Source: Mesobacillus jeotgali
Lineage (GTDB): Bacteria > Bacillota > Bacilli > Bacillales > Cytobacillaceae
Direction of reading: 5' to 3'
Length of the DNA stretch: 64,000 bases
Assembly: GCF_900166585.1 (NCBI RefSeq)
Contig: NZ_FVZC01000007.1
Location: forward strand, 496,001 to 560,000
Shown here one piece after another: positions 1 to 64,000 of this stretch (the stretch's first letter is position 1; each line of letters begins with the position of its first letter). A program made the position numbers and the translations under genes. The notes beneath the pieces are model-generated. The model worked only from the letters and a program-made list of their open reading frames with translations, was not told the origin of the DNA and did no database searches.

Positions 1-1771
1 TTATCGTCCTGGAATCCAAATCACCGAACTCCATGATCCGGTTTTCCGAAAAATGCACTACCTCGTTTTCGAGCGGGAAATAAACTTCTTCTAGTTCGTG
101 GAAGACCGGCTGGCTGTAGGCAACGTTCTCATGAACCGCGGTCCCGCAATTTTCAACCTCGGCCCATGTATGGATAAGGCCATCTCCGAATAAACGATAT
201 GTCTGGGTTAAAATAAGTCCTTCCATTTCAGCCGACTCGAGCTTGAGTTTCAGATCAATCGAAGTATCGGTTGGCTCCCAGTTGACAAAGGCTGGGCTTT
301 TCTTTGTGAACTCAAGCGAATAGGGCTTCCCAAGCTTCGGTGTCAGGAAAGCAAATGGCTGCTGCCTCTTGGTGTTTTTAGCGGCGGTAGTCAACAAGTC
401 ACGCTTGCGGACATTGATTTGTCCCAGACCATTGAAAATATGCCAGAAATCCTTCGATTCACCGCCGAATTTCACCCCGAACCCCTTGAAGGCAAGGGAA
501 ATGTTTTGTTCGAAGGTCAGCTGCTCACCGTTTCCTTTTGTGGCGGTAATCTTCAATTCAGGGTTGTAAAAGCCATGCTGTTTTACCATCAAAGGAACGG
601 TTACGGTTTTCCGTCCGCCTGCAGGGACATTTACAAGGTAATGATCATTCTCTAAAACTACCTGTTCAGTCTCAGGAAACTGTAAATGAAACTCCGCATC
701 TGCCCGCAGATTATTTTTCACTTCTACTTGAATACTAGTTTTCTGGTCTAAGAAACTAATATTGCCGGAGTAGCTAGCCTCAACTTTTGCCGGATCAATC
801 GGGAAGATTCCCAGCTTCAACTCGCATGCAAGACCGTTCACCCAGACTGTGGCGTTAATACTTGGATTTGTACGCCAGTGGCTTGGTTCCTCTCCCTTTT
901 TTACGGTAAAGGATGAGGAAATAGTAGACTCATCGTCTACAACTATATCGGACTCAAAGTTATAAGAGACGCGCTCTTGGGCGGTTCCGCTTGCCTTGAA
1001 GCTAAGTGGCTCGCCGCTTCTATTAACAATCCTGATTTCAAATTCGCGTTCTTCATCCTGGATGATTTCATGGTCGGCCATCTTGATTTCAAGAAGGAAT
1101 TCATCCGTTTCAATCAACGATATGCCGCGGCTTGTTCGTTCGAACTGAACCCGGGCATTGGTGTTTCCGTTCTGCCAGCTATATTCATAGAAAGTAAAGC
1201 CATTTTTCCTGATTCCGTCCGGCTTCACTTCTATTACTCTGTTGCTGTCTTCATACCAATCCAGTTTTTCAAAAACAGGCTTTAACAGCGGAGTATTCAG
1301 AATTTGGGGGATGAAATTCATTAAATGGGTAGCGTCATCCCGGTCCTCCCAGAAAAAGCCGCATTTCTTGTAAAGCGGGACCGCCTTTGTGTTACCGGCC
1401 CAGGTGTAAAGGTCAAGCCGCGGCCAGCCAAGCTCCACGGTCTTTTCCAGCGCCTGAAGTACCAGCTTTTTGCCGATCTTGTGCCCTTGATAATCTGGCC
1501 TGACATTAAGCAGGGGGATATAAAGCGAGCCAGTGTCCTCCTTATACTCCGAAAGACCGCAGTAACCAACCACTTCTTCTCCGTCCAGCGCCAAGTAAAG
1601 CTCGATATTGTCAGAGTTGGCTTCCTTCTTTTTAACCTGATCCTCCGTCATAACGCGTGTATCGCCGCCCCAGCCATCCCGGCTCAGGTTCCACATTCTC
1701 GCGACCCCTGCCGCCAGTCCTTCATGGTATTTCTCAATTTGAATCACCTTGTTTAATTGTGTCACGTCCAT
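1..1771 (-). CDS. GNAT N-acetyltransferase fused to a long beta-rich C-terminal region (partial, 3' end outside window)
   Basis: An uninterrupted minus-strand frame runs from an ATG at 1771, preceded by GAGAGGAGA, to the window edge, giving about 590 residues. The first ~150 residues read as a GNAT acetyltransferase: strand-rich start, then a VRPDYQGHKIGKKLV acetyl-CoA loop and a YKKCGFFWED ending typical of the fold. The following ~440 residues have no GNAT signature. They look like repeated beta-sandwich (Ig-like) segments, with alternating hydrophobics and phrases such as FEIRIVNRSGEP and IQVEVKNNLRADAEF. The substrate is unknown. The gene is transcribed away from ogt and seems to be monocistronic at its 5' end. 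The large C-terminal extension is unusual for a GNAT protein; a sugar- or surface-related partner domain is only a guess. Confidence 0.8.
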   Translation of the reverse strand, partial: MDVTQLNKVIQIEKYHEGLAAGVARMWNLSRDGWGGDTRVMTEDQVKKKEANSDNIELYLALDGEEVVGYCGLSEYKEDTGSLYIPLLNVRPDYQGHKIGKKLVLQALEKTVELGWPRLDLYTWAGNTKAVPLYKKCGFFWEDRDDATHLMNFIPQILNTPLLKPVFEKLDWYEDSNRVIEVKPDGIRKNGFTFYEYSWQNGNTNARVQFERTSRGISLIETDEFLLEIKMADHEIIQDEEREFEIRIVNRSGEPLSFKASGTAQERVSYNFESDIVVDDESTISSSFTVKKGEEPSHWRTNPSINATVWVNGLACELKLGIFPIDPAKVEASYSGNISFLDQKTSIQVEVKNNLRADAEFHLQFPETEQVVLENDHYLVNVPAGGRKTVTVPLMVKQHGFYNPELKITATKGNGEQLTFEQNISLAFKGFGVKFGGESKDFWHIFNGLGQINVRKRDLLTTAAKNTKRQQPFAFLTPKLGKPYSLEFTKKSPAFVNWEPTDTSIDLKLKLESAEMEGLILTQTYRLFGDGLIHTWAEVENCGTAVHENVAYSQPVFHELEEVYFPLENEVVHFSENRIMEFGDLDSRTI

Positions 1772-1953
1772 TCTCCTCTCTTAACTAAGGGCCGTCTTCC
1801 TTTTTAGATAAAATAATCCGCTTTTGTGAATTGTCCATGTTTATGACCTCCTTTAATTTGATGGGAATGTACTAAGCATTCCATTTCCATCGTAAAGGTA
1901 AATTTTGTTAGTGTAAAGAAAATTCAATCAATTCAGTTTGCACTATTTTTAGT

Positions 1954-1959
1954 TATAAT
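1954..1959 (+). promoter_or_regulatory. -10 element upstream of ogt
   Basis: A consensus TATAAT lies 24 bases before the ogt start codon. No convincing -35 hexamer is seen at 16-18 bases upstream, so this is only a partial promoter call. Confidence 0.4.
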
Positions 1960-1983
1960 GAAGAAAAAGGGGAGTGAGCGTTC

Positions 1984-2481
1984 ATGGAGCAAAGAATTCA
2001 TTGGGGAACACTTGAATTTGAGAAAGGCAATATTTATCTAGCCGCCACCGCTAAAGGATTATGTTATGTCGGATCACCAGAGGAAAGTTTCGAGGATTTG
2101 GTGAAAAGGTTTCCGAAGGCTGTTTTTGAAGAAAACGGTGAGGCGTTGGCGCCCTACATAACCGAATTGCAGGAATATCTTCAAGACGGCCGCACTGAAT
2201 TTTCGATGGCCGTAGATGTAAAAGGCACACCATTCCAGGAAGCAGTCTGGGCAGCATTGCGGGAAATCCCTTACGGAGACACGCATACATATTCAGACAT
2301 CGCCGGAAAAATCAGCAAGCCAGCAGCAGTTAGAGCAGTAGGAACCGCAATCGGAGCAAATCCAGTCCTCATCACGGTACCATGCCACCGGGTCATCGGA
2401 AAAAACGGAGCCATCACAGGCTATCGCGGCGGGATTGCTATGAAACAGCATTTGCTGGCGCTGGAAAAGGAACATAGTTAA
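1984..2481 (+). CDS. ogt: Methylated-DNA--protein-cysteine S-methyltransferase
   Basis: This suicidal repair enzyme transfers the methyl group from O6-methylguanine or O4-methylthymine to its own cysteine. The 165-residue product has the usual length. The invariant PCHRVIG motif is present with acceptor Cys134, preceded by the helix-turn-helix segment (TYSDIAGKI...RAVGTAIGANP) that binds the minor groove. GGGGAG precedes the ATG with good spacing. It appears monocistronic and is followed by the large tandem repeat array. Family assignment is secure; whether it is the Ogt or AdaB orthologue is not resolved. Confidence 0.95.
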   Translation: MEQRIHWGTLEFEKGNIYLAATAKGLCYVGSPEESFEDLVKRFPKAVFEENGEALAPYITELQEYLQDGRTEFSMAVDVKGTPFQEAVWAALREIPYGDTHTYSDIAGKISKPAAVRAVGTAIGANPVLITVPCHRVIGKNGAITGYRGGIAMKQHLLALEKEHS

Positions 2482-2555
2482 GGTTAATATGCCCGAAATA
2501 CTTTGTGAAAGTTGAGGTTGGTTTTAATAAGGATGGATTAAAGAGGTTATGGACT

Positions 2556-3180
2556 AATCATTGGGATTAATGTGCGGTTAAGCATGGATCAACGGAGGTT
2601 ATCGTCACATAAAGTGGATGAACGTGTGGATAAAAAGCGTTCAGCGGGGGTTATCGACACATAATGTGGATTAATGTGCGGATAAAGAATGCTCAACAGA
2701 GGTTATCTCTACATAAAGTGGATTAATGTGTGGATAAAAAGCGTTCAACGGAGGTTGTCGACACATAATGTGGATTAATGTGCGGATAAAGAATGCTCAA
2801 CAGAGGTTATCTCTACATAAAGTGGATTAATGTGTGGATAAAAAGCGTTCAACGGAGGTTATCGACACATAATGTGGATTAATGTGCGGATAAAGAATGC
2901 TCAACAGAGGTTATCTCTACATAAAGTGGATTAATGTGTGGATAAAAAGCGTTCAACGGAGGTTATCGACACATAATGTGGATTAATGTGCGGGTAAAAA
3001 GCGTTCAGCGGAGGTTATCGACACATTAATGTGGATTAATGTGCGGATAAAGAATGCTCAACAGAGGTTATCGTCACATAAAGTGATTAATGTGTGGATA
3101 AAGAGAGTTCAACGCAGGTTATCGTCACATAAAATGGATTATCGTGTGGATAAAATGAGGAACGACGAAAGATATCGTCA
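2556..3180. repeat. 52-bp tandem repeat array, block A (two alternating unit types, 104-bp super-period)
   Basis: The anchor trinucleotide CAT of the CACATAA/TACATAA core recurs at 2608, 2660, 2712, 2764, 2816, 2868, 2920 and 2972, exactly 52 bases apart. It then falls at 3024, 3077 and 3128, where a one-base insertion and a one-base deletion shift the phase. Odd units carry GTGTGGATAAAAAGCGTTCA and even units carry GTGCGGATAAAGAATGCTCA, giving a 104-bp higher-order period. The first (near 2556) and last units are degenerate. No gene of plausible composition lies in it; short open frames across it are repeat translations. It lies between ogt and the PAP2 gene. Confidence 0.93.
2625..3153. other. 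Cluster of six perfect DnaA boxes inside the repeat array
   Basis: TGTGGATAA, the reverse complement of the DnaA box TTATCCACA, occurs at 2625-2633, 2729-2737, 2833-2841, 2937-2945, 3093-3101 and 3145-3153, all in the same orientation. Most are 104 bases apart. Near-matches with one mismatch (TGCGGATAA, TGTGGATTA) fill the intervening units. About half a perfect site would be expected by chance in the whole 64 kb. The sites are seen directly; DnaA binding is inference. Confidence 0.7.
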
Positions 3181-3580
3181 AGGACGAGTAGTACCGGCAA
3201 ATTATGTGAATTATGTTCCTGAAGTTGGTGAAGGAAATGAAAACCGGTCACATAAAATGGACTTATGTTCCCGAAGTTGGTAAAGAAAGTGAAAACCGGT
3301 CACATAAAATGGATTTATGTTCCCGAAGTTGGTAAAGAAAGTGAAAACGGGTCACATAAAATGGATTTATGTTCCCGGAGATGGTGAAGGAAATGAAAAC
3401 CGGTCACATAAAATGGATTTATGTTCCCGGAGAAGGTGAAGGAAGTGAAAACCGGTCACATAAAATGGATTTATGTTCCCGGAGATGGTGAAGGAAGTGA
3501 AAACCGGTCACATAGAATGGATTAATGTGCCCGGATATGGTGAAGGAAGCGAAAACTAGTCACATAAAATTATCAGGGAG
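3180..3580. repeat. 52-bp tandem repeat array, block B
   Basis: The same 52-base period continues with a different unit: GGTCACATAAAATGGATTTA followed by TGTTCCCGGAGATGGTGAAG and GAAGTGAAAACC. CAT anchors lie at 3251, 3303, 3355, 3407, 3459, 3511 and 3563, all exactly 52 apart, after a degenerate junction unit of about 71 bases. Blocks A and B share only the CACATAA-TGGATT-ATGT core, so they look like divergent descendants of one element. Block B has no perfect DnaA box. It ends about 20 bases before the PAP2 gene. Confidence 0.92.
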
Positions 3581-3598
3581 AGAGTGTGTCTTACCTAT

Positions 3599-4150
3599 AT
3601 GAATATTGAACTTTTCAGAATGATTAATGACCTGGGGAAGGAATTCATTTTTTTGAATCCAGTTATGGTCTGGATCGCAAAACATACAATTTATCTCTTA
3701 GCGGCGGCGCTATTAATCTACCTGTTCAGCGGGAAGCTGGAAAATCGATTGATGGTGGTGAGCGGGCTTGCGGCACTCATTTTAGCGGAAGTCGCAGGGA
3801 AGCTTGCAGGCATGTTCCATTCAAACAACCAGCCATTTGCAGAGCTGGCAGAGGTGAATAAATTACTTGAGAAGGAAATAAACAATTCCTTTCCGAGTGA
3901 CCATACGATTATCTTTTTCACGATTGCGGTTACGTTCTGGCTTTTTAAAAGAAAGCATACATACTTATGGATTTTATTGGCTGCAATCGTTGGCATTTCG
4001 CGAATATGGGTGGGGGTTCACTATCCGGCGGATATAGCGGTGGGGGCGATTCTTGGCACGGTATGTGCATATTTTGGCTACCGATTGATCCCAAATATCA
4101 AAATGTCAAACAAGAATAAATTGACAGACAGAGAAATGAAAAATCTCTGA
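3599..4150 (+). CDS. PAP2-family phosphatase (undecaprenyl-diphosphatase-like)
   Basis: A polytopic membrane phosphatase of about 183 residues. The catalytic signatures are visible: SFPSDHTI in the middle and SRIWVGVHYPADIAVG near the end, matching the PSGH and SRxxxxxHxxxD motifs. The first motif is atypical: the usual Arg-Pro is replaced by Gln-Pro (K...NNQPF). The likely role is recycling undecaprenyl pyrophosphate at the membrane outer face, as for BcrC, but a phosphatidyl-phosphatase role is possible. I chose the ATG giving MNIELFRMIND because PAP2 proteins start this way. A GTG five codons upstream, closer to GGGAGAGA, is an alternative. Confidence 0.85.
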   Translation: MNIELFRMINDLGKEFIFLNPVMVWIAKHTIYLLAAALLIYLFSGKLENRLMVVSGLAALILAEVAGKLAGMFHSNNQPFAELAEVNKLLEKEINNSFPSDHTIIFFTIAVTFWLFKRKHTYLWILLAAIVGISRIWVGVHYPADIAVGAILGTVCAYFGYRLIPNIKMSNKNKLTDREMKNL

Positions 4151-4271
4151 TTATGAAACCTTTGCACAGGGTAAACCGTACATGGATGAGGCTAAGTTCG
4201 AGTATTTGATTTATTACCCTCAGAACAGTAAAATATATTCTGACAAATTTTTTTTCGGAGAGTGAATTTTT

Positions 4272-5537
4272 TTGGAAGTTCCCATAGGTTTAGTCATTTT
4301 ATTAGGTGTTTTAATTCTTTTGTCTGCCTTCTTTTCATCGGCAGAGACCGCTTTTTCCAGCGTCAATAGAATCAGGCTGCGGAATTATGTTTCCGAAGGC
4401 CGCGCTGGCAGCAAGAATGCGTTGCATATTTCCGAGAATTTCGATGACGCGCTTTCTACTATTCTAGTAGGAAACAATATCGTGAACATTGCCGCTGCGA
4501 GTATTTCATCCAAGGTGGCCGTCGATATTTTTGGACCAAGCACAGGTCTTATCATCAGTACATTTGGTATGACCATCTTGATCCTGATTTTTGGTGAAAT
4601 ATTGCCGAAGTCGATTGCGAAGGAACATGCAGAAACATATTCGTTAAAAATATCAGGTATTTTGTTATTGCTGATCAAGGTCCTGACACCAGTCAATTTC
4701 CTGTTTAGTAAATTGAAGGCATTTGTATCGAAGGTTTTTTCGAAGGATGGAGAAGCGCAGCCGTCTGTTACCGAAGAAGAAATCAAGGTCATGGTGGACA
4801 TCAGTGAAGAAGAAGGCGTCATCAATAACGAAGAAAGGGAGCTTGTGCACCGTTCCCTGGAATTTAACGATGTTCTTGTAGGCGAAATTTTAACACATCG
4901 AATGGATATGATTACAATCGAAGTTAACCAGCCACTCGAGGAAATTAAGCAGATATTCCTTGAGGAACGTTTTTCACGGGTGCCGGTTCATGAGGACAAT
5001 ATAGATAACATCATCGGATTTTTGTCCGAACGTGAATTTTTTGCAGAACTGATTCAGAATAAAGAAGTCAATATCCGCCAGATGCTGCGCCAGCCGATGT
5101 TCGTTGTGAAATCAATGAAGATTGCGACCCTGCTGCCAGAGCTGCAGCGGACAAAGAGCCATATGGCTATCGTCGTAGATGAATTTGGCGGTACGAGCGG
5201 CTTGATTACGCTTGAGGATATTTTGGAAGAACTGGTCGGCGAGATTTGGGATGAGCACGATGAAAAAGTGAACATCATGACGAAGATCGATGAAAGCACA
5301 TATGAGTTTGACGCGGCCTATGATCTAGATGATTTTGCCGAATTGTTCAATGTGCCGATGCCAGTGACATCATACCACAACCTTGGCGGATGGATTTTTG
5401 AAACTTTGGAAACTATCCCGGTAAACGGCGATACATTTGATTATGAAAATCTGAGGATCATCGTCAAGGAAGTAGATAACCATCGTATCCGTAAAATAAA
5501 AGTGGAAGTTTTGCCTATTATAGAGGTTGAAGAATAA
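4272..5537 (+). CDS. CNNM / CBS-domain membrane transporter (HlyC/CorC family)
   Basis: A 421-residue protein with the family's usual order: an N-terminal DUF21/CNNM transmembrane domain (residues ~1-190; [16 protein letters not shown] and the [14 protein letters not shown] signature), a pair of CBS domains (~205-330; [37 protein letters not shown]) and a C-terminal CorC_HlyC domain. The family is linked to magnesium or cobalt efflux. The old name 'hemolysin' is not supported. It starts with TTG behind CGGAGAG. A strong terminator follows directly, so it is the last gene of its transcript. Confidence 0.93.
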
Positions 5538-5548
5538 AAGAAGAAGGT

Positions 5549-5586
5549 GGAACCAGGCGATTAGGTGCCTGGTTCCGCCTTTTTTG
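5549..5586. terminator. Rho-independent terminator after the CNNM gene
   Basis: Inverted repeat GGAACCAGGC / GCCTGGTTCC (10 bp, 8-base loop) followed by a run of T. It lies between the convergent CNNM gene and the minus-strand ars operon and could serve both directions. Confidence 0.9.
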
Positions 5587-5615
5587 TTTGCTGGAAAGAA
5601 ATTGAGTTAAAAAAA

Positions 5616-5747
5616 CTAGCAGCAAGAAGTATCCCCGTCACAGCACGCTTCGTTTTTCTCCTCTGTTTCCTGGACTTCTTTGATTTCCACGCTGCAGCAA
5701 TCGGACTTCGAGCTGTTGCCCCTCAGGATTTTAATAAGGTTAGCCAT
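5616..5747 (-). CDS. Small Cys-rich protein of the ars operon (43 aa)
   Basis: A 43-residue frame reads from an ATG with an excellent ribosome binding site (AAAGGAGGTGAAATCA) and ends in CCDGDTSCC. Six cysteines occur as three CC pairs. The N-terminus is MANLIKILRG and the middle is acidic. It is the last gene of the minus-strand ars group, 36 bases beyond arsP, with a palindromic ArsR-type operator (5765-5780) in the gap. Paired cysteines and context suggest a small arsenite- or metal-binding protein, possibly a carrier or pump adaptor. I know of no proven function. Confidence 0.75.
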   Translation of the reverse strand: MANLIKILRGNSSKSDCCSVEIKEVQETEEKNEACCDGDTSCC

Positions 5748-5764
5748 TGATTTCACCTCCTTTC

Positions 5765-5780
5765 ATCAAAATAATTTGAT
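5765..5780. promoter_or_regulatory. ArsR-type operator upstream of the 43-aa gene
   Basis: Perfect palindrome ATCAA-N6-TTGAT, identical in arms and spacing to four others at 6854, 6876, 7287 and 7346. Confidence 0.65.
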
Positions 5781-5783
5781 TAA

Positions 5784-6650
5784 TTATATAAAGTAAAACA
5801 CAAAACCAGAGACAGTAGACATTGTGATGACAGAAACGATAAAGGCGATCACAAGCTGCTTTTTAAAAATCGATTTTAACAGGATGATTTCAGGCAGGCT
5901 GGCGCCAGCAGAGCTGATCATCATTGCCATCACCGGGCCAAGGGCCATTCCTTTTAAAATCAGCATTTGTGAAATCGGAATCATGCTTGATAAACGAATG
6001 TATAATGGGATACCGGCGATAGCGGCAACTGGAATCAGCCACCAGGCATCGTGTCCGAACCATTTTGTGATGAACTCTGTCGGAACGAGTCCGTGGATGG
6101 CAGCCCCGATGGCAGCGCCTATCAGCAAGTATGGGTACACGCTTTTCATCAGCGACCAGGTTTCATTCAAAGCAAATCGCCAGTTGAATTTTTGATTATT
6201 TTCTTCATAACCAGACATAATGACGTTTTTTACATAACGCTGAAATCCGAGTTTATCAAGTGCAAAACCGATAGCTACTGAGAAAATACTTGTGATGACG
6301 GTGTAAATGATCGTCACCTTCCAGCCCATCACAACGCCCATGATCGTTAGAATAGTAGGATCCAAAACAGGGGAAGCGAATAGGAAAACCATGACGATTG
6401 AAAATGGTATTTTCTTTTTCAGCATATTTACGACCACCGGGATAGTCAAGCAGGAACAGAATGGCGTGATAAAAGCAAACAGGATGGCAGTAAAACTGGC
6501 AAGCACTTTATTGCGGCCGGTTAACTTCTTCTCGATTTTTTCATATGGAATATAACCCTGGAGCAGGCTGATCAAAAAGGAAATCCCGATGAAAAGCAGA
6601 GTTAGTTCAATGGCAATCCAAAAAAAACTTTTGAGAAATTCAATCATCAT
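5784..6650 (-). CDS. arsP: ArsP-type permease (organoarsenical / arsenite efflux)
   Basis: A 288-residue polytopic permease of the DUF318/ArsP family. The signature TPFCSCLTIPVV lies near residue 62 in the second transmembrane region. A second internal half begins near residue 175 (YLLIGAAIGAAIHG...). ArsP proteins export trivalent methyl- or aromatic arsenicals. The gene lies 16 bases downstream of a small Cys-tailed ORF and is followed by another, all controlled by ArsR-like operators. The start is the first of two adjacent ATGs, behind AAGAAGGT. Family identity is strong; the exact substrate is inferred. Confidence 0.88.
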   Translation of the reverse strand: MMIEFLKSFFWIAIELTLLFIGISFLISLLQGYIPYEKIEKKLTGRNKVLASFTAILFAFITPFCSCLTIPVVVNMLKKKIPFSIVMVFLFASPVLDPTILTIMGVVMGWKVTIIYTVITSIFSVAIGFALDKLGFQRYVKNVIMSGYEENNQKFNWRFALNETWSLMKSVYPYLLIGAAIGAAIHGLVPTEFITKWFGHDAWWLIPVAAIAGIPLYIRLSSMIPISQMLILKGMALGPVMAMMISSAGASLPEIILLKSIFKKQLVIAFIVSVITMSTVSGFVFYFI

Positions 6651-6666
6651 CTTTTACCTTCTTCCC

Positions 6667-6837
6667 TTAGCAATTACCTGGTACAGGACAGCATTCCTGC
6701 TGTAGTTTTTTTGTACGGGATGGCCATGGAAATGGTCTGGATTCAGGCTGCTCGAAGAATTTCCAGGCATGTTTCGCTTGCCTTTCCACTTCCTGCTGCT
6801 TTAACTGGGCTATTGTTTGATAATCTTGATAAAACAT
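6667..6837 (-). CDS. Small Cys-tailed protein of the ars operon (56 aa)
   Basis: A 56-residue frame starts at the ATG giving MFYQDYQTIAQLKQQEV, behind AAGGAAGGG. A start further upstream is in frame but has no better site. The N-terminal half is a charged amphipathic helix (QQEVERQAKHAWKFFEQPE); the C-terminus ends ECCPVPGNC. It sits between arsR and arsP, with two tandem ATCAA-N6-TTGAT operators immediately upstream. A metal(loid)-binding role is inferred from context and cysteines only; I do not recognise the family. Confidence 0.7.
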   Translation of the reverse strand: MFYQDYQTIAQLKQQEVERQAKHAWKFFEQPESRPFPWPSRTKKLQQECCPVPGNC

Positions 6838-6853
6838 GTATATCCCTTCCTTA

Positions 6854-6891
6854 ATCAAAATATGTTGATTTATTTATCAAAAAAAATTGAT
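6854..6891. promoter_or_regulatory. Tandem ArsR-type operators upstream of the 56-aa gene
   Basis: Two perfect ATCAA-N6-TTGAT palindromes at 6854-6869 and 6876-6891, 22 bases apart (about two helical turns), just upstream of the ribosome binding site of the minus-strand gene. Confidence 0.7.
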
Positions 6892-6911
6892 TAATAGTTT
6901 GAAAAATAAAC

Positions 6912-7271
6912 CTAACAGCAGCTGCTAGGTCTGAAAAGGCAGCAAAGCTCTGGAGATAACAGGTGGTTGATTTCTTTGGCGTTCACGGTGTAGTAGCTCC
7001 AGGTTCCTTTTGTTTCTTTGTGGATCAGATCGGCATCAAGCAAAATCTTGAGGTGATAGCTTAACTTTGATTGGGGCATGTCAATCAGTTCACTCAGATC
7101 GCAAACGCAGCTGGAGTCTTGCTGGCATAGAAGATTGAGAATATGCAGGCGTTTTTGGTCGGCAAGGGCTTTGAATTTCTTTTCATATTTTTCAAAGGTA
7201 CTTTGAAGCAGTGGTTCCTTGATAGCTTGGGAGTTATTGGTCAGGTCTGTTAAAGGAATGAATTTTTCCAC
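6912..7271 (-). CDS. arsR: ArsR arsenite-responsive repressor
   Basis: A 119-residue winged-helix repressor resembling B. subtilis ArsR. The YEKKFKALADQKRL segment, the sensing motif CVCDL in the recognition region, SKLSYHLKILLDADLIHKE and a cysteine-rich end (SPELCCLF...SSCC) are all present. Arsenite or antimonite binding to the clustered cysteines should release it from DNA. It is the first gene of the minus-strand ars group. Two copies of the ATCAA-N6-TTGAT palindrome (7287, 7346) lie upstream, so it is probably autoregulated. Confidence 0.93.
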   Translation of the reverse strand: MEKFIPLTDLTNNSQAIKEPLLQSTFEKYEKKFKALADQKRLHILNLLCQQDSSCVCDLSELIDMPQSKLSYHLKILLDADLIHKETKGTWSYYTVNAKEINHLLSPELCCLFRPSSCC

Positions 7272-7286
7272 TTTCAGCTCTCCTTA

Positions 7287-7361
7287 ATCAAATATTCTTG
7301 ATATATTGTATTATATTTCCTGTAAATCCATTTTGCAACTCTTAAATCAAAAATCTTTGAT
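7287..7361. promoter_or_regulatory. ArsR-type operators upstream of arsR
   Basis: Perfect ATCAA-N6-TTGAT palindromes at 7287-7302 and 7346-7361 in the divergent region between the two ars operons. The 59-base spacing suggests separate or looped binding. Confidence 0.7.
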
Positions 7362-7436
7362 TTTTAATAAAAGAACAGTGCAACTGGATATTTATAGGAG
7401 GTGAAGTTTCTAAATCGCCCTTGAATATATAAGCAA

Positions 7437-7449
7437 ATCATTATATGAT
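7437..7449. promoter_or_regulatory. Putative operator for the second ArsR-type regulator
   Basis: Palindrome ATCAT-TAT-ATGAT, different from the ATCAA-N6-TTGAT class, lies about 28 bases before the TTG start of the second regulator. It may be that regulator's own operator; inference from position and symmetry. Confidence 0.4.
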
Positions 7450-7476
7450 AATACGGTAATTGGAGGTGGAGGGTAA

Positions 7477-7821
7477 TTGATTAAGCAAAGTATTGAAATG
7501 GATCAGGCTGCTGCCGTGTTGAAGCTGCTTGGCGACAAGACGCGCTTGACCATAATGAGGATCCTGGCTGACCACGATTGCTGTGTCTGTGAGTTTGTTG
7601 CGATGTTCGATGCGAGCCAGCCGGCGATCAGCCAGCATATTAGGAAATTAAAAGACGCAGGAATGGTGAAAGAAAGCAGGAGGGGCCAGTGGATTTTTTA
7701 CTCGCTGAACCAGCATTATGAGCATTTCGAATTTGTCCAATTGCTCTTGAATGCACTGCCAGGCCAGGAAGAAAAATTATTAGAACTTGAAAAGCAGGGA
7801 AAACGGATTTCCTGTGAATAA
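7477..7821 (+). CDS. Second ArsR-family metalloregulator (AseR-like)
   Basis: A 114-residue ArsR-family winged helix. LGDKTRLTIMRIL, the metal-sensing CCVCEF motif and SQPAISQHIRKLKDAGMV recognition helix are visible. The TTG start follows GGAGGTGGAGGG. It heads the plus-strand operon with arsB and arsC (15-base gap to arsB) and so likely controls it. It differs from the B. subtilis ArsR-like protein encoded divergently and is closer to the AseR type, which pairs with an ArsB-like pump. Confidence 0.88.
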   Translation: MIKQSIEMDQAAAVLKLLGDKTRLTIMRILADHDCCVCEFVAMFDASQPAISQHIRKLKDAGMVKESRRGQWIFYSLNQHYEHFEFVQLLLNALPGQEEKLLELEKQGKRISCE

Positions 7822-7836
7822 CGGAGGGTATGAAAA

Positions 7837-9132
7837 TTGTCAACAGCAATCATAGCTTCACTAATTTTCCTTGTGACGCTGACAATGGTTATCTGGCAGC
7901 CAAAAGGACTTAGTATCGGCTGGTCTGCCATGGGTGGGGCGCTAGTCGCCTTGATATTCGGCGTTGTTACGTTTCAGGATGTGATCGACGTAACAGGAAT
8001 CGTCTGGAATGCAACCCTTACATTTATCGCACTTATTATCATTTCACTGATCCTGGATGAGATTGGATTTTTCGAATGGTCTGCCTTCCATATGGCACGT
8101 ACTGCAAAGGGCAGCGGCATTAAAATGTTCGTTTACGTAACCCTTCTTGGTGCTGGTGTTGCCGCATTATTTGCAAACGACGGGGCTGCACTGATTTTGA
8201 CCCCGATTGTGCTGGCAATGGTGCGGAACCTGAAATTCGAGGAGAGAATGGTGTTTCCATTCATCATGGCGAGCGGATTCATCGCCGACACGACCTCTTT
8301 GCCGCTCGTTGTCAGCAACCTCGTCAATATCGTATCCGCTGACTACTTCAATATAGGATTCGTCGAATATGCATCCCGGATGATTGTGCCGAACTTCTTC
8401 TCACTCGGAGCAAGTATTCTGGTCTTGTATTTATTTTTCCGAAAGAGCATTCCGAAAAATTACGAGATGTCAGATTTGAAAAAGCCTTCCGAAGCAATCA
8501 AGGATATCAAGATGTTCCGTTTATCGTGGGTTATACTTGGTGTTCTTCTCGCCGGATACTTTGGAAGTGAATTCCTGAACATTCCCGTTTCATTCATAGC
8601 TGGGATTGTCGCGATTTTCTTCTTGATGATGGCAAGGAGAAGCCCGGCAGTCCATACGGCAACGGTTGTAAAAGGGGCTCCGTGGGCAATCGTGTTCTTC
8701 TCGATTGGTATGTATGTGGTTGTTTACGGCTTGCGTAACGCTGGATTGACGAATATCCTAGCTGATGTCATCCAGGCTGCGGCGGACCAGGGATTGTTTG
8801 TTGCTACAATCGGAATGGGCTTTATTGCCGCAATCCTTTCATCAATTATGAACAATATGCCGACTGTCATGATAGATGCGCTGGCGATTGCGGATACTAA
8901 TACAACAGGCGTTATTCGCGAAGCGTTAATTTATGCCAATGTCATTGGATCCGATTTGGGACCAAAAATCACCCCGATTGGCTCACTGGCAACCTTGCTG
9001 TGGCTGCATGTCCTTTCATTGAAAGGCGTCAAGATCTCATGGGGCACGTATTTTAAAACGGGAATCATTTTAACTATTCCTACCCTGTTCATTACTCTGG
9101 TGGGGCTATATATCTGGTTACTGATCATTTAA
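7837..9132 (+). CDS. arsB: ArsB arsenite efflux permease
   Basis: A 431-residue membrane protein with about twelve hydrophobic segments, of the ArsB / ion-transporter superfamily. Typical phrases are [38 protein letters not shown] and [19 protein letters not shown], the last being the ArsB C-terminal signature. It extrudes arsenite and antimonite using the proton motive force. The start is a TTG nine bases after GGAGG. It is transcribed with the regulator before it and with arsC 18 bases downstream. Confidence 0.95.
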
Positions 9133-9150
9133 TGAGGGAGCGATTATTTT

Positions 9151-9570
9151 ATGGATAAAAAAACAATTTACTTCTTATGCACAGGAAACTCATGCAGAAG
9201 CCAGATGGCTGAAGGCTTGGCAAAAAAATATCTGGGTGACGAGTGGGAAGTGAAGAGTGCGGGTCTTGAAGCGCACGGGCTTAACCCTAATGCTATCAAT
9301 GCGATGCATGAGATCGGCATTGATATTAAAGGCCATACTTCCGATGTAATTGACCCTGAAATTCTCCACAACTCCGACCTTGTCGTAACACTATGCGGCC
9401 ATGCAGACGAGCATTGCCCGGCGACACCGCCTCATGTAAAACGTGAACATTGGGGATTTGACGACCCGGCGAAGGCTGAGGGAACAGAAGAAGAAAAGTG
9501 GGTTGTGTTTCAAAGAGTACGCGACCAAATTGGGGATCGCATTAAAACGTTTGCTGAAACCGGTAAATAG
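9151..9570 (+). CDS. arsC: Thioredoxin-coupled arsenate reductase
   Basis: A 139-residue enzyme with the low-molecular-weight phosphatase fold. The P-loop is CTGNSCR with nucleophile Cys10. The redox pair Cys82 and Cys89 (LCGHADEHC) marks the thioredoxin-dependent Staphylococcus/Bacillus class. It reduces arsenate to arsenite for export by ArsB, encoded just upstream. Length and motif spacing are canonical. Confidence 0.97.
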
Positions 9571-9589
9571 TTAAAAGGAGAGTTTAGTA

Positions 9590-10018
9590 ATGAACAATAA
9601 CTACCAGGCACTGATTCCGGGAAGGATTTTTATCGGTGGGGAAGATGCCATTTCTGAACTGCTGGAAAATGAAAAAATCGATATGGTTTATGACCTTCGG
9701 GCGGTTAATAAAGATGGAAATTACGATTACCCACGGACACACCTGCCAATGTATGATGATGACTCCCAGCAGGATCTGTCTGTTAAAAAGGCGTTGGATG
9801 AAGTAGCAGCTGCATATGAGAGTGGGAAGAACATTTACTTCCACTGTTCTACGGGCAGAACACGAACGGGCACTCTTGCAGCAGGCACTCTGCTTAAATT
9901 GAATGAAGCAGACAGCATCGATGACGCAAAGGTGAAAGCAAAAGAAGTCCGTGAAGTTTTGAATCTAGATTCAAAATTGATCACATCTCTTGAAAGAATC
10001 TTCCCTGAGAAAAAATGA
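9590..10018 (+). CDS. Dual-specificity / tyrosine phosphatase-like protein in the ars operon
   Basis: A 142-residue protein with a cysteine-phosphatase loop, HCSTGRTRT, with Cys86 as nucleophile and the invariant Arg. The upstream YDLRAV...HLPMYDDDSQ segment resembles DSP and Tyr-phosphatase cores. It follows arsC by 19 bases and overlaps the next gene by four (ATGA), so it is part of the ars operon. Such a phosphatase is not a standard arsenic gene. Hydrolysis or reduction of arsenate-like oxyanions is conceivable but unproven; a protein phosphatase is the default reading. Confidence 0.8.
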   Translation: MNNNYQALIPGRIFIGGEDAISELLENEKIDMVYDLRAVNKDGNYDYPRTHLPMYDDDSQQDLSVKKALDEVAAAYESGKNIYFHCSTGRTRTGTLAAGTLLKLNEADSIDDAKVKAKEVREVLNLDSKLITSLERIFPEKK

Positions 10019-10275
10019 AAATTACAGATAAAGCACGCGAACAATTAATGAAAGAAGAAATTCCTTGCATCCGTTTATACTTCGCCGGCATCAGCTGAAG
10101 GAGTTCGAATATTGGACTGGCTCTGGATGAGCCGGATGAAGATGACGAGATAATGCTAGTCGAGGGGATTAAAGTCGCCGTCGATCCTTCGATAGAATAT
10201 GAAGCGAAGAGCACGATTATCGATTTCATCAATAATGAGTTTATTTTAACGAGGAATTCAATGGATTTCTGCTGA
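10015..10275 (+). CDS. HesB/IscA-like protein with in-frame UGA: candidate selenoprotein (86 aa)
   Basis: The start overlaps the phosphatase stop (ATGA). The frame reads MKITDKAREQL...IRLYFAGIS, then TGA at codon 28 (10096-10098), then RSSNIGLALDEPDEDDE and on to a C-terminal SMDFC, ending at TGA 10273. In HesB-like proteins the UGA position normally holds the conserved Cys of the FAGxxCxGxxLGLALDEP motif. The 58 codons after the UGA are fully open and keep family features, including the terminal Cys. A hairpin with a G-containing apical loop lies 18 bases after the UGA. HesB-like proteins are a known selenoprotein family. The alternative is a single Cys-to-stop mutation (pseudogene). No selA, selB or selC lies in this window. 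Confidence 0.65.
10096..10135 (+). promoter_or_regulatory. Candidate bacterial SECIS element
   Basis: After UGA (10096-10098) the stem CTGGCTC / GAGCCGG (10117-10123 with 10129-10135, 7 bp including one G-U) closes the loop TGGAT. The loop begins 25 bases after the UGA and has G at position two. Distance, short apical stem and loop G agree with the general bacterial SECIS pattern. Inference from sequence only. Confidence 0.55.
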
Positions 10276-10301
10276 CAGCCGCTGAGTAAGCGGCTGTTTT
10301 C
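10275..10301 (+). terminator. Terminator of the arsB operon
   Basis: CAGCCGCT / AGCGGCTG stem (8 bp, 5-base loop) followed by TTTT, beginning right at the stop codon of the HesB-like gene. Its position supports that gene being the true end of the operon. Confidence 0.88.
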
Positions 10302-10379
10302 ATTTGTTTGTACAGGATTATGCAGGTGTTTGCTGCTCTTTTAACTGGAAGAATCCAACTTATTGGCGGAAATCACAAT

Positions 10380-10503
10380 ATATCAACCACATTTTGAATT
10401 TTATCGGTGGATTTTAAAATATATCAACCACATTTTGAATTTTATCGGTGGATTTTAAAATATATCGACCACTTTTCTGATTTTATCGAACACATTCGGG
10501 AAT
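10380..10503. repeat. Three 41-bp tandem repeats in the 10276-10568 gap
   Basis: The unit TATCAACCACATTTTGAATT followed by TTATCGGTGGATTTTAAAATA recurs at 10381, 10422 and 10463, 41 bases apart; the third copy is diverged and a partial fourth follows. Each unit has an internal imperfect dyad (ATCAACCAC / GGTGGAT). No ORF of coding character lies here. Confidence 0.85.
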
Positions 10504-10536
10504 ATATCGGTAAAGTCTTTAACTCGGCTAAAATTA

Positions 10537-10563
10537 AATGCCCGGGCACGTAGCCCGGGCATT
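10537..10563 (-). terminator. Terminator of the DUF2269-like / ASCH operon
   Basis: Perfect 11-bp inverted repeat AATGCCCGGGC / GCCCGGGCATT with a 5-base loop, followed on the minus strand by TTTAATTTT. It lies just past the minus-strand membrane gene. Confidence 0.85.
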
Positions 10564-10568
10564 CATAT

Positions 10569-11009
10569 TCACCATAAATTCGGCTTCACGACCATGAACC
10601 AGAGCATCGACATCAATAAAATGATGTAGGTCCAGATGGTACGTTTTAGTTTTGCGGCTAATTCCAGCTTGTTCACGCCTTCTTCGGAGAATTTCCGTAG
10701 TGTCGGCGAGAAGGCCCTGGCGAGGAAAAAGAGAGAGGCGAATAGCAGCGCCAGTGTCCCGACAATCCATGGTGTTTCCCATGTCCATGGACCGAGGATG
10801 ACGAGCAGCACTCCGGTTCCAATCAGGACGTGGCCAGCGTGCTTCGACAGCCGTACGACTGACTTCAATAAAGCTAAATGAGCCTCCAGCTCTTTCCCCA
10901 TAGCATCAGGCAGCTTTTTTACAATGGGCATCAAAATGAAGAATGGCCCGATTGATGCAACCACACTTGAAACGTGCAAGTAAATGATGATTCGGTACAG
11001 TAAATCCAT
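10569..11009 (-). CDS. DUF2269-like integral membrane protein
   Basis: A 146-residue protein with four hydrophobic helices. It starts MDLLYRIIIYLHVSSVVASIGPFF and has a His in the first helix (YLHV) and another in the second (KHAGHVLIGTGVLL), a pattern of DUF2269-type small membrane proteins. Paired membrane His residues could bind haem, but that is speculation. It is the downstream gene of a two-gene minus-strand operon with an ASCH-domain protein (3-base gap). Confidence 0.7.
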   Translation of the reverse strand: MDLLYRIIIYLHVSSVVASIGPFFILMPIVKKLPDAMGKELEAHLALLKSVVRLSKHAGHVLIGTGVLLVILGPWTWETPWIVGTLALLFASLFFLARAFSPTLRKFSEEGVNKLELAAKLKRTIWTYIILLMSMLWFMVVKPNLW

Positions 11010-11012
11010 TTC

Positions 11013-11357
11013 TTATTCTTCGGCAGGGCTGAATTCATGAACCCAGACGCGCATTTGCGGTAGCCATGGCATACCCGGGTGGTAAGAAAGAATCGACTGC
11101 TTGTACTCCTCAACTGTTTCAAAGCCTTCACGCTGTGCATCGGCGTCTGTCAACTCACCAAGTGACTGTGAATAGACATTGTCTACGACGAATTTCTTTC
11201 CTTTGAGTTCCATGATCTCCCCAACATCCGCATAACGGCCATTACGGCGAGTCGCGGTTTTCTTGCCTTCCAGCACTTTATTAATGTCGTCTTCCATTGT
11301 AACCAGACGCTCGATTTCACACGTTTTTGGCGGTAAAGCATTGTTCTGTTCAGTCAT
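11013..11357 (-). CDS. ASCH-domain protein
   Basis: A 114-residue soluble protein. The ASCH-type core is visible as VLEGKKTATRRNGRYADVGEIMELKG in short segments: GKKTATRR, GRYADVGE and KFVVDNVYSQSLGEL. ASCH domains resemble the PUA fold and are thought to bind RNA or nucleotides. It is the first gene of the two-gene operon. No substrate can be named. Confidence 0.75.
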   Translation of the reverse strand: MTEQNNALPPKTCEIERLVTMEDDINKVLEGKKTATRRNGRYADVGEIMELKGKKFVVDNVYSQSLGELTDADAQREGFETVEEYKQSILSYHPGMPWLPQMRVWVHEFSPAEE

Positions 11358-11744
11358 TGAAAAAACTCCCTTCCTTATGTTCTTCTATAATGTATCATAT
11401 TTTGAAAATAGAAAGCCAAGGCAATCATCGTGAAAATAGAGTTTTCACAAAATATATCTGCAAAAAGGGGGAACTGCTGGGATACAACAGAAGGACATTT
11501 TTAAAAAAAGATCCAGGAGTAATTTTTCTAGGACTTTTGCTGCTTCTTTTGCAGTTCGAAATATACTAAAATAGGGTTTTCTAGTACAATTGAAGTAGAT
11601 GGTGGACATATGTTTTACGTTGAGTTTGTTCCCTTCCATAGCTATATATTTCAAATTCAAAATAATTTAATTCGAGGATAAGACAGCTTCTGAAACAGAC
11701 AAACCGTGATGTGTAGATGTCTGGCGGCTGGGGAGATGAGTAAG
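11358..11744. other. Intergenic region without recognised genes
   Basis: This divergent spacer lies between the ASCH gene and the diguanylate cyclase gene. A TACAAT hexamer at 11585-11590 could be a -10 for the downstream gene but has no clear -35. Open frames here are short and lack ribosome binding sites. Nothing else is seen. Confidence 0.5.
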
Positions 11745-12782
11745 ATGTTCACTAACTTTGAGACGATTGATCAGCTGAAACGAAGTGTGTATATGTGGCT
11801 TCTGCCGATTATAACAATTGCCCTGGTCATCAATAGCTTCCTGAATAATAATCAGAGTTTGTTTGATACAGTCATTAATACGACGCTGATGGTCTGGTTT
11901 TCCATCAGCTGGCTTTTAGTATATAGAAACCGGGGAATTCTCGCTGCTGAGTATATAACGCTTTTTTTGGTTACGATGTACCATGTCCTCACCCTCTTTG
12001 ACGTTGTTCATAATGATCTTGCAGTAAATGGCGGATCTTTGGGAGACTTTATTGTATGGATGCCTTTAATCATCATGTTTTTCTTTTTGGTACTGGGGAC
12101 AAAGAAGGGCTTTTACTATTCTATATTCATCTTCCTGGTTACGCTTGTCATTGGCGTGGTTTATAGCAGCAAGGTTCCTACCGAATCAATCGATTCGCTG
12201 ACGCAGTTCCATGCAGCCAATATTGTGTATATCCTAATTCTCTACTATGCGCAAAACATGTTCCGTGCTTTTACAGAAAGGGATTTCTTTAAGAAGCATG
12301 CTTACATCGATTCACTCACCCGCGTTGGCAACCGCCACCAGATTGATGTCTGGCTGGAGGAAAAGCTCAAGGCTGCCGAAAAGGAAGATAAGCCGTTTTC
12401 AATTATCTTTTTTGATATCGACCATTTTAAAAAGGTTAATGATGAGTTTGGCCATAAAATAGGCGACTGTGTGTTGAAGGAATTATCAGCCATTGTCTCT
12501 GGGACTATTGCAGAGGGTGACCTGTTCGGCCGCTGGGGCGGAGAGGAATTTATGTTGATCACAAATGGCAACGGTGGACAGGCTTATGAAAAAGCTGAGC
12601 ATTTCCGCAAAATTGTCGAGAACCATTGCTTTAAAGGAGCAGGAAGCCTGACTGCAAGCTTCGGAGTAACTGAGTATCAGCAAGCAGACAATATTGACAC
12701 GCTGCTGAACCGTGCCGATGAAGCATTATATGTATCGAAAAACAGCGGCAGGAATAAGGTCAGCGTGAATGAACCATCCTGA
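11745..12782 (+). CDS. Membrane-anchored diguanylate cyclase (GGDEF)
   Basis: A ~345-residue protein with about six transmembrane segments in the first 180 residues and a C-terminal GGDEF domain. The domain has DSLTRVGNRHQID, FDIDHFKKVNDEFGH and the active-site GGEEF (RWGGEEFMLI), so cyclic-di-GMP synthesis is expected. No RxxD inhibitory site is evident before GGEEF. I chose the ATG giving MFTNFETIDQ because GGGGAG lies nine bases upstream; in-frame ATGs further up are too close to, or before, that site. It is relevant to biofilm control near an EPS locus, though not adjacent. Confidence 0.93.
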   Translation: MFTNFETIDQLKRSVYMWLLPIITIALVINSFLNNNQSLFDTVINTTLMVWFSISWLLVYRNRGILAAEYITLFLVTMYHVLTLFDVVHNDLAVNGGSLGDFIVWMPLIIMFFFLVLGTKKGFYYSIFIFLVTLVIGVVYSSKVPTESIDSLTQFHAANIVYILILYYAQNMFRAFTERDFFKKHAYIDSLTRVGNRHQIDVWLEEKLKAAEKEDKPFSIIFFDIDHFKKVNDEFGHKIGDCVLKELSAIVSGTIAEGDLFGRWGGEEFMLITNGNGGQAYEKAEHFRKIVENHCFKGAGSLTASFGVTEYQQADNIDTLLNRADEALYVSKNSGRNKVSVNEPS

Positions 12783-12800
12783 ATTTTTCCGGATGGTTTT
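12772..12800 (+). terminator. Terminator of the diguanylate cyclase gene
   Basis: AACCATCC / GGATGGTT (8 bp) stem overlapping the stop codon region and followed by TTTT. Confidence 0.75.
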
Positions 12801-12828
12801 CCTATTCCAGCCCCAATGCCTCGCCCCT

Positions 12829-12960
12829 CGAGATACTTGTCTAGCTGCGGCTCCTAACTTCTCGAGACGCTTCGGTCCTGCCAATGAAGTCAATGAACGA
12901 CTTCATTGTCAGGCTCTCCAGCGCTTGTCGGAGCTGTACAAGACGGTTGGGCTTTTTGTA
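12829..12960. repeat. Probable dispersed intergenic repeat of Bacillaceae
   Basis: The segment contains TGTCTAGCTGCGGCTCCTAA, CGAGACGCTTCGGTCCTGCC, an internal dyad (CAATGAAGTC / GACTTCATTG) and a GCGCTTGTCGG tail. From memory, similar strings recur in intergenic regions of many Bacillaceae genomes. No second copy is in this window, so the dispersed nature is recalled rather than shown. Nothing else is seen in the 12783-13081 gap. Confidence 0.5.
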
Positions 12961-13081
12961 CTTCCATAAAATTTATGATTAAACTATATAGATAATGTGG
13001 TAAGATAACTATGGCTATGAATCTTTAAAAATAAAAGGATATGAAATCGCTTTCAATAGATGGATAAAGGAGCAGTGCACC

Positions 13082-13747
13082 ATGAAATATCGTTCTGCAT
13101 TTGATATTATAGGTCCGGTGATGATCGGGCCATCGAGTTCGCATACAGCCGGCGCTGCAAGGATTGGCCGCGTGGCGCGCACATTGTTTGAGAAACAGCC
13201 AACAAAGGCCGTCATCTCCCTGTACGGCTCTTTTGCTAAAACATATAAAGGACACGGAACGGATCTGGCACTTGTAGCCGGAATCCTGGACTTTGATACA
13301 TTTGATGAACGGATTCCAAACGCGTTGAAAATCGCAGAGCAATCCGGCCTGGAAGTAGAATTTATCACGGAAGATGCGGTCACAGAGCATCCAAACACAG
13401 TGAAAATAAATCTTTTTGATGGTCAAGGCAAGGAGCTTGAAATCGTCGGTATTTCCATCGGCGGGGGAACGATCGAGATTACCGAAATCAATTCGTTTAA
13501 ATTGAAGCTTTCCGGCGCCAACCCGGCGATTCTTGTCGTCCATCATGACCGGTTCGGACTGATTTCAGCCGTGACCACTGTTCTATCAAAATATCAGATT
13601 AACATTGGCCATATGGAGGTCTCCCGAAAAGAAAAGGGCGACACAGCTGTCATGGTCATCGAAATGGACCACAAAATCGAAGGCGGAGTTTTTGCCGAAT
13701 TAACGGCTCTAGAGGGCGTCGATCAGGTCATTCGTTTGGTTGACTAA
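13082..13747 (+). CDS. sdaAB: L-serine dehydratase, iron-sulfur-dependent, beta subunit
   Basis: A 221-residue subunit with the family start FDIIGPVMIGPSSSHTAGAARIG, the serine-binding region, and a C-terminal ACT domain (~residues 148-221; AILVVHHDRFGLISAVTTVL). With the alpha subunit it deaminates L-serine to pyruvate and ammonia using a [4Fe-4S] cluster. The alpha gene begins 27 bases downstream. Confidence 0.96.
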   Translation: MKYRSAFDIIGPVMIGPSSSHTAGAARIGRVARTLFEKQPTKAVISLYGSFAKTYKGHGTDLALVAGILDFDTFDERIPNALKIAEQSGLEVEFITEDAVTEHPNTVKINLFDGQGKELEIVGISIGGGTIEITEINSFKLKLSGANPAILVVHHDRFGLISAVTTVLSKYQINIGHMEVSRKEKGDTAVMVIEMDHKIEGGVFAELTALEGVDQVIRLVD

Positions 13748-13774
13748 ATTTGAGTAACATCAGGAGGGCAAGCC

Positions 13775-14680
13775 ATGTTTCGTAATGTTGCGGAGCTTGT
13801 TGAATTAGCTGAAAAAAATCAGGTAAAAATCGCCGAAATCATGATTCGGCAGGAAATAGAAGTTTCGGGCCGCTCGCGTGAAGATATCATTGCCCAGATG
13901 GACAATAACCTTAAGGTAATGGAACGCGCAGTGGAAAGAGGTTTGAACGGCGTAAAATCCCAGACCGGCTTAACCGGAGGGGATGCAGTCTTGTTGCAAA
14001 AATACATTGACAGCGGAAAATCCCTGGCTGGCAATCTATTATTGGATGCCGTCAGCAAAGCGGTCGCGACGAATGAAGTGAACGCAGCAATGGGCATCAT
14101 CTGCGCGACGCCGACTGCAGGATCAGCAGGCGTGGTGCCGGGAACACTTTTTGCCGTAAAAGAGAAATTGAACCCGACACGCATGGAAATGATTGAATAT
14201 CTGTTTACGACAGCCGCTTTCGGTTTTGTCGTTGCCAACAACGCTTCGATTTCCGGAGCTGCTGGTGGCTGCCAGGCAGAAGTAGGCTCAGCTGCAAGTA
14301 TGGCCGCGGCGGCAATCGTCGAAATGGCCGGCGGAACACCGCAGCAGTCATCTGAAGCATTTGCGATCACGATGAAAAATATGCTTGGATTGGTCTGTGA
14401 CCCTGTCGCAGGACTTGTCGAAGTTCCATGTGTAAAAAGAAACGCAATGGGTGCTTCAAACGCTATTACTGCGGCCGATATGGCACTTGCAGGCATAACA
14501 AGCAGAATTCCATGCGATGAAGTTATAGGCGCTATGTACGCCATCGGCCAGACAATGCCATCCGCCCTAAGGGAAACAGCAGAAGGCGGACTTGCCGCAA
14601 CACCAACAGGCCGTCGTTTGGAGCAAGAAATTTTTGGGAAGCCAAAGGAAAAGCTTGTAGATTATTTGATTCAAAAATAG
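13775..14680 (+). CDS. sdaAA: L-serine dehydratase, iron-sulfur-dependent, alpha subunit
   Basis: A 301-residue catalytic subunit. SQTGLTGGDA, the cluster-region motifs GIICATPTAGSAGVVPG and AAGGCQAEVGSAASMAAAA, and LVCDPVAGLVEVPCVKRN are all present with their conserved cysteines. AGGAGGG precedes the ATG. It forms a two-gene operon with sdaAB and is followed by a strong terminator. Confidence 0.96.
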   Translation: MFRNVAELVELAEKNQVKIAEIMIRQEIEVSGRSREDIIAQMDNNLKVMERAVERGLNGVKSQTGLTGGDAVLLQKYIDSGKSLAGNLLLDAVSKAVATNEVNAAMGIICATPTAGSAGVVPGTLFAVKEKLNPTRMEMIEYLFTTAAFGFVVANNASISGAAGGCQAEVGSAASMAAAAIVEMAGGTPQQSSEAFAITMKNMLGLVCDPVAGLVEVPCVKRNAMGASNAITAADMALAGITSRIPCDEVIGAMYAIGQTMPSALRETAEGGLAATPTGRRLEQEIFGKPKEKLVDYLIQK

Positions 14681-14684
14681 GACG

Positions 14685-14716
14685 AAAAGCCACCTTTGAG
14701 GGTGGCTTTTGTTTTG
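14685..14716. terminator. Terminator between sdaAA and asnA
   Basis: AAAAGCCACC / GGTGGCTTTT (10 bp, 6-base loop) followed by GTTTT. It sits between convergent genes and could work in both directions because both flanks are A/T runs. Confidence 0.9.
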
Positions 14717-14717
14717 C

Positions 14718-15722
14718 TTATAGTAAATGAATATTTCTTTTCCGGCACTCCTCAATCGTTTCCTCGTTCCATACAGAAACCTGAACCTCGCCAATATGGA
14801 TCTTCCGAAGCAGGAACATACATAGACGCGATTGCCCGATTCCGCCGCCAATCGTATAGGGAAGTTCTTTGTTCAATAACGCCTGATGGTATTCTAATTG
14901 GATGCGATTTTCCTGTCCGGCCAGCTTGAGTTGTTCTAGCAGACTTTTTTCATCAACCCTTATCCCCATTGAAGTCATTTCGATTGCACGATGTAAAGGC
15001 GGGTACCAGAGTATAAGGTCACCATTCAAATTCCAGTCATCATAATCAGGTGAGCGGGCATCATGTTTTTGGCCTGATCGAAGTTCATGGCCGATTTGCG
15101 TAATAAAGACTGCCCCAAATCTTTCTGCAATTTTATCCTCGCGTTCTTTCTGTGAAAGCTCAGGATATGAATCCTCCAGCTCCTGGGAAGAGATGAAGTT
15201 TACTTTTTCAGGCAGGATGGTTCCCAAAACCGGATAGTGTTTTGCCAGGAAACTTTCCGTCCTCTTGATAACCTCATAAATCCTTTCAACTGTAGTTCTC
15301 AGAACTTTAACATTCCGCTGCTTTCGGGAAATCACCTTTTCCCAGTCCCATTGGTCCACATAAAGGGAATGAAGATTGTCGAGAGTCTCATCACGCCGAA
15401 TCGCGTTCATGTCGGTATACAGACCTTCCCCTTGAGAAAAGCCATAACGTTTCAGCGCCATCCTCTTCCACTTGGCCAGAGACTGAACAATTTCAATCCG
15501 CTCATTTTCCACATCAAGTGCGTCAAAGGAAACAATCCGTTCATTTCCTGCCAGGTCATCATTGATTCCCTTTCCGCCTCTTACAAAAATCGGAGCTGAT
15601 ACTCTAGTCAAATCCAGAGCATCCGCAAGAGTGTTCTCAAAAAAATCCTTTGTTTTCTTAATCGCTATTTCGGTCTCCCTTAGATCTAATTTTGACTGAT
15701 ATTTCAAAGCAGCATTGCTCAA
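14718..15722 (-). CDS. asnA: Aspartate--ammonia ligase (asparagine synthetase A)
   Basis: A 334-residue protein of canonical length for AsnA, related to class II aminoacyl-tRNA synthetases. Typical segments are LTRVSAPIFVRGGKGINDDL, YVDQWDWEKVI, ITQIGHELRSGQKHDARSPDYDDW and GGGIGQSRLCMFLL. It makes asparagine from aspartate, ammonia and ATP. It is unrelated to the asparagine-synthetase-B-like lasso cyclases further on. No T-box leader is visible in the short upstream gap. Confidence 0.96.
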   Translation of the reverse strand: MSNAALKYQSKLDLRETEIAIKKTKDFFENTLADALDLTRVSAPIFVRGGKGINDDLAGNERIVSFDALDVENERIEIVQSLAKWKRMALKRYGFSQGEGLYTDMNAIRRDETLDNLHSLYVDQWDWEKVISRKQRNVKVLRTTVERIYEVIKRTESFLAKHYPVLGTILPEKVNFISSQELEDSYPELSQKEREDKIAERFGAVFITQIGHELRSGQKHDARSPDYDDWNLNGDLILWYPPLHRAIEMTSMGIRVDEKSLLEQLKLAGQENRIQLEYHQALLNKELPYTIGGGIGQSRLCMFLLRKIHIGEVQVSVWNEETIEECRKRNIHLL

Positions 15723-15910
15723 CTTTGCTCATCCCCCCGATTCATTTAGCACTTTAGTGTATATACGAAAACATCCATTTACTTTATGACAGATGGGAGT
15801 GAAAGTTGCTACTGTCCTCCGCAAAAACGAAAAGCGACAACAAGAGTCGACAGGTTTAGTAGCTTCCGGGAGATATACTAGTTGATAGAATTAAATGTAG
15901 GGGGCATGAG

Positions 15911-17068
15911 ATGAGGGAAAGTGCTTATGCAGTCGCAATAATAGCAGGACTAGTCATGACAGCAGTGCAGCCTGCGGCATCCGCAGAGCTTACGGAAATT
16001 CGGGAGCAACGACTTAATCTCAAACAGGAATTTTCGACAAAAGAAGAACAAATTGATGCAATGGATGAGGCAGAAAAGCAGTATCTATCCGAACTGAAGG
16101 CACTGGACGATGAGATGTCAGAACTGAATCAGAAAATCCGTGACTTCCAAAACGTCCTGGATGATGCAAAAATGGAAATTGAGGATATGAAAAAGGAAAT
16201 CCACCTGCTCAGCTCCAACAACACGCAACGAGAGCGGTGGATTAAAGAACGGCTGCGGACGATGCAGGTCAATGATGGCTTGGGAATGTATGTAGATTTG
16301 ATATTTGATTCGAAAAATTTATCTCAACTGTATGATACGGCCAATGCGGTGAGTACCATCATAAAAGCAGATCAAGATTTACTCGCTAAACATAGGAAAG
16401 CGCTTAAAACCCTTAAGGAACAGGAAACGCAGCTCTGGCAGAAGACCATGCAGCTTGAGAAGGAATACAGTCAAATGCAGGCACTGCAGGCCGAATTGCA
16501 AAAGAAGCTGGAGGAAAAACAGCGCCTGCTAGATTCGGTTCATGAAACAAAGCGGGAAAGTGAATCACAGCTAATGGATATGTATGAAGTCTATGTCAAC
16601 CTCGCTTCTCAGGAGATTGCAATTTTAAAAGAAAATCAAAGAGTCGAGTATGGCTCCCCTGAATCTGAGGGCGTTTTTATTATACCAGCTATGGGAGAGC
16701 TGACATCTGGCTACGGTCCAAGGTGGGGAAGGCTTCACGCAGGCATTGACATCGCGGATGAATCTCCCGAAACGAAAGTGGTCGCAGCTGCTTCCGGAAC
16801 CGTCATCCGTTCCTATTACTCTGCTACATACGGAAACTGTGTCCTGATCACCCACAAGATGAACGGCAAGACCTTCACCACCCTATACGCCCATCTCGAA
16901 AAAAGCACAGTCACAACAGGCCAGTATGTTAAAAAAGGTGAGATGCTCGGCTATATGGGCAATACCGGAGACAGCCGAGGCCAGCATCTGCATTTTGAGG
17001 TCCATGAAGGCCAGTGGAATTATGAAAAATCAAACAGCGTTGATCCGCTGCTATATGTGAAAAAATAA
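15911..17068 (+). CDS. Secreted M23 peptidase with coiled-coil N-terminus (EnvC/NlpD type)
   Basis: A 385-residue exported protein. Residues 1-25 are a signal peptide ending near ASA. Residues ~28-245 form long heptad coiled coils (EIREQRLNLKQEF, then LQAELQKKLEEKQRLLDSVHE). The C-terminal ~120 residues are an M23 (LytM) metallopeptidase: GRLHAGIDIADE provides the HxGxD zinc ligands and GQHLHFEVH the second HxH motif. It should cleave peptidoglycan cross-bridges, or activate an amidase. The start follows AGGGGG. Confidence 0.92.
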   Translation: MRESAYAVAIIAGLVMTAVQPAASAELTEIREQRLNLKQEFSTKEEQIDAMDEAEKQYLSELKALDDEMSELNQKIRDFQNVLDDAKMEIEDMKKEIHLLSSNNTQRERWIKERLRTMQVNDGLGMYVDLIFDSKNLSQLYDTANAVSTIIKADQDLLAKHRKALKTLKEQETQLWQKTMQLEKEYSQMQALQAELQKKLEEKQRLLDSVHETKRESESQLMDMYEVYVNLASQEIAILKENQRVEYGSPESEGVFIIPAMGELTSGYGPRWGRLHAGIDIADESPETKVVAAASGTVIRSYYSATYGNCVLITHKMNGKTFTTLYAHLEKSTVTTGQYVKKGEMLGYMGNTGDSRGQHLHFEVHEGQWNYEKSNSVDPLLYVKK

Positions 17069-17071
17069 GCC

Positions 17072-17105
17072 AGGTTTCCTTTGTGAATCTGGTTTGTTCA
17101 TTTTG
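17072..17105 (+). terminator. Terminator of the M23 peptidase gene
   Basis: CCAGGTT / AATCTGG (7 bp, one G-U) immediately after the stop, followed by TTTGTTCATTTT. Confidence 0.55.
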
Positions 17106-17198
17106 TGTTTTGTCTACGCTGCAAGTTTTAATCGAAGAGTAGATAACTTAAAGTTCAGTGACCAACTAAGTAGTCAGGGCATTTTAGTAAAAAACAGA

Positions 17199-17241
17199 AT
17201 CTCTTGATGTAACCATAAGTAGTTGCACAAGAGGTTTTTTA
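17199..17241 (+). terminator. Second terminator-like hairpin before the lasso locus
   Basis: CTCTTG (17201) pairs with CAAGAG (17228), followed by GTTTTTT. The stem is short with a long loop, so it is a weaker call. It would insulate the lasso promoter at 17312. Confidence 0.45.
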
Positions 17242-17311
17242 TAAAAGAAATGTCGAAAATACAGTTATAATGACTGTTAAAATTTTTATGGAAAATATTC
17301 TTTTGAACATG

Positions 17312-17386
17312 TTGACACTTACAAATTGAGATGGTATTTTTATCATATGTTCTATATAAAGAACAAAAATATTCTTTATCAAGACA
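17312..17386 (+). promoter_or_regulatory. Promoter and SinR-type operator of lasso locus 1
   Basis: TTGACA at 17312-17317, a 17-base spacer, then TATTTT at 17335-17340. The perfect palindrome GTTCT-ATATAA-AGAAC (17349-17364) lies eight bases past the -10, near the expected transcription start. An imperfect copy (ATTCT-TTATCA-AGAC) begins at 17371. The arrangement predicts repression. The same palindrome occurs at the second lasso locus and the EPS promoter. The rest of the 17069-17415 gap holds only the two hairpins listed. Confidence 0.7.
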
Positions 17387-17415
17387 AAATGTATTTAGCA
17401 TGGCAGGAGGATACC

Positions 17416-19350
17416 ATGAGCGCAATTGCAGGAATCATTAATTTAACAAAAGAGCCGGTTCTCTTCGAGCATGGAAGGAACATAATGAAAGGCCTTGAGA
17501 AGTTCCCGGCAGATGATATCCAAGTCTGGCACAAACACAATGCCTTCATTGGAAACCATGCACAATGGATCACTCCAGAGTCAGTGGGCGAACAACAGCC
17601 ATTTTATGATTCCGAAAGGCAATGCGTCATCACTTCAGATGCCATCATAGATAACAGGGAAGAACTATTCGAAAAGCTCCAAGTCGAGCGGTCAAGACAA
17701 AAACACATGCCTGACTGCCAGCTCATTTTGCTAGCTTACTATAAATGGGGAGAAGACTCCCCAAAACACCTTGTAGGCGATTTCGCGTATATGATCTGGG
17801 ATGAGAGAAACCAGAAACTATTTGGTGCAAGGGATTTTTCAGGTTCACGGACTTTGTATTATTACAATGACAATGATAGATTTGCATTTTGTACCACCAT
17901 TATGCCATTGTTTACGCTGCCAGGGGTTAAGAAGGAATTGAATGAGCAGTGGATGGCAGAGTTTTTGGCTATACCTGTAAACTTTGAATCAATTAATCTT
18001 TCATCCACCACTTATAAGAATATACAGCAATTGACGCCTTCCCACTCTATATCAATTATTGAAGGAAGAATTAAATTAACGAGATATTGTAACTTCTATG
18101 AGAAAGAAGAGAAACTTAAGCTTAAATCCGATGCCGAATATGAAGAGGCATTTCGAGAGGTTCTTGATAAGGCCGTAAGAGCAAGAATCAGGACTCATCG
18201 AAATGTCGGTGCACATTTAAGTGGGGGGTTGGACTCAGGATCAGTTGCAAGCATGGCCTCTAGAGCTCTTAAAAATGAGAATAAAAGATTAAATACCTTT
18301 AGTTATGTTCCGGTATATGGTTTTCAGGATTGGACTCATAAAAGCAGAGTTGCTGATGAAAGCTCTTACGTTAGGGAAACTGTTAATTTTGTAGGTAACA
18401 TAAATGATCGTTATTTGAGCTTTGATGGGAGAAGTCCATTTACTGAGATTGATGAGTGGCTTGAAACTCTTGAAATACCATATAAATTTTTTGAAAATAC
18501 TTTTTGGTTAAGAGGCATTTATGAACAATCCCAACAGCAAGGAATAGGTGTTCTGCTGAATGGTCAAAGAGGAAATTGGACAATTTCATGGGGCCCCTTA
18601 GTAGATTATTATGCTAGCCTTCTAACAAAACTGAAATGGCATCATTTCTATAAGGAACTGAACCAATATAGCAACAATATAGGAGTGCAAAGGTATAAGA
18701 TTTTTAAGTTTTTTTTAAAAAAGGCATTCGGGTTAGAGAACTTGAAAAAAAGAGAGCCGTTGAACTTCCCAGTAATCATAGGATCGGATCTAGCAAAGAG
18801 AACGAAAGTTTTTGACTATCTTCAACAAAATGGAATTGACACGAATTTTACTAAAACCTCTTCGGCATATGAAGTAAAGAAAAGACAGTTTATCCATCCA
18901 TATTATTGGAGTCCAACTGGCATGTATGGAGCTAAATTCTCAGTGAGGTATTCTGTTTGGGATAGAGATCCGACAAATGATTTGAGGGTTGTGAAATTCT
19001 GTTTATCTATTCCAGAGGATCAATTTGTTAAAGATGGATTAGATCGTGCACTCGTCAGAAGAGCTACCAAGGGTTTGTTACCGGATACCATCAGACTCAA
19101 CCAAAAATCCAGAGGGGTTCAAGGTGCGGATGGAGCTTTTAGAATGGAACATTCTTGGAAGGAATTTATAAATGAATTGCAAATAATGGCGAATGATTCT
19201 GAAGTAGGGAACTATTTAAACTTGGAAGTCATAAAAGAGGCAATTGAAAAGATAAAAACGCAAGCAAAACCGGAGTATGCCTTTGATTTTGATTTTCGGA
19301 TTCTAATGCGCAGCTTAATTTTATTCAGGTTCTTAAAAAGAACTAATTGA
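17416..19350 (+). CDS. Lasso peptide macrolactam synthetase (C protein), locus 1
   Basis: A 644-residue asparagine-synthetase-B-like protein. The N-terminal amidotransferase-like domain starts MSAIAGIINL: the Cys2 needed for glutaminase activity is replaced by Ser, as expected for a lasso cyclase. The ATP-pyrophosphatase loop SGGLDSGS is at about residue 269. It should adenylate the core Asp9 side chain and close the ring on the core N-terminus. The start follows CAGGAGGA. The precursor gene begins 15 bases downstream and an RRE gene follows. It is a close paralogue of the protein at 48441, sharing WDRDPTNDLRVV and many other blocks. Confidence 0.93.
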   Translation: MSAIAGIINLTKEPVLFEHGRNIMKGLEKFPADDIQVWHKHNAFIGNHAQWITPESVGEQQPFYDSERQCVITSDAIIDNREELFEKLQVERSRQKHMPDCQLILLAYYKWGEDSPKHLVGDFAYMIWDERNQKLFGARDFSGSRTLYYYNDNDRFAFCTTIMPLFTLPGVKKELNEQWMAEFLAIPVNFESINLSSTTYKNIQQLTPSHSISIIEGRIKLTRYCNFYEKEEKLKLKSDAEYEEAFREVLDKAVRARIRTHRNVGAHLSGGLDSGSVASMASRALKNENKRLNTFSYVPVYGFQDWTHKSRVADESSYVRETVNFVGNINDRYLSFDGRSPFTEIDEWLETLEIPYKFFENTFWLRGIYEQSQQQGIGVLLNGQRGNWTISWGPLVDYYASLLTKLKWHHFYKELNQYSNNIGVQRYKIFKFFLKKAFGLENLKKREPLNFPVIIGSDLAKRTKVFDYLQQNGIDTNFTKTSSAYEVKKRQFIHPYYWSPTGMYGAKFSVRYSVWDRDPTNDLRVVKFCLSIPEDQFVKDGLDRALVRRATKGLLPDTIRLNQKSRGVQGADGAFRMEHSWKEFINELQIMANDSEVGNYLNLEVIKEAIEKIKTQAKPEYAFDFDFRILMRSLILFRFLKRTN

Positions 19351-19365
19351 AGGGAGGTGATAGTA

Positions 19366-19491
19366 TTGAAGAAAAAATGGGAAAAGCCAGAACTAGAAGT
19401 ACTTTCAGTAGGGCTGACCATGGCTGGTCCGGGATTAAAAACCCCAGATGCTGTTCAACCAGACCAGGATGAGACCGTACACTTCAGTTAA
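19366..19491 (+). CDS. Lasso peptide precursor (A), locus 1, paeninodin-like
   Basis: A 41-codon gene with a TTG start behind AGGGAGGTGA. The leader (about 19 residues) has the WxxPxLEVL motif read by lasso RRE proteins and ends LTM, with Thr at the conserved -2 position. The 22-residue core starts AGPGLKTPDAV and ends ETVHFS. Ala1 and Asp9 fit a nine-residue ring. AGPGxxTPDA is the same ring layout as paeninodin. The C-terminal Ser is the residue phosphorylated in that family. No cysteines, so no disulfide is expected. Confidence 0.92.
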   Translation: MKKKWEKPELEVLSVGLTMAGPGLKTPDAVQPDQDETVHFS

Positions 19492-19511
19492 TCTACTATC
19501 TCGAACGCCAC

Positions 19512-19556
19512 AATAGGCCCTTGTTAGTTAAAACTGAATGAGGGCCTATTAATTTG
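19512..19556 (+). terminator. Hairpin downstream of precursor 1
   Basis: Perfect 10-bp stem AATAGGCCCT / AGGGCCTATT with a 19-base loop, followed by AATTTG. With few Ts it may be a partial terminator or an mRNA-stabilising hairpin favouring precursor over the RRE gene. Confidence 0.55.
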
Positions 19557-19617
19557 AATAATAGCTATTTTTACATAAAAATTAAATTTAATAAAATGAA
19601 TCAATGAGGTGAAACTT

Positions 19618-19914
19618 ATGGCAATCAAAGAAAAACTGATTTTAAACCAAACTATTGTTCAACAACCAGGAAATCTAGTAAGTGATATGGACGGAGAAAA
19701 AGTAATGCTAAATATTCAAAATGGAAAATATTATAACTTAGGAGAAGTTGGAGGATTTATTTGGGAGTTAATTGCACAGCCAACTGGAATAAATTCATTG
19801 ATTTTAAGTATAATAGAAAATTATGAAGTTAATCCCTCAGAATGTGAAAAAGAAGTTATTTCTTTTTGTACAGAATTGTATCTTGAAGGCTTAATTGAAG
19901 TAATCAACAACTAA
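19618..19914 (+). CDS. Lasso peptide RRE protein (PqqD-like, B1)
   Basis: A 98-residue PqqD-like RiPP recognition element. DGEKVMLNIQNGKYYNLGEV and GGFIWELIAQPTG show the strand-turn-strand then helix pattern of lasso B1 proteins. It should bind the precursor leader and present it to the B2 protease. The ATG giving MAIKEKL is chosen because AGGTGA lies five bases upstream; a GTG three codons earlier overlaps that site. It is the only complete stand-alone RRE in the window, and the second lasso locus has none, so it probably serves both precursors. Confidence 0.9.
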   Translation: MAIKEKLILNQTIVQQPGNLVSDMDGEKVMLNIQNGKYYNLGEVGGFIWELIAQPTGINSLILSIIENYEVNPSECEKEVISFCTELYLEGLIEVINN

Positions 19915-19928
19915 CGTAGAAAAGGGGA

Positions 19929-20022
19929 TTGACACGTTCTTTATACAGAACTAAAATAGGTATATATTAACATTAATTAAGAACGTTTATTTTTTTTATT
20001 TCGATTGTTCTTTATCTAGAAC
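19929..20022 (+). promoter_or_regulatory. EPS operon promoter with SinR-type operators
   Basis: TTGACA (19929-19934) and TAAAAT (19952-19957) are 17 bases apart. The spacer is almost exactly the palindrome GTTCT-TTATAC-AGAAC (19936-19951). A half-site AGAAC lies at 19980 and a second perfect palindrome, GTTCT-TTATCT-AGAAC, at 20007-20022. Both contain the SinR heptamer GTTCTTT. A repressor bound there would occlude polymerase. Confidence 0.78.
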
Positions 20023-20049
20023 GAAAATCTAAAAGGTGGGTAATAAGCA

Positions 20050-20760
20050 ATGGGTAATGTTAAAAAAGGAACTGCTAAAGAAATTAATTTAAAGGAAATC
20101 TTTTCTGTTATTAAAAAAGGTTTCTGGATCATTGCCATTATTACCGCCTTTTCTGCATTTGCTGGATATTTATATGGTGAGAAGGATGTCACTCTCCTAT
20201 ATCAATCCTCAGCTCGAATAATTATTGGTAAAGAAGCTGATATGAACACACTACAGGTAATATTAAAAGACCCGGTAGTATTGGAGAAGGTTGTTGAGAG
20301 GCTTGGTCTAAATCGAAGCCCAGAATCTCTGGCTAATCAAATTAATGTAGGGATCCTTGAGAGTTCAAAAGTTGTTAACATAAGTGTAACCGATACGGAT
20401 CCTGCAAGAGCAGCAGATATCGCCAACACTACGGCTGAAGAATTTAAGACCGAAATAACTAGATTGCTTGATTTTGATGATATGGAGATATTTTCACCAG
20501 CAAAAATTAATCCCAATCCAATTAATGAGGAAGATAGTAAATTAGGCATTATAGGAATAGTTTTCGGAGTACTTGCTGGAATTGGGTTCGTTTTCTTCCT
20601 GGATTCATTAGATGACACAGTCAGATCACAAAAGGATGTTGAGGATTATCTAGGCCTTCCAGTGGTAGGAAGGATCTCGAAAATGAACAAAAAGAATATT
20701 AAGAAGCAAAGTATTCATCCAATAGACTTCCCGCGAGGTGATTCTGGTGTTCCGAAGTAA
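20050..20760 (+). CDS. epsA: Wzz/CapA-type chain-length modulator of a BY-kinase pair
   Basis: A 236-residue protein with transmembrane helices at ~27-47 and ~168-188 flanking an extracellular domain. A proline-rich segment (SPAKINPNPINEED) before the second helix and the SLDDTVRSQKDVEDYLGLPVVG cytoplasmic tail are typical of YveK/EpsA proteins. It activates the partner kinase and sets polymer length. It is the first gene after the SinR-type promoter and overlaps the kinase gene. Confidence 0.9.
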   Translation: MGNVKKGTAKEINLKEIFSVIKKGFWIIAIITAFSAFAGYLYGEKDVTLLYQSSARIIIGKEADMNTLQVILKDPVVLEKVVERLGLNRSPESLANQINVGILESSKVVNISVTDTDPARAADIANTTAEEFKTEITRLLDFDDMEIFSPAKINPNPINEEDSKLGIIGIVFGVLAGIGFVFFLDSLDDTVRSQKDVEDYLGLPVVGRISKMNKKNIKKQSIHPIDFPRGDSGVPK

Positions 20761-21403
20761 TCGAAGGTCAGCAAATGCAAATCAAAAAAGAAATTTGATC
20801 GTTTATTCCAATCCAGATTCAATCATAGCTGAACAATTTAGGACACTTCGCACCAATATACACTTCTTAACCGGAGGGAACAAGAGTATATTGCTTTTGA
20901 CATCCCCAAGTTCGAGTGAAGGAAAATCCACAGCTGCAGCGAACCTTGCTTTATCTATGGCCCAACAAAAAGAAAAAGTGCTGTTAATTGACGCGAACCT
21001 TAGGGATCCAAATATACACTATATATTTAAAATTTCTAACGGTAAGGGATTAGCGGATGTACTATCTGGTCAAGAAGAATTAAGGAATGCTGTGTACAAC
21101 ACTGAGATTGGAAACTTGGCAATATTGACAAGCGGGCACCTGGATTCTAATCCGGCTGAACTACTTGGTTCAGAATCCATGCAGAAATTATTTCATCAGG
21201 CATTGGAAGAATACGATTATATCTTTATTGACTCCCCCCCTGTATTGGATGTGACAGATACAAAATTACTAGCAAACAAAAGTGATGGTGTAATCCTTGT
21301 TATAGGGGAAGGAAAAACAGCTATTGAAAAAGCAGTAGAAGCTAAAAAGGCTCTTGAGTTTGCTAAGGCAAAGATCTACGGCGTTATATTGAATGAGATT
21401 TAG
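20747..21403 (+). CDS. epsB: BY-family tyrosine kinase of the EPS locus
   Basis: A ~218-residue cytoplasmic P-loop kinase. Walker A is SPSSSEGKST, Walker A' reads LLIDANLRDP (Asn replaces the usual second Asp), and Walker B is YIFIDSPP. The C-terminus ends at ILNEI without the tyrosine cluster seen in most BY-kinases, so autophosphorylation may be limited or elsewhere. I chose the GTG giving MFRSNRR because GAGGTG lies six bases upstream; another GTG nine bases earlier overlaps it. It overlaps the preceding modulator gene. Confidence 0.88.
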   Translation: MFRSNRRSANANQKRNLIVYSNPDSIIAEQFRTLRTNIHFLTGGNKSILLLTSPSSSEGKSTAAANLALSMAQQKEKVLLIDANLRDPNIHYIFKISNGKGLADVLSGQEELRNAVYNTEIGNLAILTSGHLDSNPAELLGSESMQKLFHQALEEYDYIFIDSPPVLDVTDTKLLANKSDGVILVIGEGKTAIEKAVEAKKALEFAKAKIYGVILNEI

Positions 21404-21431
21404 AAAAAGTTATTATTTTTTTTAAGTTTAT

Positions 21432-21447
21432 GTTCGTTATTAAGAAA
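21432..21447. promoter_or_regulatory. Imperfect SinR-type palindrome
   Basis: GTTCG-TTATTA-AGAAA resembles the operators at 19936 and 20007, with one mismatch per arm. It lies between the kinase gene and the EAR-like RNA. A weak or decayed site. Confidence 0.3.
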
Positions 21448-21461
21448 ATAATGTTCGTTTT

Positions 21462-21576
21462 GTGGTGATGTCTCCTAGCCGTTATCAAAGGAGACACTCG
21501 GTCATGCTGTGGGTGGAAAAAACCTTAGACGCTCTGGTCGTCGAGAGTGTGATGTGAGGAGGGGTTAAATGCCCCA
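21462..21576 (+). ncRNA. Candidate EAR (eps-associated) antitermination RNA
   Basis: A structured, GC-richer stretch lies between the second and third eps genes, the position of the EAR element in B. subtilis. Visible helices: GTCTCCT / AGGAGAC (21470-21476 with 21489-21495), CGCTCT / AGAGTG (21530-21535 with 21544-21549, one G-U) and GGGG / CCCC near 21561-21575. EAR promotes readthrough of terminators in long eps operons. The call rests on position and structure, not on an alignment. Confidence 0.6.
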
Positions 21577-21590
21577 TTTTATTATAAAGC

Positions 21591-21640
21591 TTTTACCTAT
21601 CTGTTTTCTGCAAGAACAAATAGGTAAAAACTTTATTTTT
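21591..21640 (+). terminator. Intrinsic terminator downstream of the EAR-like RNA
   Basis: TTTTACCTAT / ATAGGTAAAA (10 bp, 19-base loop) followed by CTTTATTTTT, between the EAR-like element and the next gene. It is a natural target for EAR-dependent readthrough. Confidence 0.55.
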
Positions 21641-21652
21641 AAGGAGGATTAT

Positions 21653-21793
21653 ATGAAGGAAATAGATAAGTTTCCGAAATCGGTGAAAAAGGCAGTGAGG
21701 TACATAAAGCAGGACGCCAGCAAAGAGCAGTTGGAAGAAATCAGGAAACTGATTGACTATGCTATTAAGCTACGGAGTGTGAGATTAGATTAA
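21653..21793 (+). CDS. Small hypothetical helical protein in the EPS operon (46 aa)
   Basis: A 46-residue, highly charged, probably all-helical protein (KFPKSVKKAVRYIKQD, EQLEEIRKLIDYAIKLR). An ideal AAGGAGG site lies before the ATG. It is between the EAR-like RNA and epsC, 20 bases before the latter. I do not recognise the family. Its helical EEIRK segment loosely recalls SinI-type antirepressors, and a SinR-like gene is in the same locus, but the likeness is too weak to assign. Confidence 0.65.
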   Translation: MKEIDKFPKSVKKAVRYIKQDASKEQLEEIRKLIDYAIKLRSVRLD

Positions 21794-21813
21794 AAGAAGA
21801 AAGGAGGCAAAGC

Positions 21814-23640
21814 ATGACATATAGACAGAGGCTTTCGTTATTTATCCTTATTGATTCAGTGATTGTACTGACAGCGATTTTCTTTAGTCATTTACTAGTA
21901 CGTGGAACGATCAATAATTCTCCATGGTTTTATTTGATAAGTGCTACAGCCATTTTGATAAGCCATCATTTTTTTTCTTTTAAATTCAAACTCTATAAAA
22001 AAGCCTGGGAATATGCAAGTGTCGGAGAACTAATCATCATCCTGAAAACTGCATCAGCCTCAATTTTGACGGCAGCTGTATTCCAGGGAGTCATACTCAA
22101 TGAAATTTTTGTAAGGCGATTATCGGTAACATGGCTGCTTTTAGTTTTAATTATTGGCGGGTCAAGGTTTTGCTGGAGGGTTTACAGGGATTTATATTTG
22201 AGTCGTTTAACCTTTAGCAAAAGGACACTAATTATTGGTGCAGGTTCTGCCGGAACTATGGTTGCAAGGCAGTTGCTAAAAAGTAAGGAATCTGACCTCC
22301 AGCCTGTTGGTTTTATTGACGATGATGCCAAAAAGCATCACCTGGATATTATGGGCATACCAGTACTTGGCGGAGTAGGTAAAATCGATGCCATTGTGAA
22401 AAAATATAAAATTGACAACATTGTCATTGCCATTCCTTCATTAAGCAGGAAGGAACTGAATAGCATTTTTAAAGAATGTGCAAAAACGGAAGCCAAGACG
22501 CAAATCCTGCCAATGCTGGAGGATCTTATGACCGGCAAGTTGTCAGTGAACCAATTTCGCGATGTCCAGGTTGAAGATTTACTGGGCAGAGATCCGGTTG
22601 TGTTAAACGATGACAAAATTTCTGAGGATATCACAAACAAAGTAGTACTTGTAACTGGAGCTGGGGGGTCGATCGGTTCAGAAATTTGCAGGCAGATTGC
22701 TCATTTTAATCCTGAAAAATTAGTTCTTTTAGGACACGGTGAGAACAGTATCTACTCAATTGAAATGGAACTTAAAGAAAGTTTTCGAGATTCATCCATA
22801 GAGTTTATTCCTATAATAGCTGAAATCCAGGATGCCAAAAAAATGATGTCCGTGATGGAGGCATTCCAGCCGGATGTTGTCTATCATGCTGCTGCCCATA
22901 AACATGTGCCGTTAATGGAGCGCAATCCTGAAGAAGCAGTAAAAAATAATATGATTGGTACTTTAAATGTAGCAAATGCCGCCAGCTGGCATGGAGTGAA
23001 AACATTCGTGATGATTTCATCCGATAAAGCAGTTAACCCAACAAGTGTGATGGGCGCAACAAAGAGACTTGCGGAGATGATTGTTCAGCATATGGATGAA
23101 AGCAGTAACACGAAGTTCGTTGCGGTCAGGTTTGGTAATGTTCTCGGCAGCCGTGGAAGTGTGATTCCTCTTTTCAAAAGGCAAATCGAGAAAGGCGGTC
23201 CTGTCACGGTAACGCATCCAGAAATGGTACGTTATTTCATGACGATTCCTGAGGCATCAAGGCTCGTGATCCAAGCAGGAGCCCTGGCGCAGGGAGGAGA
23301 AATCTTCGTCCTTGATATGGGGGAACCTGTAAAAATAGTAGACCTGGCCAAAAACTTGATTAAGCTATCAGGTTATTCTGTTGATGAAATCGGAATAGAA
23401 TATACAGGAACAAGACCAGGTGAAAAGCTGTATGAAGAGCTTTTGAAAGATGAAGAAGTGGGAGATCATCAAGTACACCCAAAAATATATGTAGGAAAAA
23501 CATCAGCATTATATATATCCGAGATAGAAGAGATTATCGGTACCTTCTCAAGTATGGAAAAGGAAGAATTGAGAGATCGTTTGTTAGCATTAGCTAATAA
23601 TAGGTTTTCCGAGTCTCCGATTATGTCAATTTCAGTTTAG
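21814..23640 (+). CDS. epsC: Membrane UDP-sugar 4,6-dehydratase (EpsC/CapD/PglF type)
   Basis: A 608-residue protein with four N-terminal transmembrane helices, a CoA-binding-like domain (~residues 130-270; TLIIGAGSAGTMVARQLL) and a C-terminal extended SDR domain (VLVTGAGGSIGSEICRQI). The active-site region contains MISSDKAVNPTSVMGATKR. It should convert UDP-GlcNAc to a 4-keto-6-deoxy sugar. With the EpsN aminotransferase and EpsM acetyltransferase it can make a bacillosamine-type sugar. AGGAGG precedes the ATG. Confidence 0.94.
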   Translation: MTYRQRLSLFILIDSVIVLTAIFFSHLLVRGTINNSPWFYLISATAILISHHFFSFKFKLYKKAWEYASVGELIIILKTASASILTAAVFQGVILNEIFVRRLSVTWLLLVLIIGGSRFCWRVYRDLYLSRLTFSKRTLIIGAGSAGTMVARQLLKSKESDLQPVGFIDDDAKKHHLDIMGIPVLGGVGKIDAIVKKYKIDNIVIAIPSLSRKELNSIFKECAKTEAKTQILPMLEDLMTGKLSVNQFRDVQVEDLLGRDPVVLNDDKISEDITNKVVLVTGAGGSIGSEICRQIAHFNPEKLVLLGHGENSIYSIEMELKESFRDSSIEFIPIIAEIQDAKKMMSVMEAFQPDVVYHAAAHKHVPLMERNPEEAVKNNMIGTLNVANAASWHGVKTFVMISSDKAVNPTSVMGATKRLAEMIVQHMDESSNTKFVAVRFGNVLGSRGSVIPLFKRQIEKGGPVTVTHPEMVRYFMTIPEASRLVIQAGALAQGGEIFVLDMGEPVKIVDLAKNLIKLSGYSVDEIGIEYTGTRPGEKLYEELLKDEEVGDHQVHPKIYVGKTSALYISEIEEIIGTFSSMEKEELRDRLLALANNRFSESPIMSISV

Positions 23641-23652
23641 GGGTGGAAGTAG

Positions 23653-24537
23653 ATGAAAGTAAAAAAAGCAATTATCCCAGCTGCAGGCCTGGGAACAAGG
23701 TTCTTGCCGGCAACAAAAGCAATGCCGAAAGAAATGCTACCGATTGTAGATAAACCAACTATTCAATATATCGTTGAAGAAGCAATTGAGTCAGGAATTG
23801 AGGATATCATCATTGTTACTGGGAAAGGAAAAAGAGCGATTGAAGACCATTTTGACCACTCCTTTGAACTGGAACAAAACCTGTTAGAAAAAGGAAAATT
23901 CGAGTTACTAACTGAGGTCCAAAAGTCTTCAAAACTTGTTGATATCCATTATATCCGTCAAAAAGAGCCAAAAGGTCTTGGCCATGCCATCTGGTGTGCC
24001 AGAAAATTTGTCGGGAATGAACCCTTTGCCGTTCTATTAGGTGATGATATTGTCCAGGCGGAAAAACCTTGCCTCCAACAAATGATGGAGCAGTATGAAA
24101 GATATAATGCTTCGATTCTTGGAGTGCAAAAAGTGAATCCAACTGAAGTATCAAGATATGGGATTGTAGATGGAAACTGTATTGGCGACCGATTTTACAG
24201 TGTCAGCAGTTTAGTAGAGAAACCAGCGATTGAAGAAGCTCCATCAAATCTGGCAATCATGGGCCGATATATCCTGAATCCCAGAATATTTGATATTCTT
24301 AATCAGCAAGAACCCGGTGCTGGCGGAGAAATCCAGTTAACTGATGCAATCGCTGGATTGAACGAATATGAAGCTGTTTATGCATACGACTTTGAAGGCA
24401 CCAGATATGATGTTGGTGAAAAAATGGGTTTTATTAAAACTACGATTGATTTCGCTTTGCAACGGGATGATTTGCGCTCTGACCTGCTAGACTACTTTTC
24501 TTCGATTCTAAACCTTGAAAAAGCAAGGCAGAGTTAA
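23653..24537 (+). CDS. gtaB: UTP--glucose-1-phosphate uridylyltransferase
   Basis: A 294-residue GalU/GtaB nucleotidyltransferase. The start [20 protein letters not shown] and the lysine motif EKP are canonical. It makes UDP-glucose, which GalE downstream (31179) can epimerise to UDP-galactose. It begins 12 bases after epsC. An EPS-dedicated copy is likely in addition to a housekeeping gene. Confidence 0.95.
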
Positions 24538-24541
24538 ACTT

Positions 24542-25702
24542 ATGGGTACAAAAAAACGGATTTTACTTTGTGCAACAGTTGATTACCATTTCAGTGCCTT
24601 TCATTTACCATATATGAAATGGTTCAAAGAGCAAGGGTGGGAGGTACATGTTGCTGCTAAAGGCAATATGGAGCTCCCTTTTGTTGATAAAAAATACGAT
24701 TTGCCAATACAAAGGTCGCCATTCAGCCTGCAAAATATGAAGGCATATCAACAATTAAAATCAATCATCGACCAAAATGATTATCAAATCATTCATAGTC
24801 ATACGCCAGTTGGCGGAGTGCTAGCCAGACTAGCTTCCATGGCAGCCAGAGAAAAAGGAACGAAAGTATTGTACACAGCTCATGGTTTTCATTTCTGTAT
24901 AGGTTCACCGGCAATAAACTGGCTAATCTACTATCCTATTGAAAAATGGCTGGCCAGGTATACCGACTGCCTGATTACCATTAATGAAGAGGATTTCAAC
25001 AGAGCAAAACGGCATCATTTCAAGGCAGACCGTATTGAACATGTTCATGGAGTTGGAGTAAACACAGAAAAATTCAGGCCCGCTGAAAAAGAGTATAAAA
25101 AGGAACTAAGAATCGCCTACGGCTACAACGTTGGCGATTTTTTAATGTTTTATGCTGCGGAATTCAATAAAAACAAGAACCAGCAATTGTTAATTCGAGC
25201 CCTAGCACAAATAGTAGATGATGTTCCAAAAGCTAAGCTGTTATTTGCTGGAGAAGGACCTTCATTGGAGGAGTGTCGTAAATTGGCAAAAAAACTAGCT
25301 GTTGAAAATCAGGTTCATTTTTTAGGATTTAGGAAGGACATTGAACAGTTACTGCAAATATCTGATGTTGCTGTTGGATCGAGTTTTCGAGAAGGTCTCC
25401 CTGTGAATATTATGGAAGCCATGGCATGCGGCTTGCCGGTAATCGCAACAGTAAACAGAGGGCATCGAGAACTAATTACAAACCAGCAAGAAGGCTGGTT
25501 AATCAAAGAGTCTAACCCACGGATGTTTGCTAAAAAGATGAAGCTGTTGGCAAAGGATCCAGCACAAAGGGCAGTAATGGGGTCCAATGGACGAAGGCTG
25601 ATAATTAATAACTTCAGTACAAACAAAATACTCCAAGAAAAGAGTGCAATCTACAAACCATATATGGCAGAAACGGAGGAGTCGAAGTGGGCAGCCCTTT
25701 AA
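24542..25702 (+). CDS. epsD: GT4 glycosyltransferase, EpsD-like
   Basis: A ~386-residue glycosyltransferase with two Rossmann domains. The N-terminal IIHSHTPVGGVLARLAS and YTAHGFHFC segments and the C-terminal EGLPVNIMEAMACGLPV (EX7E nucleotide-sugar motif) match EpsD of B. subtilis. The ATG giving MGTKKRIL is used; a TTG upstream overlaps gtaB. The ribosome binding site is weak, suggesting translational coupling. The acceptor sugar is unknown. Confidence 0.88.
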   Translation: MGTKKRILLCATVDYHFSAFHLPYMKWFKEQGWEVHVAAKGNMELPFVDKKYDLPIQRSPFSLQNMKAYQQLKSIIDQNDYQIIHSHTPVGGVLARLASMAAREKGTKVLYTAHGFHFCIGSPAINWLIYYPIEKWLARYTDCLITINEEDFNRAKRHHFKADRIEHVHGVGVNTEKFRPAEKEYKKELRIAYGYNVGDFLMFYAAEFNKNKNQQLLIRALAQIVDDVPKAKLLFAGEGPSLEECRKLAKKLAVENQVHFLGFRKDIEQLLQISDVAVGSSFREGLPVNIMEAMACGLPVIATVNRGHRELITNQQEGWLIKESNPRMFAKKMKLLAKDPAQRAVMGSNGRRLIINNFSTNKILQEKSAIYKPYMAETEESKWAAL

Positions 25703-26844
25703 GAGTTTTACATGTAGTCGTCAACATGAACCGTGGCGGAGCAGAAACACTGCTGATGAATCTATATCGAAATATTGATCGCTCTAAAATCCAGTTTGAT
25801 TTTTTGACTTGTAAAGAAGGAGTGTTTGATAAGGAGATAAATGAATTAGGAGGGAGGATATATAGGATTCCTTATATTACGGATGTCGGTCACTCGAATT
25901 ATCTCAAAGCATTGAACGGTTTTTTTATGAATACTCCGCAATACCAGATCGTTCATTCACATATGGATAAAATGAGTGGATTTGTATTACGTGCCGCAAA
26001 AAAAGCAGGAGTTTCTGTAAGAATCGCTCACAGCCATAGTACCAGGAGTGAAGGCGGGGCAGCGGCTAGAATATACAAATGGTATGCCGGAATAATGATT
26101 CCAAAGTATGCTACTTATTTTGTTTCATGTTCTGGGGAAGCTGCCGAATGGCTATTTGGGAAAAAAGCTGATAGAACGATTTTATTAAAAAATGGAATTG
26201 ACTTAGAACACTTTAAATATTCTCAGAAGGTAAGGGAATCGATTAGGTCAGAATTAAAAATAAAGGAAGATCAGTTCATAGTCGGTCACGTGGGCAGATT
26301 TTCAATGCCGAAGAATCATTCCTATTTATTAGAGGTGTTTAAAGAATTTCTGTCTTATAGAGAAGAGGCCATACTTTTGTTTGTTGGAGACGGTCCGCTG
26401 CTCCCGGAGATTAAGCGGAAAGTCGAAGAGATGCAACTAACTAAAAAGGTTAAGTTCCTTGGAAGCAGATCAGATGTTGACCAGCTTCTCCAGGCTTTTG
26501 ACATTTTTCTTTTCCCTTCTGTCTTTGAAGGATTTCCACTCTCAGTAATTGAGGCTCAGGCTTCAGGGCTTCCTTGCCTTATCTCTGATACTATAACCAA
26601 AGAAATAGATATGGGGATAGGCTTAGTTCAGTCTCTATCTCTCAACAATAAAAAACTATGGATTGACAAGATGCAAGAAATAGCAGGTCTACACTCTATT
26701 AGAAATAGTAATTTAAATTTACTGATTTCAAAAAATGGCTTTGATATAAAGAATTCTTCCGATTATCTTAGAGAATTTTATTCTACTGTTACAGGGGATG
26801 TGATGAATGAAGAAGTTAACGGTATTCACGCCAACATACAATAG
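25687..26844 (+). CDS. epsF: GT4 glycosyltransferase, EpsF-like (copy 1)
   Basis: A 385-residue GT4 enzyme. The N-terminus has VNMNRGGAETLLMNLYRNID and the C-terminal half FEGFPLSVIEAQASGLP. It starts at a GTG behind CGGAGGA, overlaps epsD by 16 bases, and its end overlaps the next gene by 38 bases. It is a clear paralogue of the protein at 28809. Confidence 0.87.
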   Translation: MGSPLRVLHVVVNMNRGGAETLLMNLYRNIDRSKIQFDFLTCKEGVFDKEINELGGRIYRIPYITDVGHSNYLKALNGFFMNTPQYQIVHSHMDKMSGFVLRAAKKAGVSVRIAHSHSTRSEGGAAARIYKWYAGIMIPKYATYFVSCSGEAAEWLFGKKADRTILLKNGIDLEHFKYSQKVRESIRSELKIKEDQFIVGHVGRFSMPKNHSYLLEVFKEFLSYREEAILLFVGDGPLLPEIKRKVEEMQLTKKVKFLGSRSDVDQLLQAFDIFLFPSVFEGFPLSVIEAQASGLPCLISDTITKEIDMGIGLVQSLSLNNKKLWIDKMQEIAGLHSIRNSNLNLLISKNGFDIKNSSDYLREFYSTVTGDVMNEEVNGIHANIQ

Positions 26845-27691
26845 AGCATATTGTCTGGGCAATTGTTATGAATCGTTAAAAAGACAAACCAATAAAGACT
26901 TCATTTGGTTGATCATTGATGATGGGTCTACTGATCATACGAAGGACTTAGTTAGTAATTGGAAGACTGAAAGCTTAATAGATATACAATATATTTGGCA
27001 AGAAAACCAGGGTATGCATGGAGCGCATAATACGGCATATGAACTTATTGAGACTGAATTGAATGTCTGTATAGATTCTGATGATTATATGCCTGATGAT
27101 GCAGTAGAAAAAATTATAATGATGTGGGAAGCTAACGGCAGTAAAAATGTCAGCGGAATAATAGGGTTGGATTCTAACTTTGATGGAAAAGTAATCGGTT
27201 CAATGCTGCCTACTAACCTAAAGACCTCTACACTGTTTGATTTGTATTATAAATTTGGAGTATCGGGGGATAAAAAGTTAGTTTATAGAACGGATTTAAC
27301 CAAAGAATTCCCGTATCCGATTTTTGAAAATGAGAAATATGTAGGCCTTGCCTACAAATATTATAAGCTGGACCAACAATATAAAATGCTATTAATGAAC
27401 GAGGTATTATGTTGTGTGGAATACCTGCCAGATGGCTCGTCACTTAATATGTTGAGACAATACCGGAAAAATCCAAAAGGATTTACATTCTACAGGAAAG
27501 AACTTATGAAGTTGCCTTTCGTAAGTGGCAAGTTTAAGTTTCGGCAGGCTGTTCATTATGTGTCCAGTTGTCTCCTAGATAACAATTTTCAATTTATTAA
27601 AGAAGCCCCAAATAAGCTCTTAACCACAATAGCAGTGCCACTAGGAATTATGTTGTTTCTTTTTATTAAGACAAAAACAAGAACGGTTTAA
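26807..27691 (+). CDS. GT2 glycosyltransferase
   Basis: A 294-residue GT-A-fold enzyme. TPTYNRAYCLGNCYESLKRQ, IIDDGSTDHT and the metal-binding DSDD (CIDSDDY) are present. The C-terminal ~20 residues include a hydrophobic stretch (LLTTIAVPLGIMLFLFI), so it may be membrane-associated. It overlaps the preceding GT4 gene, which implies coupling. Confidence 0.88.
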   Translation: MKKLTVFTPTYNRAYCLGNCYESLKRQTNKDFIWLIIDDGSTDHTKDLVSNWKTESLIDIQYIWQENQGMHGAHNTAYELIETELNVCIDSDDYMPDDAVEKIIMMWEANGSKNVSGIIGLDSNFDGKVIGSMLPTNLKTSTLFDLYYKFGVSGDKKLVYRTDLTKEFPYPIFENEKYVGLAYKYYKLDQQYKMLLMNEVLCCVEYLPDGSSLNMLRQYRKNPKGFTFYRKELMKLPFVSGKFKFRQAVHYVSSCLLDNNFQFIKEAPNKLLTTIAVPLGIMLFLFIKTKTRTV

Positions 27692-27707
27692 TTGAAAGGA
27701 ATAGAAA

Positions 27708-28781
27708 ATGGAAATTCTTTGGTTAAATCTTTTTATTGTCTTTTGTTTCTCGTTATTGGCAAGGTATTTTGCTATACCTAATATTAATACTGCTTCAATG
27801 ACTACGATTTCATTGCAAAAGATATATGTTATAGGATCACTTTTATCACTAGCACTAGTATCAGGTTTACGCTCCAACATAGGTGATACTTACTTTTATA
27901 AGCATGCATTTGAAGTAAATGATTTTACATGGGAACAAGTGAAGAATCAAGAGAATATCGGCTTTTGGATCTTTCAAATGTTTTTGAAAAAATTCTCTGA
28001 CAATCCACAGATTTTGATTTTTACTGCTGCAATTATTACAAATATACTCATTATTTTAGTGTTTTCGAAGTATTCAAGGCACTTTGAGTTAAGTACGTTT
28101 GTGTATATCACAGGCGGACTATACTTAGTTACAATGAACGGAATTCGTCAAAGCCTTACCGCTGCAATTATTTTTATGGCTACACGGTTTATCATTAGCG
28201 GAAACTTCTTCGCATACACTTTGATCGTCTTATTTGCTTCTACTTTTCATGAGAGTGCACTTATCCTTCTGCCAATATATTTCTTGGTTCGGTACAAAGC
28301 ATGGTCCAGAGCAACGTTAATGTTATTGGTTATTGCAGTTGTTATTGTCATAGGGTTTGATCAATTCTCCTCAATCCTTTTCTCCACCTTAGAAGATACA
28401 CAATATGGTCATTATAAAGATTTCAAGGAAGGAGGAGCGAATGTAATCCGTGTTGCAGTTTTCGGGACTCCTCTTATAATTGCCTTCTTCGGAAGAGAAA
28501 GGTTAAGGGAGATATTTCCTGAAAGTGATTACATAGTCAACATGGCACTGATTGGTTTAGTTTTTATGATTGTATCAACACAGAATTGGATATTTGCTAG
28601 ATTTAATATTTATTTTGAACTATATCAGCTTATTTTAGTAGGATGGATTGTAAAGCTTTTTCATGAAAAAGAACAGCGATTGGTTTATTTAGGAATAATA
28701 GTTTGTTATTTTCTTTATTACTATTACGAAAGTGTAATTAGCTTAAACATTCACTATAAAAGCGACTATATCATCTTTTAA
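27708..28781 (+). CDS. epsG: EpsG-family polysaccharide polymerase
   Basis: A 357-residue integral membrane protein with roughly ten hydrophobic segments and no soluble domain. The LVSGLRSNIGDTYFYKHAF segment and the later YLVTMNGIRQSLTAAIIF and STFHESALILLPIY blocks are typical of EpsG/Wzy-type polymerases. It should polymerise lipid-linked repeat units outside the membrane. Confidence 0.88.
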   Translation: MEILWLNLFIVFCFSLLARYFAIPNINTASMTTISLQKIYVIGSLLSLALVSGLRSNIGDTYFYKHAFEVNDFTWEQVKNQENIGFWIFQMFLKKFSDNPQILIFTAAIITNILIILVFSKYSRHFELSTFVYITGGLYLVTMNGIRQSLTAAIIFMATRFIISGNFFAYTLIVLFASTFHESALILLPIYFLVRYKAWSRATLMLLVIAVVIVIGFDQFSSILFSTLEDTQYGHYKDFKEGGANVIRVAVFGTPLIIAFFGRERLREIFPESDYIVNMALIGLVFMIVSTQNWIFARFNIYFELYQLILVGWIVKLFHEKEQRLVYLGIIVCYFLYYYYESVISLNIHYKSDYIIF

Positions 28782-28808
28782 GCTATTTATTGATAGGGGG
28801 GATAACAT

Positions 28809-29942
28809 GTGGTAGAAAAATATATCGGCAGGGTCTTGCATATTGTCAGCGCGATGGATCGAGGTGGGGCGGAAACATTACTTATGAATGTTTATCGGAA
28901 TCTGGATAGAAGCAAACTTCAGTTTGATTTTATTGTTCACCGTGATGATCAAGGAGCTTACGATAATGAGATTCGAGAATTAGGCGGAAAGATTTATAAT
29001 GTTCCCAGCTTAGGAATTGCTGGTCCTATTTCTTATGTTAAGAAACTAAGTGAAATTATGTCGTCAAATTCTTATATTGCCATTCACTCCCATACCGATT
29101 ACCAAAGTGGATTTCCCGCCCTTGCAGCAAAAATTGCAGGAATTCCGCATCGCATTTGCCACTCTCACAGCAATAACTGGCCAATAAATGACAGCTTTAA
29201 ACAAAAGCTACTACTAAAGGGTTTGCAGTCAATAATTAAAATCTCAGCGACTCAATATTGCAGCTGCAGCCAAGAGGCTGGAGCTTTTTTATTTGGTCAA
29301 AAGGCAGTTGATAACAATAGAGTCACTATCCTGAAAAATGGTATTGATTTAAGCCAGTATCTTGATGAAACCATTACCAAAACGAGTGTGATAAAAGAAG
29401 TGGGACTAAACCAGGATGCCAAAATCATCGGTCATGTTGGAAAGTTTTCAAAGTCTAAAAACCAGGCGTTTATTCTGAAAGTTCTCAAACAACTGGTGAA
29501 TAAAGATAAAAGGTATGTGGCTCTTCTGGTAGGGGATGGTCCTATAAAAAAGAAGATTGAACAAGAAGCTGAGAATTTGGGGCTTTCAAAACATGTTTGT
29601 TTTTTAGGAGTACGCTCTGATATTCCGAGATTGATGAAGGCTTTCGATGTTTTTCTTTTCCCTTCAATATTTGAGGGTTTCGGGATTGTTACAGTTGAAG
29701 CTCAGATTAGCGGAACTCCATGTATTATGTCGGATTCGGTTCCCATTAGTACAGATATGGGGCTTGGCTTAGTAAGGTATTTAAGTCTGGAAGAGGATCC
29801 TGAGAAATGGGGAGAAGAAGTAGGAAAGGCAATCAATATTCAGAAGCCAGAAAAAGAAGCTTTAGTTAAAGCGCTGTCTGAAAAAGGTTTTAGCATCCAA
29901 CAAAACATCGATGAATGGATGAAACTTTACAGGGTTGGATAG
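28809..29942 (+). CDS. GT4 glycosyltransferase, EpsF-like (copy 2)
   Basis: A 377-residue paralogue of the protein at 25687, sharing the order MDRGGAETLLMNVYRNLDRS, CHSHSNN and FEGFGIVTVEAQISGTP. It starts at GTG behind AGGGGGG. Two EpsF-like enzymes flanking the polymerase suggest successive, related linkages. Confidence 0.87.
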   Translation: MVEKYIGRVLHIVSAMDRGGAETLLMNVYRNLDRSKLQFDFIVHRDDQGAYDNEIRELGGKIYNVPSLGIAGPISYVKKLSEIMSSNSYIAIHSHTDYQSGFPALAAKIAGIPHRICHSHSNNWPINDSFKQKLLLKGLQSIIKISATQYCSCSQEAGAFLFGQKAVDNNRVTILKNGIDLSQYLDETITKTSVIKEVGLNQDAKIIGHVGKFSKSKNQAFILKVLKQLVNKDKRYVALLVGDGPIKKKIEQEAENLGLSKHVCFLGVRSDIPRLMKAFDVFLFPSIFEGFGIVTVEAQISGTPCIMSDSVPISTDMGLGLVRYLSLEEDPEKWGEEVGKAINIQKPEKEALVKALSEKGFSIQQNIDEWMKLYRVG

Positions 29943-29964
29943 TAATTTTGGGGAGAAGTGATAA

Positions 29965-31164
29965 ATGAAGAAGAAAGTATTGATCGCTTCATTTGATTTA
30001 GCCATCGGCGGTGTTGAACGAAGTCTGATTGGGTTGTTGAATAGCATTGACTATCAAAAATATGAGGTTGATTTAATGCTCTTTAAGCATGAAGGAGAGT
30101 TCTTTTCGTTATTGCCTGAAGGACCGTATTTGCTCCCGGAGAATCCAGCTTACAGTACATTCAGGAAATCGGTATCACAGATTATCCGAGATGGCCGATA
30201 TCCTATTGCCGTTTCTAGGTTATTAGCTAGGTATAAAAGCAGCATCAAAGGAAAAATGATGAAGGTTGAGGAACATGGATATTTAACGATCCAATATGGC
30301 TGGGAGCTTACACGTCCTTTTTTGCCTGAATTATCAAAGGAGTATGATCTTGCGATTGGTTTCTTATGGCCGCATCATTTCATCGGGGAAAAAGTAAAGG
30401 CGAAAAGAAAAGTCGGTTGGGTCCATACGGATTATTCCAATATTTTTATTGATAAAAAGACGGAAATGAAAATGTGGAAAAATTTGGACCAAATAGTCGC
30501 AGTTTCAGAGGAATGTTCGAACGCCTTTGTAAACCAGTTTCCACAATTAAAAGAAAAGACAATCGTCATAGAAAATATCCTCTCTCAGGATTTTGTAAGA
30601 CAGCAAGCTGAAGTCCAGATTGCGCAGGAGATCAAAAAAGAACCAGGTAAAAACATTATTATGTCAGTTGGCCGGCTTTCTCATGCGAAAGGGTTTGACA
30701 ATGCAATACAGGCATGCAGGCAATTGATAAATAAAGGATATGATATTGCCTGGTATGTTGTAGGATATGGCCCTCTGGAATATGAGCTGCGTAAACTTAT
30801 AGCTGAGTTAGGGGTAGAAAATCATTTTTTCCTTCTCGGTAAAAAAATGAATCCCTATCCTTACATAAAAGCATGCGATATCTATGTTCAGCCTTCAAGA
30901 TATGAGGGGAAAGCAGTAACCATTCGAGAAGCGCAGATACTTGGAAAACCAGTTATCATTACCAACTTTCCAACGGCAAAAAGTCAGGTGAAAGATGGGG
31001 TAGATGGACTTATTACTCCAATGAAAATTGAAGGCATTGTTGAAGGACTCCAAAAGTTACTTGATAATCCTGCTTTAAAAGAAGAGTTAATCAAAAATAC
31101 AAGGTCAATGGATTATGGAAATAAAAATGAAGTCCAGAAGATTTACAGCTTAATAAATGCATAA
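29965..31164 (+). CDS. GT4 glycosyltransferase ([12 protein letters not shown] subfamily)
   Basis: A 399-residue GT4 enzyme. It begins with [17 protein letters not shown] and has the nucleotide-sugar region [18 protein letters not shown]. It is related to the enzymes at 39065, 40273 and 43283, which share the GG-E-SL start and [17 protein letters not shown] block. GGGGAG precedes the ATG. Confidence 0.86.
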
Positions 31165-31178
31165 ACGGAGGTGGATTT

Positions 31179-32264
31179 ATGCCAGTTCTTGTAACAGGCG
31201 GTGCAGGCTACATAGGCAGCCATACTTGTGTTGAGTTGCTAAATGCAGGCTATGAAATCATCGTTGTTGATAACCTTATGAATAGCAAAAAAGAATCATT
31301 AAATAGAATTAGTGAAATTACCGGAAAGAGCATTCCGTTCTACCAGGTTGATTTACTGAATGAGCAAGAACTTGAAAAGATCTTTATAGAAAATGAGATT
31401 GATGCTGTCATTCACTTCGCCGGTCTTAAAGCTGTTGGAGAATCTGTACGATTACCGCTCAAGTATTACCATAATAATATTAGCGGTACAATCAATCTAT
31501 TAAACATCATGAAAAAATACGATGTTAATAGACTGGTTTTCAGTTCCTCTGCAACTGTATATGGCATGCCGGAAAGGGTTCCGATATCAGAAGACTTCCC
31601 TTTAAGTGCACTTAACCCCTATGGACGAACGAAGTTAATGATTGAGGAAATATTAACGGATCTTTATCATTCTGACCCTAACTGGAGCATCGCCCTATTG
31701 CGGTATTTCAACCCAATCGGAGCCCATGAATCTGGAATGATTGGAGAAGATCCAAATGGAATTCCCAATAACTTAATGCCATTTATCACACAAGTTGCTA
31801 TCGGTAAACTGCCAGAACTCAGTGTATTCGGCAATGGGTATCCAACAGCTGATGGAACTGGGGTTAGGGATTACATTCATGTAGTCGATCTTGCAAAAGG
31901 CCATTTGAAGGCACTTGAAAAAGTAGGAACAAGTAATGGGATTGAATCATTCAATCTAGGAACTGGAAAAGGATACAGTGTACTTGAAATGGTAGAAGCT
32001 TTTGAAGCTTCCGCTGGGATTCCTATTCCTTATAAAATTGTCGAACCAAGAGCAGGCGATGCTGCTGTCTGTTTTGCTGATCCAATGAAAGCGAGGCAAG
32101 AACTGGATTGGGCAGCCGAAAAAGGTCTGAATGAAATGTGTGAAGATTCATGGAGATGGCAATCTAAAAATCCAAATGGATATGAGGAAAACTTAATACA
32201 AACAGTACCAAGCAATCCGCACTTATCAAAAAGTGGGGATTTTTTATATGCGAAAAAAGAATGA
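31179..32264 (+). CDS. galE: UDP-glucose 4-epimerase
   Basis: A 361-residue SDR-fold epimerase, slightly longer than the usual ~330. The NAD motif [17 protein letters not shown], the SSSATVYG segment and catalytic YGRTK are present. It supplies UDP-galactose for the EPS. The C-terminal ~25 residues after the family's usual end are an extension of unknown role. CGGAGGTGG precedes the ATG. Confidence 0.95.
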
Positions 32265-32279
32265 GAAGAGGACTAAGGA

Positions 32280-32429
32280 ATGAGTGTACAGGAAACGCAG
32301 CAACAACGCTTCAAGGAATTGTTGCAGGAAGTTTATATTAGGGGTCAATTAATTAAGGACATCAAAACGGAAGAATTGATTTTAGAAATCCAAGAGATGC
32401 TCACATTAGTTTTAGAAAATAAACATTAA
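32280..32429 (+). CDS. Small hypothetical helical protein in the EPS operon (49 aa)
   Basis: A 49-residue, wholly helical-looking protein (QQQRFKELLQEVYIRGQL, EELILEIQEMLTLVLENK). It starts 15 bases after galE and ends 27 bases before the EpsL gene. Amphipathic composition suggests a coiled-coil adaptor. No known family is recognised. The short spacing of AAGGA to the ATG makes the exact start less sure. Confidence 0.6.
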   Translation: MSVQETQQQRFKELLQEVYIRGQLIKDIKTEELILEIQEMLTLVLENKH

Positions 32430-32456
32430 TCTTAACCGTGGCTAGGGGTTGCAAAA

Positions 32457-33071
32457 ATGAAAAGGCTCTTAGATTTAAGTAGTTCAATTTCCCTTCTTAT
32501 TGTATTATCACCCATCATCTTGTTAACTGCTGTATTTGTAAAAGTAAAACTGGGAACACCAGTCATTTTTAAACAGAAGAGGCCAGGATTAAATGAAAAG
32601 CCCTTTTATCTTTATAAGTTTAGGACTATGACAGATGAGCGAGACCGAAACGGAAGGCTGCTTTCAGACAAGATACGTGTGACCCCAGCTGGCCAATTTT
32701 TAAGGAAATACAGCCTTGACGAATTGCCACAACTCATCAATGTAATAAAAGGGGATCTTAGTCTGGTTGGGCCTAGGCCGTTATTGATGGATTATCTTCC
32801 GCTTTATACTCAGGTGCAGGCAAAACGCCATCTTGTTAAACCCGGGATTACCGGGTTAGCTCAAATCAGCGGCCGAAACACCTTATCCTGGGAAGAAAAG
32901 TTTAAATTAGATGTTTGGTATGCTGAAAATCATTCGCTACTTATAGACCTTAAAATATTGTGGAGAACGATTTATAAAGTCATCCAATCAGAAGGAGTCA
33001 CACAGCCTGGCAATGTGACAATGGAGCCGTTTAAAGGATCGAAATCTATTGTAAAAGAGGGGCATGGATGA
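32457..33071 (+). CDS. epsL: Initiating undecaprenyl-phosphate sugar phosphotransferase (EpsL type)
   Basis: A 204-residue polyprenyl-phosphate sugar-1-phosphate transferase. It has one N-terminal transmembrane helix, FKQKRPGLNEKPFYLYKFRT, DELPQLINVIKGDLSLVGPR and KPGITGLAQISGRN, the classical motifs. It loads the first sugar, probably the EpsC/N/M product, on undecaprenyl phosphate. Its stop overlaps the EpsM start by four bases. Confidence 0.94.
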   Translation: MKRLLDLSSSISLLIVLSPIILLTAVFVKVKLGTPVIFKQKRPGLNEKPFYLYKFRTMTDERDRNGRLLSDKIRVTPAGQFLRKYSLDELPQLINVIKGDLSLVGPRPLLMDYLPLYTQVQAKRHLVKPGITGLAQISGRNTLSWEEKFKLDVWYAENHSLLIDLKILWRTIYKVIQSEGVTQPGNVTMEPFKGSKSIVKEGHG

Positions 33072-33712
33072 AAATTGCCATTATTGGTCAGGGAGGACAT
33101 AGCAAAGTCGTTCGAGATGTCATTAAAGCCAAGGAAGGTGCAGAAATAGTGTGCTGCTTTGATGATAAATTTAATGCTGAATTTTTCCATGAACAGATCA
33201 TGTATGGGCCGGTGAATTCTGCCAAAAATATCGCTGAGGATTTTCCAGAGGTGAAATTTTTTGTTGCAATTGGAAATAACACAGTGAGAAAGAAAATTGT
33301 AGAGCGATTGGGATTTCCCGAAGAGTTCTATGCAACTTTGATTCATCCGACTGCTCAAATAAGCTCAGATGCTATTGTCGGGCCCGGGAGTGTCGTGATG
33401 CCATGTGCAGTTGTAAACTCGGATGCTCAGCTTGGAGCACACACGATCATTAATACATGCGCAGTTGTCGAGCATGATAGCAAAATTGAGAATTTCGTCC
33501 ATATCTCTCCGAACGCCACTGTGACCGGAAATGTCACAGTCAGAGAAGGAGCGCAGATTGGGGCGAGCGCTACTGTTATCCCAGGTATGGAAGTTGGGAA
33601 ATGGGCAATGGTCGGAGCAGGTGCGACAGTGATTCATCATATTCCAGCAAACAGCACCGCAGTTGGTGTGCCGGCGATAGTGAAAATAAGAGAAGTAACT
33701 GGGGGTGTATAA
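33068..33712 (+). CDS. epsM: Sugar O/N-acetyltransferase (EpsM/PglD type)
   Basis: A 214-residue protein with a small Rossmann-like N-terminus (IIGQGGHSKVVRDVIKAKEG) and a left-handed beta-helix of hexapeptide repeats (AIVGPGSVVMPCAVVNSDAQ onward). The catalytic His is in VVEHDSKI. It should acetylate the 4-amino sugar made by EpsN with acetyl-CoA. Confidence 0.93.
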   Translation: MKIAIIGQGGHSKVVRDVIKAKEGAEIVCCFDDKFNAEFFHEQIMYGPVNSAKNIAEDFPEVKFFVAIGNNTVRKKIVERLGFPEEFYATLIHPTAQISSDAIVGPGSVVMPCAVVNSDAQLGAHTIINTCAVVEHDSKIENFVHISPNATVTGNVTVREGAQIGASATVIPGMEVGKWAMVGAGATVIHHIPANSTAVGVPAIVKIREVTGGV

Positions 33713-34894
33713 ATGATTGATACTAGAGTTCAAAAAAGAATCTATCTCTCCTCACCGCATATGAGCGGGAATGAACAAAAATATATAAAAGAAGCTTTTA
33801 GAACAAATTGGATTGCCCCTCTGGGACCAAATGTAGACGCATTTGAAAAGGATATAGCCGCATATACAGGAGTCACTGAAGCAGCAGCTGTCAGTTCTGG
33901 AACGGCAGCGATTCATTTGGCTCTTTCTTTATTGGGAGTGGAAAAAGGAGATACTGTTTTTTGTTCAACACTAACCTTTGTAGCTAGTGCGAATCCAATT
34001 TTGTACTTGGGTGCTGAGCCGGTATTTATCGACTCTGAACCAGAGACATGGAATATGTCCCCGAAAGCGTTAGAAAAAGCATTTAGAGATGCTGCTTTAA
34101 GGGGTCTGCTTCCTAAAGCAGTGATTGTTGTGAATCTATATGGACAGAGTGCCAAGATGGATGAGCTGACTGAGTTGTGCGAACAGTATGAAGTGCCAAT
34201 GATTGAAGATGCTGCAGAATCCCTTGGTTCTTCCTATAAAGGAAAGCCAAGCGGATCGTTCGGACTCTTTGGGATTTTTTCTTTTAACGGCAATAAAATC
34301 ATTACCACTTCTGGTGGCGGCATGCTTGTGTCCAACGATACCGAAGCAATCCATAACGCACGCTTCCTGGCGACACAGGCAAGAGATCCAGCACCTCATT
34401 ATCAGCACAGCAAAATCGGCTATAACTATCGAATGAGTAATATTTTAGCTGGAATTGGCAGAGCACAGCTGGAGGTCTTAGAGGAAAGAGTCGAAGCAAG
34501 AAGATCTGTTTTTGAAAGGTATCAACAAGAGTTATCAACATTACCGGGCATTCAGTTCATGCCGGAGTTAAACGGATCCTATTCAAATCGCTGGCTGACA
34601 GCCATGACGATTGAGAAAAAAGAAGCAGGTGTTACAGTAAGTGAACTAATAGAGGGATTAGCTGCAGAAAACATTGAAGCAAGACCTGTATGGAAGCCTC
34701 TTCATATGCAGCCATTGTTCAAAGGTGCCAAGTATTTTACACATGACGAAAAAGAAAGTGTCTCAGAACAATTATTCGCCAACGGAATTTGCCTGCCGTC
34801 AGGATCCAATATGGAGGAACTAGACCAATCAAGAGTCATTAATTGTATTAAAAACTTTATTAACGTAAAAGAGGTTGAAAGAAAAATAGTTTAA
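33713..34894 (+). CDS. epsN: PLP-dependent sugar aminotransferase (EpsN/DegT type)
   Basis: A 393-residue DegT/DnrJ/EryC1 enzyme. The PLP lysine is in FNGNKIITTSGGG and the aspartate in MIEDAAESLG. It should aminate the 4-keto sugar from EpsC. It directly follows epsM, and the trio C-N-M completes a bacillosamine-type pathway. Confidence 0.94.
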   Translation: MIDTRVQKRIYLSSPHMSGNEQKYIKEAFRTNWIAPLGPNVDAFEKDIAAYTGVTEAAAVSSGTAAIHLALSLLGVEKGDTVFCSTLTFVASANPILYLGAEPVFIDSEPETWNMSPKALEKAFRDAALRGLLPKAVIVVNLYGQSAKMDELTELCEQYEVPMIEDAAESLGSSYKGKPSGSFGLFGIFSFNGNKIITTSGGGMLVSNDTEAIHNARFLATQARDPAPHYQHSKIGYNYRMSNILAGIGRAQLEVLEERVEARRSVFERYQQELSTLPGIQFMPELNGSYSNRWLTAMTIEKKEAGVTVSELIEGLAAENIEARPVWKPLHMQPLFKGAKYFTHDEKESVSEQLFANGICLPSGSNMEELDQSRVINCIKNFINVKEVERKIV

Positions 34895-34920
34895 TATCCA
34901 AGGATAATGAGGTAGCCTAC

Positions 34921-35262
34921 ATGATTGGAAAAAATTTATCTGAACTTAGAAGAAGAAAGGGGCTCAGCCTTTCTGAGTTAGCTGATCGATCCGGGATTTC
35001 CAAGTCATATTTAAGCAATATAGAACGGGATGTACATAAAAATCCCTCCATACAAATTCTGGAGAAGATATCGGATGTTTTAGATGTAGACCTTAAAGCA
35101 TTGTTGATAAACGGTCATAGTACAGAAAAGGTTCGCCATGATAAAGAACTTTACGAATTTGCTGAAGAACTGAAAAAAACAGGCATTGAAAAGGATAATA
35201 TCCAAGAATATAAACAGCTTATAGAATTTATCAAGTGGCAGAATGAGAAAGTATCCAAATAA
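34921..35262 (+). CDS. sinR: SinR-like transcriptional repressor
   Basis: A 113-residue protein with a Xre-type HTH (residues ~3-60: KNLSELRRRKGLSLSELADR, GISKSYLSNIERDVHKNPS) closely following SinR of B. subtilis. The C-terminal helical segment (ELYEFAEELKKTGIEKD...) resembles the SinR/SinI interaction domain. SinR represses eps and matrix operons at GTTCTYT sites, and such sites occur at 17349, 19936, 20007 and 48316 here. It lies 27 bases after epsN, so it may be co-transcribed as a negative feedback. No clear sinI lies next to it; SlrR is an alternative identity. Confidence 0.85.
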   Translation: MIGKNLSELRRRKGLSLSELADRSGISKSYLSNIERDVHKNPSIQILEKISDVLDVDLKALLINGHSTEKVRHDKELYEFAEELKKTGIEKDNIQEYKQLIEFIKWQNEKVSK

Positions 35263-35331
35263 ATAAGGAGTGGTCAATCAGCCAACTTTCGTCCATCTCC
35301 TATAAAAAAAGCGAAGGTAGGCGTAAAGAGA

Positions 35332-36381
35332 ATGCCTGATAAAGTAAGTGTAGTTGTTCCTATTTATAAAGTAGAAAAATATCTGCATAGATGTATTAAT
35401 AGTATTTTGAATCAAACCTATAAAAATATTGAAATTATTTTGGTTAATGATGGTTCCCCAGATCGCTGCGGAAGTATTGCAGAAGAATATGCTGCTTCTG
35501 ACCCGCGAGTCAAAGTAATCCATAAAAAAAATGGCGGTTTATCAGATGCAAGGAATGCAGGAATGCAACATGTTACTGGCATTTATACGATGTTTGTGGA
35601 TAGTGATGATTGGTTAGGACTCAGTGCAATTGACATACTAATAACCACCTGTAAAAGGTATAAAGCAGATGTGGTTCAATCTGCTTTTTATTATGCCTAT
35701 GAAGATTATTTGCTCTTTGACCACAAGCACTATAGTCCGAAAAGTAAGCCGGTCATACTAAATAGGGAGTCATTAATGTATGAATTAGTGAAAAACGAAC
35801 GAATTAAGAATTTTGCCTGGGGGAAGCTCTATAAAACAAGTATTCTGCAAGACATTCCTTTTAAAAAGGGTGTTTTGTTTGAAGATGTATTTTGGGCTCA
35901 TCATGTGATGGACCGTGTCAAGAAATTCATCCTTATAAATCAGCCACTGTATTTCTATTTTCAAAGAAGCGATAGTATTGTTGCTGCATATACACCAAGA
36001 AACCTGGATATGCTGGCAGGTTTAAAGGAAAGGCACATATTTATTGAAGAAAAGTATCAAGATCTGGTTAATGAATCTTATATAGTTATATTTAGAACTA
36101 GTTTAATTCACTATAACTTGTTGATTATGAACTGGAGGAAAGATAAAAGAGGAACGTATAGGAAAGGGATAAGAGATTATATCAGAAAAAATTCAACAAA
36201 ATTAAAAAAGGCTGTAGATGATGATAAATTCCTTAAAATACAGTTAACAATGTTTCTTGTGCACCCCGTGTTGAATATTGTTTTTTCTGCAGTAAAGAAA
36301 GTCCTTAGACAACTGGAAATCATTTCTGAACCGTCGGGACTACATAAAGTATCAATAACCCAAAAAGAATTTTCAACCTAA
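35332..36381 (+). CDS. GT2 glycosyltransferase (EpsJ-like)
   Basis: A 349-residue GT2 enzyme. VSVVVPIYKVEKYLHRCINS, ILVNDGSPDRCG and MFVDSDDWLG are the standard motifs, with the DxD as DSDD. The C-terminal half is basic, probably for peripheral membrane binding. The ribosome binding site is weak. A terminator follows, marking the end of the first EPS transcript. Confidence 0.87.
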   Translation: MPDKVSVVVPIYKVEKYLHRCINSILNQTYKNIEIILVNDGSPDRCGSIAEEYAASDPRVKVIHKKNGGLSDARNAGMQHVTGIYTMFVDSDDWLGLSAIDILITTCKRYKADVVQSAFYYAYEDYLLFDHKHYSPKSKPVILNRESLMYELVKNERIKNFAWGKLYKTSILQDIPFKKGVLFEDVFWAHHVMDRVKKFILINQPLYFYFQRSDSIVAAYTPRNLDMLAGLKERHIFIEEKYQDLVNESYIVIFRTSLIHYNLLIMNWRKDKRGTYRKGIRDYIRKNSTKLKKAVDDDKFLKIQLTMFLVHPVLNIVFSAVKKVLRQLEIISEPSGLHKVSITQKEFST

Positions 36382-36412
36382 AAACTTCTCCAAATTTGAA
36401 GAAGTTTTTTTA
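36381..36412 (+). terminator. Terminator after the GT2 gene
   Basis: AAAACTTC / GAAGTTTT (8 bp) followed by TTTT, just after the stop codon. Confidence 0.7.
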
Positions 36413-36435
36413 CTATGCTTAATTAGGAGATTTTT

Positions 36436-37581
36436 ATGGAAGTCCTTAAAAAGTATATCTCACTGGTCATTATCTATCTTTTTAACTGTTTACCTATTAA
36501 AAAGAATAAAATTTTCCTGTTCAGTTACTACGGAAGCCAATATGGCTGCAATCCGAAATATATTACTGAACATATTCTGAAAGCTTATCCAAAAGATTAC
36601 TTCGACCTGGTTTGGGCATTTAATGACCCGGATTCTAAGTTGGATATTGATGGGATAAGAAGTGTAAAAACAATGTCCCTTCACTATTTTTATGAGCTTT
36701 GTACATCCAAGGTATTAATAACAAATTTCAGAACTACTGACTTGTTTATAAAAAGGAAAGAGCAATACTACATACAGACCTGGCATAGTTCACTGCGTTT
36801 AAAGCAGATAGAAAAAGATGCTGAAGAAAATCTTCCTACCAGTTATGTACAAATGGCAAAAAAGGATTCGGAAAAATGTGATCTATTACTATCTGGCTGT
36901 GAGTACAGTACAGAAATATTTAAGCGGGCCTTTTGGTATGATGGGGAGATTTTCAAGAATGGTACACCAAGAAATGATATTCTTATCCATTCAAATAACG
37001 ACCTGAGAACATCCACACTTTCTAAACTTAATATTCCATCATCCTGTAAAGTTACCCTCTATGCACCAACGTTTAGAAAAGATAAAAACCTTGATGTTTA
37101 CAACATCGATTTTGCAAAAGTAAAGGAAGCACTAGCGAAAAAGTTTGGTGGAGAGTGGATATTCTTGGTAAAGCTGCACCCTCACCTAATGGCAATGTCA
37201 AATCAAATAACAGCAACTGCTCAAGTCATAGATGTTACCCAATATGATGACATCCAAGAACTATTATGTATCACCGATTTCCTGATTTCAGATTATTCTT
37301 CTTTGGTATTCGATTATTCAGTCACTAAAAAGCCTTGCTTCTTATATGTCCCTGACTTGGAAGATTACACTCAAAATGAACGAGGTTTATATTTTGATTT
37401 GGAGGAATTGCCTTTTATTAAAGTTTTATCCAACGAAGAACTTATGTGGAAAATTCAAAATTATGACGAGACAGTTTATAGAAAAGAGCTTGAGAGCTTC
37501 TTATCAGAAATAGGATCCTATGAAAATGGCTATGCAGCAAAGAACCTGTCTGCCCGCCTAGAAGAAATCTGTTTTAGGTAA
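36436..37581 (+). CDS. CDP-glycerol glycerophosphotransferase (TagB/TagF type)
   Basis: A 381-residue member of the CDP-glycerol transferase family. QTWHSSLRLKQIEKDA (catalytic His region), GTPRNDIL, LYAPTFRKD and DFLISDYSSLVFDYS are characteristic. It should transfer glycerol-phosphate onto a glycan or lipid-linked acceptor. The CDP-glycerol supplier is encoded 17 bases downstream, so the pair works together, here apparently for decorating an EPS. Confidence 0.92.
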   Translation: MEVLKKYISLVIIYLFNCLPIKKNKIFLFSYYGSQYGCNPKYITEHILKAYPKDYFDLVWAFNDPDSKLDIDGIRSVKTMSLHYFYELCTSKVLITNFRTTDLFIKRKEQYYIQTWHSSLRLKQIEKDAEENLPTSYVQMAKKDSEKCDLLLSGCEYSTEIFKRAFWYDGEIFKNGTPRNDILIHSNNDLRTSTLSKLNIPSSCKVTLYAPTFRKDKNLDVYNIDFAKVKEALAKKFGGEWIFLVKLHPHLMAMSNQITATAQVIDVTQYDDIQELLCITDFLISDYSSLVFDYSVTKKPCFLYVPDLEDYTQNERGLYFDLEELPFIKVLSNEELMWKIQNYDETVYRKELESFLSEIGSYENGYAAKNLSARLEEICFR

Positions 37582-37598
37582 AGAAAGGAGAGTAATAA

Positions 37599-38015
37599 AT
37601 GAAGCAGCATAAAATCGGTTATACAACAGGTGTTTTCGACCTATTTCATGTAGGTCATTTAAACATTTTAAGGAAAGCAAAGGAACAATGCGAATTCTTA
37701 ATAGTTGGTGTCAGTACAGATGAACTGGTAATGGAATACAAGAATAAGATGCCTGTAATTCCATATGCAGACCGTTCTGAAATTATAGAAGGAATTAAAT
37801 ATGTAGACATGGTGGTTCCCCAAGTAAATCGCGACAAATTTTCGGCTTGGGGAAACCTTAAATTTGATGCCATGTTTGTGGGGGATGACTGGAAGGGAAG
37901 CCCATTGTTCAGTGAGGTAGAGAAAAGATTCAAGCAAGTAGGCGTCGAGATTGTTTACTTCCCTTATACAAAAGGGGTTTCGTCAACTCTTGTTAAAGAG
38001 AAAATAAAATTATAG
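37599..38015 (+). CDS. tagD: Glycerol-3-phosphate cytidylyltransferase
   Basis: A 138-residue nucleotidyltransferase. GVFDLFHVGHLNIL holds the HxGH motif and YTKGVSSTLVKEKI the RTxGISTT-like element (here KGVSST). It makes CDP-glycerol from glycerol-3-phosphate and CTP for the adjacent transferase. AAAGGAGAG precedes the ATG. Confidence 0.95.
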   Translation: MKQHKIGYTTGVFDLFHVGHLNILRKAKEQCEFLIVGVSTDELVMEYKNKMPVIPYADRSEIIEGIKYVDMVVPQVNRDKFSAWGNLKFDAMFVGDDWKGSPLFSEVEKRFKQVGVEIVYFPYTKGVSSTLVKEKIKL

Positions 38016-38033
38016 TGATTAAAGGAAAATAAT

Positions 38034-39068
38034 ATGACGAAATTTTTATCTCTAACCAAATCAATAAGTGTAAGAAAAGATACAAATTTCTTTAAGATTC
38101 CAATTCTGTTATACACATGTAAACCTTTGATGCCGAAAAATCCTTTGAAGAGAATAAAGGTAGTCGGTAAATATATTTTTAATTGCGTAAAAAGTCATCG
38201 ATATGAAAAAGAACTGCCTGTTAACGGTGATATTGCTATTAGTATTGGTGAGAAAAACTTCAAAGTGATTAGATTGAAAGAAAAAGTTATCTATACAATC
38301 TATAGCAATACGAAAGCCGATCATAAGAAGATGTTGCAAATTCTAAAGTCGAAAAATTCAAGTAAACTTTATGAAGGCATTTTGAATGTTGACAGAAAAA
38401 AGGGGATTATTAAAGGAGTCTATTATAATGGACATCATCCCAACTTGTTAAAAAGAAACACATTAACCGATGAAATGATTAATGAGTTATTCATTAGTTT
38501 AATTATTAGTTCAAGTATAAAAGAGGTGAATCTTAAAGAGTATGTAAATTTCTTGGTAACAAATTGTAGAAGGATTTTACGTCGGGACGCCCATAAAATA
38601 GAAGAGCAAGAAAGTAAATTTGTTATTGGTGTTATTGAGGAGTTATCTCAAAAGATCATCAACGCTTTACCTTTAGATAAGATAAAGCTTACATTGAGTC
38701 ACGGGGATCTTAAACAGGATAATCTTATAGAAGTAAAAAACAAGCTTATACCCATTGATTGGGAGTTTTGTGATTTTAGAAGTCCATCCTTCGATATATA
38801 TAAATTTCAATCAAGATTTCCTAAGTATGGTAAGGAGTTTTATGAAAAGGTATTTTTGAATCTTGGAAAAGTCCGTAAAGTATCGAATTCCGAGCATAAG
38901 GATTATTTTCAACAAACAGTAAAAGTCTACTTAGATTTATTCTTATTGGAGGATGTTTACTTGAGATTAAAACAATATGAGAGTAGAAGTTTTGCAGCAA
39001 ATTTTTCAACTCATCTGATAAAGGCAATTATAAGAAATCAAAACGAATTGAAGAGGGTTAACTCATGA
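38034..39068 (+). CDS. Phosphotransferase with APH/ChoK-like kinase fold
   Basis: A 344-residue protein. The C-terminal half has the kinase catalytic loop LSHGDLKQDNLIEV and metal-binding IPIDWEFCDF, as in aminoglycoside- and choline-kinase-like enzymes. The N-terminal lobe is diverged. It may phosphorylate a sugar, lipid or polyol of the EPS pathway. It overlaps the next gene by four bases. Codon use turns AT-rich from here to about 47400, suggesting a different origin from the eps core. Confidence 0.7.
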   Translation: MTKFLSLTKSISVRKDTNFFKIPILLYTCKPLMPKNPLKRIKVVGKYIFNCVKSHRYEKELPVNGDIAISIGEKNFKVIRLKEKVIYTIYSNTKADHKKMLQILKSKNSSKLYEGILNVDRKKGIIKGVYYNGHHPNLLKRNTLTDEMINELFISLIISSSIKEVNLKEYVNFLVTNCRRILRRDAHKIEEQESKFVIGVIEELSQKIINALPLDKIKLTLSHGDLKQDNLIEVKNKLIPIDWEFCDFRSPSFDIYKFQSRFPKYGKEFYEKVFLNLGKVRKVSNSEHKDYFQQTVKVYLDLFLLEDVYLRLKQYESRSFAANFSTHLIKAIIRNQNELKRVNS

Positions 39069-40255
39069 AAAAAAGTGTCTTATTTGTAATCGATTCTTTG
39101 GAATGTGCCGGTGCAGAAAAAAGTCTCGTTACTCTTTTATCTTTACTCGATTATTCCAGTTATGAGATTGATTTAATGCTTTTTGGTCACGGAGGTGCGT
39201 TACAAAGTTTAGTACCAAAGGAAGTTAACGTACTAAAGCCGCTACCTTATACTGAGTTCTCAAGTTTAAATTTTAAAGATGCATTCTTATATTCTGCTAA
39301 GAGTTTAAATTATAAAATGCTAACTTCCAGAATTAAATATACTCTTAACTTACGAATAAAAAATTATAAAAATTCCCAGAAGGCACGGCTTTATTGGCAA
39401 AGTGTTTCAAAAGTAATCGAAAAAAACCCAAAAAATTATGATATAGCGATAAGTTATGCGCAGGGAGTTCCTACATTTTATGTTGCGGAAAAAGTAACTG
39501 CTGCTAAAAAATTCGCCTGGGTAAATGTTAGTTATAGATTAGATGAGAATGAAAGGCAATTTCAGAAAAAATATTATGATCAATTTAATAGAATAGTGAA
39601 TGTGTCAGAATCAACAGAGGAAGTATTTCTAGATACTTTTCCCTGTTATGAAGGAAAAACTGAAGTAATTTATGACATTAATAATGCAGAGTTAATTGAC
39701 GAAATGTCCAAAATTGGACCTGGGTATGAGGATGGTTTTGACGGTCTAAGGATTTTAACCATCGGCAGACTCGCGAATCAAAAAGGGTATGATCTAGCAA
39801 TAGGTGCGTGTAAGCGGCTTAAAGATAAAGGTGTTAATTTTCGTTGGTATTCCCTTGGTAAGGGTCCTTTAGAAAAGGATATAAAAGAGATGATTAGAAA
39901 AAATGGATTAAATGAACAATTTAAATTACTAGGTGTAAAATCAAATCCCTATCCATATATAAAAAATGCTGATATATATGTTCAAACATCAAGGTTCGAA
40001 GGGTTTGGCCTAGCAATTGCAGAGGCCCGGATGTTAAATATTCCAGTTGTTACAACACGTTTTGACGCAGTTTTTAATCAAATGATCCAAGAAAAAAATG
40101 GACTGGTTGTTGAAATGAACCCCGAATCGGTAAGCAAGGGAATTTTAAGGTTAATAAATGACCCTTCATTAAAGCAAACCATAATTCAATTCTTAAGTCA
40201 TGAAAAAAAGGGAAATGTGGAAGAAATAGAAAAGTTTTATCAATTAATATGCTGA
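39065..40255 (+). CDS. GT4 glycosyltransferase, variable EPS module (copy 1)
   Basis: A 396-residue GT4 enzyme. It starts IDSLECAGAEKSLVTLLSLL and has FEGFGLAIAEARMLNIPVV. Closest relative in the window is the enzyme at 29965, with NPYPYIKNADIYVQTSR conserved. It is coupled to the kinase-like gene before it (ATGA overlap). Confidence 0.85.
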   Translation: MKKSVLFVIDSLECAGAEKSLVTLLSLLDYSSYEIDLMLFGHGGALQSLVPKEVNVLKPLPYTEFSSLNFKDAFLYSAKSLNYKMLTSRIKYTLNLRIKNYKNSQKARLYWQSVSKVIEKNPKNYDIAISYAQGVPTFYVAEKVTAAKKFAWVNVSYRLDENERQFQKKYYDQFNRIVNVSESTEEVFLDTFPCYEGKTEVIYDINNAELIDEMSKIGPGYEDGFDGLRILTIGRLANQKGYDLAIGACKRLKDKGVNFRWYSLGKGPLEKDIKEMIRKNGLNEQFKLLGVKSNPYPYIKNADIYVQTSRFEGFGLAIAEARMLNIPVVTTRFDAVFNQMIQEKNGLVVEMNPESVSKGILRLINDPSLKQTIIQFLSHEKKGNVEEIEKFYQLIC

Positions 40256-40272
40256 TAGTTGGTGAAATGACC

Positions 40273-41466
40273 ATGGAAAAGAAAAAAGTGCTGTTCATGG
40301 TAATTAGCATGAATGTAGGTGGAACTGAAAAGGCTTTGCTAAATTTGATTTCTATGATGTCCAAAAAAGAATTTAGTATAACAATTCTTATGCTAGAGAA
40401 AAAGGGCGAATTTATCAATTCCATACCAGACTGGGTAGAAATAAAAACTCTCGATGAATATAAAAAAATGAAAGAAATCCTAAATGCACCACCGTCTCAG
40501 GTTTTAAAGAGTTTAATTCAAAAAAGGAAGTTATTAACTGCATTAATAATGTTAATTATTTACTTTTTAACTCACTTAACTAAAGATAGAGGTATCTTAT
40601 TTGAATATCTATTAAGAGATATTAGGTTAAAAGAGGAATATGATGTTGCAGTAGCTTATGCAGGTCCGATGGACTTCATAAGCTTTTTTGTTGTAAAAAA
40701 AATTAAGGCAAAACTTAAATACCAATGGATTCATTTTGATATTACTAAAGTAGGCTTTAATCCATACTTTGCAAGAAAAATATATCGGAATTTTAATAAT
40801 ATCTTCGTAGTTTCAAAAGAAGGTCAGAATAAGTTGCTTATGTCTATACCTAACCTAAAGAACAAAACTGAAACTTTTTATAATGTTCTTGTAAAAGAAG
40901 AAATTCAACGCATGGCTGATCAAGGCCAAGGTTTTCAAGATAACTATAACGGTATAAGAATTTTAACTGTTGGGCGTCTTAGTATAGAAAAAGGCCAGGA
41001 TATAACCATTCCGGTCTTAGCAAAACTCAGGAATGAAGGGTATGACGTGAGATGGTATTGCATTGGGGAAGGAAAAGCAAGGAAAGAATATGAAAAATTG
41101 ATCAGTGATTTCAATGTTCAAAATGACTATATACTCATGGGGACAAACCCAAACCCCTATCCTTTTATGAAAGAATGTGATTTATATGTTCAGCCCTCAA
41201 GACATGAGGGATATTGTATTACTTTAGGAGAAGCAAGGAGTTTAAATATACCAATAATATGTACCGATTTTACTGGAGCAAAAGAACAAATTAAGCACAA
41301 TATCAACGGTATAGTGGTTAATTTTAATGAAGAACAATTATATCAAGAAATTAAGAGGATAATTGTTGATAAAAAGTTAAGAGAAGAACTTATTGAAAAC
41401 TCTAAATCGCTTTCGCTTAATTCAAATAAAGAAAAGAGTTATGTTAGGGCTATTTTTAGTAATTAA
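40273..41466 (+). CDS. GT4 glycosyltransferase, variable EPS module (copy 2)
   Basis: A ~397-residue GT4 enzyme. ISMNVGGTEKALLNLISMM and HEGYCITLGEARSLNIP are diagnostic. The ATG giving MEKKKVLF fits GGTGA seven bases upstream; other in-frame ATGs extend it by up to eight residues and would overlap the previous gene. It pairs with a near-identical-type enzyme (43283) on the other side of an ABC transporter. Confidence 0.85.
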   Translation: MEKKKVLFMVISMNVGGTEKALLNLISMMSKKEFSITILMLEKKGEFINSIPDWVEIKTLDEYKKMKEILNAPPSQVLKSLIQKRKLLTALIMLIIYFLTHLTKDRGILFEYLLRDIRLKEEYDVAVAYAGPMDFISFFVVKKIKAKLKYQWIHFDITKVGFNPYFARKIYRNFNNIFVVSKEGQNKLLMSIPNLKNKTETFYNVLVKEEIQRMADQGQGFQDNYNGIRILTVGRLSIEKGQDITIPVLAKLRNEGYDVRWYCIGEGKARKEYEKLISDFNVQNDYILMGTNPNPYPFMKECDLYVQPSRHEGYCITLGEARSLNIPIICTDFTGAKEQIKHNINGIVVNFNEEQLYQEIKRIIVDKKLREELIENSKSLSLNSNKEKSYVRAIFSN

Positions 41467-41486
41467 AGAAGCAGGGTGTGAGAAAT

Positions 41487-43280
41487 TTGCGAGACTCTAT
41501 GAATAAATTAATGAGACTACTTAGTAAAGACGATAAAAGAAAAATAGCTATTTTATTTATGATGATGATTGCTGCTGCTGTATTTGAAACTATTGGTATA
41601 GGAATGATTGTCCCTTTTGTTGGTATAGTTACAAATCCTGAAATGATTCAGCAGCAAAAAATCTTATCATATTTGTTTAATTTATTTAGTTTTAAATCAG
41701 CAGAGGCATTTTTAATTTTTGCGGTGATATTCTTATTGCTAGTATTTTTGATAAAAAATTTATATCTACTATTGTTCCAATATGCGCAAAACCGAGTGAT
41801 ATTGAATCAACAAGTAAAATTGTCTAAAAGGCTATTTAATGAATATTTAACAAAGCCTTATACATTTCATTTAGAAAGAAATTCTGCAACTCTACTACGA
41901 AATTTGAATGTTGAAGTATCCAAAGTATTTCAAGGTATTATCATGGCTGGTTTCAATTTATTGACTGAGGCGCTCGTAATATCTTCTATACTAGTTTTAC
42001 TTCTTATTACCGCACCTGAAGCTACGATTACCGCAACGGTTTTATTAGGAGGAAGCGTACTAATATTCTTTAAATACTTTAGAAAAAAAATAACCAAATT
42101 AGGAAAAGAGCAACGGGAAGTGAGCGCTAGTCTTATAAAATGGGTAAACCAAGGACTAGGGGCAAGCAAGGAAGTAAAGGTATTGGGAAAAGAGGCTTTC
42201 TTTGTAGAAGCTTACACTAAACAAAACCAGATTAAAGCCAACAATAGTATGTATATGAAGATGTTGGATCATGTACCTAGATTATTCATAGAAACTCTTG
42301 TAGTTACAATTGTGTTAATTGTAATGATGATTATTATTTTTGCTGGAACAGAAACTGAGAAAGTCGTTTCAACTATGGCATTATTTGCGATGGCTGCCTT
42401 TAGAATAATGCCATCTATAAACAGAGTAGTTTCCCTAATAACAGCTATGAAATATAATCAACCTGCTCTTTCAGTTGTTTATGATGATTTATTTATGAAT
42501 GTTGATTCCAACAGACAGAGAGTGATTTCTAATGTAAAGCCTCCAATAAATGGGGAGCGTGTTTATAAAAATGAAATCAAATTAAATGCCATTAGCTTTA
42601 AGTATCCTAATCAAAAAGAATATGCCATTAAAGATGTTTCCCTAACTATACCTATTGGTAAATCAGTAGCATTCATTGGAGAATCAGGTGCCGGCAAAAC
42701 AACAATTGTTGATATAATCTTAGGACTATTTAAACCAGAAAAAGGTCGTATATTAGTTGATGGGATTGACTTACATGAACAAAAACAAACATGGCAAAGG
42801 AAAATCGGATACATCCCCCAAACAATTTATTTATCAGATGATACCATCAGAGGAAATGTTGCTTTTTGTATTGAAGAAACACAAATAGATGATAAACAAG
42901 TATGGCGAGCACTAGAGCAAGCCCAGTTAAAAGAATTCGTTGAATCTCTGCCGGAGCAATTAAATACAACTGTGGGGGAAAGAGGAGTAAGGCTTTCTGG
43001 AGGACAACGCCAACGTATTGGAATTGCGCGAGCCTTGTATAATGATCCGGAAATTTTATTTATGGATGAAGCAACTTCCGCTCTCGATAACGACACTGAA
43101 ACGGAGATAATGAAGGCGATTGATGGATTAAGAGGAGAAAAAACTTTAATTATAATTGCTCATAGGTTAAGCACAATTGAGAATTGCGATATAGTTTATA
43201 AGATTACAAATGGTAATCTTTTATCTATCAATAACAAATTAGAGCAAACATCTCATAGGAAAATTAAAGGGTTGGGGTAA
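41487..43280 (+). CDS. ABC transporter, exporter/flippase type (PglK/MsbA-like)
   Basis: A ~597-residue half-transporter with about six transmembrane helices (residues ~20-330) and an ATPase domain: Walker A GESGAGKTT, signature LSGGQRQRIGIARAL, Walker B ILFMDEATSALD. No protease domain. Placement among glycosyltransferases suggests flipping of a lipid-linked oligosaccharide, like PglK. No Wzx or EpsK-type flippase was found in the window. The start is uncertain: TTG here, a GTG nine bases up, or an ATG 12 bases down. Confidence 0.85.
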   Translation: MRDSMNKLMRLLSKDDKRKIAILFMMMIAAAVFETIGIGMIVPFVGIVTNPEMIQQQKILSYLFNLFSFKSAEAFLIFAVIFLLLVFLIKNLYLLLFQYAQNRVILNQQVKLSKRLFNEYLTKPYTFHLERNSATLLRNLNVEVSKVFQGIIMAGFNLLTEALVISSILVLLLITAPEATITATVLLGGSVLIFFKYFRKKITKLGKEQREVSASLIKWVNQGLGASKEVKVLGKEAFFVEAYTKQNQIKANNSMYMKMLDHVPRLFIETLVVTIVLIVMMIIIFAGTETEKVVSTMALFAMAAFRIMPSINRVVSLITAMKYNQPALSVVYDDLFMNVDSNRQRVISNVKPPINGERVYKNEIKLNAISFKYPNQKEYAIKDVSLTIPIGKSVAFIGESGAGKTTIVDIILGLFKPEKGRILVDGIDLHEQKQTWQRKIGYIPQTIYLSDDTIRGNVAFCIEETQIDDKQVWRALEQAQLKEFVESLPEQLNTTVGERGVRLSGGQRQRIGIARALYNDPEILFMDEATSALDNDTETEIMKAIDGLRGEKTLIIIAHRLSTIENCDIVYKITNGNLLSINNKLEQTSHRKIKGLG

Positions 43281-43282
43281 AG

Positions 43283-44467
43283 ATGAAAAAAATACTGTTT
43301 ATGGTTGGTATGATGAATATTGGAGGAGTTGAGAAATCACTTCTTTCACTACTTTCTGTTTTACCTAAAGAAGAGTTAGACGTGACAATTTTAATGCTTG
43401 AAAAAAAGGGTGGTTTTCTTGACCAAATACCAGAGTGGGTAAAGATTGAGGAGGCAACTTGGTATAAAGAAATTAAGCCTATAATTCTACAGCCTCCTCG
43501 ATTAACAATAAAAGAATTATATGTTAAAAAAAAGTTTTTTAGAATTCTTCCTTTTATCTTAAATTATCTAACATCAAAATATCTGAAAAATAGATACCTT
43601 TATTATAAATATATTCTTAAATCAATTCCTAAACACAAAGGGAGATTTGATATTGCTGTCTCATATCAGGGTCCCAATGACATTATTGATTATTATATAG
43701 CTAATAAAGTTTCTGCAAAAAAGAAAATTTCCTGGGTGCATTTTGATGTGTCAAAGTTCGGTATGAATAAAAAGCTATATAAAAAGTTATATAAAAAGTT
43801 TGATAAGTTGTTTATTGTTTCAAATGAAGCTAAATCACGATTGATTGAGCGTATCCCATCTATTGAGAGGAAGGCAGAAGTTTTTTTAAATGTGGTATCA
43901 AGTCAGTTGGTATCAAAAATGGGAAGTGTCAAAATAAATCTTGATCAAGAATATGATGGAGTGAAAATTGTTACTGTAGGTCGGTTATCAAAGGAAAAAG
44001 GTCAGGATATTGCAATTAAGGCTTTAGCGAAACTTCGTAAAGAAGGTTATAAGGTTAGGTGGTACTGTATTGGAGAAGGTAATTTCCGAGAGGATTTAGA
44101 GAAATTAATCGAAGACTTAGATGTGAAAGAGGATTTTCATTTGCTCGGATCTAAAACTAACCCCTATCCATTTATTTCTGAAGCGGATATTTATGTGCAA
44201 ACTTCTAGACATGAGGGGTATTGCCTAACATTAGCAGAAGCAAAATGTCTAAATAAACCCATAATAACCACAAATTTCATTGGTGCTTATGAACAAATTG
44301 AAAACGGGATAAACGGTTGGATAGTTGAGGCTAATGAAGATGAAGTCTATAAGAGAGTCAAACATTTAATAGATTATCCATATCAACGGGAGTTATTGTC
44401 CAAGAGCCTCAAAACATCGCTAATAGATACTACTCACGAGGCAGATAAACTAATTTACTTTGTGTAA
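43283..44467 (+). CDS. GT4 glycosyltransferase, variable EPS module (copy 3)
   Basis: A 394-residue GT4 enzyme, closely related to the one at 40273: VGMMNIGGVEKSLLSLLSVL, ILMLEKKGGFLDQIPEWVKI and HEGYCLTLAEAKCLNKP align block by block. It follows the ABC gene by two bases. Tandem duplication with the transporter inserted between is likely. Confidence 0.86.
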   Translation: MKKILFMVGMMNIGGVEKSLLSLLSVLPKEELDVTILMLEKKGGFLDQIPEWVKIEEATWYKEIKPIILQPPRLTIKELYVKKKFFRILPFILNYLTSKYLKNRYLYYKYILKSIPKHKGRFDIAVSYQGPNDIIDYYIANKVSAKKKISWVHFDVSKFGMNKKLYKKLYKKFDKLFIVSNEAKSRLIERIPSIERKAEVFLNVVSSQLVSKMGSVKINLDQEYDGVKIVTVGRLSKEKGQDIAIKALAKLRKEGYKVRWYCIGEGNFREDLEKLIEDLDVKEDFHLLGSKTNPYPFISEADIYVQTSRHEGYCLTLAEAKCLNKPIITTNFIGAYEQIENGINGWIVEANEDEVYKRVKHLIDYPYQRELLSKSLKTSLIDTTHEADKLIYFV

Positions 44468-44485
44468 GGGGAGGAGGGGGAGCCA

Positions 44486-45217
44486 ATGTATAAAGTCAGA
44501 GTAAAACGAATTCTGTTTAGGAGTAAAAAAATAAATGAACTATGGTATAAGATTATTGAATTAAGAGATGAGGTTAGTAATAGATATAGAAATCTAATAA
44601 ACAAATGTCACTTTAAGTATCTAGTTTATATAAAAGGTTACAATGAAATGAAGTTCGAAAAAAAAATTACAAATGGGATGTTTAAAGTATTCGTTTGTGA
44701 GGCTACGAAAAAAGTCATTAAAGTAAATAAGAGGGATACCTACGCTAGCAATCTTTTATACAAAAAGTTAAAGAATCAGAAAGAATATCAACACTATGCA
44801 AAAGTTATCACATCAGCGACCCTTTTAGACCTTATAAGTATTCATTCATGTCCAGTATTACACGTATATAAGGATGGGGGATATGAATCTCCATTAATTA
44901 AGGGAGTAAACTTACAGATATTAAAATTAAAGTTAGAATCTAATGAGATAAAATTAACTAATACTGAAAAAGATGACTATTTGGAAGCAATCCAAAAACT
45001 TTATGATAATCTTAGAGAATTTTATCATAAAAATAACTTTATTCCAGGTGATTGGATGCTTTATAATCTTGTATTTGAAGAAGAAACAAAAACGATAATC
45101 AATGTCGATATTGAAGGTTTTTATAATTACCAAGGTTTTGTCCCTGAACGAATTAATAAACTTTATTTTAAAGAATTGATAGCATTGTTGAAAGATAGTA
45201 AGGGAAATACACATTAA
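44486..45217 (+). CDS. Small kinase-like protein (WaaY/APH-like)
   Basis: A 243-residue basic protein. The end reads FIPGDWMLYNLVF and then NVDIEGFYNYQG, resembling the catalytic (HGDxxxxN) and metal (DxE) loops of kinase-like enzymes, but the first His is absent (PGDW). It might phosphorylate a glycan or be inactive. It ends the AT-rich module. GGGGAGG lies before the ATG. Confidence 0.6.
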   Translation: MYKVRVKRILFRSKKINELWYKIIELRDEVSNRYRNLINKCHFKYLVYIKGYNEMKFEKKITNGMFKVFVCEATKKVIKVNKRDTYASNLLYKKLKNQKEYQHYAKVITSATLLDLISIHSCPVLHVYKDGGYESPLIKGVNLQILKLKLESNEIKLTNTEKDDYLEAIQKLYDNLREFYHKNNFIPGDWMLYNLVFEEETKTIINVDIEGFYNYQGFVPERINKLYFKELIALLKDSKGNTH

Positions 45218-45567
45218 AAAATATGCTTAACTAAGTGGCAAAATAATATATACTATAATTTTGTTTTATTAAGTTGGACTTTAGAACTTATACTACCCAA
45301 TTTTCTAGCTAGTAAATATAAGGAGAAAAAGATAATTGAAATAGTCATAGATAAATAGTAATTGCTGAGAGAGGATAATAATCATGTAGTAGTTGAAGTA
45401 ATAGCAATAGCAATAGGTATCAAAATTCAATCATAAAGTGAGATATGTAAGGTTATCTATATAAGGATAAAATGATTAAATTGTTAGAAAATGCAAAGAT
45501 ATAGTGAAAATTAAATGATTTCTCAGTAACTAAGTGATTTAATCAGAAGTATCGGAGTTGAAATTAA
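45218..45567. other. AT-rich spacer, possible decayed gene
   Basis: No intact gene is seen. A start-less frame is open from 45218 to 45358, with protein-like composition (FVLLSWTLELILPNFLASKY and a basic tail). Short downstream open pieces end in stops. This may be a remnant of a membrane-protein gene or chance in AT-rich DNA. A promoter for the following gene was not identified. Confidence 0.35.
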
Positions 45568-47391
45568 ATGATAAAGAATTTTTATAGTAAATATTATTCT
45601 ATATCGCAAGTACCTTTATATACTTTTATTTTATTTTTAAAGACAACTTACTTTTATTACATAATAGATCTTCCAATGACCAGGACTAGTTTAGTGACTA
45701 CTCTTGGTCTTTTATTTTGTTTAATAACTGCTGCTGTATATTTCCCTATTAAGTTAAGAAATTTGTACCTCTACTTAATCAACTTAATATATTCTCTTAT
45801 CGTACTAGCAAACGTTTTATACATAAGTTATTTTGGTTCGCCAATAACAAATTATCTCTTTTTACAATTTAATAACTTGAATGGACTTGAAGAGAGTATT
45901 TTTTCGGTTTTTGAGATGAAGTTTGGAATAATACTTTTGGATTTATTACTAATCCCGCTAATTAGAATATTATTAAAGGATAACTTATTAGAGGTTAAAG
46001 AGAAAACAAAAAAAAAGTCTCTATTTAGTATTTTTATTGGACTAATACTAACATTTTATTACCCAGTTAGGATGTACTCATATAATCCTGAAATAATAAA
46101 ACCAAAATATGATGCTAATGAAACAGTTATTAACTTTGGAATTTTAGGCCATCATATTTTGGACAGTTACTCTTATTTAAGAGAGAAAGAAAAATTAGTT
46201 CTAACTGATGAGGAAAAGATTAAGATACATGACTGGTTTGTAAATAAGCAATCTGCTATAGAAGTAACTAGTCAAAGCTCACTTCATAATAACCTTAAGG
46301 AATTTGGAAGGGATCAGAACCTAATTTTAATTCAGGTAGAATCTCTCCAAAACTTTGTTATAAACAAAAGTGTTGCTGGTCAAGAAATAACGCCTAATCT
46401 CAACAAAATGCTAGATCATTCTGTGTACTTCCCTAACATTTATCCCCAAACAATTGATGGTAACAGTTCAGACGCCGAATTTTTAACTCAGACATCTTTA
46501 TTCCCGGTTTCTAAAGGGTCTGTTTTCTTTAGATATCCTCATAATACATATAATTCTTTAGGGAAGACGATGAAAGAGGAAGGATACAATAATATAGCAT
46601 TTCACGCTGATGAGGGGTCTTTCTGGAATAGGACTGAAATGTATCCTAGTATAGGGTTCGATGAATTTAAAACAATCTCGGACTTTAAACTGGATGAAGA
46701 AATTGGAATGGGCTTAAGTGATGGGTCTATGTTTAGACAATCGATTGACATGTTAGAGGAGGTCGAGAATCTATTTTACGCATTTTTCATTACGCTAACT
46801 AATCATATCCCTTTTCAGCTGCCAGAAAAATATCAAATACTTAAGCTTGATAAAGATCTAAATGAATCTATTATGGGCGGATATATACAGAGCGTAGCAT
46901 ATACAGATAAAGTGATTGGAGAGTTCATAAGTGATTTGAATGAAAATGGTTTATTACAAAATTCTCTAATAATTATTTACGGAGATCATGATGGAATTAG
47001 GGACCGAGAAGTAGTGGAACAATATTTCACAAAAAAACAGATAAGTGACGAACAATGGCTAAGAGATTATGTTCCAATTCCGCTAATTATCTATAATCCA
47101 ATACTAAAAAGTGCTGTTAATGATAAAATCGGTGGACAAATTGACTTAATGCCAACAATTAAGTATTTGATGGGGATAAACGGACCTGAGGATAGTTATA
47201 CAATTGGTAGAAATTTACTTGTGAATAATGATGGATATGCCATTCTGCCAAAAGGGGATTACTCTAAAGAACCATATTTCATTGATGAACGCAACATCCA
47301 GAAGAATCTTTCTAAGGAGCAGATGAAACAACTGATTTATTCTGATCTCATTATTAGAAGTGATTATATGGGAGCATTGCTTAGTCAGTAA
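45568..47391 (+). CDS. LTA-synthase-like phosphoglycerol transferase (sulfatase superfamily)
   Basis: A 607-residue protein with five N-terminal transmembrane helices (to ~residue 175) and an extracellular sulfatase-type domain. LIQVESLQNFVI supplies the metal-binding Glu, IIYGDHDGI the distal metal site, and NHIPFQLP the conserved His. The nucleophile position of LtaS enzymes (Thr in G-x-TSDAEF) reads GNSSDAEF, that is Ser. It should transfer glycerol-phosphate from phosphatidylglycerol to an extracellular acceptor, in line with the CDP-glycerol genes at 36436-38015. Ser could still act as nucleophile. Confidence 0.88.
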   Translation: MIKNFYSKYYSISQVPLYTFILFLKTTYFYYIIDLPMTRTSLVTTLGLLFCLITAAVYFPIKLRNLYLYLINLIYSLIVLANVLYISYFGSPITNYLFLQFNNLNGLEESIFSVFEMKFGIILLDLLLIPLIRILLKDNLLEVKEKTKKKSLFSIFIGLILTFYYPVRMYSYNPEIIKPKYDANETVINFGILGHHILDSYSYLREKEKLVLTDEEKIKIHDWFVNKQSAIEVTSQSSLHNNLKEFGRDQNLILIQVESLQNFVINKSVAGQEITPNLNKMLDHSVYFPNIYPQTIDGNSSDAEFLTQTSLFPVSKGSVFFRYPHNTYNSLGKTMKEEGYNNIAFHADEGSFWNRTEMYPSIGFDEFKTISDFKLDEEIGMGLSDGSMFRQSIDMLEEVENLFYAFFITLTNHIPFQLPEKYQILKLDKDLNESIMGGYIQSVAYTDKVIGEFISDLNENGLLQNSLIIIYGDHDGIRDREVVEQYFTKKQISDEQWLRDYVPIPLIIYNPILKSAVNDKIGGQIDLMPTIKYLMGINGPEDSYTIGRNLLVNNDGYAILPKGDYSKEPYFIDERNIQKNLSKEQMKQLIYSDLIIRSDYMGALLSQ

Positions 47392-47433
47392 ACTGAAAAA
47401 TAAAAGATATTCTTAGAAATGGAGTAATTAAAC

Positions 47434-48150
47434 ATGAAATTAGTTTTCCTGGCTGACATTCATGGTAATGCCAATGCATTAGAGGCGGTACTAAAAGACA
47501 TTGAAAAAAGAAAAGTTGATAAGGTTTTTGTGTTAGGTGATATTTGTTACAGAGGACTAGAACCCCAGCGTTCACTCGATTTGGTGAGAGAGCTAAATAC
47601 AGAAGTTATTAAAGGGAATGCAGATGAATGGGTGGTCCGTGGTGTCCAACAGGGAGAGGTGCCTGTTCAGGCACTCGAATCGATGAATAAGGAAAGAAAC
47701 TGGACTTTTTCTCAGTTGGATAAGGAGAGTATAGATTATCTTCAAAGCTTGCCTTCGGATTTAAAGGTTGAACTGGAAGGTGTGAGAATCCATGCATATC
47801 ATGCTACTCCACATAGCTTGTTTGATGTTGTACCACCCGATGAACCTGAGGAAACGCTGATAAAAACTCAAATGGCCCAAGAGGCGGATCTGTATGTATA
47901 TGCGCATATCCATAAGCCATATATTAGATATATAAATGGGAAGGGTGTTATCAACACAGGCAGTGTGGGTCTTCCTTTTGATGGATTAAATAAAGCGTCT
48001 TATGCAATGGTTGAGATTAATGGCAATAGCTATCAAACTTCAATCGTAAGAGTGGAATATGATGTTAAAGTTGTAATTGATCAATTTAGAATTTCAAGTC
48101 ATCCAAATAAGGAAAGGTTGATTAAATTGTTACAAGATGCAACGGTATAG
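47434..48150 (+). CDS. Metallophosphoesterase (YfcE/calcineurin-like)
   Basis: A 238-residue phosphoesterase. FLADIHGNANALEAVLKDIE, VFVLGDICYRG, GNADEW and YVYAHIHKPYIRYINGKGVI are the classic binuclear metal motifs. The substrate is unknown. It lies just before the second lasso promoter and is probably the last gene of the EPS-side transcript. Confidence 0.9.
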   Translation: MKLVFLADIHGNANALEAVLKDIEKRKVDKVFVLGDICYRGLEPQRSLDLVRELNTEVIKGNADEWVVRGVQQGEVPVQALESMNKERNWTFSQLDKESIDYLQSLPSDLKVELEGVRIHAYHATPHSLFDVVPPDEPEETLIKTQMAQEADLYVYAHIHKPYIRYINGKGVINTGSVGLPFDGLNKASYAMVEINGNSYQTSIVRVEYDVKVVIDQFRISSHPNKERLIKLLQDATV

Positions 48151-48275
48151 AGTAGAGAACTTGTGGTCTATGAATAACTAAATCTTCCTAAACAATATAC
48201 TTTTAAACGGGTAATCTCTGTACATCATAAAGTTGGAAAGTTATCAAAGACCCCCAAAAAAATAAAATATGTATA

Positions 48276-48421
48276 TTGACACCTTAAAAAATAGGTGGTA
48301 AATTTTAAATATAAAGTTCTTAATAAAGAACATTAGTTTAATACTGAAAAGTTATTAAACTATAGTTTATAAATTAAAGGTTTTTATATTTTTTTTGATT
48401 TTATCGTTCATTATAATGAAC
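48276..48421 (+). promoter_or_regulatory. Promoter and SinR-type operators of lasso locus 2
   Basis: TTGACA (48276-48281), 17-base spacer, TAAATT (48299-48304). The perfect palindrome GTTCT-TAATAA-AGAAC (48316-48331) lies 12 bases past the -10, mirroring locus 1. A second perfect dyad, GTTCATTATAATGAAC, is at 48406-48421 just before the ribosome binding site. The rest of the 48151-48440 gap shows nothing else. Confidence 0.72.
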
Positions 48422-48440
48422 GTTACTACTCGGAGGAAAC

Positions 48441-50387
48441 ATGAGTGCTATTGCTGGAATTCTAAATTTAAACCATGATCCAATTAATCCAGAACATATG
48501 GAAGGATTAATGAACTCATTTCAAAAATTTCCGGCTGACAAGGTTGATAGCTGGACAAAAGATCATCTTTTCTTTGGCTGTCATGCTCAATGGATTACTC
48601 CTGAATCTGTTGGAGAGAGATTGCCCTGTTATGACCATGAGAGAAACCTGTTGATTACAGCTGATGCAATTATTGATAATCGGGAAGAGCTATTTGAAAA
48701 GTTACAGATAAATCAGAGTTTGCGAAGTATGCTGCCTGATTCACAACTTATATTACTTGCATACTCCAAATGGAAAGAGGACGTTCCCAAGTACTTAGTC
48801 GGTGATTTTGCCTTTGTGATTTGGGATGAGAAGCAGCAAAAGCTATTTGGAGCAAGAGATTTTTCAGGTACAAGGACATTGTATTTTTATCGTGATACCT
48901 CACGATTTGCGTTTTCAACACTTATCGAGCCGCTATTAAAATTGCCCTATGTTGAGAAGAAGCTTAATGAACAGTGGCTGGCTCAATTTTTAGTCATTCC
49001 AACTTTAGTTGAAGCAGCAGACACCTCCATCACAGTTTATCAGAACATCGAACAGCTGCCACCCTCACATAGCATTACTATCAAAAATGGAAGAATAACT
49101 ATATCTAAGTATCAAAGCATCCCTCCAGATGACACACTGAAATTAAAATCTGATTATGAGTATGAAGAAGCCTTTCGTGAAGTATGGAATAAGGTTGTGA
49201 CAGAAAAGGTTCGCAGCTCTGGTCAAGTAGGTTCACATTTAAGTGGTGGCCTGGATTCTGGTTCAGTTGTTAGTTTTGCATCAAGAGCATTAAGAAAAGA
49301 AAATAAACGATTGTTAACCTTTAGCTATATTCTCGAAGAAACCTTTAACGATTGGACTCCTGGATATTATGTTGCTGACGAAACGCCTTACATAAAAGAA
49401 ACAGTGAACTATGTAGGCAACATTGAAGATCATTACCTTAACTTTCCCGGGAAAAGCCCATTAGAGGAGATTGATGATTTTTTAGAAATAATGGAGATGC
49501 CATATAAGTTTTTTGAGAATTCTTTTTGGCTTAAGGGCATCAGCGAGGAAGCGGCAAGTAAAGGAGTTAAGGTTTTGTTAAACGGAGCAAGAGGCAACCA
49601 CTCAATTTCCTGGGGGTCATATGCACTAAACATGAACTATTATACTTCATTGATGAAGAGATTTAGGTGGGTGGAGTTAAATAAAGAGTTAGATAATTAC
49701 TGTGAAAATTTCATTACGGGTAAATCAATCATGCTTCCACTTGTTATAAAAGAAGCTTTCCCAAATTTTTTTAAAAAATCTAATAACACGCAATACGAAT
49801 TCCCATCCTTCATTAATCAATCATTTGCCCAAAAAACAAAGGTTTACGAGAAGTTAAACCATTATGGCATTGATCTTTCCGGAGGGAATGTTACAGGCAA
49901 CTTGGGTGAATATCGAAGAAATCATTATGAACAACCCTATTTTTGGAACAAAAGCGGTGTGGCTAATACAAATTTCTCTTTAAGATACTCTTTATGGGAT
50001 CGGGATCCAACAAACGATTTGCGAGTAGTTCGTTTTTGCTTATCCGTACCTGAGGAGCAATATGTTAAGCATGGTATGATTCGTTCGTTAATTAGAAGAT
50101 CCACTGAAAATATTTTGCCAGAAAAGGTAAGGATGAATCACAACAAAAGAGGCATCCAGGGAGCAGATACCATTCATCGTCTATCGAAGAATTGGAAAGG
50201 CTTCCTCGATGAGATAAAAAAGCTAGATCGAAACTCAGCGGCAGCAGAGTTTATTGATACAGATTTCTTGAAAAATTCTATCTCTAGAATCGATGAGAAG
50301 CCGACTCCCGAACTCGTTTGGAAGGATGATTTCAAGATTTTAACTAGAAGTTTGATAGTAAATAAGTTTCTTGAGAAATACTTCTGA
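48441..50387 (+). CDS. Lasso peptide macrolactam synthetase (C protein), locus 2
   Basis: A 648-residue paralogue of the protein at 17416. MSAIAGILNL again lacks the amidotransferase Cys2, and the ATP loop is HLSGGLDSGSVVS. The blocks WDRDPTNDLRVVRFCLS and the NWKGFLDEI region also match. CGGAGGAAAC precedes the ATG. The precursor begins 14 bases downstream. Having a dedicated cyclase for each precursor suggests that ring formation is substrate-specific. Confidence 0.93.
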   Translation: MSAIAGILNLNHDPINPEHMEGLMNSFQKFPADKVDSWTKDHLFFGCHAQWITPESVGERLPCYDHERNLLITADAIIDNREELFEKLQINQSLRSMLPDSQLILLAYSKWKEDVPKYLVGDFAFVIWDEKQQKLFGARDFSGTRTLYFYRDTSRFAFSTLIEPLLKLPYVEKKLNEQWLAQFLVIPTLVEAADTSITVYQNIEQLPPSHSITIKNGRITISKYQSIPPDDTLKLKSDYEYEEAFREVWNKVVTEKVRSSGQVGSHLSGGLDSGSVVSFASRALRKENKRLLTFSYILEETFNDWTPGYYVADETPYIKETVNYVGNIEDHYLNFPGKSPLEEIDDFLEIMEMPYKFFENSFWLKGISEEAASKGVKVLLNGARGNHSISWGSYALNMNYYTSLMKRFRWVELNKELDNYCENFITGKSIMLPLVIKEAFPNFFKKSNNTQYEFPSFINQSFAQKTKVYEKLNHYGIDLSGGNVTGNLGEYRRNHYEQPYFWNKSGVANTNFSLRYSLWDRDPTNDLRVVRFCLSVPEEQYVKHGMIRSLIRRSTENILPEKVRMNHNKRGIQGADTIHRLSKNWKGFLDEIKKLDRNSAAAEFIDTDFLKNSISRIDEKPTPELVWKDDFKILTRSLIVNKFLEKYF

Positions 50388-50401
50388 AGGGGGGTGGTAG
50401 A

Positions 50402-50557
50402 ATGAAGAAAGAATGGCAAAAACCAACATTAGAGACATTGGACATTAGCATGACATTTAATGGGCCGGGAAATGCCAATGCAGATTGCTTTGATGTTTCG
50501 GATGGTAAAACGGAAACTCATCCAGGGCGGTCCAACGCAAGTTGTTTAGGTAGCTAA
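50402..50557 (+). CDS. Lasso peptide precursor (A), locus 2, long two-cysteine core
   Basis: A 51-residue precursor behind AAGGGGGG. The leader (19 residues) has WQKPTLETLDI and ends MTF, so Thr is at -2. The 32-residue core starts NGPGNANADCF: Asn1 and Asp9 fit a nine-residue ring, with the GPG element shared with precursor 1. Cys10 directly after the ring and Cys29 in the tail could form a disulfide. It ends SCLGS, keeping the C-terminal Ser that the kinase family modifies. Asn1 and the core length are unusual for lasso peptides. Confidence 0.88.
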   Translation: MKKEWQKPTLETLDISMTFNGPGNANADCFDVSDGKTETHPGRSNASCLGS

Positions 50558-50573
50558 AAATTAGTTCATCCCT

Positions 50574-50608
50574 ACCCTTATATCTTGAAAAAGGTATAAG
50601 GGTTTTTA
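50574..50608 (+). terminator. Terminator-like hairpin after precursor 2
   Basis: ACCCTTATA / TATAAGGGT (9 bp) followed by TTTTT. It lies between the precursor and the tailoring genes and probably attenuates them relative to the precursor. Confidence 0.75.
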
Positions 50609-50628
50609 TAAAAATACGGAGGTTCTCC

Positions 50629-51573
50629 ATGTTAAATACAAAGACGAAAATGACCTATAAGGCCTTCGGGTTCCATATATCCAGTGACATAGCATTACCT
50701 GAGCTTCAAGCAGTTAGTGAGGGAGTCGACACGGTTGATATTTCGATCCAAGCGGGTGATGTCTCTCAATTATGGGCAGATTCGGAGAAACTGAATCGCT
50801 ATACTTCTGTTTCCGAAGATTTGGTGTTGTTCTATATTCCTGAGACGGCTATTTATGCCATTAGGAATGGGAAGGAAATCATCTATACTCCTGTGGAAGG
50901 AAGCAGTGACGATGCGAATCGTCTGTATCTTCTTGGTTCGTGTATGGGGGCTTTATTGATGCAGCGGAGAATTCTTCCGCTTCATGGCAGTGCAATTGAG
51001 ATTGATGGAAAGGCTTATGCGATTGTCGGTGATTCGGGTGCGGGAAAATCGACTCTTGCTTCTGCTTTTTTGAGGGAAGGTTATCGGCTGATTAGTGATG
51101 ATGTGATTCCTGTTACGATTTGTGACGGTGTGCCAATGGTAACGCCGGCCTATCCACAGCAGAAGCTCTGGCTGGAAAGTCTCACCCATTTTGGGATGGG
51201 GTCTGATGGACTGAGGCCCATTATCGACCGTGAAACGAAATTTGCTATTCCTGTACAGTCCCAATTTGTTACGAAGTCTCTGCCATTAGCTGGTGTTTTT
51301 GAATTAGTAAAGACAGAGAACGATCATCTAGAAATCCTCCCTGTTACGAACCTTCAACGTCTGCACACCTTGTTCTACCACACTTACCGCAATTTTTTGA
51401 TAGGGCCGATGGGCTTAATGGAATGGCACTTTAATATGACTGCAGGGTTTGCTAATAAAATTGAATTATTCCAGATTCGCAGGCCAGTCGCCCATTTTAC
51501 CGCTCCTGAAATTGCGAGATTGATTTTATCAGAAGTTCATAACGAACCGCGAAAAAAGGTGGCAGAAAGATGA
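50629..51573 (+). CDS. Lasso peptide kinase (HPr-kinase-like)
   Basis: A 314-residue HPr-kinase/phosphorylase-like protein. Walker A is GDSGAGKST near residue 134, preceded by LPLHGSAIEIDGKAYAIVG; the second acidic site is LISDDVIPV. In paeninodin and pseudomycoidin systems this enzyme phosphorylates the C-terminal Ser of the precursor. Both precursors here end in Ser. It overlaps the B2 gene by four bases. Confidence 0.9.
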   Translation: MLNTKTKMTYKAFGFHISSDIALPELQAVSEGVDTVDISIQAGDVSQLWADSEKLNRYTSVSEDLVLFYIPETAIYAIRNGKEIIYTPVEGSSDDANRLYLLGSCMGALLMQRRILPLHGSAIEIDGKAYAIVGDSGAGKSTLASAFLREGYRLISDDVIPVTICDGVPMVTPAYPQQKLWLESLTHFGMGSDGLRPIIDRETKFAIPVQSQFVTKSLPLAGVFELVKTENDHLEILPVTNLQRLHTLFYHTYRNFLIGPMGLMEWHFNMTAGFANKIELFQIRRPVAHFTAPEIARLILSEVHNEPRKKVAER

Positions 51574-52049
51574 AGCTTTTCCGGAAAGTAAGCATCTTTT
51601 TATCCTTTAGCTTTGAGATGAAATGGCTATTAATTGAAGCCATCTCTTTTTTAGCTTTTGCCAGGATTTTAAAGGCCCTGCCCTTTGCAAAAGTGGCTCC
51701 CTCTCTAGGGATTCAAATGGAAGAGACTAACTATGCTATGAATGCTGATCTTAAAATTCTGAAGCAAATCTCACAAGCTATTCATATCATGAGTGCCTAT
51801 ACATTTTGGGAGAGCCAATGTCTAGTGAAGGCGATAGCAGGTATGAAAATGCTTGAGAGAAGGAAAATCGAGAGTACATTATATCTGGGAACAGCTAAAG
51901 ACGAAGAGGGAAAATTGATTGCTCATGCATGGCTGAGGAGCGGCACCTATTACATGAGCGGCTCTGAGGGGATGGAACGTTTTTCGGTGGTCGGGAAGTT
52001 TGCGAAGGTCATCCAACAAAATAAAGTGCTGGGAGAAAGCAATGGATAA
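51570..52049 (+). CDS. Lasso peptide leader protease (B2, transglutaminase-like)
   Basis: A 159-residue cysteine protease of the lasso B2 / transglutaminase-like family. Catalytic Cys84 is in WESQCLVKA and His119 in IAHAWLRSG. It cuts between leader and core once B1 delivers the precursor. No B1 lies in this locus; the only RRE protein is at 19618. It overlaps the nucleotidyltransferase gene. Confidence 0.92.
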   Translation: MKLFRKVSIFLSFSFEMKWLLIEAISFLAFARILKALPFAKVAPSLGIQMEETNYAMNADLKILKQISQAIHIMSAYTFWESQCLVKAIAGMKMLERRKIESTLYLGTAKDEEGKLIAHAWLRSGTYYMSGSEGMERFSVVGKFAKVIQQNKVLGESNG

Positions 52050-53220
52050 GATAACTGGTCTTGATTTATCGGAAGTTCCAAGGGAGTTAAAAGTCCAACT
52101 TAGTTTATTGAGTAAAGATATTAAGGAAGTTTGTTTCGAAGGACTGAACTGGGATCTTTTTATCGATCTTGCTATGCATCACAGAACCTTTCCAGTACTT
52201 TATCCTAAATTGAAACAGCTCCAAGAAGGAACCATCCCTGAATATGTCATGAAGACACTTGAAATGCAATACAGACAAAACACGTTCCGAATGCTGCAAT
52301 TATGCGCTGAGATGGAGCAGGTCAGTAATCTGTTTGCAAAAAATGAAATAAATCTGATTGTTCTTAAGGGGCCGGTACTGGCTAGCGATCTATACGGGGA
52401 TCTATCCAGGCGCACATGCGGAGACCTGGATGTTCTGATTCCAATCAGTGACCTTAAAAGGGCAGAGGAACTCCTTCTCCAGGAAGGATACAGAAAGGAT
52501 GATTATATCCATTCTGTACTTGGCGATTGGAAATGGCGCCATCATCATGTGACCTTTTTTCATGAGACTAAGCTGATTAAGCTGGAAATTCATTGGCGAC
52601 TCAATCCAGGACCAGGTGTGGAACCTGCTTTTGAAGACTTATGGGCTCGGAAAAGGGTTAGTTCAATAACGAATTCACCAGTTTATTATCTGGGGAGAGA
52701 GGATTTGTTCACTTTTCTTGTTTCCCATGGTGCCCGGCATGGCTGGTCCCGTCTTCGCTGGCTGATGGATATATCCCAGATGGTTGAGCAAGAGATGGAA
52801 TGGCGTCAGATTCTTAGTATGTTCGAAAAATATAGCAGCAGGGATGTAGCCGGACAGGCACTTATCCTGGCATCAGAGTTGTTAGGATGCAGACTGCCAA
52901 AGGGCACAGAACAGCTGATGACGTCATCAAAAGCCAAACACCTGGCTAAGGACGCCATCTTTTACATTGAAAAAATGGTGAATCTACATACAGATCCTGT
53001 CCCTGAAGAAGTAGCGGTTTTTCACAAGGAGCACTTATTTTCGTTAATGTCCAAAAAGCAAAAAGCCCTGTTTATTCTTAGTTTTTTATATCCCTATCCA
53101 GAGGATGCTGAGACATTGCCGCTTCCTAAGCAGTTCCATCTCTTATATTTTCCGTTGCGTCCCTTCTTATGGGGATGGAGAAGGACTAGGAGACAAGTGG
53201 CGGACAGGAGGATTTCCTAA
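52042..53220 (+). CDS. Lasso-locus nucleotidyltransferase (PsmN-like)
   Basis: A 392-residue nucleotidyltransferase-fold protein. LIVLKGPVLASDLYGDLSRR and the catalytic GDLDVLIP (Asp128 and Asp130) are clear. In pseudomycoidin biosynthesis the homologue acts on the phosphorylated C-terminus, adding sugars to the phosphate. The same role is inferred here. The ATG giving MDKITGLD follows GGGAGAAAG. Its stop overlaps the ABC start (TAATG). Confidence 0.88.
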   Translation: MDKITGLDLSEVPRELKVQLSLLSKDIKEVCFEGLNWDLFIDLAMHHRTFPVLYPKLKQLQEGTIPEYVMKTLEMQYRQNTFRMLQLCAEMEQVSNLFAKNEINLIVLKGPVLASDLYGDLSRRTCGDLDVLIPISDLKRAEELLLQEGYRKDDYIHSVLGDWKWRHHHVTFFHETKLIKLEIHWRLNPGPGVEPAFEDLWARKRVSSITNSPVYYLGREDLFTFLVSHGARHGWSRLRWLMDISQMVEQEMEWRQILSMFEKYSSRDVAGQALILASELLGCRLPKGTEQLMTSSKAKHLAKDAIFYIEKMVNLHTDPVPEEVAVFHKEHLFSLMSKKQKALFILSFLYPYPEDAETLPLPKQFHLLYFPLRPFLWGWRRTRRQVADRRIS

Positions 53221-55010
53221 TGGAGTCCATCTTATATTTTGTAAAAAAATTGCACACCTATTCGGGAAAGATCCTTTATATCAACCTGGCAGGGATGATT
53301 GCGGTCAGTCTTTTAGAGGGAATTGGCATACTGTTTTTAATTCCAATGATCAGCATGAGCGGAGTGATCAACGTTGATACAAAGGGAACACCCATTGAGG
53401 GACTGTTTGAATTTATCAATAGGTTCCCAGAGAGTTTAGGACTGCCGATCATTCTTGCAATTTATGTTTTGCTTGTAATAGGGCAAAATGTGCTGCAAAG
53501 ACAGATAACTATCCGTAATACGAAAATCCAGCATGGATTCTTCCGCCATTTGCGTATCGAGACCTATGATGCCTTGCTGCACTCTAATTGGAATTTTTTC
53601 ATTAAAAAACGAAAGTCCGACATTATTAATTCGCTGACTTCCGAAATTGCCACAGCAAGCGCAGGGACGCATTCTTTTTTACAATTTGTTACAGGTCTTA
53701 TTTTTACGATTATTCAAATCGGGATTGCATTTTGGCTATCTGCCAATATTACATTTTTTGTTTTGTTGAGCGGTGTGGCATTGCTCTTTTTTTCAAGAAG
53801 TTTCTTAAAAAGGTCGATGGCACTCGGAAACAGGAATTATGTGTCTGGCAAGAAGTATTTGGCCGGGATTACAGATCAGATTAATGGAATAAAGGATATA
53901 AAAAGCAATGGCCTTGAAGAATCGAGGATGCAATGGTTTAAGAACGTGACGAAAGAGATGCAAGCAGAGCAGATCGAATATGCCCAGTTGAATACCAAAT
54001 CACAGCTTTACTATAAGTCGGCATCCGCTATCTTGATTGCGGGGTTTTTATTTGGGGCTGTGAATTTGTTCAACGCCCATGCGGGGCAGCTGATGCTGGT
54101 GATCGTGATTTTTTCCAGGTTATGGCCAAGAGTTGCCGGGATTCAATCCTCACTCGAACAAATGGCAATGCGAATACCTTCTTATCAGGCAGTTATAAAT
54201 TTGCAAAATGAATGTCATGCCGCCAGGGAATTCGCAGATAATGAGATGGACTCTAAAAGGATACTTGAAATCGAACATGGAATTGAATGCCGAAATGTTT
54301 TCTTTCAATATAACGAAAATAAATATGCTCTTAAAAATATTGATCTTTTCATTCCTGTCAAAGAGATGACCGCAGTGGTAGGAAAATCTGGAGCAGGAAA
54401 GAGTACATTGATAGATTTGTTAATGGCATTGAATAAACCGGCACATGGTGAAGTATTGGTGGATGGAAAACCTTTAACAAAGGAGATGTTGATTCCTTTT
54501 AGAAAGGAAATTAGCTATGTCCCGCAGGACCCGTTTCTTTTTAATGCCAGTATTAGAGAAAATCTATTGCTTGTATATCCTAATGCAACTGAGCAGGAGT
54601 TATGGAATGCATTAGAATTCTCATCAGCAGCAGAGTTTGTAAGGAAAATACCGGATGGTCTAGATACTTTGATCGGCGATCGAGGCATCAGGCTTTCTGG
54701 AGGAGAACGTCAGCGTCTTGTGTTGGCAAGAGCTATCCTCAGGAATCCATCAATACTGGTGCTTGATGAAGCAACAAGTGCTCTTGATACGGAAAATGAA
54801 GCAAAAATTCAGGAAGCACTGGAAAAGCTTAAAGGGAAAATGACCATTATAGTTATTGCGCATAGATTATCGACCATTCGCAACGCAGATCAGGTCGTTG
54901 TATTAGAAGATGGGGAAATCATTCAAAAAGGCAGATTTGGCCAGCTGGCACTGGAGAAGAAAAGTGTCTTTGGCAAGCTGTTAAAAAATCAAATGGAAGT
55001 GGCACCATAA
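53220..55010 (+). CDS. Lasso peptide ABC exporter (D protein)
   Basis: A 596-residue half-transporter. About six transmembrane helices precede an ATPase domain with Walker A VGKSGAGKSTL (about residue 388), signature LSGGERQRLVLARAI and Walker B ILVLDEATSALD. No C39 peptidase domain, as usual for lasso D proteins. It should export and give immunity to one or both lasso peptides. AGGAGG precedes the ATG. Confidence 0.92.
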   Translation: MESILYFVKKLHTYSGKILYINLAGMIAVSLLEGIGILFLIPMISMSGVINVDTKGTPIEGLFEFINRFPESLGLPIILAIYVLLVIGQNVLQRQITIRNTKIQHGFFRHLRIETYDALLHSNWNFFIKKRKSDIINSLTSEIATASAGTHSFLQFVTGLIFTIIQIGIAFWLSANITFFVLLSGVALLFFSRSFLKRSMALGNRNYVSGKKYLAGITDQINGIKDIKSNGLEESRMQWFKNVTKEMQAEQIEYAQLNTKSQLYYKSASAILIAGFLFGAVNLFNAHAGQLMLVIVIFSRLWPRVAGIQSSLEQMAMRIPSYQAVINLQNECHAAREFADNEMDSKRILEIEHGIECRNVFFQYNENKYALKNIDLFIPVKEMTAVVGKSGAGKSTLIDLLMALNKPAHGEVLVDGKPLTKEMLIPFRKEISYVPQDPFLFNASIRENLLLVYPNATEQELWNALEFSSAAEFVRKIPDGLDTLIGDRGIRLSGGERQRLVLARAILRNPSILVLDEATSALDTENEAKIQEALEKLKGKMTIIVIAHRLSTIRNADQVVVLEDGEIIQKGRFGQLALEKKSVFGKLLKNQMEVAP

Positions 55011-55043
55011 TGAGCAATAAACGGACTCATTATGGTGCTTTTT
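55002..55043 (+). terminator. Terminator of lasso locus 2
   Basis: Perfect 13-bp inverted repeat GCACCATAATGAG / CTCATTATGGTGC, loop of 11, then TTTTT. It starts inside the last ABC codons and marks the end of the lasso operon. Confidence 0.93.
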
Positions 55044-55061
55044 CTCAATAAGGTGGTTCAA

Positions 55062-55526
55062 ATGAAATTACTAACCCGACTGACACTCACACTTTTACCA
55101 ATATTCTATATGGCATTTATTTGGATACAATCGAGCTACTTTGACCCGGAATCATTAAGTACGCTTTCTACAGAAATAAGCTTTAAAGTGATTTTAATTT
55201 TGGGAATCGTATTGGAGCTTGCTCATTTATTCGAGTTTGGGGTTCTGTACCTTTTATTCATTATGGCATTTCTTAGTTACGGAAGGCTGACTTATTTTAA
55301 GGAGCTCCTGGGAGTCCTGTTTGCATTTTCCTATGGTTTTATAGATGAAATTCATCAAATGTATATCCCTTTCCGGTCGGCATCAATTTTGGACTTAGTA
55401 AAGAATACAATTGGGATTGTGGTATTTTGGTGGCTCATCCATCGTAATTATTTTAGAAGGCCATATTCAAAGTTAACACAGGTGATGAGGAAAGTTACAC
55501 AAATTACCGAAGCGGGTAATGGTTGA
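55062..55526 (+). CDS. VanZ-family membrane protein
   Basis: A ~154-residue polytopic protein with the VanZ signature DEIHQMYIPFRSASILDLVKN in pieces (DEIHQ, R-S-S, D). Some VanZ-like proteins give modest lipoglycopeptide resistance; the function is otherwise unknown. The ATG giving MKLLTRLT is chosen (AAGGTGG six bases upstream), because an earlier ATG lies inside the preceding terminator. Confidence 0.85.
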   Translation: MKLLTRLTLTLLPIFYMAFIWIQSSYFDPESLSTLSTEISFKVILILGIVLELAHLFEFGVLYLLFIMAFLSYGRLTYFKELLGVLFAFSYGFIDEIHQMYIPFRSASILDLVKNTIGIVVFWWLIHRNYFRRPYSKLTQVMRKVTQITEAGNG

Positions 55527-55543
55527 AAAAAGGAGGTCGACTA

Positions 55544-55843
55544 ATGAATTTTTTATTTCTGTACCTTTCAATTTTAAACATGGTCGATGCCTTCTTAACA
55601 CATTTTGGTCTAAAGCATTCCTATATTAATGAGTTGAACCCTATAATGGAGGGTGTGTATAATGCAAATCCTCTTTTCTTTCTTTTTATAAAACTTTCCT
55701 TCTCTGTCGTATTGTATTTGTTTGTATTATATAAAAAGGTGCCGCGCTCAGCCTTGATAATGGGGTTAATTCTTCTGGCTTCTGCATTTTATTCTTTAGC
55801 TCTAGCGGTCCATTTAAGTTGGATCATACTTGTGTTGGTTTAA
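55544..55843 (+). CDS. DUF5658-like small membrane protein
   Basis: A 99-residue membrane protein with three helices. LNMVDAFLTHFGLKH and ELNPIMEGVYNANP match the DUF5658 pattern (D-x-x-x-T near the start, NP-M after the first helix). GGAGG precedes the ATG. It sits 17 bases after the VanZ gene, probably in one operon. Confidence 0.75.
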   Translation: MNFLFLYLSILNMVDAFLTHFGLKHSYINELNPIMEGVYNANPLFFLFIKLSFSVVLYLFVLYKKVPRSALIMGLILLASAFYSLALAVHLSWIILVLV

Positions 55844-55964
55844 ATTCTCCTCGTAATGCCCCCTCAAAAAAATTCACTTCTTTTTACTATTTTCATATTC
55901 AATAACGATTTTAACAGGCGTATAATTTTCCTTATAAATGTATAAGAAAGAAGGCGTATTGTAG

Positions 55965-57500
55965 ATGTTTCAGACGCTCAAGCGTGAGCTTTTGGCCGGG
56001 ATTACGGTTTCGGTTGTTGCGCTGCCGCTGGCATTGGCTTTTGGGATGCAGGCGACGGGTAATTCTGATGGTGCAATTATTGGTTTGTATGGTGCCATCA
56101 TCACTGGGTTCTTTGCGGCTTTATTCGGCGGGACGAAGAGCCAGGTCACAGGTCCGACTGGGCCGATTACGATCATTTTTACAGGAATCGTGGCGTCACA
56201 GGGGCTGGAGTATGCGTTCATTGCCGCATTCATGGGCGGGCTTTTTCAAATTGTCTTCGGATTACTAAAGGCGGGCAATTATTTAAAATTCATTCCACTG
56301 CCCGTGGTCAGCGGTTTTATGAACGGAATTGCTATTATCATTATTATGGGGCAGCTACAGTATGTAACAGGCAGCTTTTTAGTAGTCGTTTTGACGATTA
56401 TTTTTATGCTTGTTTCAATGAAGTGGGTCAAGGCGATTCCGCCCAGCTTAATGGCTTTGATTTTAGGAGCTGTTGCTGTGGTGCTGCTGGAGAAGGTTTT
56501 GCCAGCGATTCATTTCACATTGCCATTAGTAAACGATTTTGTATTCTTTGATAATGTTGAAAGAATTGGGGAAATTCCAAAAGGTCTGCCTCAATTCCAT
56601 CTGCCTGCTGCAGACATTAGTATCCTCATACAGTTGATTCCCTCAGCATTAAGTATTGCTGTCCTTGGGTCGATTGACTCCCTTCTGACTTCTGTCGTAA
56701 TGGACAATATGACAGGCACGAAGCACAAAAGCAACAAGGAATTGATCGGACAGGGGATTGGCAACACGCTTGCTGGGTTATTTGGCGCGATGCCAGGTGC
56801 TGGGGCAACGGTTCGTTCCGTGGTCAATTTGCGAAGCGGAGGCCAAACCGCTCTGTCGGCGATGGTCCACAGTGTCGCCTTGCTGCTGTTCATGCTAGTG
56901 TTCGGACCGCTTGCTGAGGACATTCCGCTCTCGGTGCTTGCCGGAATATTGATCATGACAGGAATCACAATGTTTGATTACGACAGCTTGAAAATTCTTA
57001 AAGACGAACCGAAAACCGACGCTGCAGTGATGCTAGTGACTATGATCTTAACAGTAGTCATTGACCTAATGGTAGCGGTTGGTGTTGGCATTGTGATGAG
57101 TGCACTGATTTTCATGAAGCGGATGAGCGATGAGGGATTTAAAATTAACAGTAAAATGCAAGAAGGCTTAAAGATTTATACACTAGAAGGACCGCTGTAT
57201 TTTGGCGCGACAGAACTGATTGCCAAAACAATAAGTTCGGATAACAGCCAGGAAATTGTGATTGATATCGAAAAAGTCACTATAGTGGATGCTTCTGGAG
57301 CCTTGCTCTTGGTGCAGCTTAAAGACCAGTTGAAGGAGCGTGGGCAGAATCTATATCTTGTCGGCAATGACCTTGATCTTGGTGGTATCCTTCGGAAGAT
57401 GAATATATTCCATGAATTCGGCATAACAGGACATTTTGAAACACTGGAAGAATTAATCACTTATCTAAAATTCAATAACAAATTAGTTCATGGTGCCTGA
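55965..57500 (+). CDS. SulP-family anion transporter with STAS domain
   Basis: A 511-residue transporter. Residues ~1-385 hold the SulP membrane core (GITVSVVALPLALAFGMQAT; QVTGPTGPITIIFTG; GAMPGAGATVRSVVNLRSGG), and ~400-500 a STAS domain (IVDASGALLLVQLKDQL). SulP proteins carry sulfate, bicarbonate or dicarboxylates; the substrate cannot be told. Confidence 0.93.
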   Translation: MFQTLKRELLAGITVSVVALPLALAFGMQATGNSDGAIIGLYGAIITGFFAALFGGTKSQVTGPTGPITIIFTGIVASQGLEYAFIAAFMGGLFQIVFGLLKAGNYLKFIPLPVVSGFMNGIAIIIIMGQLQYVTGSFLVVVLTIIFMLVSMKWVKAIPPSLMALILGAVAVVLLEKVLPAIHFTLPLVNDFVFFDNVERIGEIPKGLPQFHLPAADISILIQLIPSALSIAVLGSIDSLLTSVVMDNMTGTKHKSNKELIGQGIGNTLAGLFGAMPGAGATVRSVVNLRSGGQTALSAMVHSVALLLFMLVFGPLAEDIPLSVLAGILIMTGITMFDYDSLKILKDEPKTDAAVMLVTMILTVVIDLMVAVGVGIVMSALIFMKRMSDEGFKINSKMQEGLKIYTLEGPLYFGATELIAKTISSDNSQEIVIDIEKVTIVDASGALLLVQLKDQLKERGQNLYLVGNDLDLGGILRKMNIFHEFGITGHFETLEELITYLKFNNKLVHGA

Positions 57501-57524
57501 GTAAAATCAGGCACTATTTATTTT
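57492..57524 (+). terminator. Terminator of the SulP gene
   Basis: GTGCCTGA / TCAGGCAC (8 bp) with a 6-base loop, followed by a T-rich stretch ending in TTTTTT; it overlaps the stop codon. Confidence 0.85.
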
Positions 57525-57535
57525 TTATAAAAATA

Positions 57536-57564
57536 TTGCCATTTTTTTCTTCAACAGGTACAAT
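57536..57564 (+). promoter_or_regulatory. Sigma-A-type promoter for a small peptide gene
   Basis: TTGCCA (57536-57541), exactly 17 bases, then TACAAT (57559-57564), 31 bases upstream of a small ORF with an ideal ribosome binding site. Confidence 0.65.
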
Positions 57565-57595
57565 ATGAAAGTATTAACTTAAGGAGGCAGTCGAA

Positions 57596-57667
57596 ATGAT
57601 TGATTTGAACCGAGCATCTAAAACAATTTTATATGTTTTACCTTCGGCCTGCCTGTATTGTGTGTAG
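57596..57667 (+). CDS. 23-residue hydrophobic peptide of unknown function
   Basis: ATG behind TTAAGGAGG starts a 23-codon frame: MIDLNRASKT, then a hydrophobic LYVLPSACLYCV end with two cysteines. It is flanked by its own promoter (57536) and terminator (57703), so it looks like a self-contained transcript. Candidates are a small membrane peptide, a leader peptide or a toxin; none is proven. Confidence 0.5.
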   Translation: MIDLNRASKTILYVLPSACLYCV

Positions 57668-57702
57668 TAGCGCTTATTTTTGTCATGAAAAATAACTGCC
57701 TA

Positions 57703-57732
57703 ACCATAGACTGGAATGTCTGTGGTTTTTTT
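57703..57732 (+). terminator. Terminator after the 23-residue peptide gene
   Basis: ACCATAGAC / GTCTGTGGT (9 bp with one G-U, 6-base loop) followed by TTTTTTT. Confidence 0.85.
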
Positions 57733-57772
57733 GTGCCTAAAAAACGAATGTATGTTCTTGGAGAGTGATAAT

Positions 57773-58798
57773 GTGATTACTGTTGAAAATTTGAAAAAGG
57801 AATATAAATTGGTGAAACGTGACCCGGGTCTTAAGGGTGCGGTCAAGTCGCTATTTAACCGTAAGTATGAGACGAAGCATGCGGTAAAGGGGATTAATTT
57901 TACGATTGAGCAGGGTGAGACGGTTGGTTATATTGGTGCGAATGGTGCTGGTAAGTCGACTACGATTAAAATGCTGACGGGGATCCTGACTCCGACATCC
58001 GGAAAAGTGACGGTGAACGGGCTGGTGCCGTATGAAAACCGCCAGAAGAATGCGGTCAATATCGGGGCTGTCTTTGGGCAGCGGACGCAATTGTTCTGGG
58101 ATATTCCGGTTCGTGAATCTTATAATCTTCTAAAACATATTTACGAAATTCCTGAACAGGTATATCAGGAAACAATCGCAATGTTTACAGAGGTGCTGAA
58201 CCTGGAACCTTTGCTAGGCATTCCGGTCAGACAGCTTTCTCTTGGGCAAAAAATGCGCTGCGAATTGGCTGCAGCCTTCCTTCACCGGCCAAAAGTAGTC
58301 TATCTGGATGAGCCGACGATCGGTCTTGATATTGCGGTAAAAGTAAAAATCCGAAAGTTTATCAAAGAAATGAACCAGCGGTGGGGCACAACAGTGCTGC
58401 TGACTACACATGACATGCAGGATATAGAGGAAATCTGCGACCGGATCATCATCATTGATGGCGGTACAATTTTATACGATGGCGGGTTAGAACAAATTAA
58501 AAAACAATTCGGCCAACAACGAGTTATTCATTTTGAATTGGCAGATAAAGAAAAATTTGAACTGCCACCGTCACTCAAAGGGCAGGTAGAAATTTTACCG
58601 AACGAGGAAGAAACGAAGGTCAGCCTGTCTTTTGACCATGAAGCAGTTAAAAGTTCTTTCGTCATTTCTGAAATGATGAGCATGTATGAAATTGGCGATT
58701 TGAATATCGCAGACCCTAAGATCGAAACGATCGTGGAGGAGCTGTACAACAAGCAGGAAAAGGGGGGAGAGCATGAGAAAGTATTGGCAAATAGCTAA
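57773..58798 (+). CDS. ABC-2 exporter ATP-binding protein
   Basis: A 341-residue ATPase. Walker A GANGAGKSTTIKML, signature LSLGQKMRCELAAAF and Walker B VVYLDEPTIGLD are present, with a C-terminal extension of about 100 residues. The GTG giving MITVENLKKEY is used because GGAGAG lies seven bases upstream, and ATGs further up fall close to or within the preceding terminator. It forms one operon with two ABC-2 permease genes. The cargo is unknown. Confidence 0.92.
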   Translation: MITVENLKKEYKLVKRDPGLKGAVKSLFNRKYETKHAVKGINFTIEQGETVGYIGANGAGKSTTIKMLTGILTPTSGKVTVNGLVPYENRQKNAVNIGAVFGQRTQLFWDIPVRESYNLLKHIYEIPEQVYQETIAMFTEVLNLEPLLGIPVRQLSLGQKMRCELAAAFLHRPKVVYLDEPTIGLDIAVKVKIRKFIKEMNQRWGTTVLLTTHDMQDIEEICDRIIIIDGGTILYDGGLEQIKKQFGQQRVIHFELADKEKFELPPSLKGQVEILPNEEETKVSLSFDHEAVKSSFVISEMMSMYEIGDLNIADPKIETIVEELYNKQEKGGEHEKVLANS

Positions 58799-59561
58799 AG
58801 GGCGGATGCAGGAGAATACTGCCTATTCAGCATGGTACTGGGCGGGGACTCTTTCTGCCGTAATGAGGCTGTTGATTATTTACTTCTTCTGGCAGGCGGT
58901 TTATTCAAACCAGACAACAATTCAAAATATAAATCTAGAAACGATGCTGACGTATATCGTGGTTGCAATGCTGCTGCAGGGCTTTGTGGGCGGTGTCGGC
59001 AATGAGCTTGCGGAAAATATAAAGGACGGACAGGTCGCAATCGAGTTGATGCGCCCTTACGATATGATTTTTAAATTATTCGCTGTCGATATGGGCGCGA
59101 AAATCATGTATTTAATTCAGGGAACAATTCCGATGGTGCTAATAGCTTACTTCTTCATGGATTTAAGCTTTCCAAAATCGCCTGAGACAATCATTCTGTT
59201 TATCCTCAGTACGCTTGCTGGAATCTGGATTGGCACATTCTTTGATTTCCTTGTCGGTGTGCTGGCATTCTGGACGGTCAATGTCTGGGGAGTACGAGTG
59301 CTGAAGGAATCATTGATTACATTTTTCTCAGGTGCACTTGTGCCAATCACGCTTTTCCCTGATTGGTTGAGAACGATCACTGAATTCCTCCCGTTCCAGG
59401 CGATGGTATATCTCCCGGTATCGATTTATTCCGGTCTTATTAGCGGGACGGAAGCTTATATGGCACTTGGAATCCAAGTATTCTGGCTTGTGTCTTTGTA
59501 TGTGTTGGTGAGGGTAGTCTGGTCGCAGGCCATTAAACAGATTACGATTTTCGGAGGATAG
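58773..59561 (+). CDS. ABC-2 permease subunit 1
   Basis: A 262-residue membrane protein with six helices, of the ABC-2 family that pairs with a second permease (DUF990-like group). It overlaps the ATPase gene by 26 bases. GGGGGGAG lies before the ATG. Confidence 0.87.
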   Translation: MRKYWQIAKGRMQENTAYSAWYWAGTLSAVMRLLIIYFFWQAVYSNQTTIQNINLETMLTYIVVAMLLQGFVGGVGNELAENIKDGQVAIELMRPYDMIFKLFAVDMGAKIMYLIQGTIPMVLIAYFFMDLSFPKSPETIILFILSTLAGIWIGTFFDFLVGVLAFWTVNVWGVRVLKESLITFFSGALVPITLFPDWLRTITEFLPFQAMVYLPVSIYSGLISGTEAYMALGIQVFWLVSLYVLVRVVWSQAIKQITIFGG

Positions 59562-59572
59562 GAGGCGATTGT

Positions 59573-60364
59573 ATGCGTCGTTATACTAGATTGTATTGGG
59601 AGTTTGCGAAGAGCCATATGAAGGTGATGATGGAATACCGAATCGACTTTTTGATCGGTGTTGCTTCCGTCATGCTCGAGCAGTTCGCTTCCATCTTTTT
59701 TGTAAAAGTAGTGTTCGACCACATTGAGCAAATCAATGGCTGGTCGTTTTATGAGATATTGTTCATTTACGGAATCGCGGCAACAGGCCGGTCAATACAC
59801 CAGATTTTCTTTGATAATCTTTGGACGCTTGGCTGGCAGTACATCAGGCCAGGAAAGCTTGACCGTCTGCTGATCCGGCCGGTAAATCCGCTGTTCCATG
59901 TTGTTGCCGACCGGCTGCATCAAGATGGGTTCGGACAACTGATCATTGGGTTGATTATTCTGGGAACTGCGATTCCACAGCTCGACCTTGTTTGGGGAGC
60001 AGCGGAAATCGCAATGCTGGTCATCATGATCATCTCATCCGGGCTTATTTTTGTAGCGATTAACTTATTTTTCGCTACATTCAGCTTCTGGATGATCGAC
60101 AGTCTTCCGATTGTCTGGGCTGTCTTTAACCTGAGTGACTTTGCGAGATATCCGCTGACCATTTATCACAAGGGGATTCGCATGTTCCTTACGTGGATCA
60201 TTCCATACGGGTTCACAGCCTTTTTCCCGGCAGCTTATTTTATTGATAAATCAGGGTACAAGGAATTCGCGCTCTGGACTCCAGTAGCGGCAATTGTTTG
60301 CTGTGTCATTGCTTATGCATTTTGGAATAGGGGTCTAAAAGCCTTTGCCAGTACGGGCAGTTAA
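59573..60364 (+). CDS. ABC-2 permease subunit 2
   Basis: A 263-residue six-helix permease partner (YRIDFLIGVASVMLEQF; ATGRSIHQIFFDNLW). It follows subunit 1 by 11 bases, with an AGGAGG-type site. Together with the ATPase it makes a heterodimeric exporter. Confidence 0.87.
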   Translation: MRRYTRLYWEFAKSHMKVMMEYRIDFLIGVASVMLEQFASIFFVKVVFDHIEQINGWSFYEILFIYGIAATGRSIHQIFFDNLWTLGWQYIRPGKLDRLLIRPVNPLFHVVADRLHQDGFGQLIIGLIILGTAIPQLDLVWGAAEIAMLVIMIISSGLIFVAINLFFATFSFWMIDSLPIVWAVFNLSDFARYPLTIYHKGIRMFLTWIIPYGFTAFFPAAYFIDKSGYKEFALWTPVAAIVCCVIAYAFWNRGLKAFASTGS

Positions 60365-60474
60365 GCAACCCGAAAAATGTAGGGAATATTCAGATTACAC
60401 GTCCAGTTTCGGATTGTAAGGCGGGACTTTAGGCTGTATGATGAAGATAAAATAGGATGATTGGGGTGGCAAGG

Positions 60475-60831
60475 ATGTTGGAAAGCAAGTCAGTCAGAGA
60501 AGTATGGCAGGAAATCGAAAAGGTCATGAATGAAAAACCAGAACCCATTCAGGGAATGAGTGTCGTTTATCAATATGACATCACAGGGGACGATAGCGGA
60601 ACATTCCAGTTGCTGATCACCAATGGAACAGCTCGTGTGACTGAAGGAACAGAAGCATCCCCAGACTGCACCCTAAAGCTTTCAGATATAAACTTCAAGA
60701 AGATGATCATGGGCAAACTAAATGGAACAGCAGCCTTCATGACAGGAAAACTCAAAATCCAGGGCAGCATGGGGCTCGCATTGAAACTTGAAGGAATCCT
60801 CAATGAATACAATCTAAGCGAAACCGCATAA
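60475..60831 (+). CDS. SCP2 sterol-binding-domain protein
   Basis: A ~118-residue protein with the SCP2 fold. YQYDITGDDSGTFQLLITNG, PDCTLKLSDINFKKMIMGKL and MTGKLKIQGSMGLALKLEGI are typical. It probably binds a fatty-acid-like ligand. The ATG giving MLESKSV has GGGGTGG at good spacing; an ATG six codons upstream does not. Confidence 0.85.
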   Translation: MLESKSVREVWQEIEKVMNEKPEPIQGMSVVYQYDITGDDSGTFQLLITNGTARVTEGTEASPDCTLKLSDINFKKMIMGKLNGTAAFMTGKLKIQGSMGLALKLEGILNEYNLSETA

Positions 60832-60836
60832 AGCAG

Positions 60837-60868
60837 TGGGCCAGGTATAGATTGCCTGGTCCATTTTT
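60837..60868 (+). terminator. Terminator of the SCP2 gene
   Basis: TGGGCCAGG / CCTGGTCCA (9 bp with one G-U) then TTTTT. Confidence 0.85.
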
Positions 60869-61005
60869 AATTCAATAAACATCCTCTTTATCCCCATAAA
60901 AAATATTTATAAAAAACCCCTGCATAATTAGACAAAATATAACAAGATATGACACATCCTGTTATAATAAGGCTAACAAAAGTTTGAGATTTAAGGAGAT
61001 TCCGT

Positions 61006-62232
61006 ATGGAACCATCTAAAAAAAATTCCGTTTTAGTGTATGAAGAAGTAAAAGCAGTAAAGTTCTTTTTGTGGACTTTTTATATCATCCTTGTACCTTA
61101 TGATTTTATTTATTATTATTTGGTCCCTTACTTTAATAATAGAGAAGTAGGTTTACCTTCAGGTGGATTGGGTTTCTTCTTTCATTTAATCTTGTTTGCT
61201 TTGATTCCCATTGCAAGGTATTTAGTTAAAAAGGGACGCCCCGAACAAATTAAATATATATACTTTCTGGTATTTATATTATTGGATGTTGTAAATAACA
61301 TGATGATATATTGGGGCACATCTAGGCAGTTTGGCAACGGACATGTCCTTGAGATTTATTTTATTCTGTTTTCGCCAATATTTGTAAGCAGCAGTTTCTT
61401 TTGGACTATGACTTTAGGATTTTTCTTTAAATACCTCATAACTGGGCTGGTTTTTCAGTCTGGAGAAGTGCTTGTACCTATGGGCTTGATAATTTTCATC
61501 TCTACAATAACTTGGATTTTACTGAATCGCTTCCAATCGTATGTTAAGGCGGTAACTTCTGTATATGAAGATATGAGACAGAAAGAAAAGCTGGCAGTAA
61601 TAGGACAAATGGCCGCAGCGATAGCGCATGAAATAAAAAATCCGTTATCATCCTTAAAGGGTTTCACTCAATTACAGCAAGAAAAGGATAAGGGTGACGA
61701 ACAATATTACCCTATTATGTTAAATGAAATTGATAGGATTAATGCAATTGTTAACGACTTGTTGATTCTGGGTAAACCTAATACGGCTGTTAAAGTTCCT
61801 AAAAAACTAGTTGAACTGATAGAGTATGTTGTAACTGTTATTGACCCACATGCTCAAAGAAAAGAAATTAATATTGAGTATGATATTGATAATTCTACTG
61901 TACTATTATGTGATGAGAATCAACTAAAGCAGGTTTTTATCAATTTAATCAAAAATGGAATGGAATCAATGCCGGATGGAGGAACGGTATCAATAAACTC
62001 CGAAGTTAAAGGTGATCGAGCATTCATTTCAGTAAGAGATGAAGGATGTGGAATACCCCCTGAGAAACTTGCGAAATTGGGAGAACCCTTTTATACAACC
62101 AAGCAAAACGGAAATGGTCTAGGATTGATGGTCACGAAAAAAATAATCGAAGAACATGAGGGTACTTTTAATATTGAAAGTCAGTTAGAAAAAGGAACTA
62201 TTGTTACTATAACTTTACCCATCTCAAGGTAA
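61006..62232 (+). CDS. Membrane sensor histidine kinase
   Basis: A 408-residue kinase. Six or so hydrophobic helices occupy residues ~20-180; HisKA follows with the phospho-acceptor His at about residue 208 (IAHEIKNPLSSL); the ATPase has NLIKNGMES, DEGCGIP and GNGLGLMVTKKI. It resembles sporulation kinases such as KinB. No response regulator is next to it. A TATAAT at 60963 may be its -10. Its membrane domain is homologous to that of the HD-GYP protein downstream. Confidence 0.92.
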   Translation: MEPSKKNSVLVYEEVKAVKFFLWTFYIILVPYDFIYYYLVPYFNNREVGLPSGGLGFFFHLILFALIPIARYLVKKGRPEQIKYIYFLVFILLDVVNNMMIYWGTSRQFGNGHVLEIYFILFSPIFVSSSFFWTMTLGFFFKYLITGLVFQSGEVLVPMGLIIFISTITWILLNRFQSYVKAVTSVYEDMRQKEKLAVIGQMAAAIAHEIKNPLSSLKGFTQLQQEKDKGDEQYYPIMLNEIDRINAIVNDLLILGKPNTAVKVPKKLVELIEYVVTVIDPHAQRKEINIEYDIDNSTVLLCDENQLKQVFINLIKNGMESMPDGGTVSINSEVKGDRAFISVRDEGCGIPPEKLAKLGEPFYTTKQNGNGLGLMVTKKIIEEHEGTFNIESQLEKGTIVTITLPISR

Positions 62233-62268
62233 AGTTATTGTTGAATAACGAAAAACAAAATTGCGAAT

Positions 62269-62308
62269 AAACCAAAAGGACTATTTTATTGAATAGTCCT
62301 TTTGGTTT
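62269..62308 (+). terminator. Long hairpin between the two sensor genes
   Basis: Perfect 17-bp inverted repeat AAACCAAAAGGACTATT / AATAGTCCTTTTGGTTT with a 6-base loop. It has T-rich arms but no long T tail after the stem; an intrinsic terminator is likely. Confidence 0.7.
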
Positions 62309-62457
62309 ATAATGGAGAAAAATGTCGAATGATGACAATTTAGACTAGGTCATAATACTTATTTTATTCTTATTTCAATAAAACTATTAATATGTAATGA
62401 ATAATGGCGATATGAAGGGAAAATACATAGGTATGTTGACAGAAAAAGAGGTATATC

Positions 62458-63660
62458 ATGCAAAATTCTTTTGATCAGCCATCTTTGAATCATGAGGAAA
62501 AAAGAGCATTAAAGTGGTTTATAACTTTATTTTATATTTTGTTCATTTCCTTTGAAATTTTCTACTATTTTTTATTTCCGAAATATGTAACACACTCGGA
62601 TGTTTTGATTTTTGCTAACTATAGATATTTTTATCACCTTTTAATCCTACTGTTATTACCTGGTGTGTTTCTTCTGTTGAAAAAAGGAAAACTGTATGCA
62701 ATTAAGTTTATTTTTTTTCTAGGATTTATAGTAATTACAATACTAAATGATTCAGTAACGTACCTAAGTAATGATTCGGGTTATGATGGTGGAAATATCG
62801 TTGAAGTGTTCCTAATTCTTTTTGCGCCAATTTTCGTGAATACAGCTTTTTTTTGGACGGTTTCACTTGGAACGATTTTTAAATATTCTTTTATAGGGCT
62901 ATTACTTAATACAACTGAAGTTTTATTTCCAATAGCGGTGATTTTAATTCTGTCTTTGTTAGGATTCATTATTTTAAAGAGATATCAAGGATATGTAGAA
63001 GCTATTAAAGAATCTTTTGATAATCAACTATCAGGAATTGTTAAGGGAGTAATTGCAACACTTGAATTAAAGGATCCTTATACAAAGGGACATAGCGAAA
63101 GGGTAGCGTACTATGCAAATTCACTCGCTGAAGCTACTGGCAGATTCACAAAAGACCAATTGCGTTCCTTTACATATGCGTGTTTACTACATGACATTGG
63201 GAAAGTGAATATCCCTGACCCAATACTAATGAAGCCAGGAAAACTGACAAAAGAAGAATACGAGATTATTAAAACCCATCCCGAGGTGGGAGCAGAAGCT
63301 ATTATTAAGGTGAATGGACTAGGAGACAGTATTGATATTATAAAGTCCCATCATGAAAGGTGGGATGGCAAGGGGTATCCAGACCAACTAAAGGGAAGCG
63401 AGATACCTTATGCAGCAAGAATAGTGTCCATTGCGGATGCTTTCGATGCGATGACATCCTCCCGGTCATATCGTTCTGCAATGCCTTTTGATGTCGCATA
63501 TAACAGGATAATCGAAGGTCAAGGTACCCAATTTGACCCTGAATTAGTTGAAAAGTTTAAGGAGGTTTTTCCAGAATGGGTTGCATTCCATACAAAATAC
63601 AAGTGGAATGTAGATCATTTTGTTCAAAAACAGAATAGTATAGAGGAGGCAAGAGCATGA
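62458..63660 (+). CDS. Membrane-anchored HD-GYP domain protein
   Basis: A 400-residue protein. Residues ~18-180 form the same multi-helix membrane domain as in the kinase at 61006 (EIFYYFLFPKY with DFIYYYLVPYF; FLILFAPIFVNTAFFWTVSLG with FILFSPIFVSSSFFWTMTLG). The C-terminal half is a complete HD-GYP: CLLHDIGK with His245-Asp246, HHERWDGKGYP and IADAFDAMTSSRSYR. It should hydrolyse cyclic-di-GMP or a related dinucleotide. Its stop overlaps the start of a tiny ORF (ATGA). Confidence 0.92.
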   Translation: MQNSFDQPSLNHEEKRALKWFITLFYILFISFEIFYYFLFPKYVTHSDVLIFANYRYFYHLLILLLLPGVFLLLKKGKLYAIKFIFFLGFIVITILNDSVTYLSNDSGYDGGNIVEVFLILFAPIFVNTAFFWTVSLGTIFKYSFIGLLLNTTEVLFPIAVILILSLLGFIILKRYQGYVEAIKESFDNQLSGIVKGVIATLELKDPYTKGHSERVAYYANSLAEATGRFTKDQLRSFTYACLLHDIGKVNIPDPILMKPGKLTKEEYEIIKTHPEVGAEAIIKVNGLGDSIDIIKSHHERWDGKGYPDQLKGSEIPYAARIVSIADAFDAMTSSRSYRSAMPFDVAYNRIIEGQGTQFDPELVEKFKEVFPEWVAFHTKYKWNVDHFVQKQNSIEEARA

Positions 63661-63722
63661 AGATTCGCAAACTAAAAAAAATCAAAACAACCTGTTGGTG
63701 GTGTCCATTTGTTAAACAATAA
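63657..63722 (+). CDS. 21-residue peptide with CWWC motif, translationally coupled to the HD-GYP gene
   Basis: ATG overlaps the HD-GYP stop, with GAGGAGG seven bases upstream. The 21-residue product has a basic N-half (MKIRKLKKIK) and the C-terminal TTCWWCPFVKQ. A terminator follows, then a gene starting with an RRE domain. The layout is that of a RiPP precursor or signal peptide; the product family is unknown to me. Confidence 0.6.
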   Translation: MKIRKLKKIKTTCWWCPFVKQ

Positions 63723-63727
63723 ATGAA

Positions 63728-63765
63728 AAAAAGGGATGTTAAGTTTTCTGCAAACATCCCTTTTT
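63728..63765 (+). terminator. Terminator after the CWWC peptide
   Basis: AAAAAGGGATGTT / AACATCCCTTTTT (13 bp) with a 12-base loop. It would raise short transcripts carrying the peptide relative to the next gene. Confidence 0.85.
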
Positions 63766-63788
63766 AATACTTTAATAAGGTGATGGGC

Positions 63789-64000
63789 ATGGATATTACC
63801 TATGAAACTCATGTTTCACTCAAACAACTGGCTATTCGTAAAGATCACAAACATTATATTGTTGAAGATGTAATGAGTGGTGAATTTTACGAAATGCCAG
63901 AAGTTTGTATTGTTGCGATCGATTTGATAAATCAAAAAAAATCACTTGATGACGTGGAAAAAGAATTGATTGCTAAATATCCTGATGAAGATATAGTCCT
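63789..64000 (+). CDS. RRE/PqqD-like N-terminal domain protein (partial, 3' end outside window)
   Basis: About 70 residues are visible from the ATG giving MDITYETHVSL, with AAGGTG upstream; an ATG two codons earlier is possible. IRKDHKHYIVEDVMSGEFYE, MPEVCIVAIDLINQ and DDVEKELIAKYPDED show the PqqD-like RRE pattern of beta strands then a three-helix wing. Such an N-terminus is often fused to a membrane zinc metalloprotease or another RiPP enzyme. The rest lies beyond the window. Confidence 0.7.
   Translation, partial: MDITYETHVSLKQLAIRKDHKHYIVEDVMSGEFYEMPEVCIVAIDLINQKKSLDDVEKELIAKYPDEDIV

Follow-up and report, generated by a model that had tools for sequence, protein, structure and literature searches.

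Two reciprocally incomplete lasso peptide loci on either side of an exopolysaccharide locus in Mesobacillus jeotgali probably share a single maturation kit

We analyzed a window of 64,000 nucleotides from the soil bacterium Mesobacillus jeotgali (contig NZ_FVZC01000007.1, positions 496,001 to 560,000 of the forward strand). Two half-sets of lasso peptide genes flank a set of exopolysaccharide (EPS) genes, with C1-A1-B1 at locus 1 and C2-A2-K-B2-NTase-ABC at locus 2 (Table 1). The genes between them encode Wzz, a tyrosine-kinase-like ATPase, EpsG, a sugar transferase, a DegT aminotransferase and glycosyltransferases. NF033535 is the best model for both cyclases, which are 52% identical to each other, yet both score below its cut-off of 525 bits; PF00733 and GATase_7 match each of them above cut-off and the SGGLDS motif is intact, as expected of the Asn-synthetase-like cyclase of paeninodin systems. 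For B1, a longer GTG start at 19609 is an alternative.

Table 1. Features of the two lasso loci and the EPS locus, in window coordinates
Feature	Position	Strand	Evidence or detail
Locus 1 promoter and operator	17312-17364	+	TTGACA 17312, TATTTT ending 17340; SinR-type operator 17349-17364
C1, lasso macrolactam cyclase (clade I)	17416-19350	+	NF033535 398 bits; ATG start read directly
A1 precursor	19357-19491	+	NF033524 (paeninodin family) 53 bits, cut-off 27
Hairpin 3' of A1	19516-19546	+	resembles hairpin 3' of precursor gene in relatives
B1, PqqD-type RiPP recognition element	about 19618-19914	+	NF033536 127 bits, cut-off 80
EPS promoter and operators	19929-20022	+	TTGACA 19929, TAAAAT ending 19957; SinR-type operators 19936-19951, 20007-20022
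epsA-O-like EPS locus	20050-45217	+	between both lasso loci
SinR homologue inside EPS locus	34921-35262	+	E=7e-22 to B. subtilis SinR, query residues 1-109
Locus 2 promoter and operators	48276-48421	+	TTGACA 48276, TAAATT ending 48304; SinR-type operator 48316-48331, imperfect 48406-48421
C2, lasso macrolactam cyclase (clade II)	48441-50387	+	NF033535 415 bits
A2 precursor	50402-50557	+	NF033524 59 bits, cut-off 27
Terminator-like hairpin 3' of A2	50574-50603	+	
K, HprK-like peptide kinase	50629-51573	+	P-loop intact
B2, transglutaminase-like leader peptidase	51570-52049	+	NF033537 99 bits, cut-off 33
NTase, nucleotidyltransferase-like tailoring enzyme	52042-53220	+	PF14907
ABC exporter	53220-55010	+	

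The initial annotation had described locus 1 as lacking B2, kinase, NTase and exporter, locus 2 as lacking B1, and each precursor as having its own cyclase. Profile matches bear out all three points, with C1 preceding A1 and C2 preceding A2. At locus 1, where 126 bp separate A1 from B1 and 135 bp separate B1 from wzz, K, B2, NTase and ABC are absent, and a search of the locus for remnants of these genes returned chance-level matches only (best E 0.011, at most 22 residues). B1 is absent from locus 2, in which the genes for K and B2 share 4 bp. A search for further copies of B1 or B2, which the initial annotation had proposed, found none in the whole genome (9 contigs, rated 100% complete): at E≤1 the PqqD profile has a single match, B1, and the Transglut_core3 profile a single match, B2. 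The same genome has two lasso cyclases at E≤1e-40. Measured between match starts, B1 and B2 are 31,979 bp (~32 kb) apart.

Both precursors carry a WxxPxL leader, T at -2 and D9, in line with the paeninodin pattern of W/YxxPx[LVI], Thr at -2 and an acidic ring acceptor. The A1 core is AGPGLKTPDAVQPDQDETVHFS (19423-19488) and the A2 core, which has two cysteines, is NGPGNANADCFDVSDGKTETHPGRSNASCLGS (50459-50554). Each core ends in Ser, the residue that goes with an HprK-like kinase in paeninodin systems, and the lone kinase is at locus 2. Paeninodin systems also hold B1 and B2 in one cluster with C and A; neither locus does so by itself, and the set is complete only if the two are counted as one system. 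Values of dN/dS are 0.06-0.15 for locus 1 (against relatives G006 or G019) and 0.03-0.12 for locus 2 (against G016). By these measures the lasso genes remain intact, and purifying selection acts on them.

Comparison of synteny with related genomes showed that the same reciprocal split recurs in one further species, which is Bacillus sp. ISL-37 (G016). The locus 2 proteins of the two species are 82-92% identical, whereas C1 is 54% and B1 41% identical (dN/dS 0.31 for B1) and the A1 core is quite different; C1-A1-B1 has been exchanged in G016. In trees, the B1 of the two split species groups much as their C1 does. Separation of the lasso halves by EPS genes is confined to these two among the genomes seen. 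Two intact C genes were found in 12 of 193 genomes in a family-level search and in 25 of 397 in an order-level search, the latter scoring at most three candidates per genome; two genomes are in both sets, giving 35. Pairs of C pieces taken as parts of a single broken or fragmented gene (G001 and G174 in the family, G366 in the order) were not counted as double. Of the 25 order-level doubles, three (G217, G472 and G491) include one C whose match covers part of its length, the reading frame being open over 604-648 aa. A single B1 over cut-off is present in 35/35 of these genomes. B2, counted at the family level, is likewise present once over cut-off in 12/12. PqqD matches below the NF033536 cut-off in four of these 12 (G033, G065, G122 and G140) were not counted as B1, and those of G033, G122 and G140 sit in clusters of the linear polyphosphorylated peptide (LPP) type.

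Other arrangements were seen in a collection of 99 regions, counted as 87 after removal of 11 duplicates and G055x; some genomes give two regions (for example G140a and G140b). Because the 78 named loci were retrieved through their resemblance to C2 (the best 80 of 139 were kept), clade II is over-represented. Two tandem C genes stand ahead of one K-B1-B2 set in 31/87 regions, and in 27 of those 31 each C gene is followed by a recognized precursor. In four genomes (G033, G122, G136 and G140) a far C-A-K-ABC unit without B1 or B2 lies beyond the EPS genes or on another contig, in three of the four with an NTase.

C1 and C2 belong to two clades (SH-aLRT 99). The initial annotation had suggested that an ancestral cluster was duplicated and then split by the EPS genes; this needs correction, since the clades are old and already stand side by side before one kit in the tandem regions. 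A recent duplication of a lasso cluster in the window genome is ruled out on the same ground, and the two cyclases are, judged by their tree positions, old paralogues. C2 groups with the tandem clusters, to which K is also nearest, while the nearest relatives of the locus 2 ABC and NTase, after G016, are the downstream copies found in other genera (G136, G140, G122 and G033). These affinities differ, so that the history is a mosaic and the genes do not agree on one ancestral order. The clades also differ in their peptides, as assessed for 107 of 126 cyclases (the precursors of the other 19 were missed by the search pattern). Clade II cyclases go with a conserved two-cysteine peptide (42/43), and the A2 core is conserved across genera, whereas all 64 clade I cyclases go with variable cores without the cysteine pair. 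The C-terminal Ser is retained in 43/43 clade II and 62/64 clade I cores.

The three transcription units formed by locus 1, the EPS genes and locus 2 all have candidate SinR sites at their promoters. SinR of B. subtilis favors inverted GTTCTYT repeats (PMC3163267), and the operators at 17349, 19936 and 48316 have no mismatch to this palindrome on one strand and at most one on the other; the operator at 20007 has 0 and 2. The window contains 15 SinR-type boxes, compared with 2.57 expected and with 0 of 100 shuffles reaching that number; sigma-70-like motifs are not commoner in the window than in shuffles. An exact box precedes 55/99 leading C genes (mean 0.1/99 in 10 shuffles), leaving 44/99 with no exact box and 23/99 with none even when one mismatch is allowed; the 99 include four tandem-internal C genes whose preceding A was missed. 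The B. subtilis regulon described in PMC3163267 (eps, yqxM) shares with the window the GTTCTYT repeats at the eps promoter and a SinR homologue; the window differs in having such boxes ahead of two lasso loci as well.

The presence of lasso and EPS genes is linked as well. Within the genus, the eight genomes with the window's wzz type are the same eight that have B1, and 12 others have neither that wzz nor any match to B1, B2 or C; in G009, which is 66% complete, fragments of C and B2 are all that is present. This joint presence and absence, with the boxes before C1, wzz and C2, supports the earlier suggestion that lasso and EPS genes form one unit. It is possible, though we think it rather unlikely, that the link is positional or regulatory only and that the lasso genes have no matrix function, a question with odds of its own, separate from those of enzyme sharing. 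The swap of C1-A1-B1 in G016 and the frequent gain and loss of paeninodin genes reported in PMC13381572 would fit such a link. Against this reading stand the operators at all three units, the joint presence and absence, and the published finding that lasso, LPP and EPS genes are up-regulated together in P. alginolyticus (PMC13381572). These three lines of evidence show co-regulation, not joint function.

Each half lacks parts found in the other, so that one set of processing enzymes is probably common to both peptides. We hypothesize, with a probability of about 0.76, that the two loci together make up one twin-lasso system served by a single maturation kit. In this scheme C1 would close A1 and C2 would close A2. 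Production of both peptides by the usual route would require B1 and B2 to serve both across the gap: B1 from locus 1 would bind the WxxPxL leader of either precursor and hand it to B2 from locus 2, much as PadeB1 binds its own leader (Kd 5.3 nM) and passes it to PadeB2 (PMC5067487). The initial annotation had proposed such action in trans, and the single gene copies, the split in G016 and the lone B1 of every two-C genome argue for it. K would then phosphorylate the C-terminal Ser of both cores, the NTase would add a sugar and the ABC protein would export both peptides, A2 being the conserved two-cysteine member and A1 the variable, exchangeable one. The EPS genes now part the halves, and as all three units have SinR-type operators, a SinR-like repressor, presumably SinR itself, would free both peptides and the polysaccharide at once. 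Several observations count against this reading. The B1 proteins of the window and G016 differ strongly yet would serve a near-identical A2, which calls for a tolerant B1. The mosaic history of locus 2, the sub-threshold NF033535 scores of C1 and C2, the leading C genes without a SinR-type box and the shuffle-level frequency of sigma-70-like motifs also weigh against it.

Sharing would be unnecessary if C1 made A1 with B1, host proteases replacing B2, and C2 made A2 without B1. By the title of the work on it, pseudomycoidin is reported to form in vivo when both the leader and its peptidase are missing. We nevertheless find this explanation improbable, because B1 without a B2 partner and B2 without a B1 partner are both intact and conserved, the published precursor passes from PadeB1 to PadeB2 (PMC5067487), and one B1 and one B2 are kept in every two-C genome of the family. 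It is very unlikely that one locus is a decaying relic and a single peptide is made: genes are missing from both loci and gains and losses are numerous among paeninodin systems (PMC13381572), but the reading frames are open, motifs are intact, dN/dS is low throughout (0.03-0.15), the A2 core is conserved across genera, and each locus has its own promoter-like site and operator. Least probable is completion of each locus by a diverged or unrelated recognition element or peptidase elsewhere, like the signal-peptidase-like LppS of LPP clusters, for although LPP-type clusters with their own recognition element and peptidase lie at the far EPS end in G006, G019, G012 and G015, the genome has a lone PqqD match, and LPPB and LPPS profiles (built from one seed sequence each) have no match in the window; searches of this kind could miss an unrelated peptidase. 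Both leaders are WxxP, where LPP clusters have a YxxP leader, an LppS-type signal peptidase and their own recognition element.

The twin-lasso arrangement can be set against known systems. Paeninodin-type clusters of firmicutes such as Paenibacillus dendritiformis, described in PMC5067487 with the order C-A-K-B1-B2-D, share its gene families, WxxP leader and C-terminal Ser; the window differs in having two cyclase-precursor pairs with one kit divided between the loci. The initial annotation knew of no lasso system laid out around a polysaccharide locus. That was wrong: lasso clusters within capsule and polysaccharide loci were published in 2026 (Popov et al., PMC13381572), and we therefore do not regard the embedding as new. 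The paeninodin and LPP clusters described there share with the window lasso genes within EPS loci, a recognition element, kinase, NTase and ABC; in the window, by contrast, another lasso locus occupies the far EPS end, the search for LPP genes gave none, and B1 and B2 are reciprocally split. The main text of PMC13381572 does not mention SinR. A further 2026 paper, by its title, concerns lasso genes split between places, as in the window. As far as our literature searches show, three features are new: the reciprocal split, the pairing of a constant and a variable peptide around one kit, and the link through SinR boxes.

The natural reciprocal split offers a clean genetic test system for a trans-acting recognition element and leader peptidase, and the SinR-type operators supply a direct explanation of the EPS link that can be put to the test. 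PMC13381572 states that the biological roles of paeninodins are unknown. The pairing of a constant with a variable peptide suggests what to seek in biofilms. We tentatively speculate, at odds we consider low, that the genes form a matrix-linked module in which a nearly constant, two-cysteine A2 and a fast-changing A1 are phosphorylated and glycosylated by the shared kit, released with EPS under SinR control, and act jointly in the biofilm. If so, A2 would be a structural or signaling part of the matrix and A1 a strain-specific signal or antagonist, and the phospho-sugar tail could bind both peptides to the polysaccharide.

Profile searches of the Mesobacillus jeotgali genome (4.63 Mb, 9 contigs, rated 100% complete) bore out every testable part of the split gene content described in the initial annotation. 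The window takes up positions 496001-560000 of contig C7. Locus 1 is made up of a lasso cyclase (C1), a precursor (A1) and a PqqD-type RRE (B1). Locus 2, beyond an epsA-O-like EPS locus, contains C2, A2, an HprK-like kinase (K), the Transglut_core3 leader peptidase B2, a PF14907 nucleotidyltransferase (NTase) and an ABC exporter. Searches of the whole genome gave two lasso cyclases, a single PqqD protein (no other at E≤1) and one Transglut_core3 protein; they found no second B1 or B2 to complete either locus. Excerpts of published work describe B1 binding the leader and then presenting it to B2 (PMC5067487), a preference of the paeninodin RRE for WxxP leaders (PMC13381572), the C-terminal Ser of the precursor as kinase target, and hexose addition that requires the nucleotidyltransferase homologue, possibly plus a host glycosyltransferase (both in review PMC9266682). 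Since A1 and A2 have WxxPxL and a C-terminal Ser in common, both are fitting substrates of a single B1, K and NTase. We put the probability that the two loci share one kit (K, B1, B2, NTase and ABC) at roughly three in four. A hairpin of the GCCCTTATA..TATAAGGGC type lies 3′ of the precursor gene in all six gaps compared between A and the next gene, and perhaps sets a high ratio of A to kinase.

Within the genus, B2 is present in 9 of 21 genomes and B1 exceeds the cut-off in 8. By synteny, a compact C-A-K-B1-B2-NTase-ABC cluster sits upstream of wzz in G006, G019, G012, G015 and G017. The window and Bacillus sp. ISL-37 (G016) have just C-A-B1 at this upstream place; the rest of the kit accompanies a second C-A pair on the other side of the EPS genes, between metallophosphatase and VanZ genes. 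Both B1 and B2 exceed the cut-off in 64 of 193 family-level genomes. Within this set, a distance of more than 20 kb between the two genes on a single contig is confined to the window genome and G016; the spacing is 5-8 kb in six others, and in G174 the two genes are on different contigs. Four genomes (G166, represented by L157, G167, G169 and G171) have B1 ~8 kb from B2, with a second, weaker RRE (57-66 bits) adjoining B2. A partial metallophosphatase copy in the window appears to be the footprint of an insertion or duplication.

Coordinates of features in the window and in related loci
Feature	Source	Coordinates	Remarks
Hairpin 3′ of precursor gene	window	19516-19546	
EPS locus	window	20050-45217	separates locus 1 and locus 2
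SinR homologue	window	34921-35262	within EPS locus; E=7e-22
Partial copy of metallophosphatase 3′ end	window	45406-45504	two blastn pieces, 79% and 84%; precedes LTA-synthase-like gene
LTA-synthase-like gene	window	45568-47391	
Metallophosphatase gene	window	47434-48150	
Hairpin 3′ of precursor gene	window	50574-50603	
Metallophosphatase adjoining locus 2	G016:C47 (L043)	42138-42552	broken into short frames
Solitary C-A pair	L138	10001-12300	ahead of wzz; B1/B2 of presumed same genome (G139, C at same position) on another contig, C46
Single lasso cyclase	G001:C234	29432-31364	matched as two pieces, stop between or within pieces
LPP-type cluster	G006 (joined L045-L048)	48243-52869	EPS far end; kinase, RRE, signal-peptidase-like, ABC, NTase-like
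C-A-K-B2-NTase-ABC	L102 (Cohnella kolymensis)	10001-16000	sole clade II core without two cysteines

Two intact cyclases were found in 12 of the 193 family-level genomes, in all of which B1 and B2 occur once apiece over the cut-off. At order level, 25 of 397 genomes have two cyclases, all of them with a single B1; with 2 genomes common to both sets, B1 is single in 35/35. Tandem cyclases precede one K-B1-B2 set in 31 of 87 annotated regions; a precursor was found behind the second cyclase in 30 of these regions and behind each of the two in 27. Far C-A-K-ABC units lacking B1 and B2 occur in four family-level genomes (G033, G122, G136 and G140, in the last on a separate contig). Because single kits with two cyclases are common and far units lack B1 and B2, trans use of these proteins would not be confined to the window genome, whose peculiarity is the division of the kit itself. 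The cluster at the far end of the EPS genes in G006 resembles the published linear polyphosphorylated peptide (LPP) family.

In a FastTree phylogeny of 126 cyclases, with an IQ-TREE check on 59 of them, those in second or downstream position fall together as clade II, one of two old clades (SH-aLRT 99). Clade II is over-represented here as loci were gathered by similarity to C2 (best 80 of 139). One of 39 second cyclases (L120) falls outside it, and six lone cyclases fall within. Among the 107 cyclases with an identified precursor, exactly two core cysteines occur in 42/43 of clade II, and two or more in 0/64 of clade I. The cysteine positions suggest a tail-tail, class IV-like disulfide. At equal cyclase divergence (52-64% identity), cores average 61% identity in clade II (819 pairs) and 37% in clade I (1633 pairs); the window A2 core matches that of L063 over all 32 residues, with cyclases 62% identical. 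B1 was not found in the fetched stretch of the Cohnella kolymensis locus.

The window C1 clusters with those of G006 and G019, and its B1 with those of G006, G019 and G033; C1 and B1 of G016 cluster elsewhere (B1 supports 0.83-0.93). From these tree positions, C1-A1-B1 seems to be an exchangeable unit, with locus 2 kept. Between the window and G016, dN/dS is 0.11 for C2, 0.08 for K, 0.12 for B2, 0.08 for NTase, 0.04 for ABC and 0.03 for A2 (51 codons, dS 2.1); the same comparison gives 0.31 for B1 and is saturated for C1. Against G006 or G019, C1 gives 0.09-0.14 and A1 0.06 (40 codons, dS 3.3); B1 gives 0.15 against G006, dS being saturated against G019. The motifs of the lasso proteins are intact, and neither locus looks like a relic.

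Palindromes of the GTTCTTTATATAGAAC type lie 8 bp 3′ of the -10 box in the C1 promoter and 11 bp 3′ of the -10 box in the C2 promoter. At the wzz promoter, one such palindrome occupies the spacer and a second copy follows downstream. Counting both strands, the window has 15 matches with at most two mismatches (2.57 expected; 15 reached in 0/100 shuffles). Within 400 bp upstream, an exact box (in brackets, exact or one mismatch) precedes 55/99 leading cyclase genes (76/99), 5/27 tandem-internal cyclases (14/27), 21/38 wzz genes (26/38) and 32/1248 other long frames (74/1248), counts that are not independent events because the sequences are related. For ten shuffles of the 99 leading-cyclase upstream sequences, the corresponding means were 0.1 and 1.3. 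SinR of B. subtilis recognises GTTCTYT and favours it in inverted-repeat form (Kd 300 nM; excerpts of PMC3163267), and we infer that the SinR homologue encoded in the EPS locus regulates these boxes. Window-type wzz (at least 44% identity) is present in exactly the 8 genus genomes with B1; the remaining 13 carry no more than a paralogue of 32-38% identity. No B1, B2 or C matches were found in 12 of these 13, and the last, G009 (66% complete), retains fragments of C and B2. In the genus, EPS and lasso genes are gained and lost jointly.

Nothing relevant on two cyclases served by one kit, or on SinR with lasso peptides, was found in the literature searched, whose coverage excluded most subscription journals. 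A 2026 paper on cebulassopins reportedly concerns a split lasso operon, to go by its title. Our analysis confirms the observation in the initial annotation and supports its interpretation in part: sharing in trans is probable, the tie to the EPS genes is supported, and the claim that no lasso system had been described around a polysaccharide locus no longer holds, given excerpts of Popov et al. 2026 (PMC13381572) on paeninodin and LPP clusters inside capsular loci, up-regulated jointly with an EPS gene. As a natural experiment, the window lends itself well to testing whether lasso maturation acts in trans, and it offers a concrete regulatory link between lasso and EPS genes.
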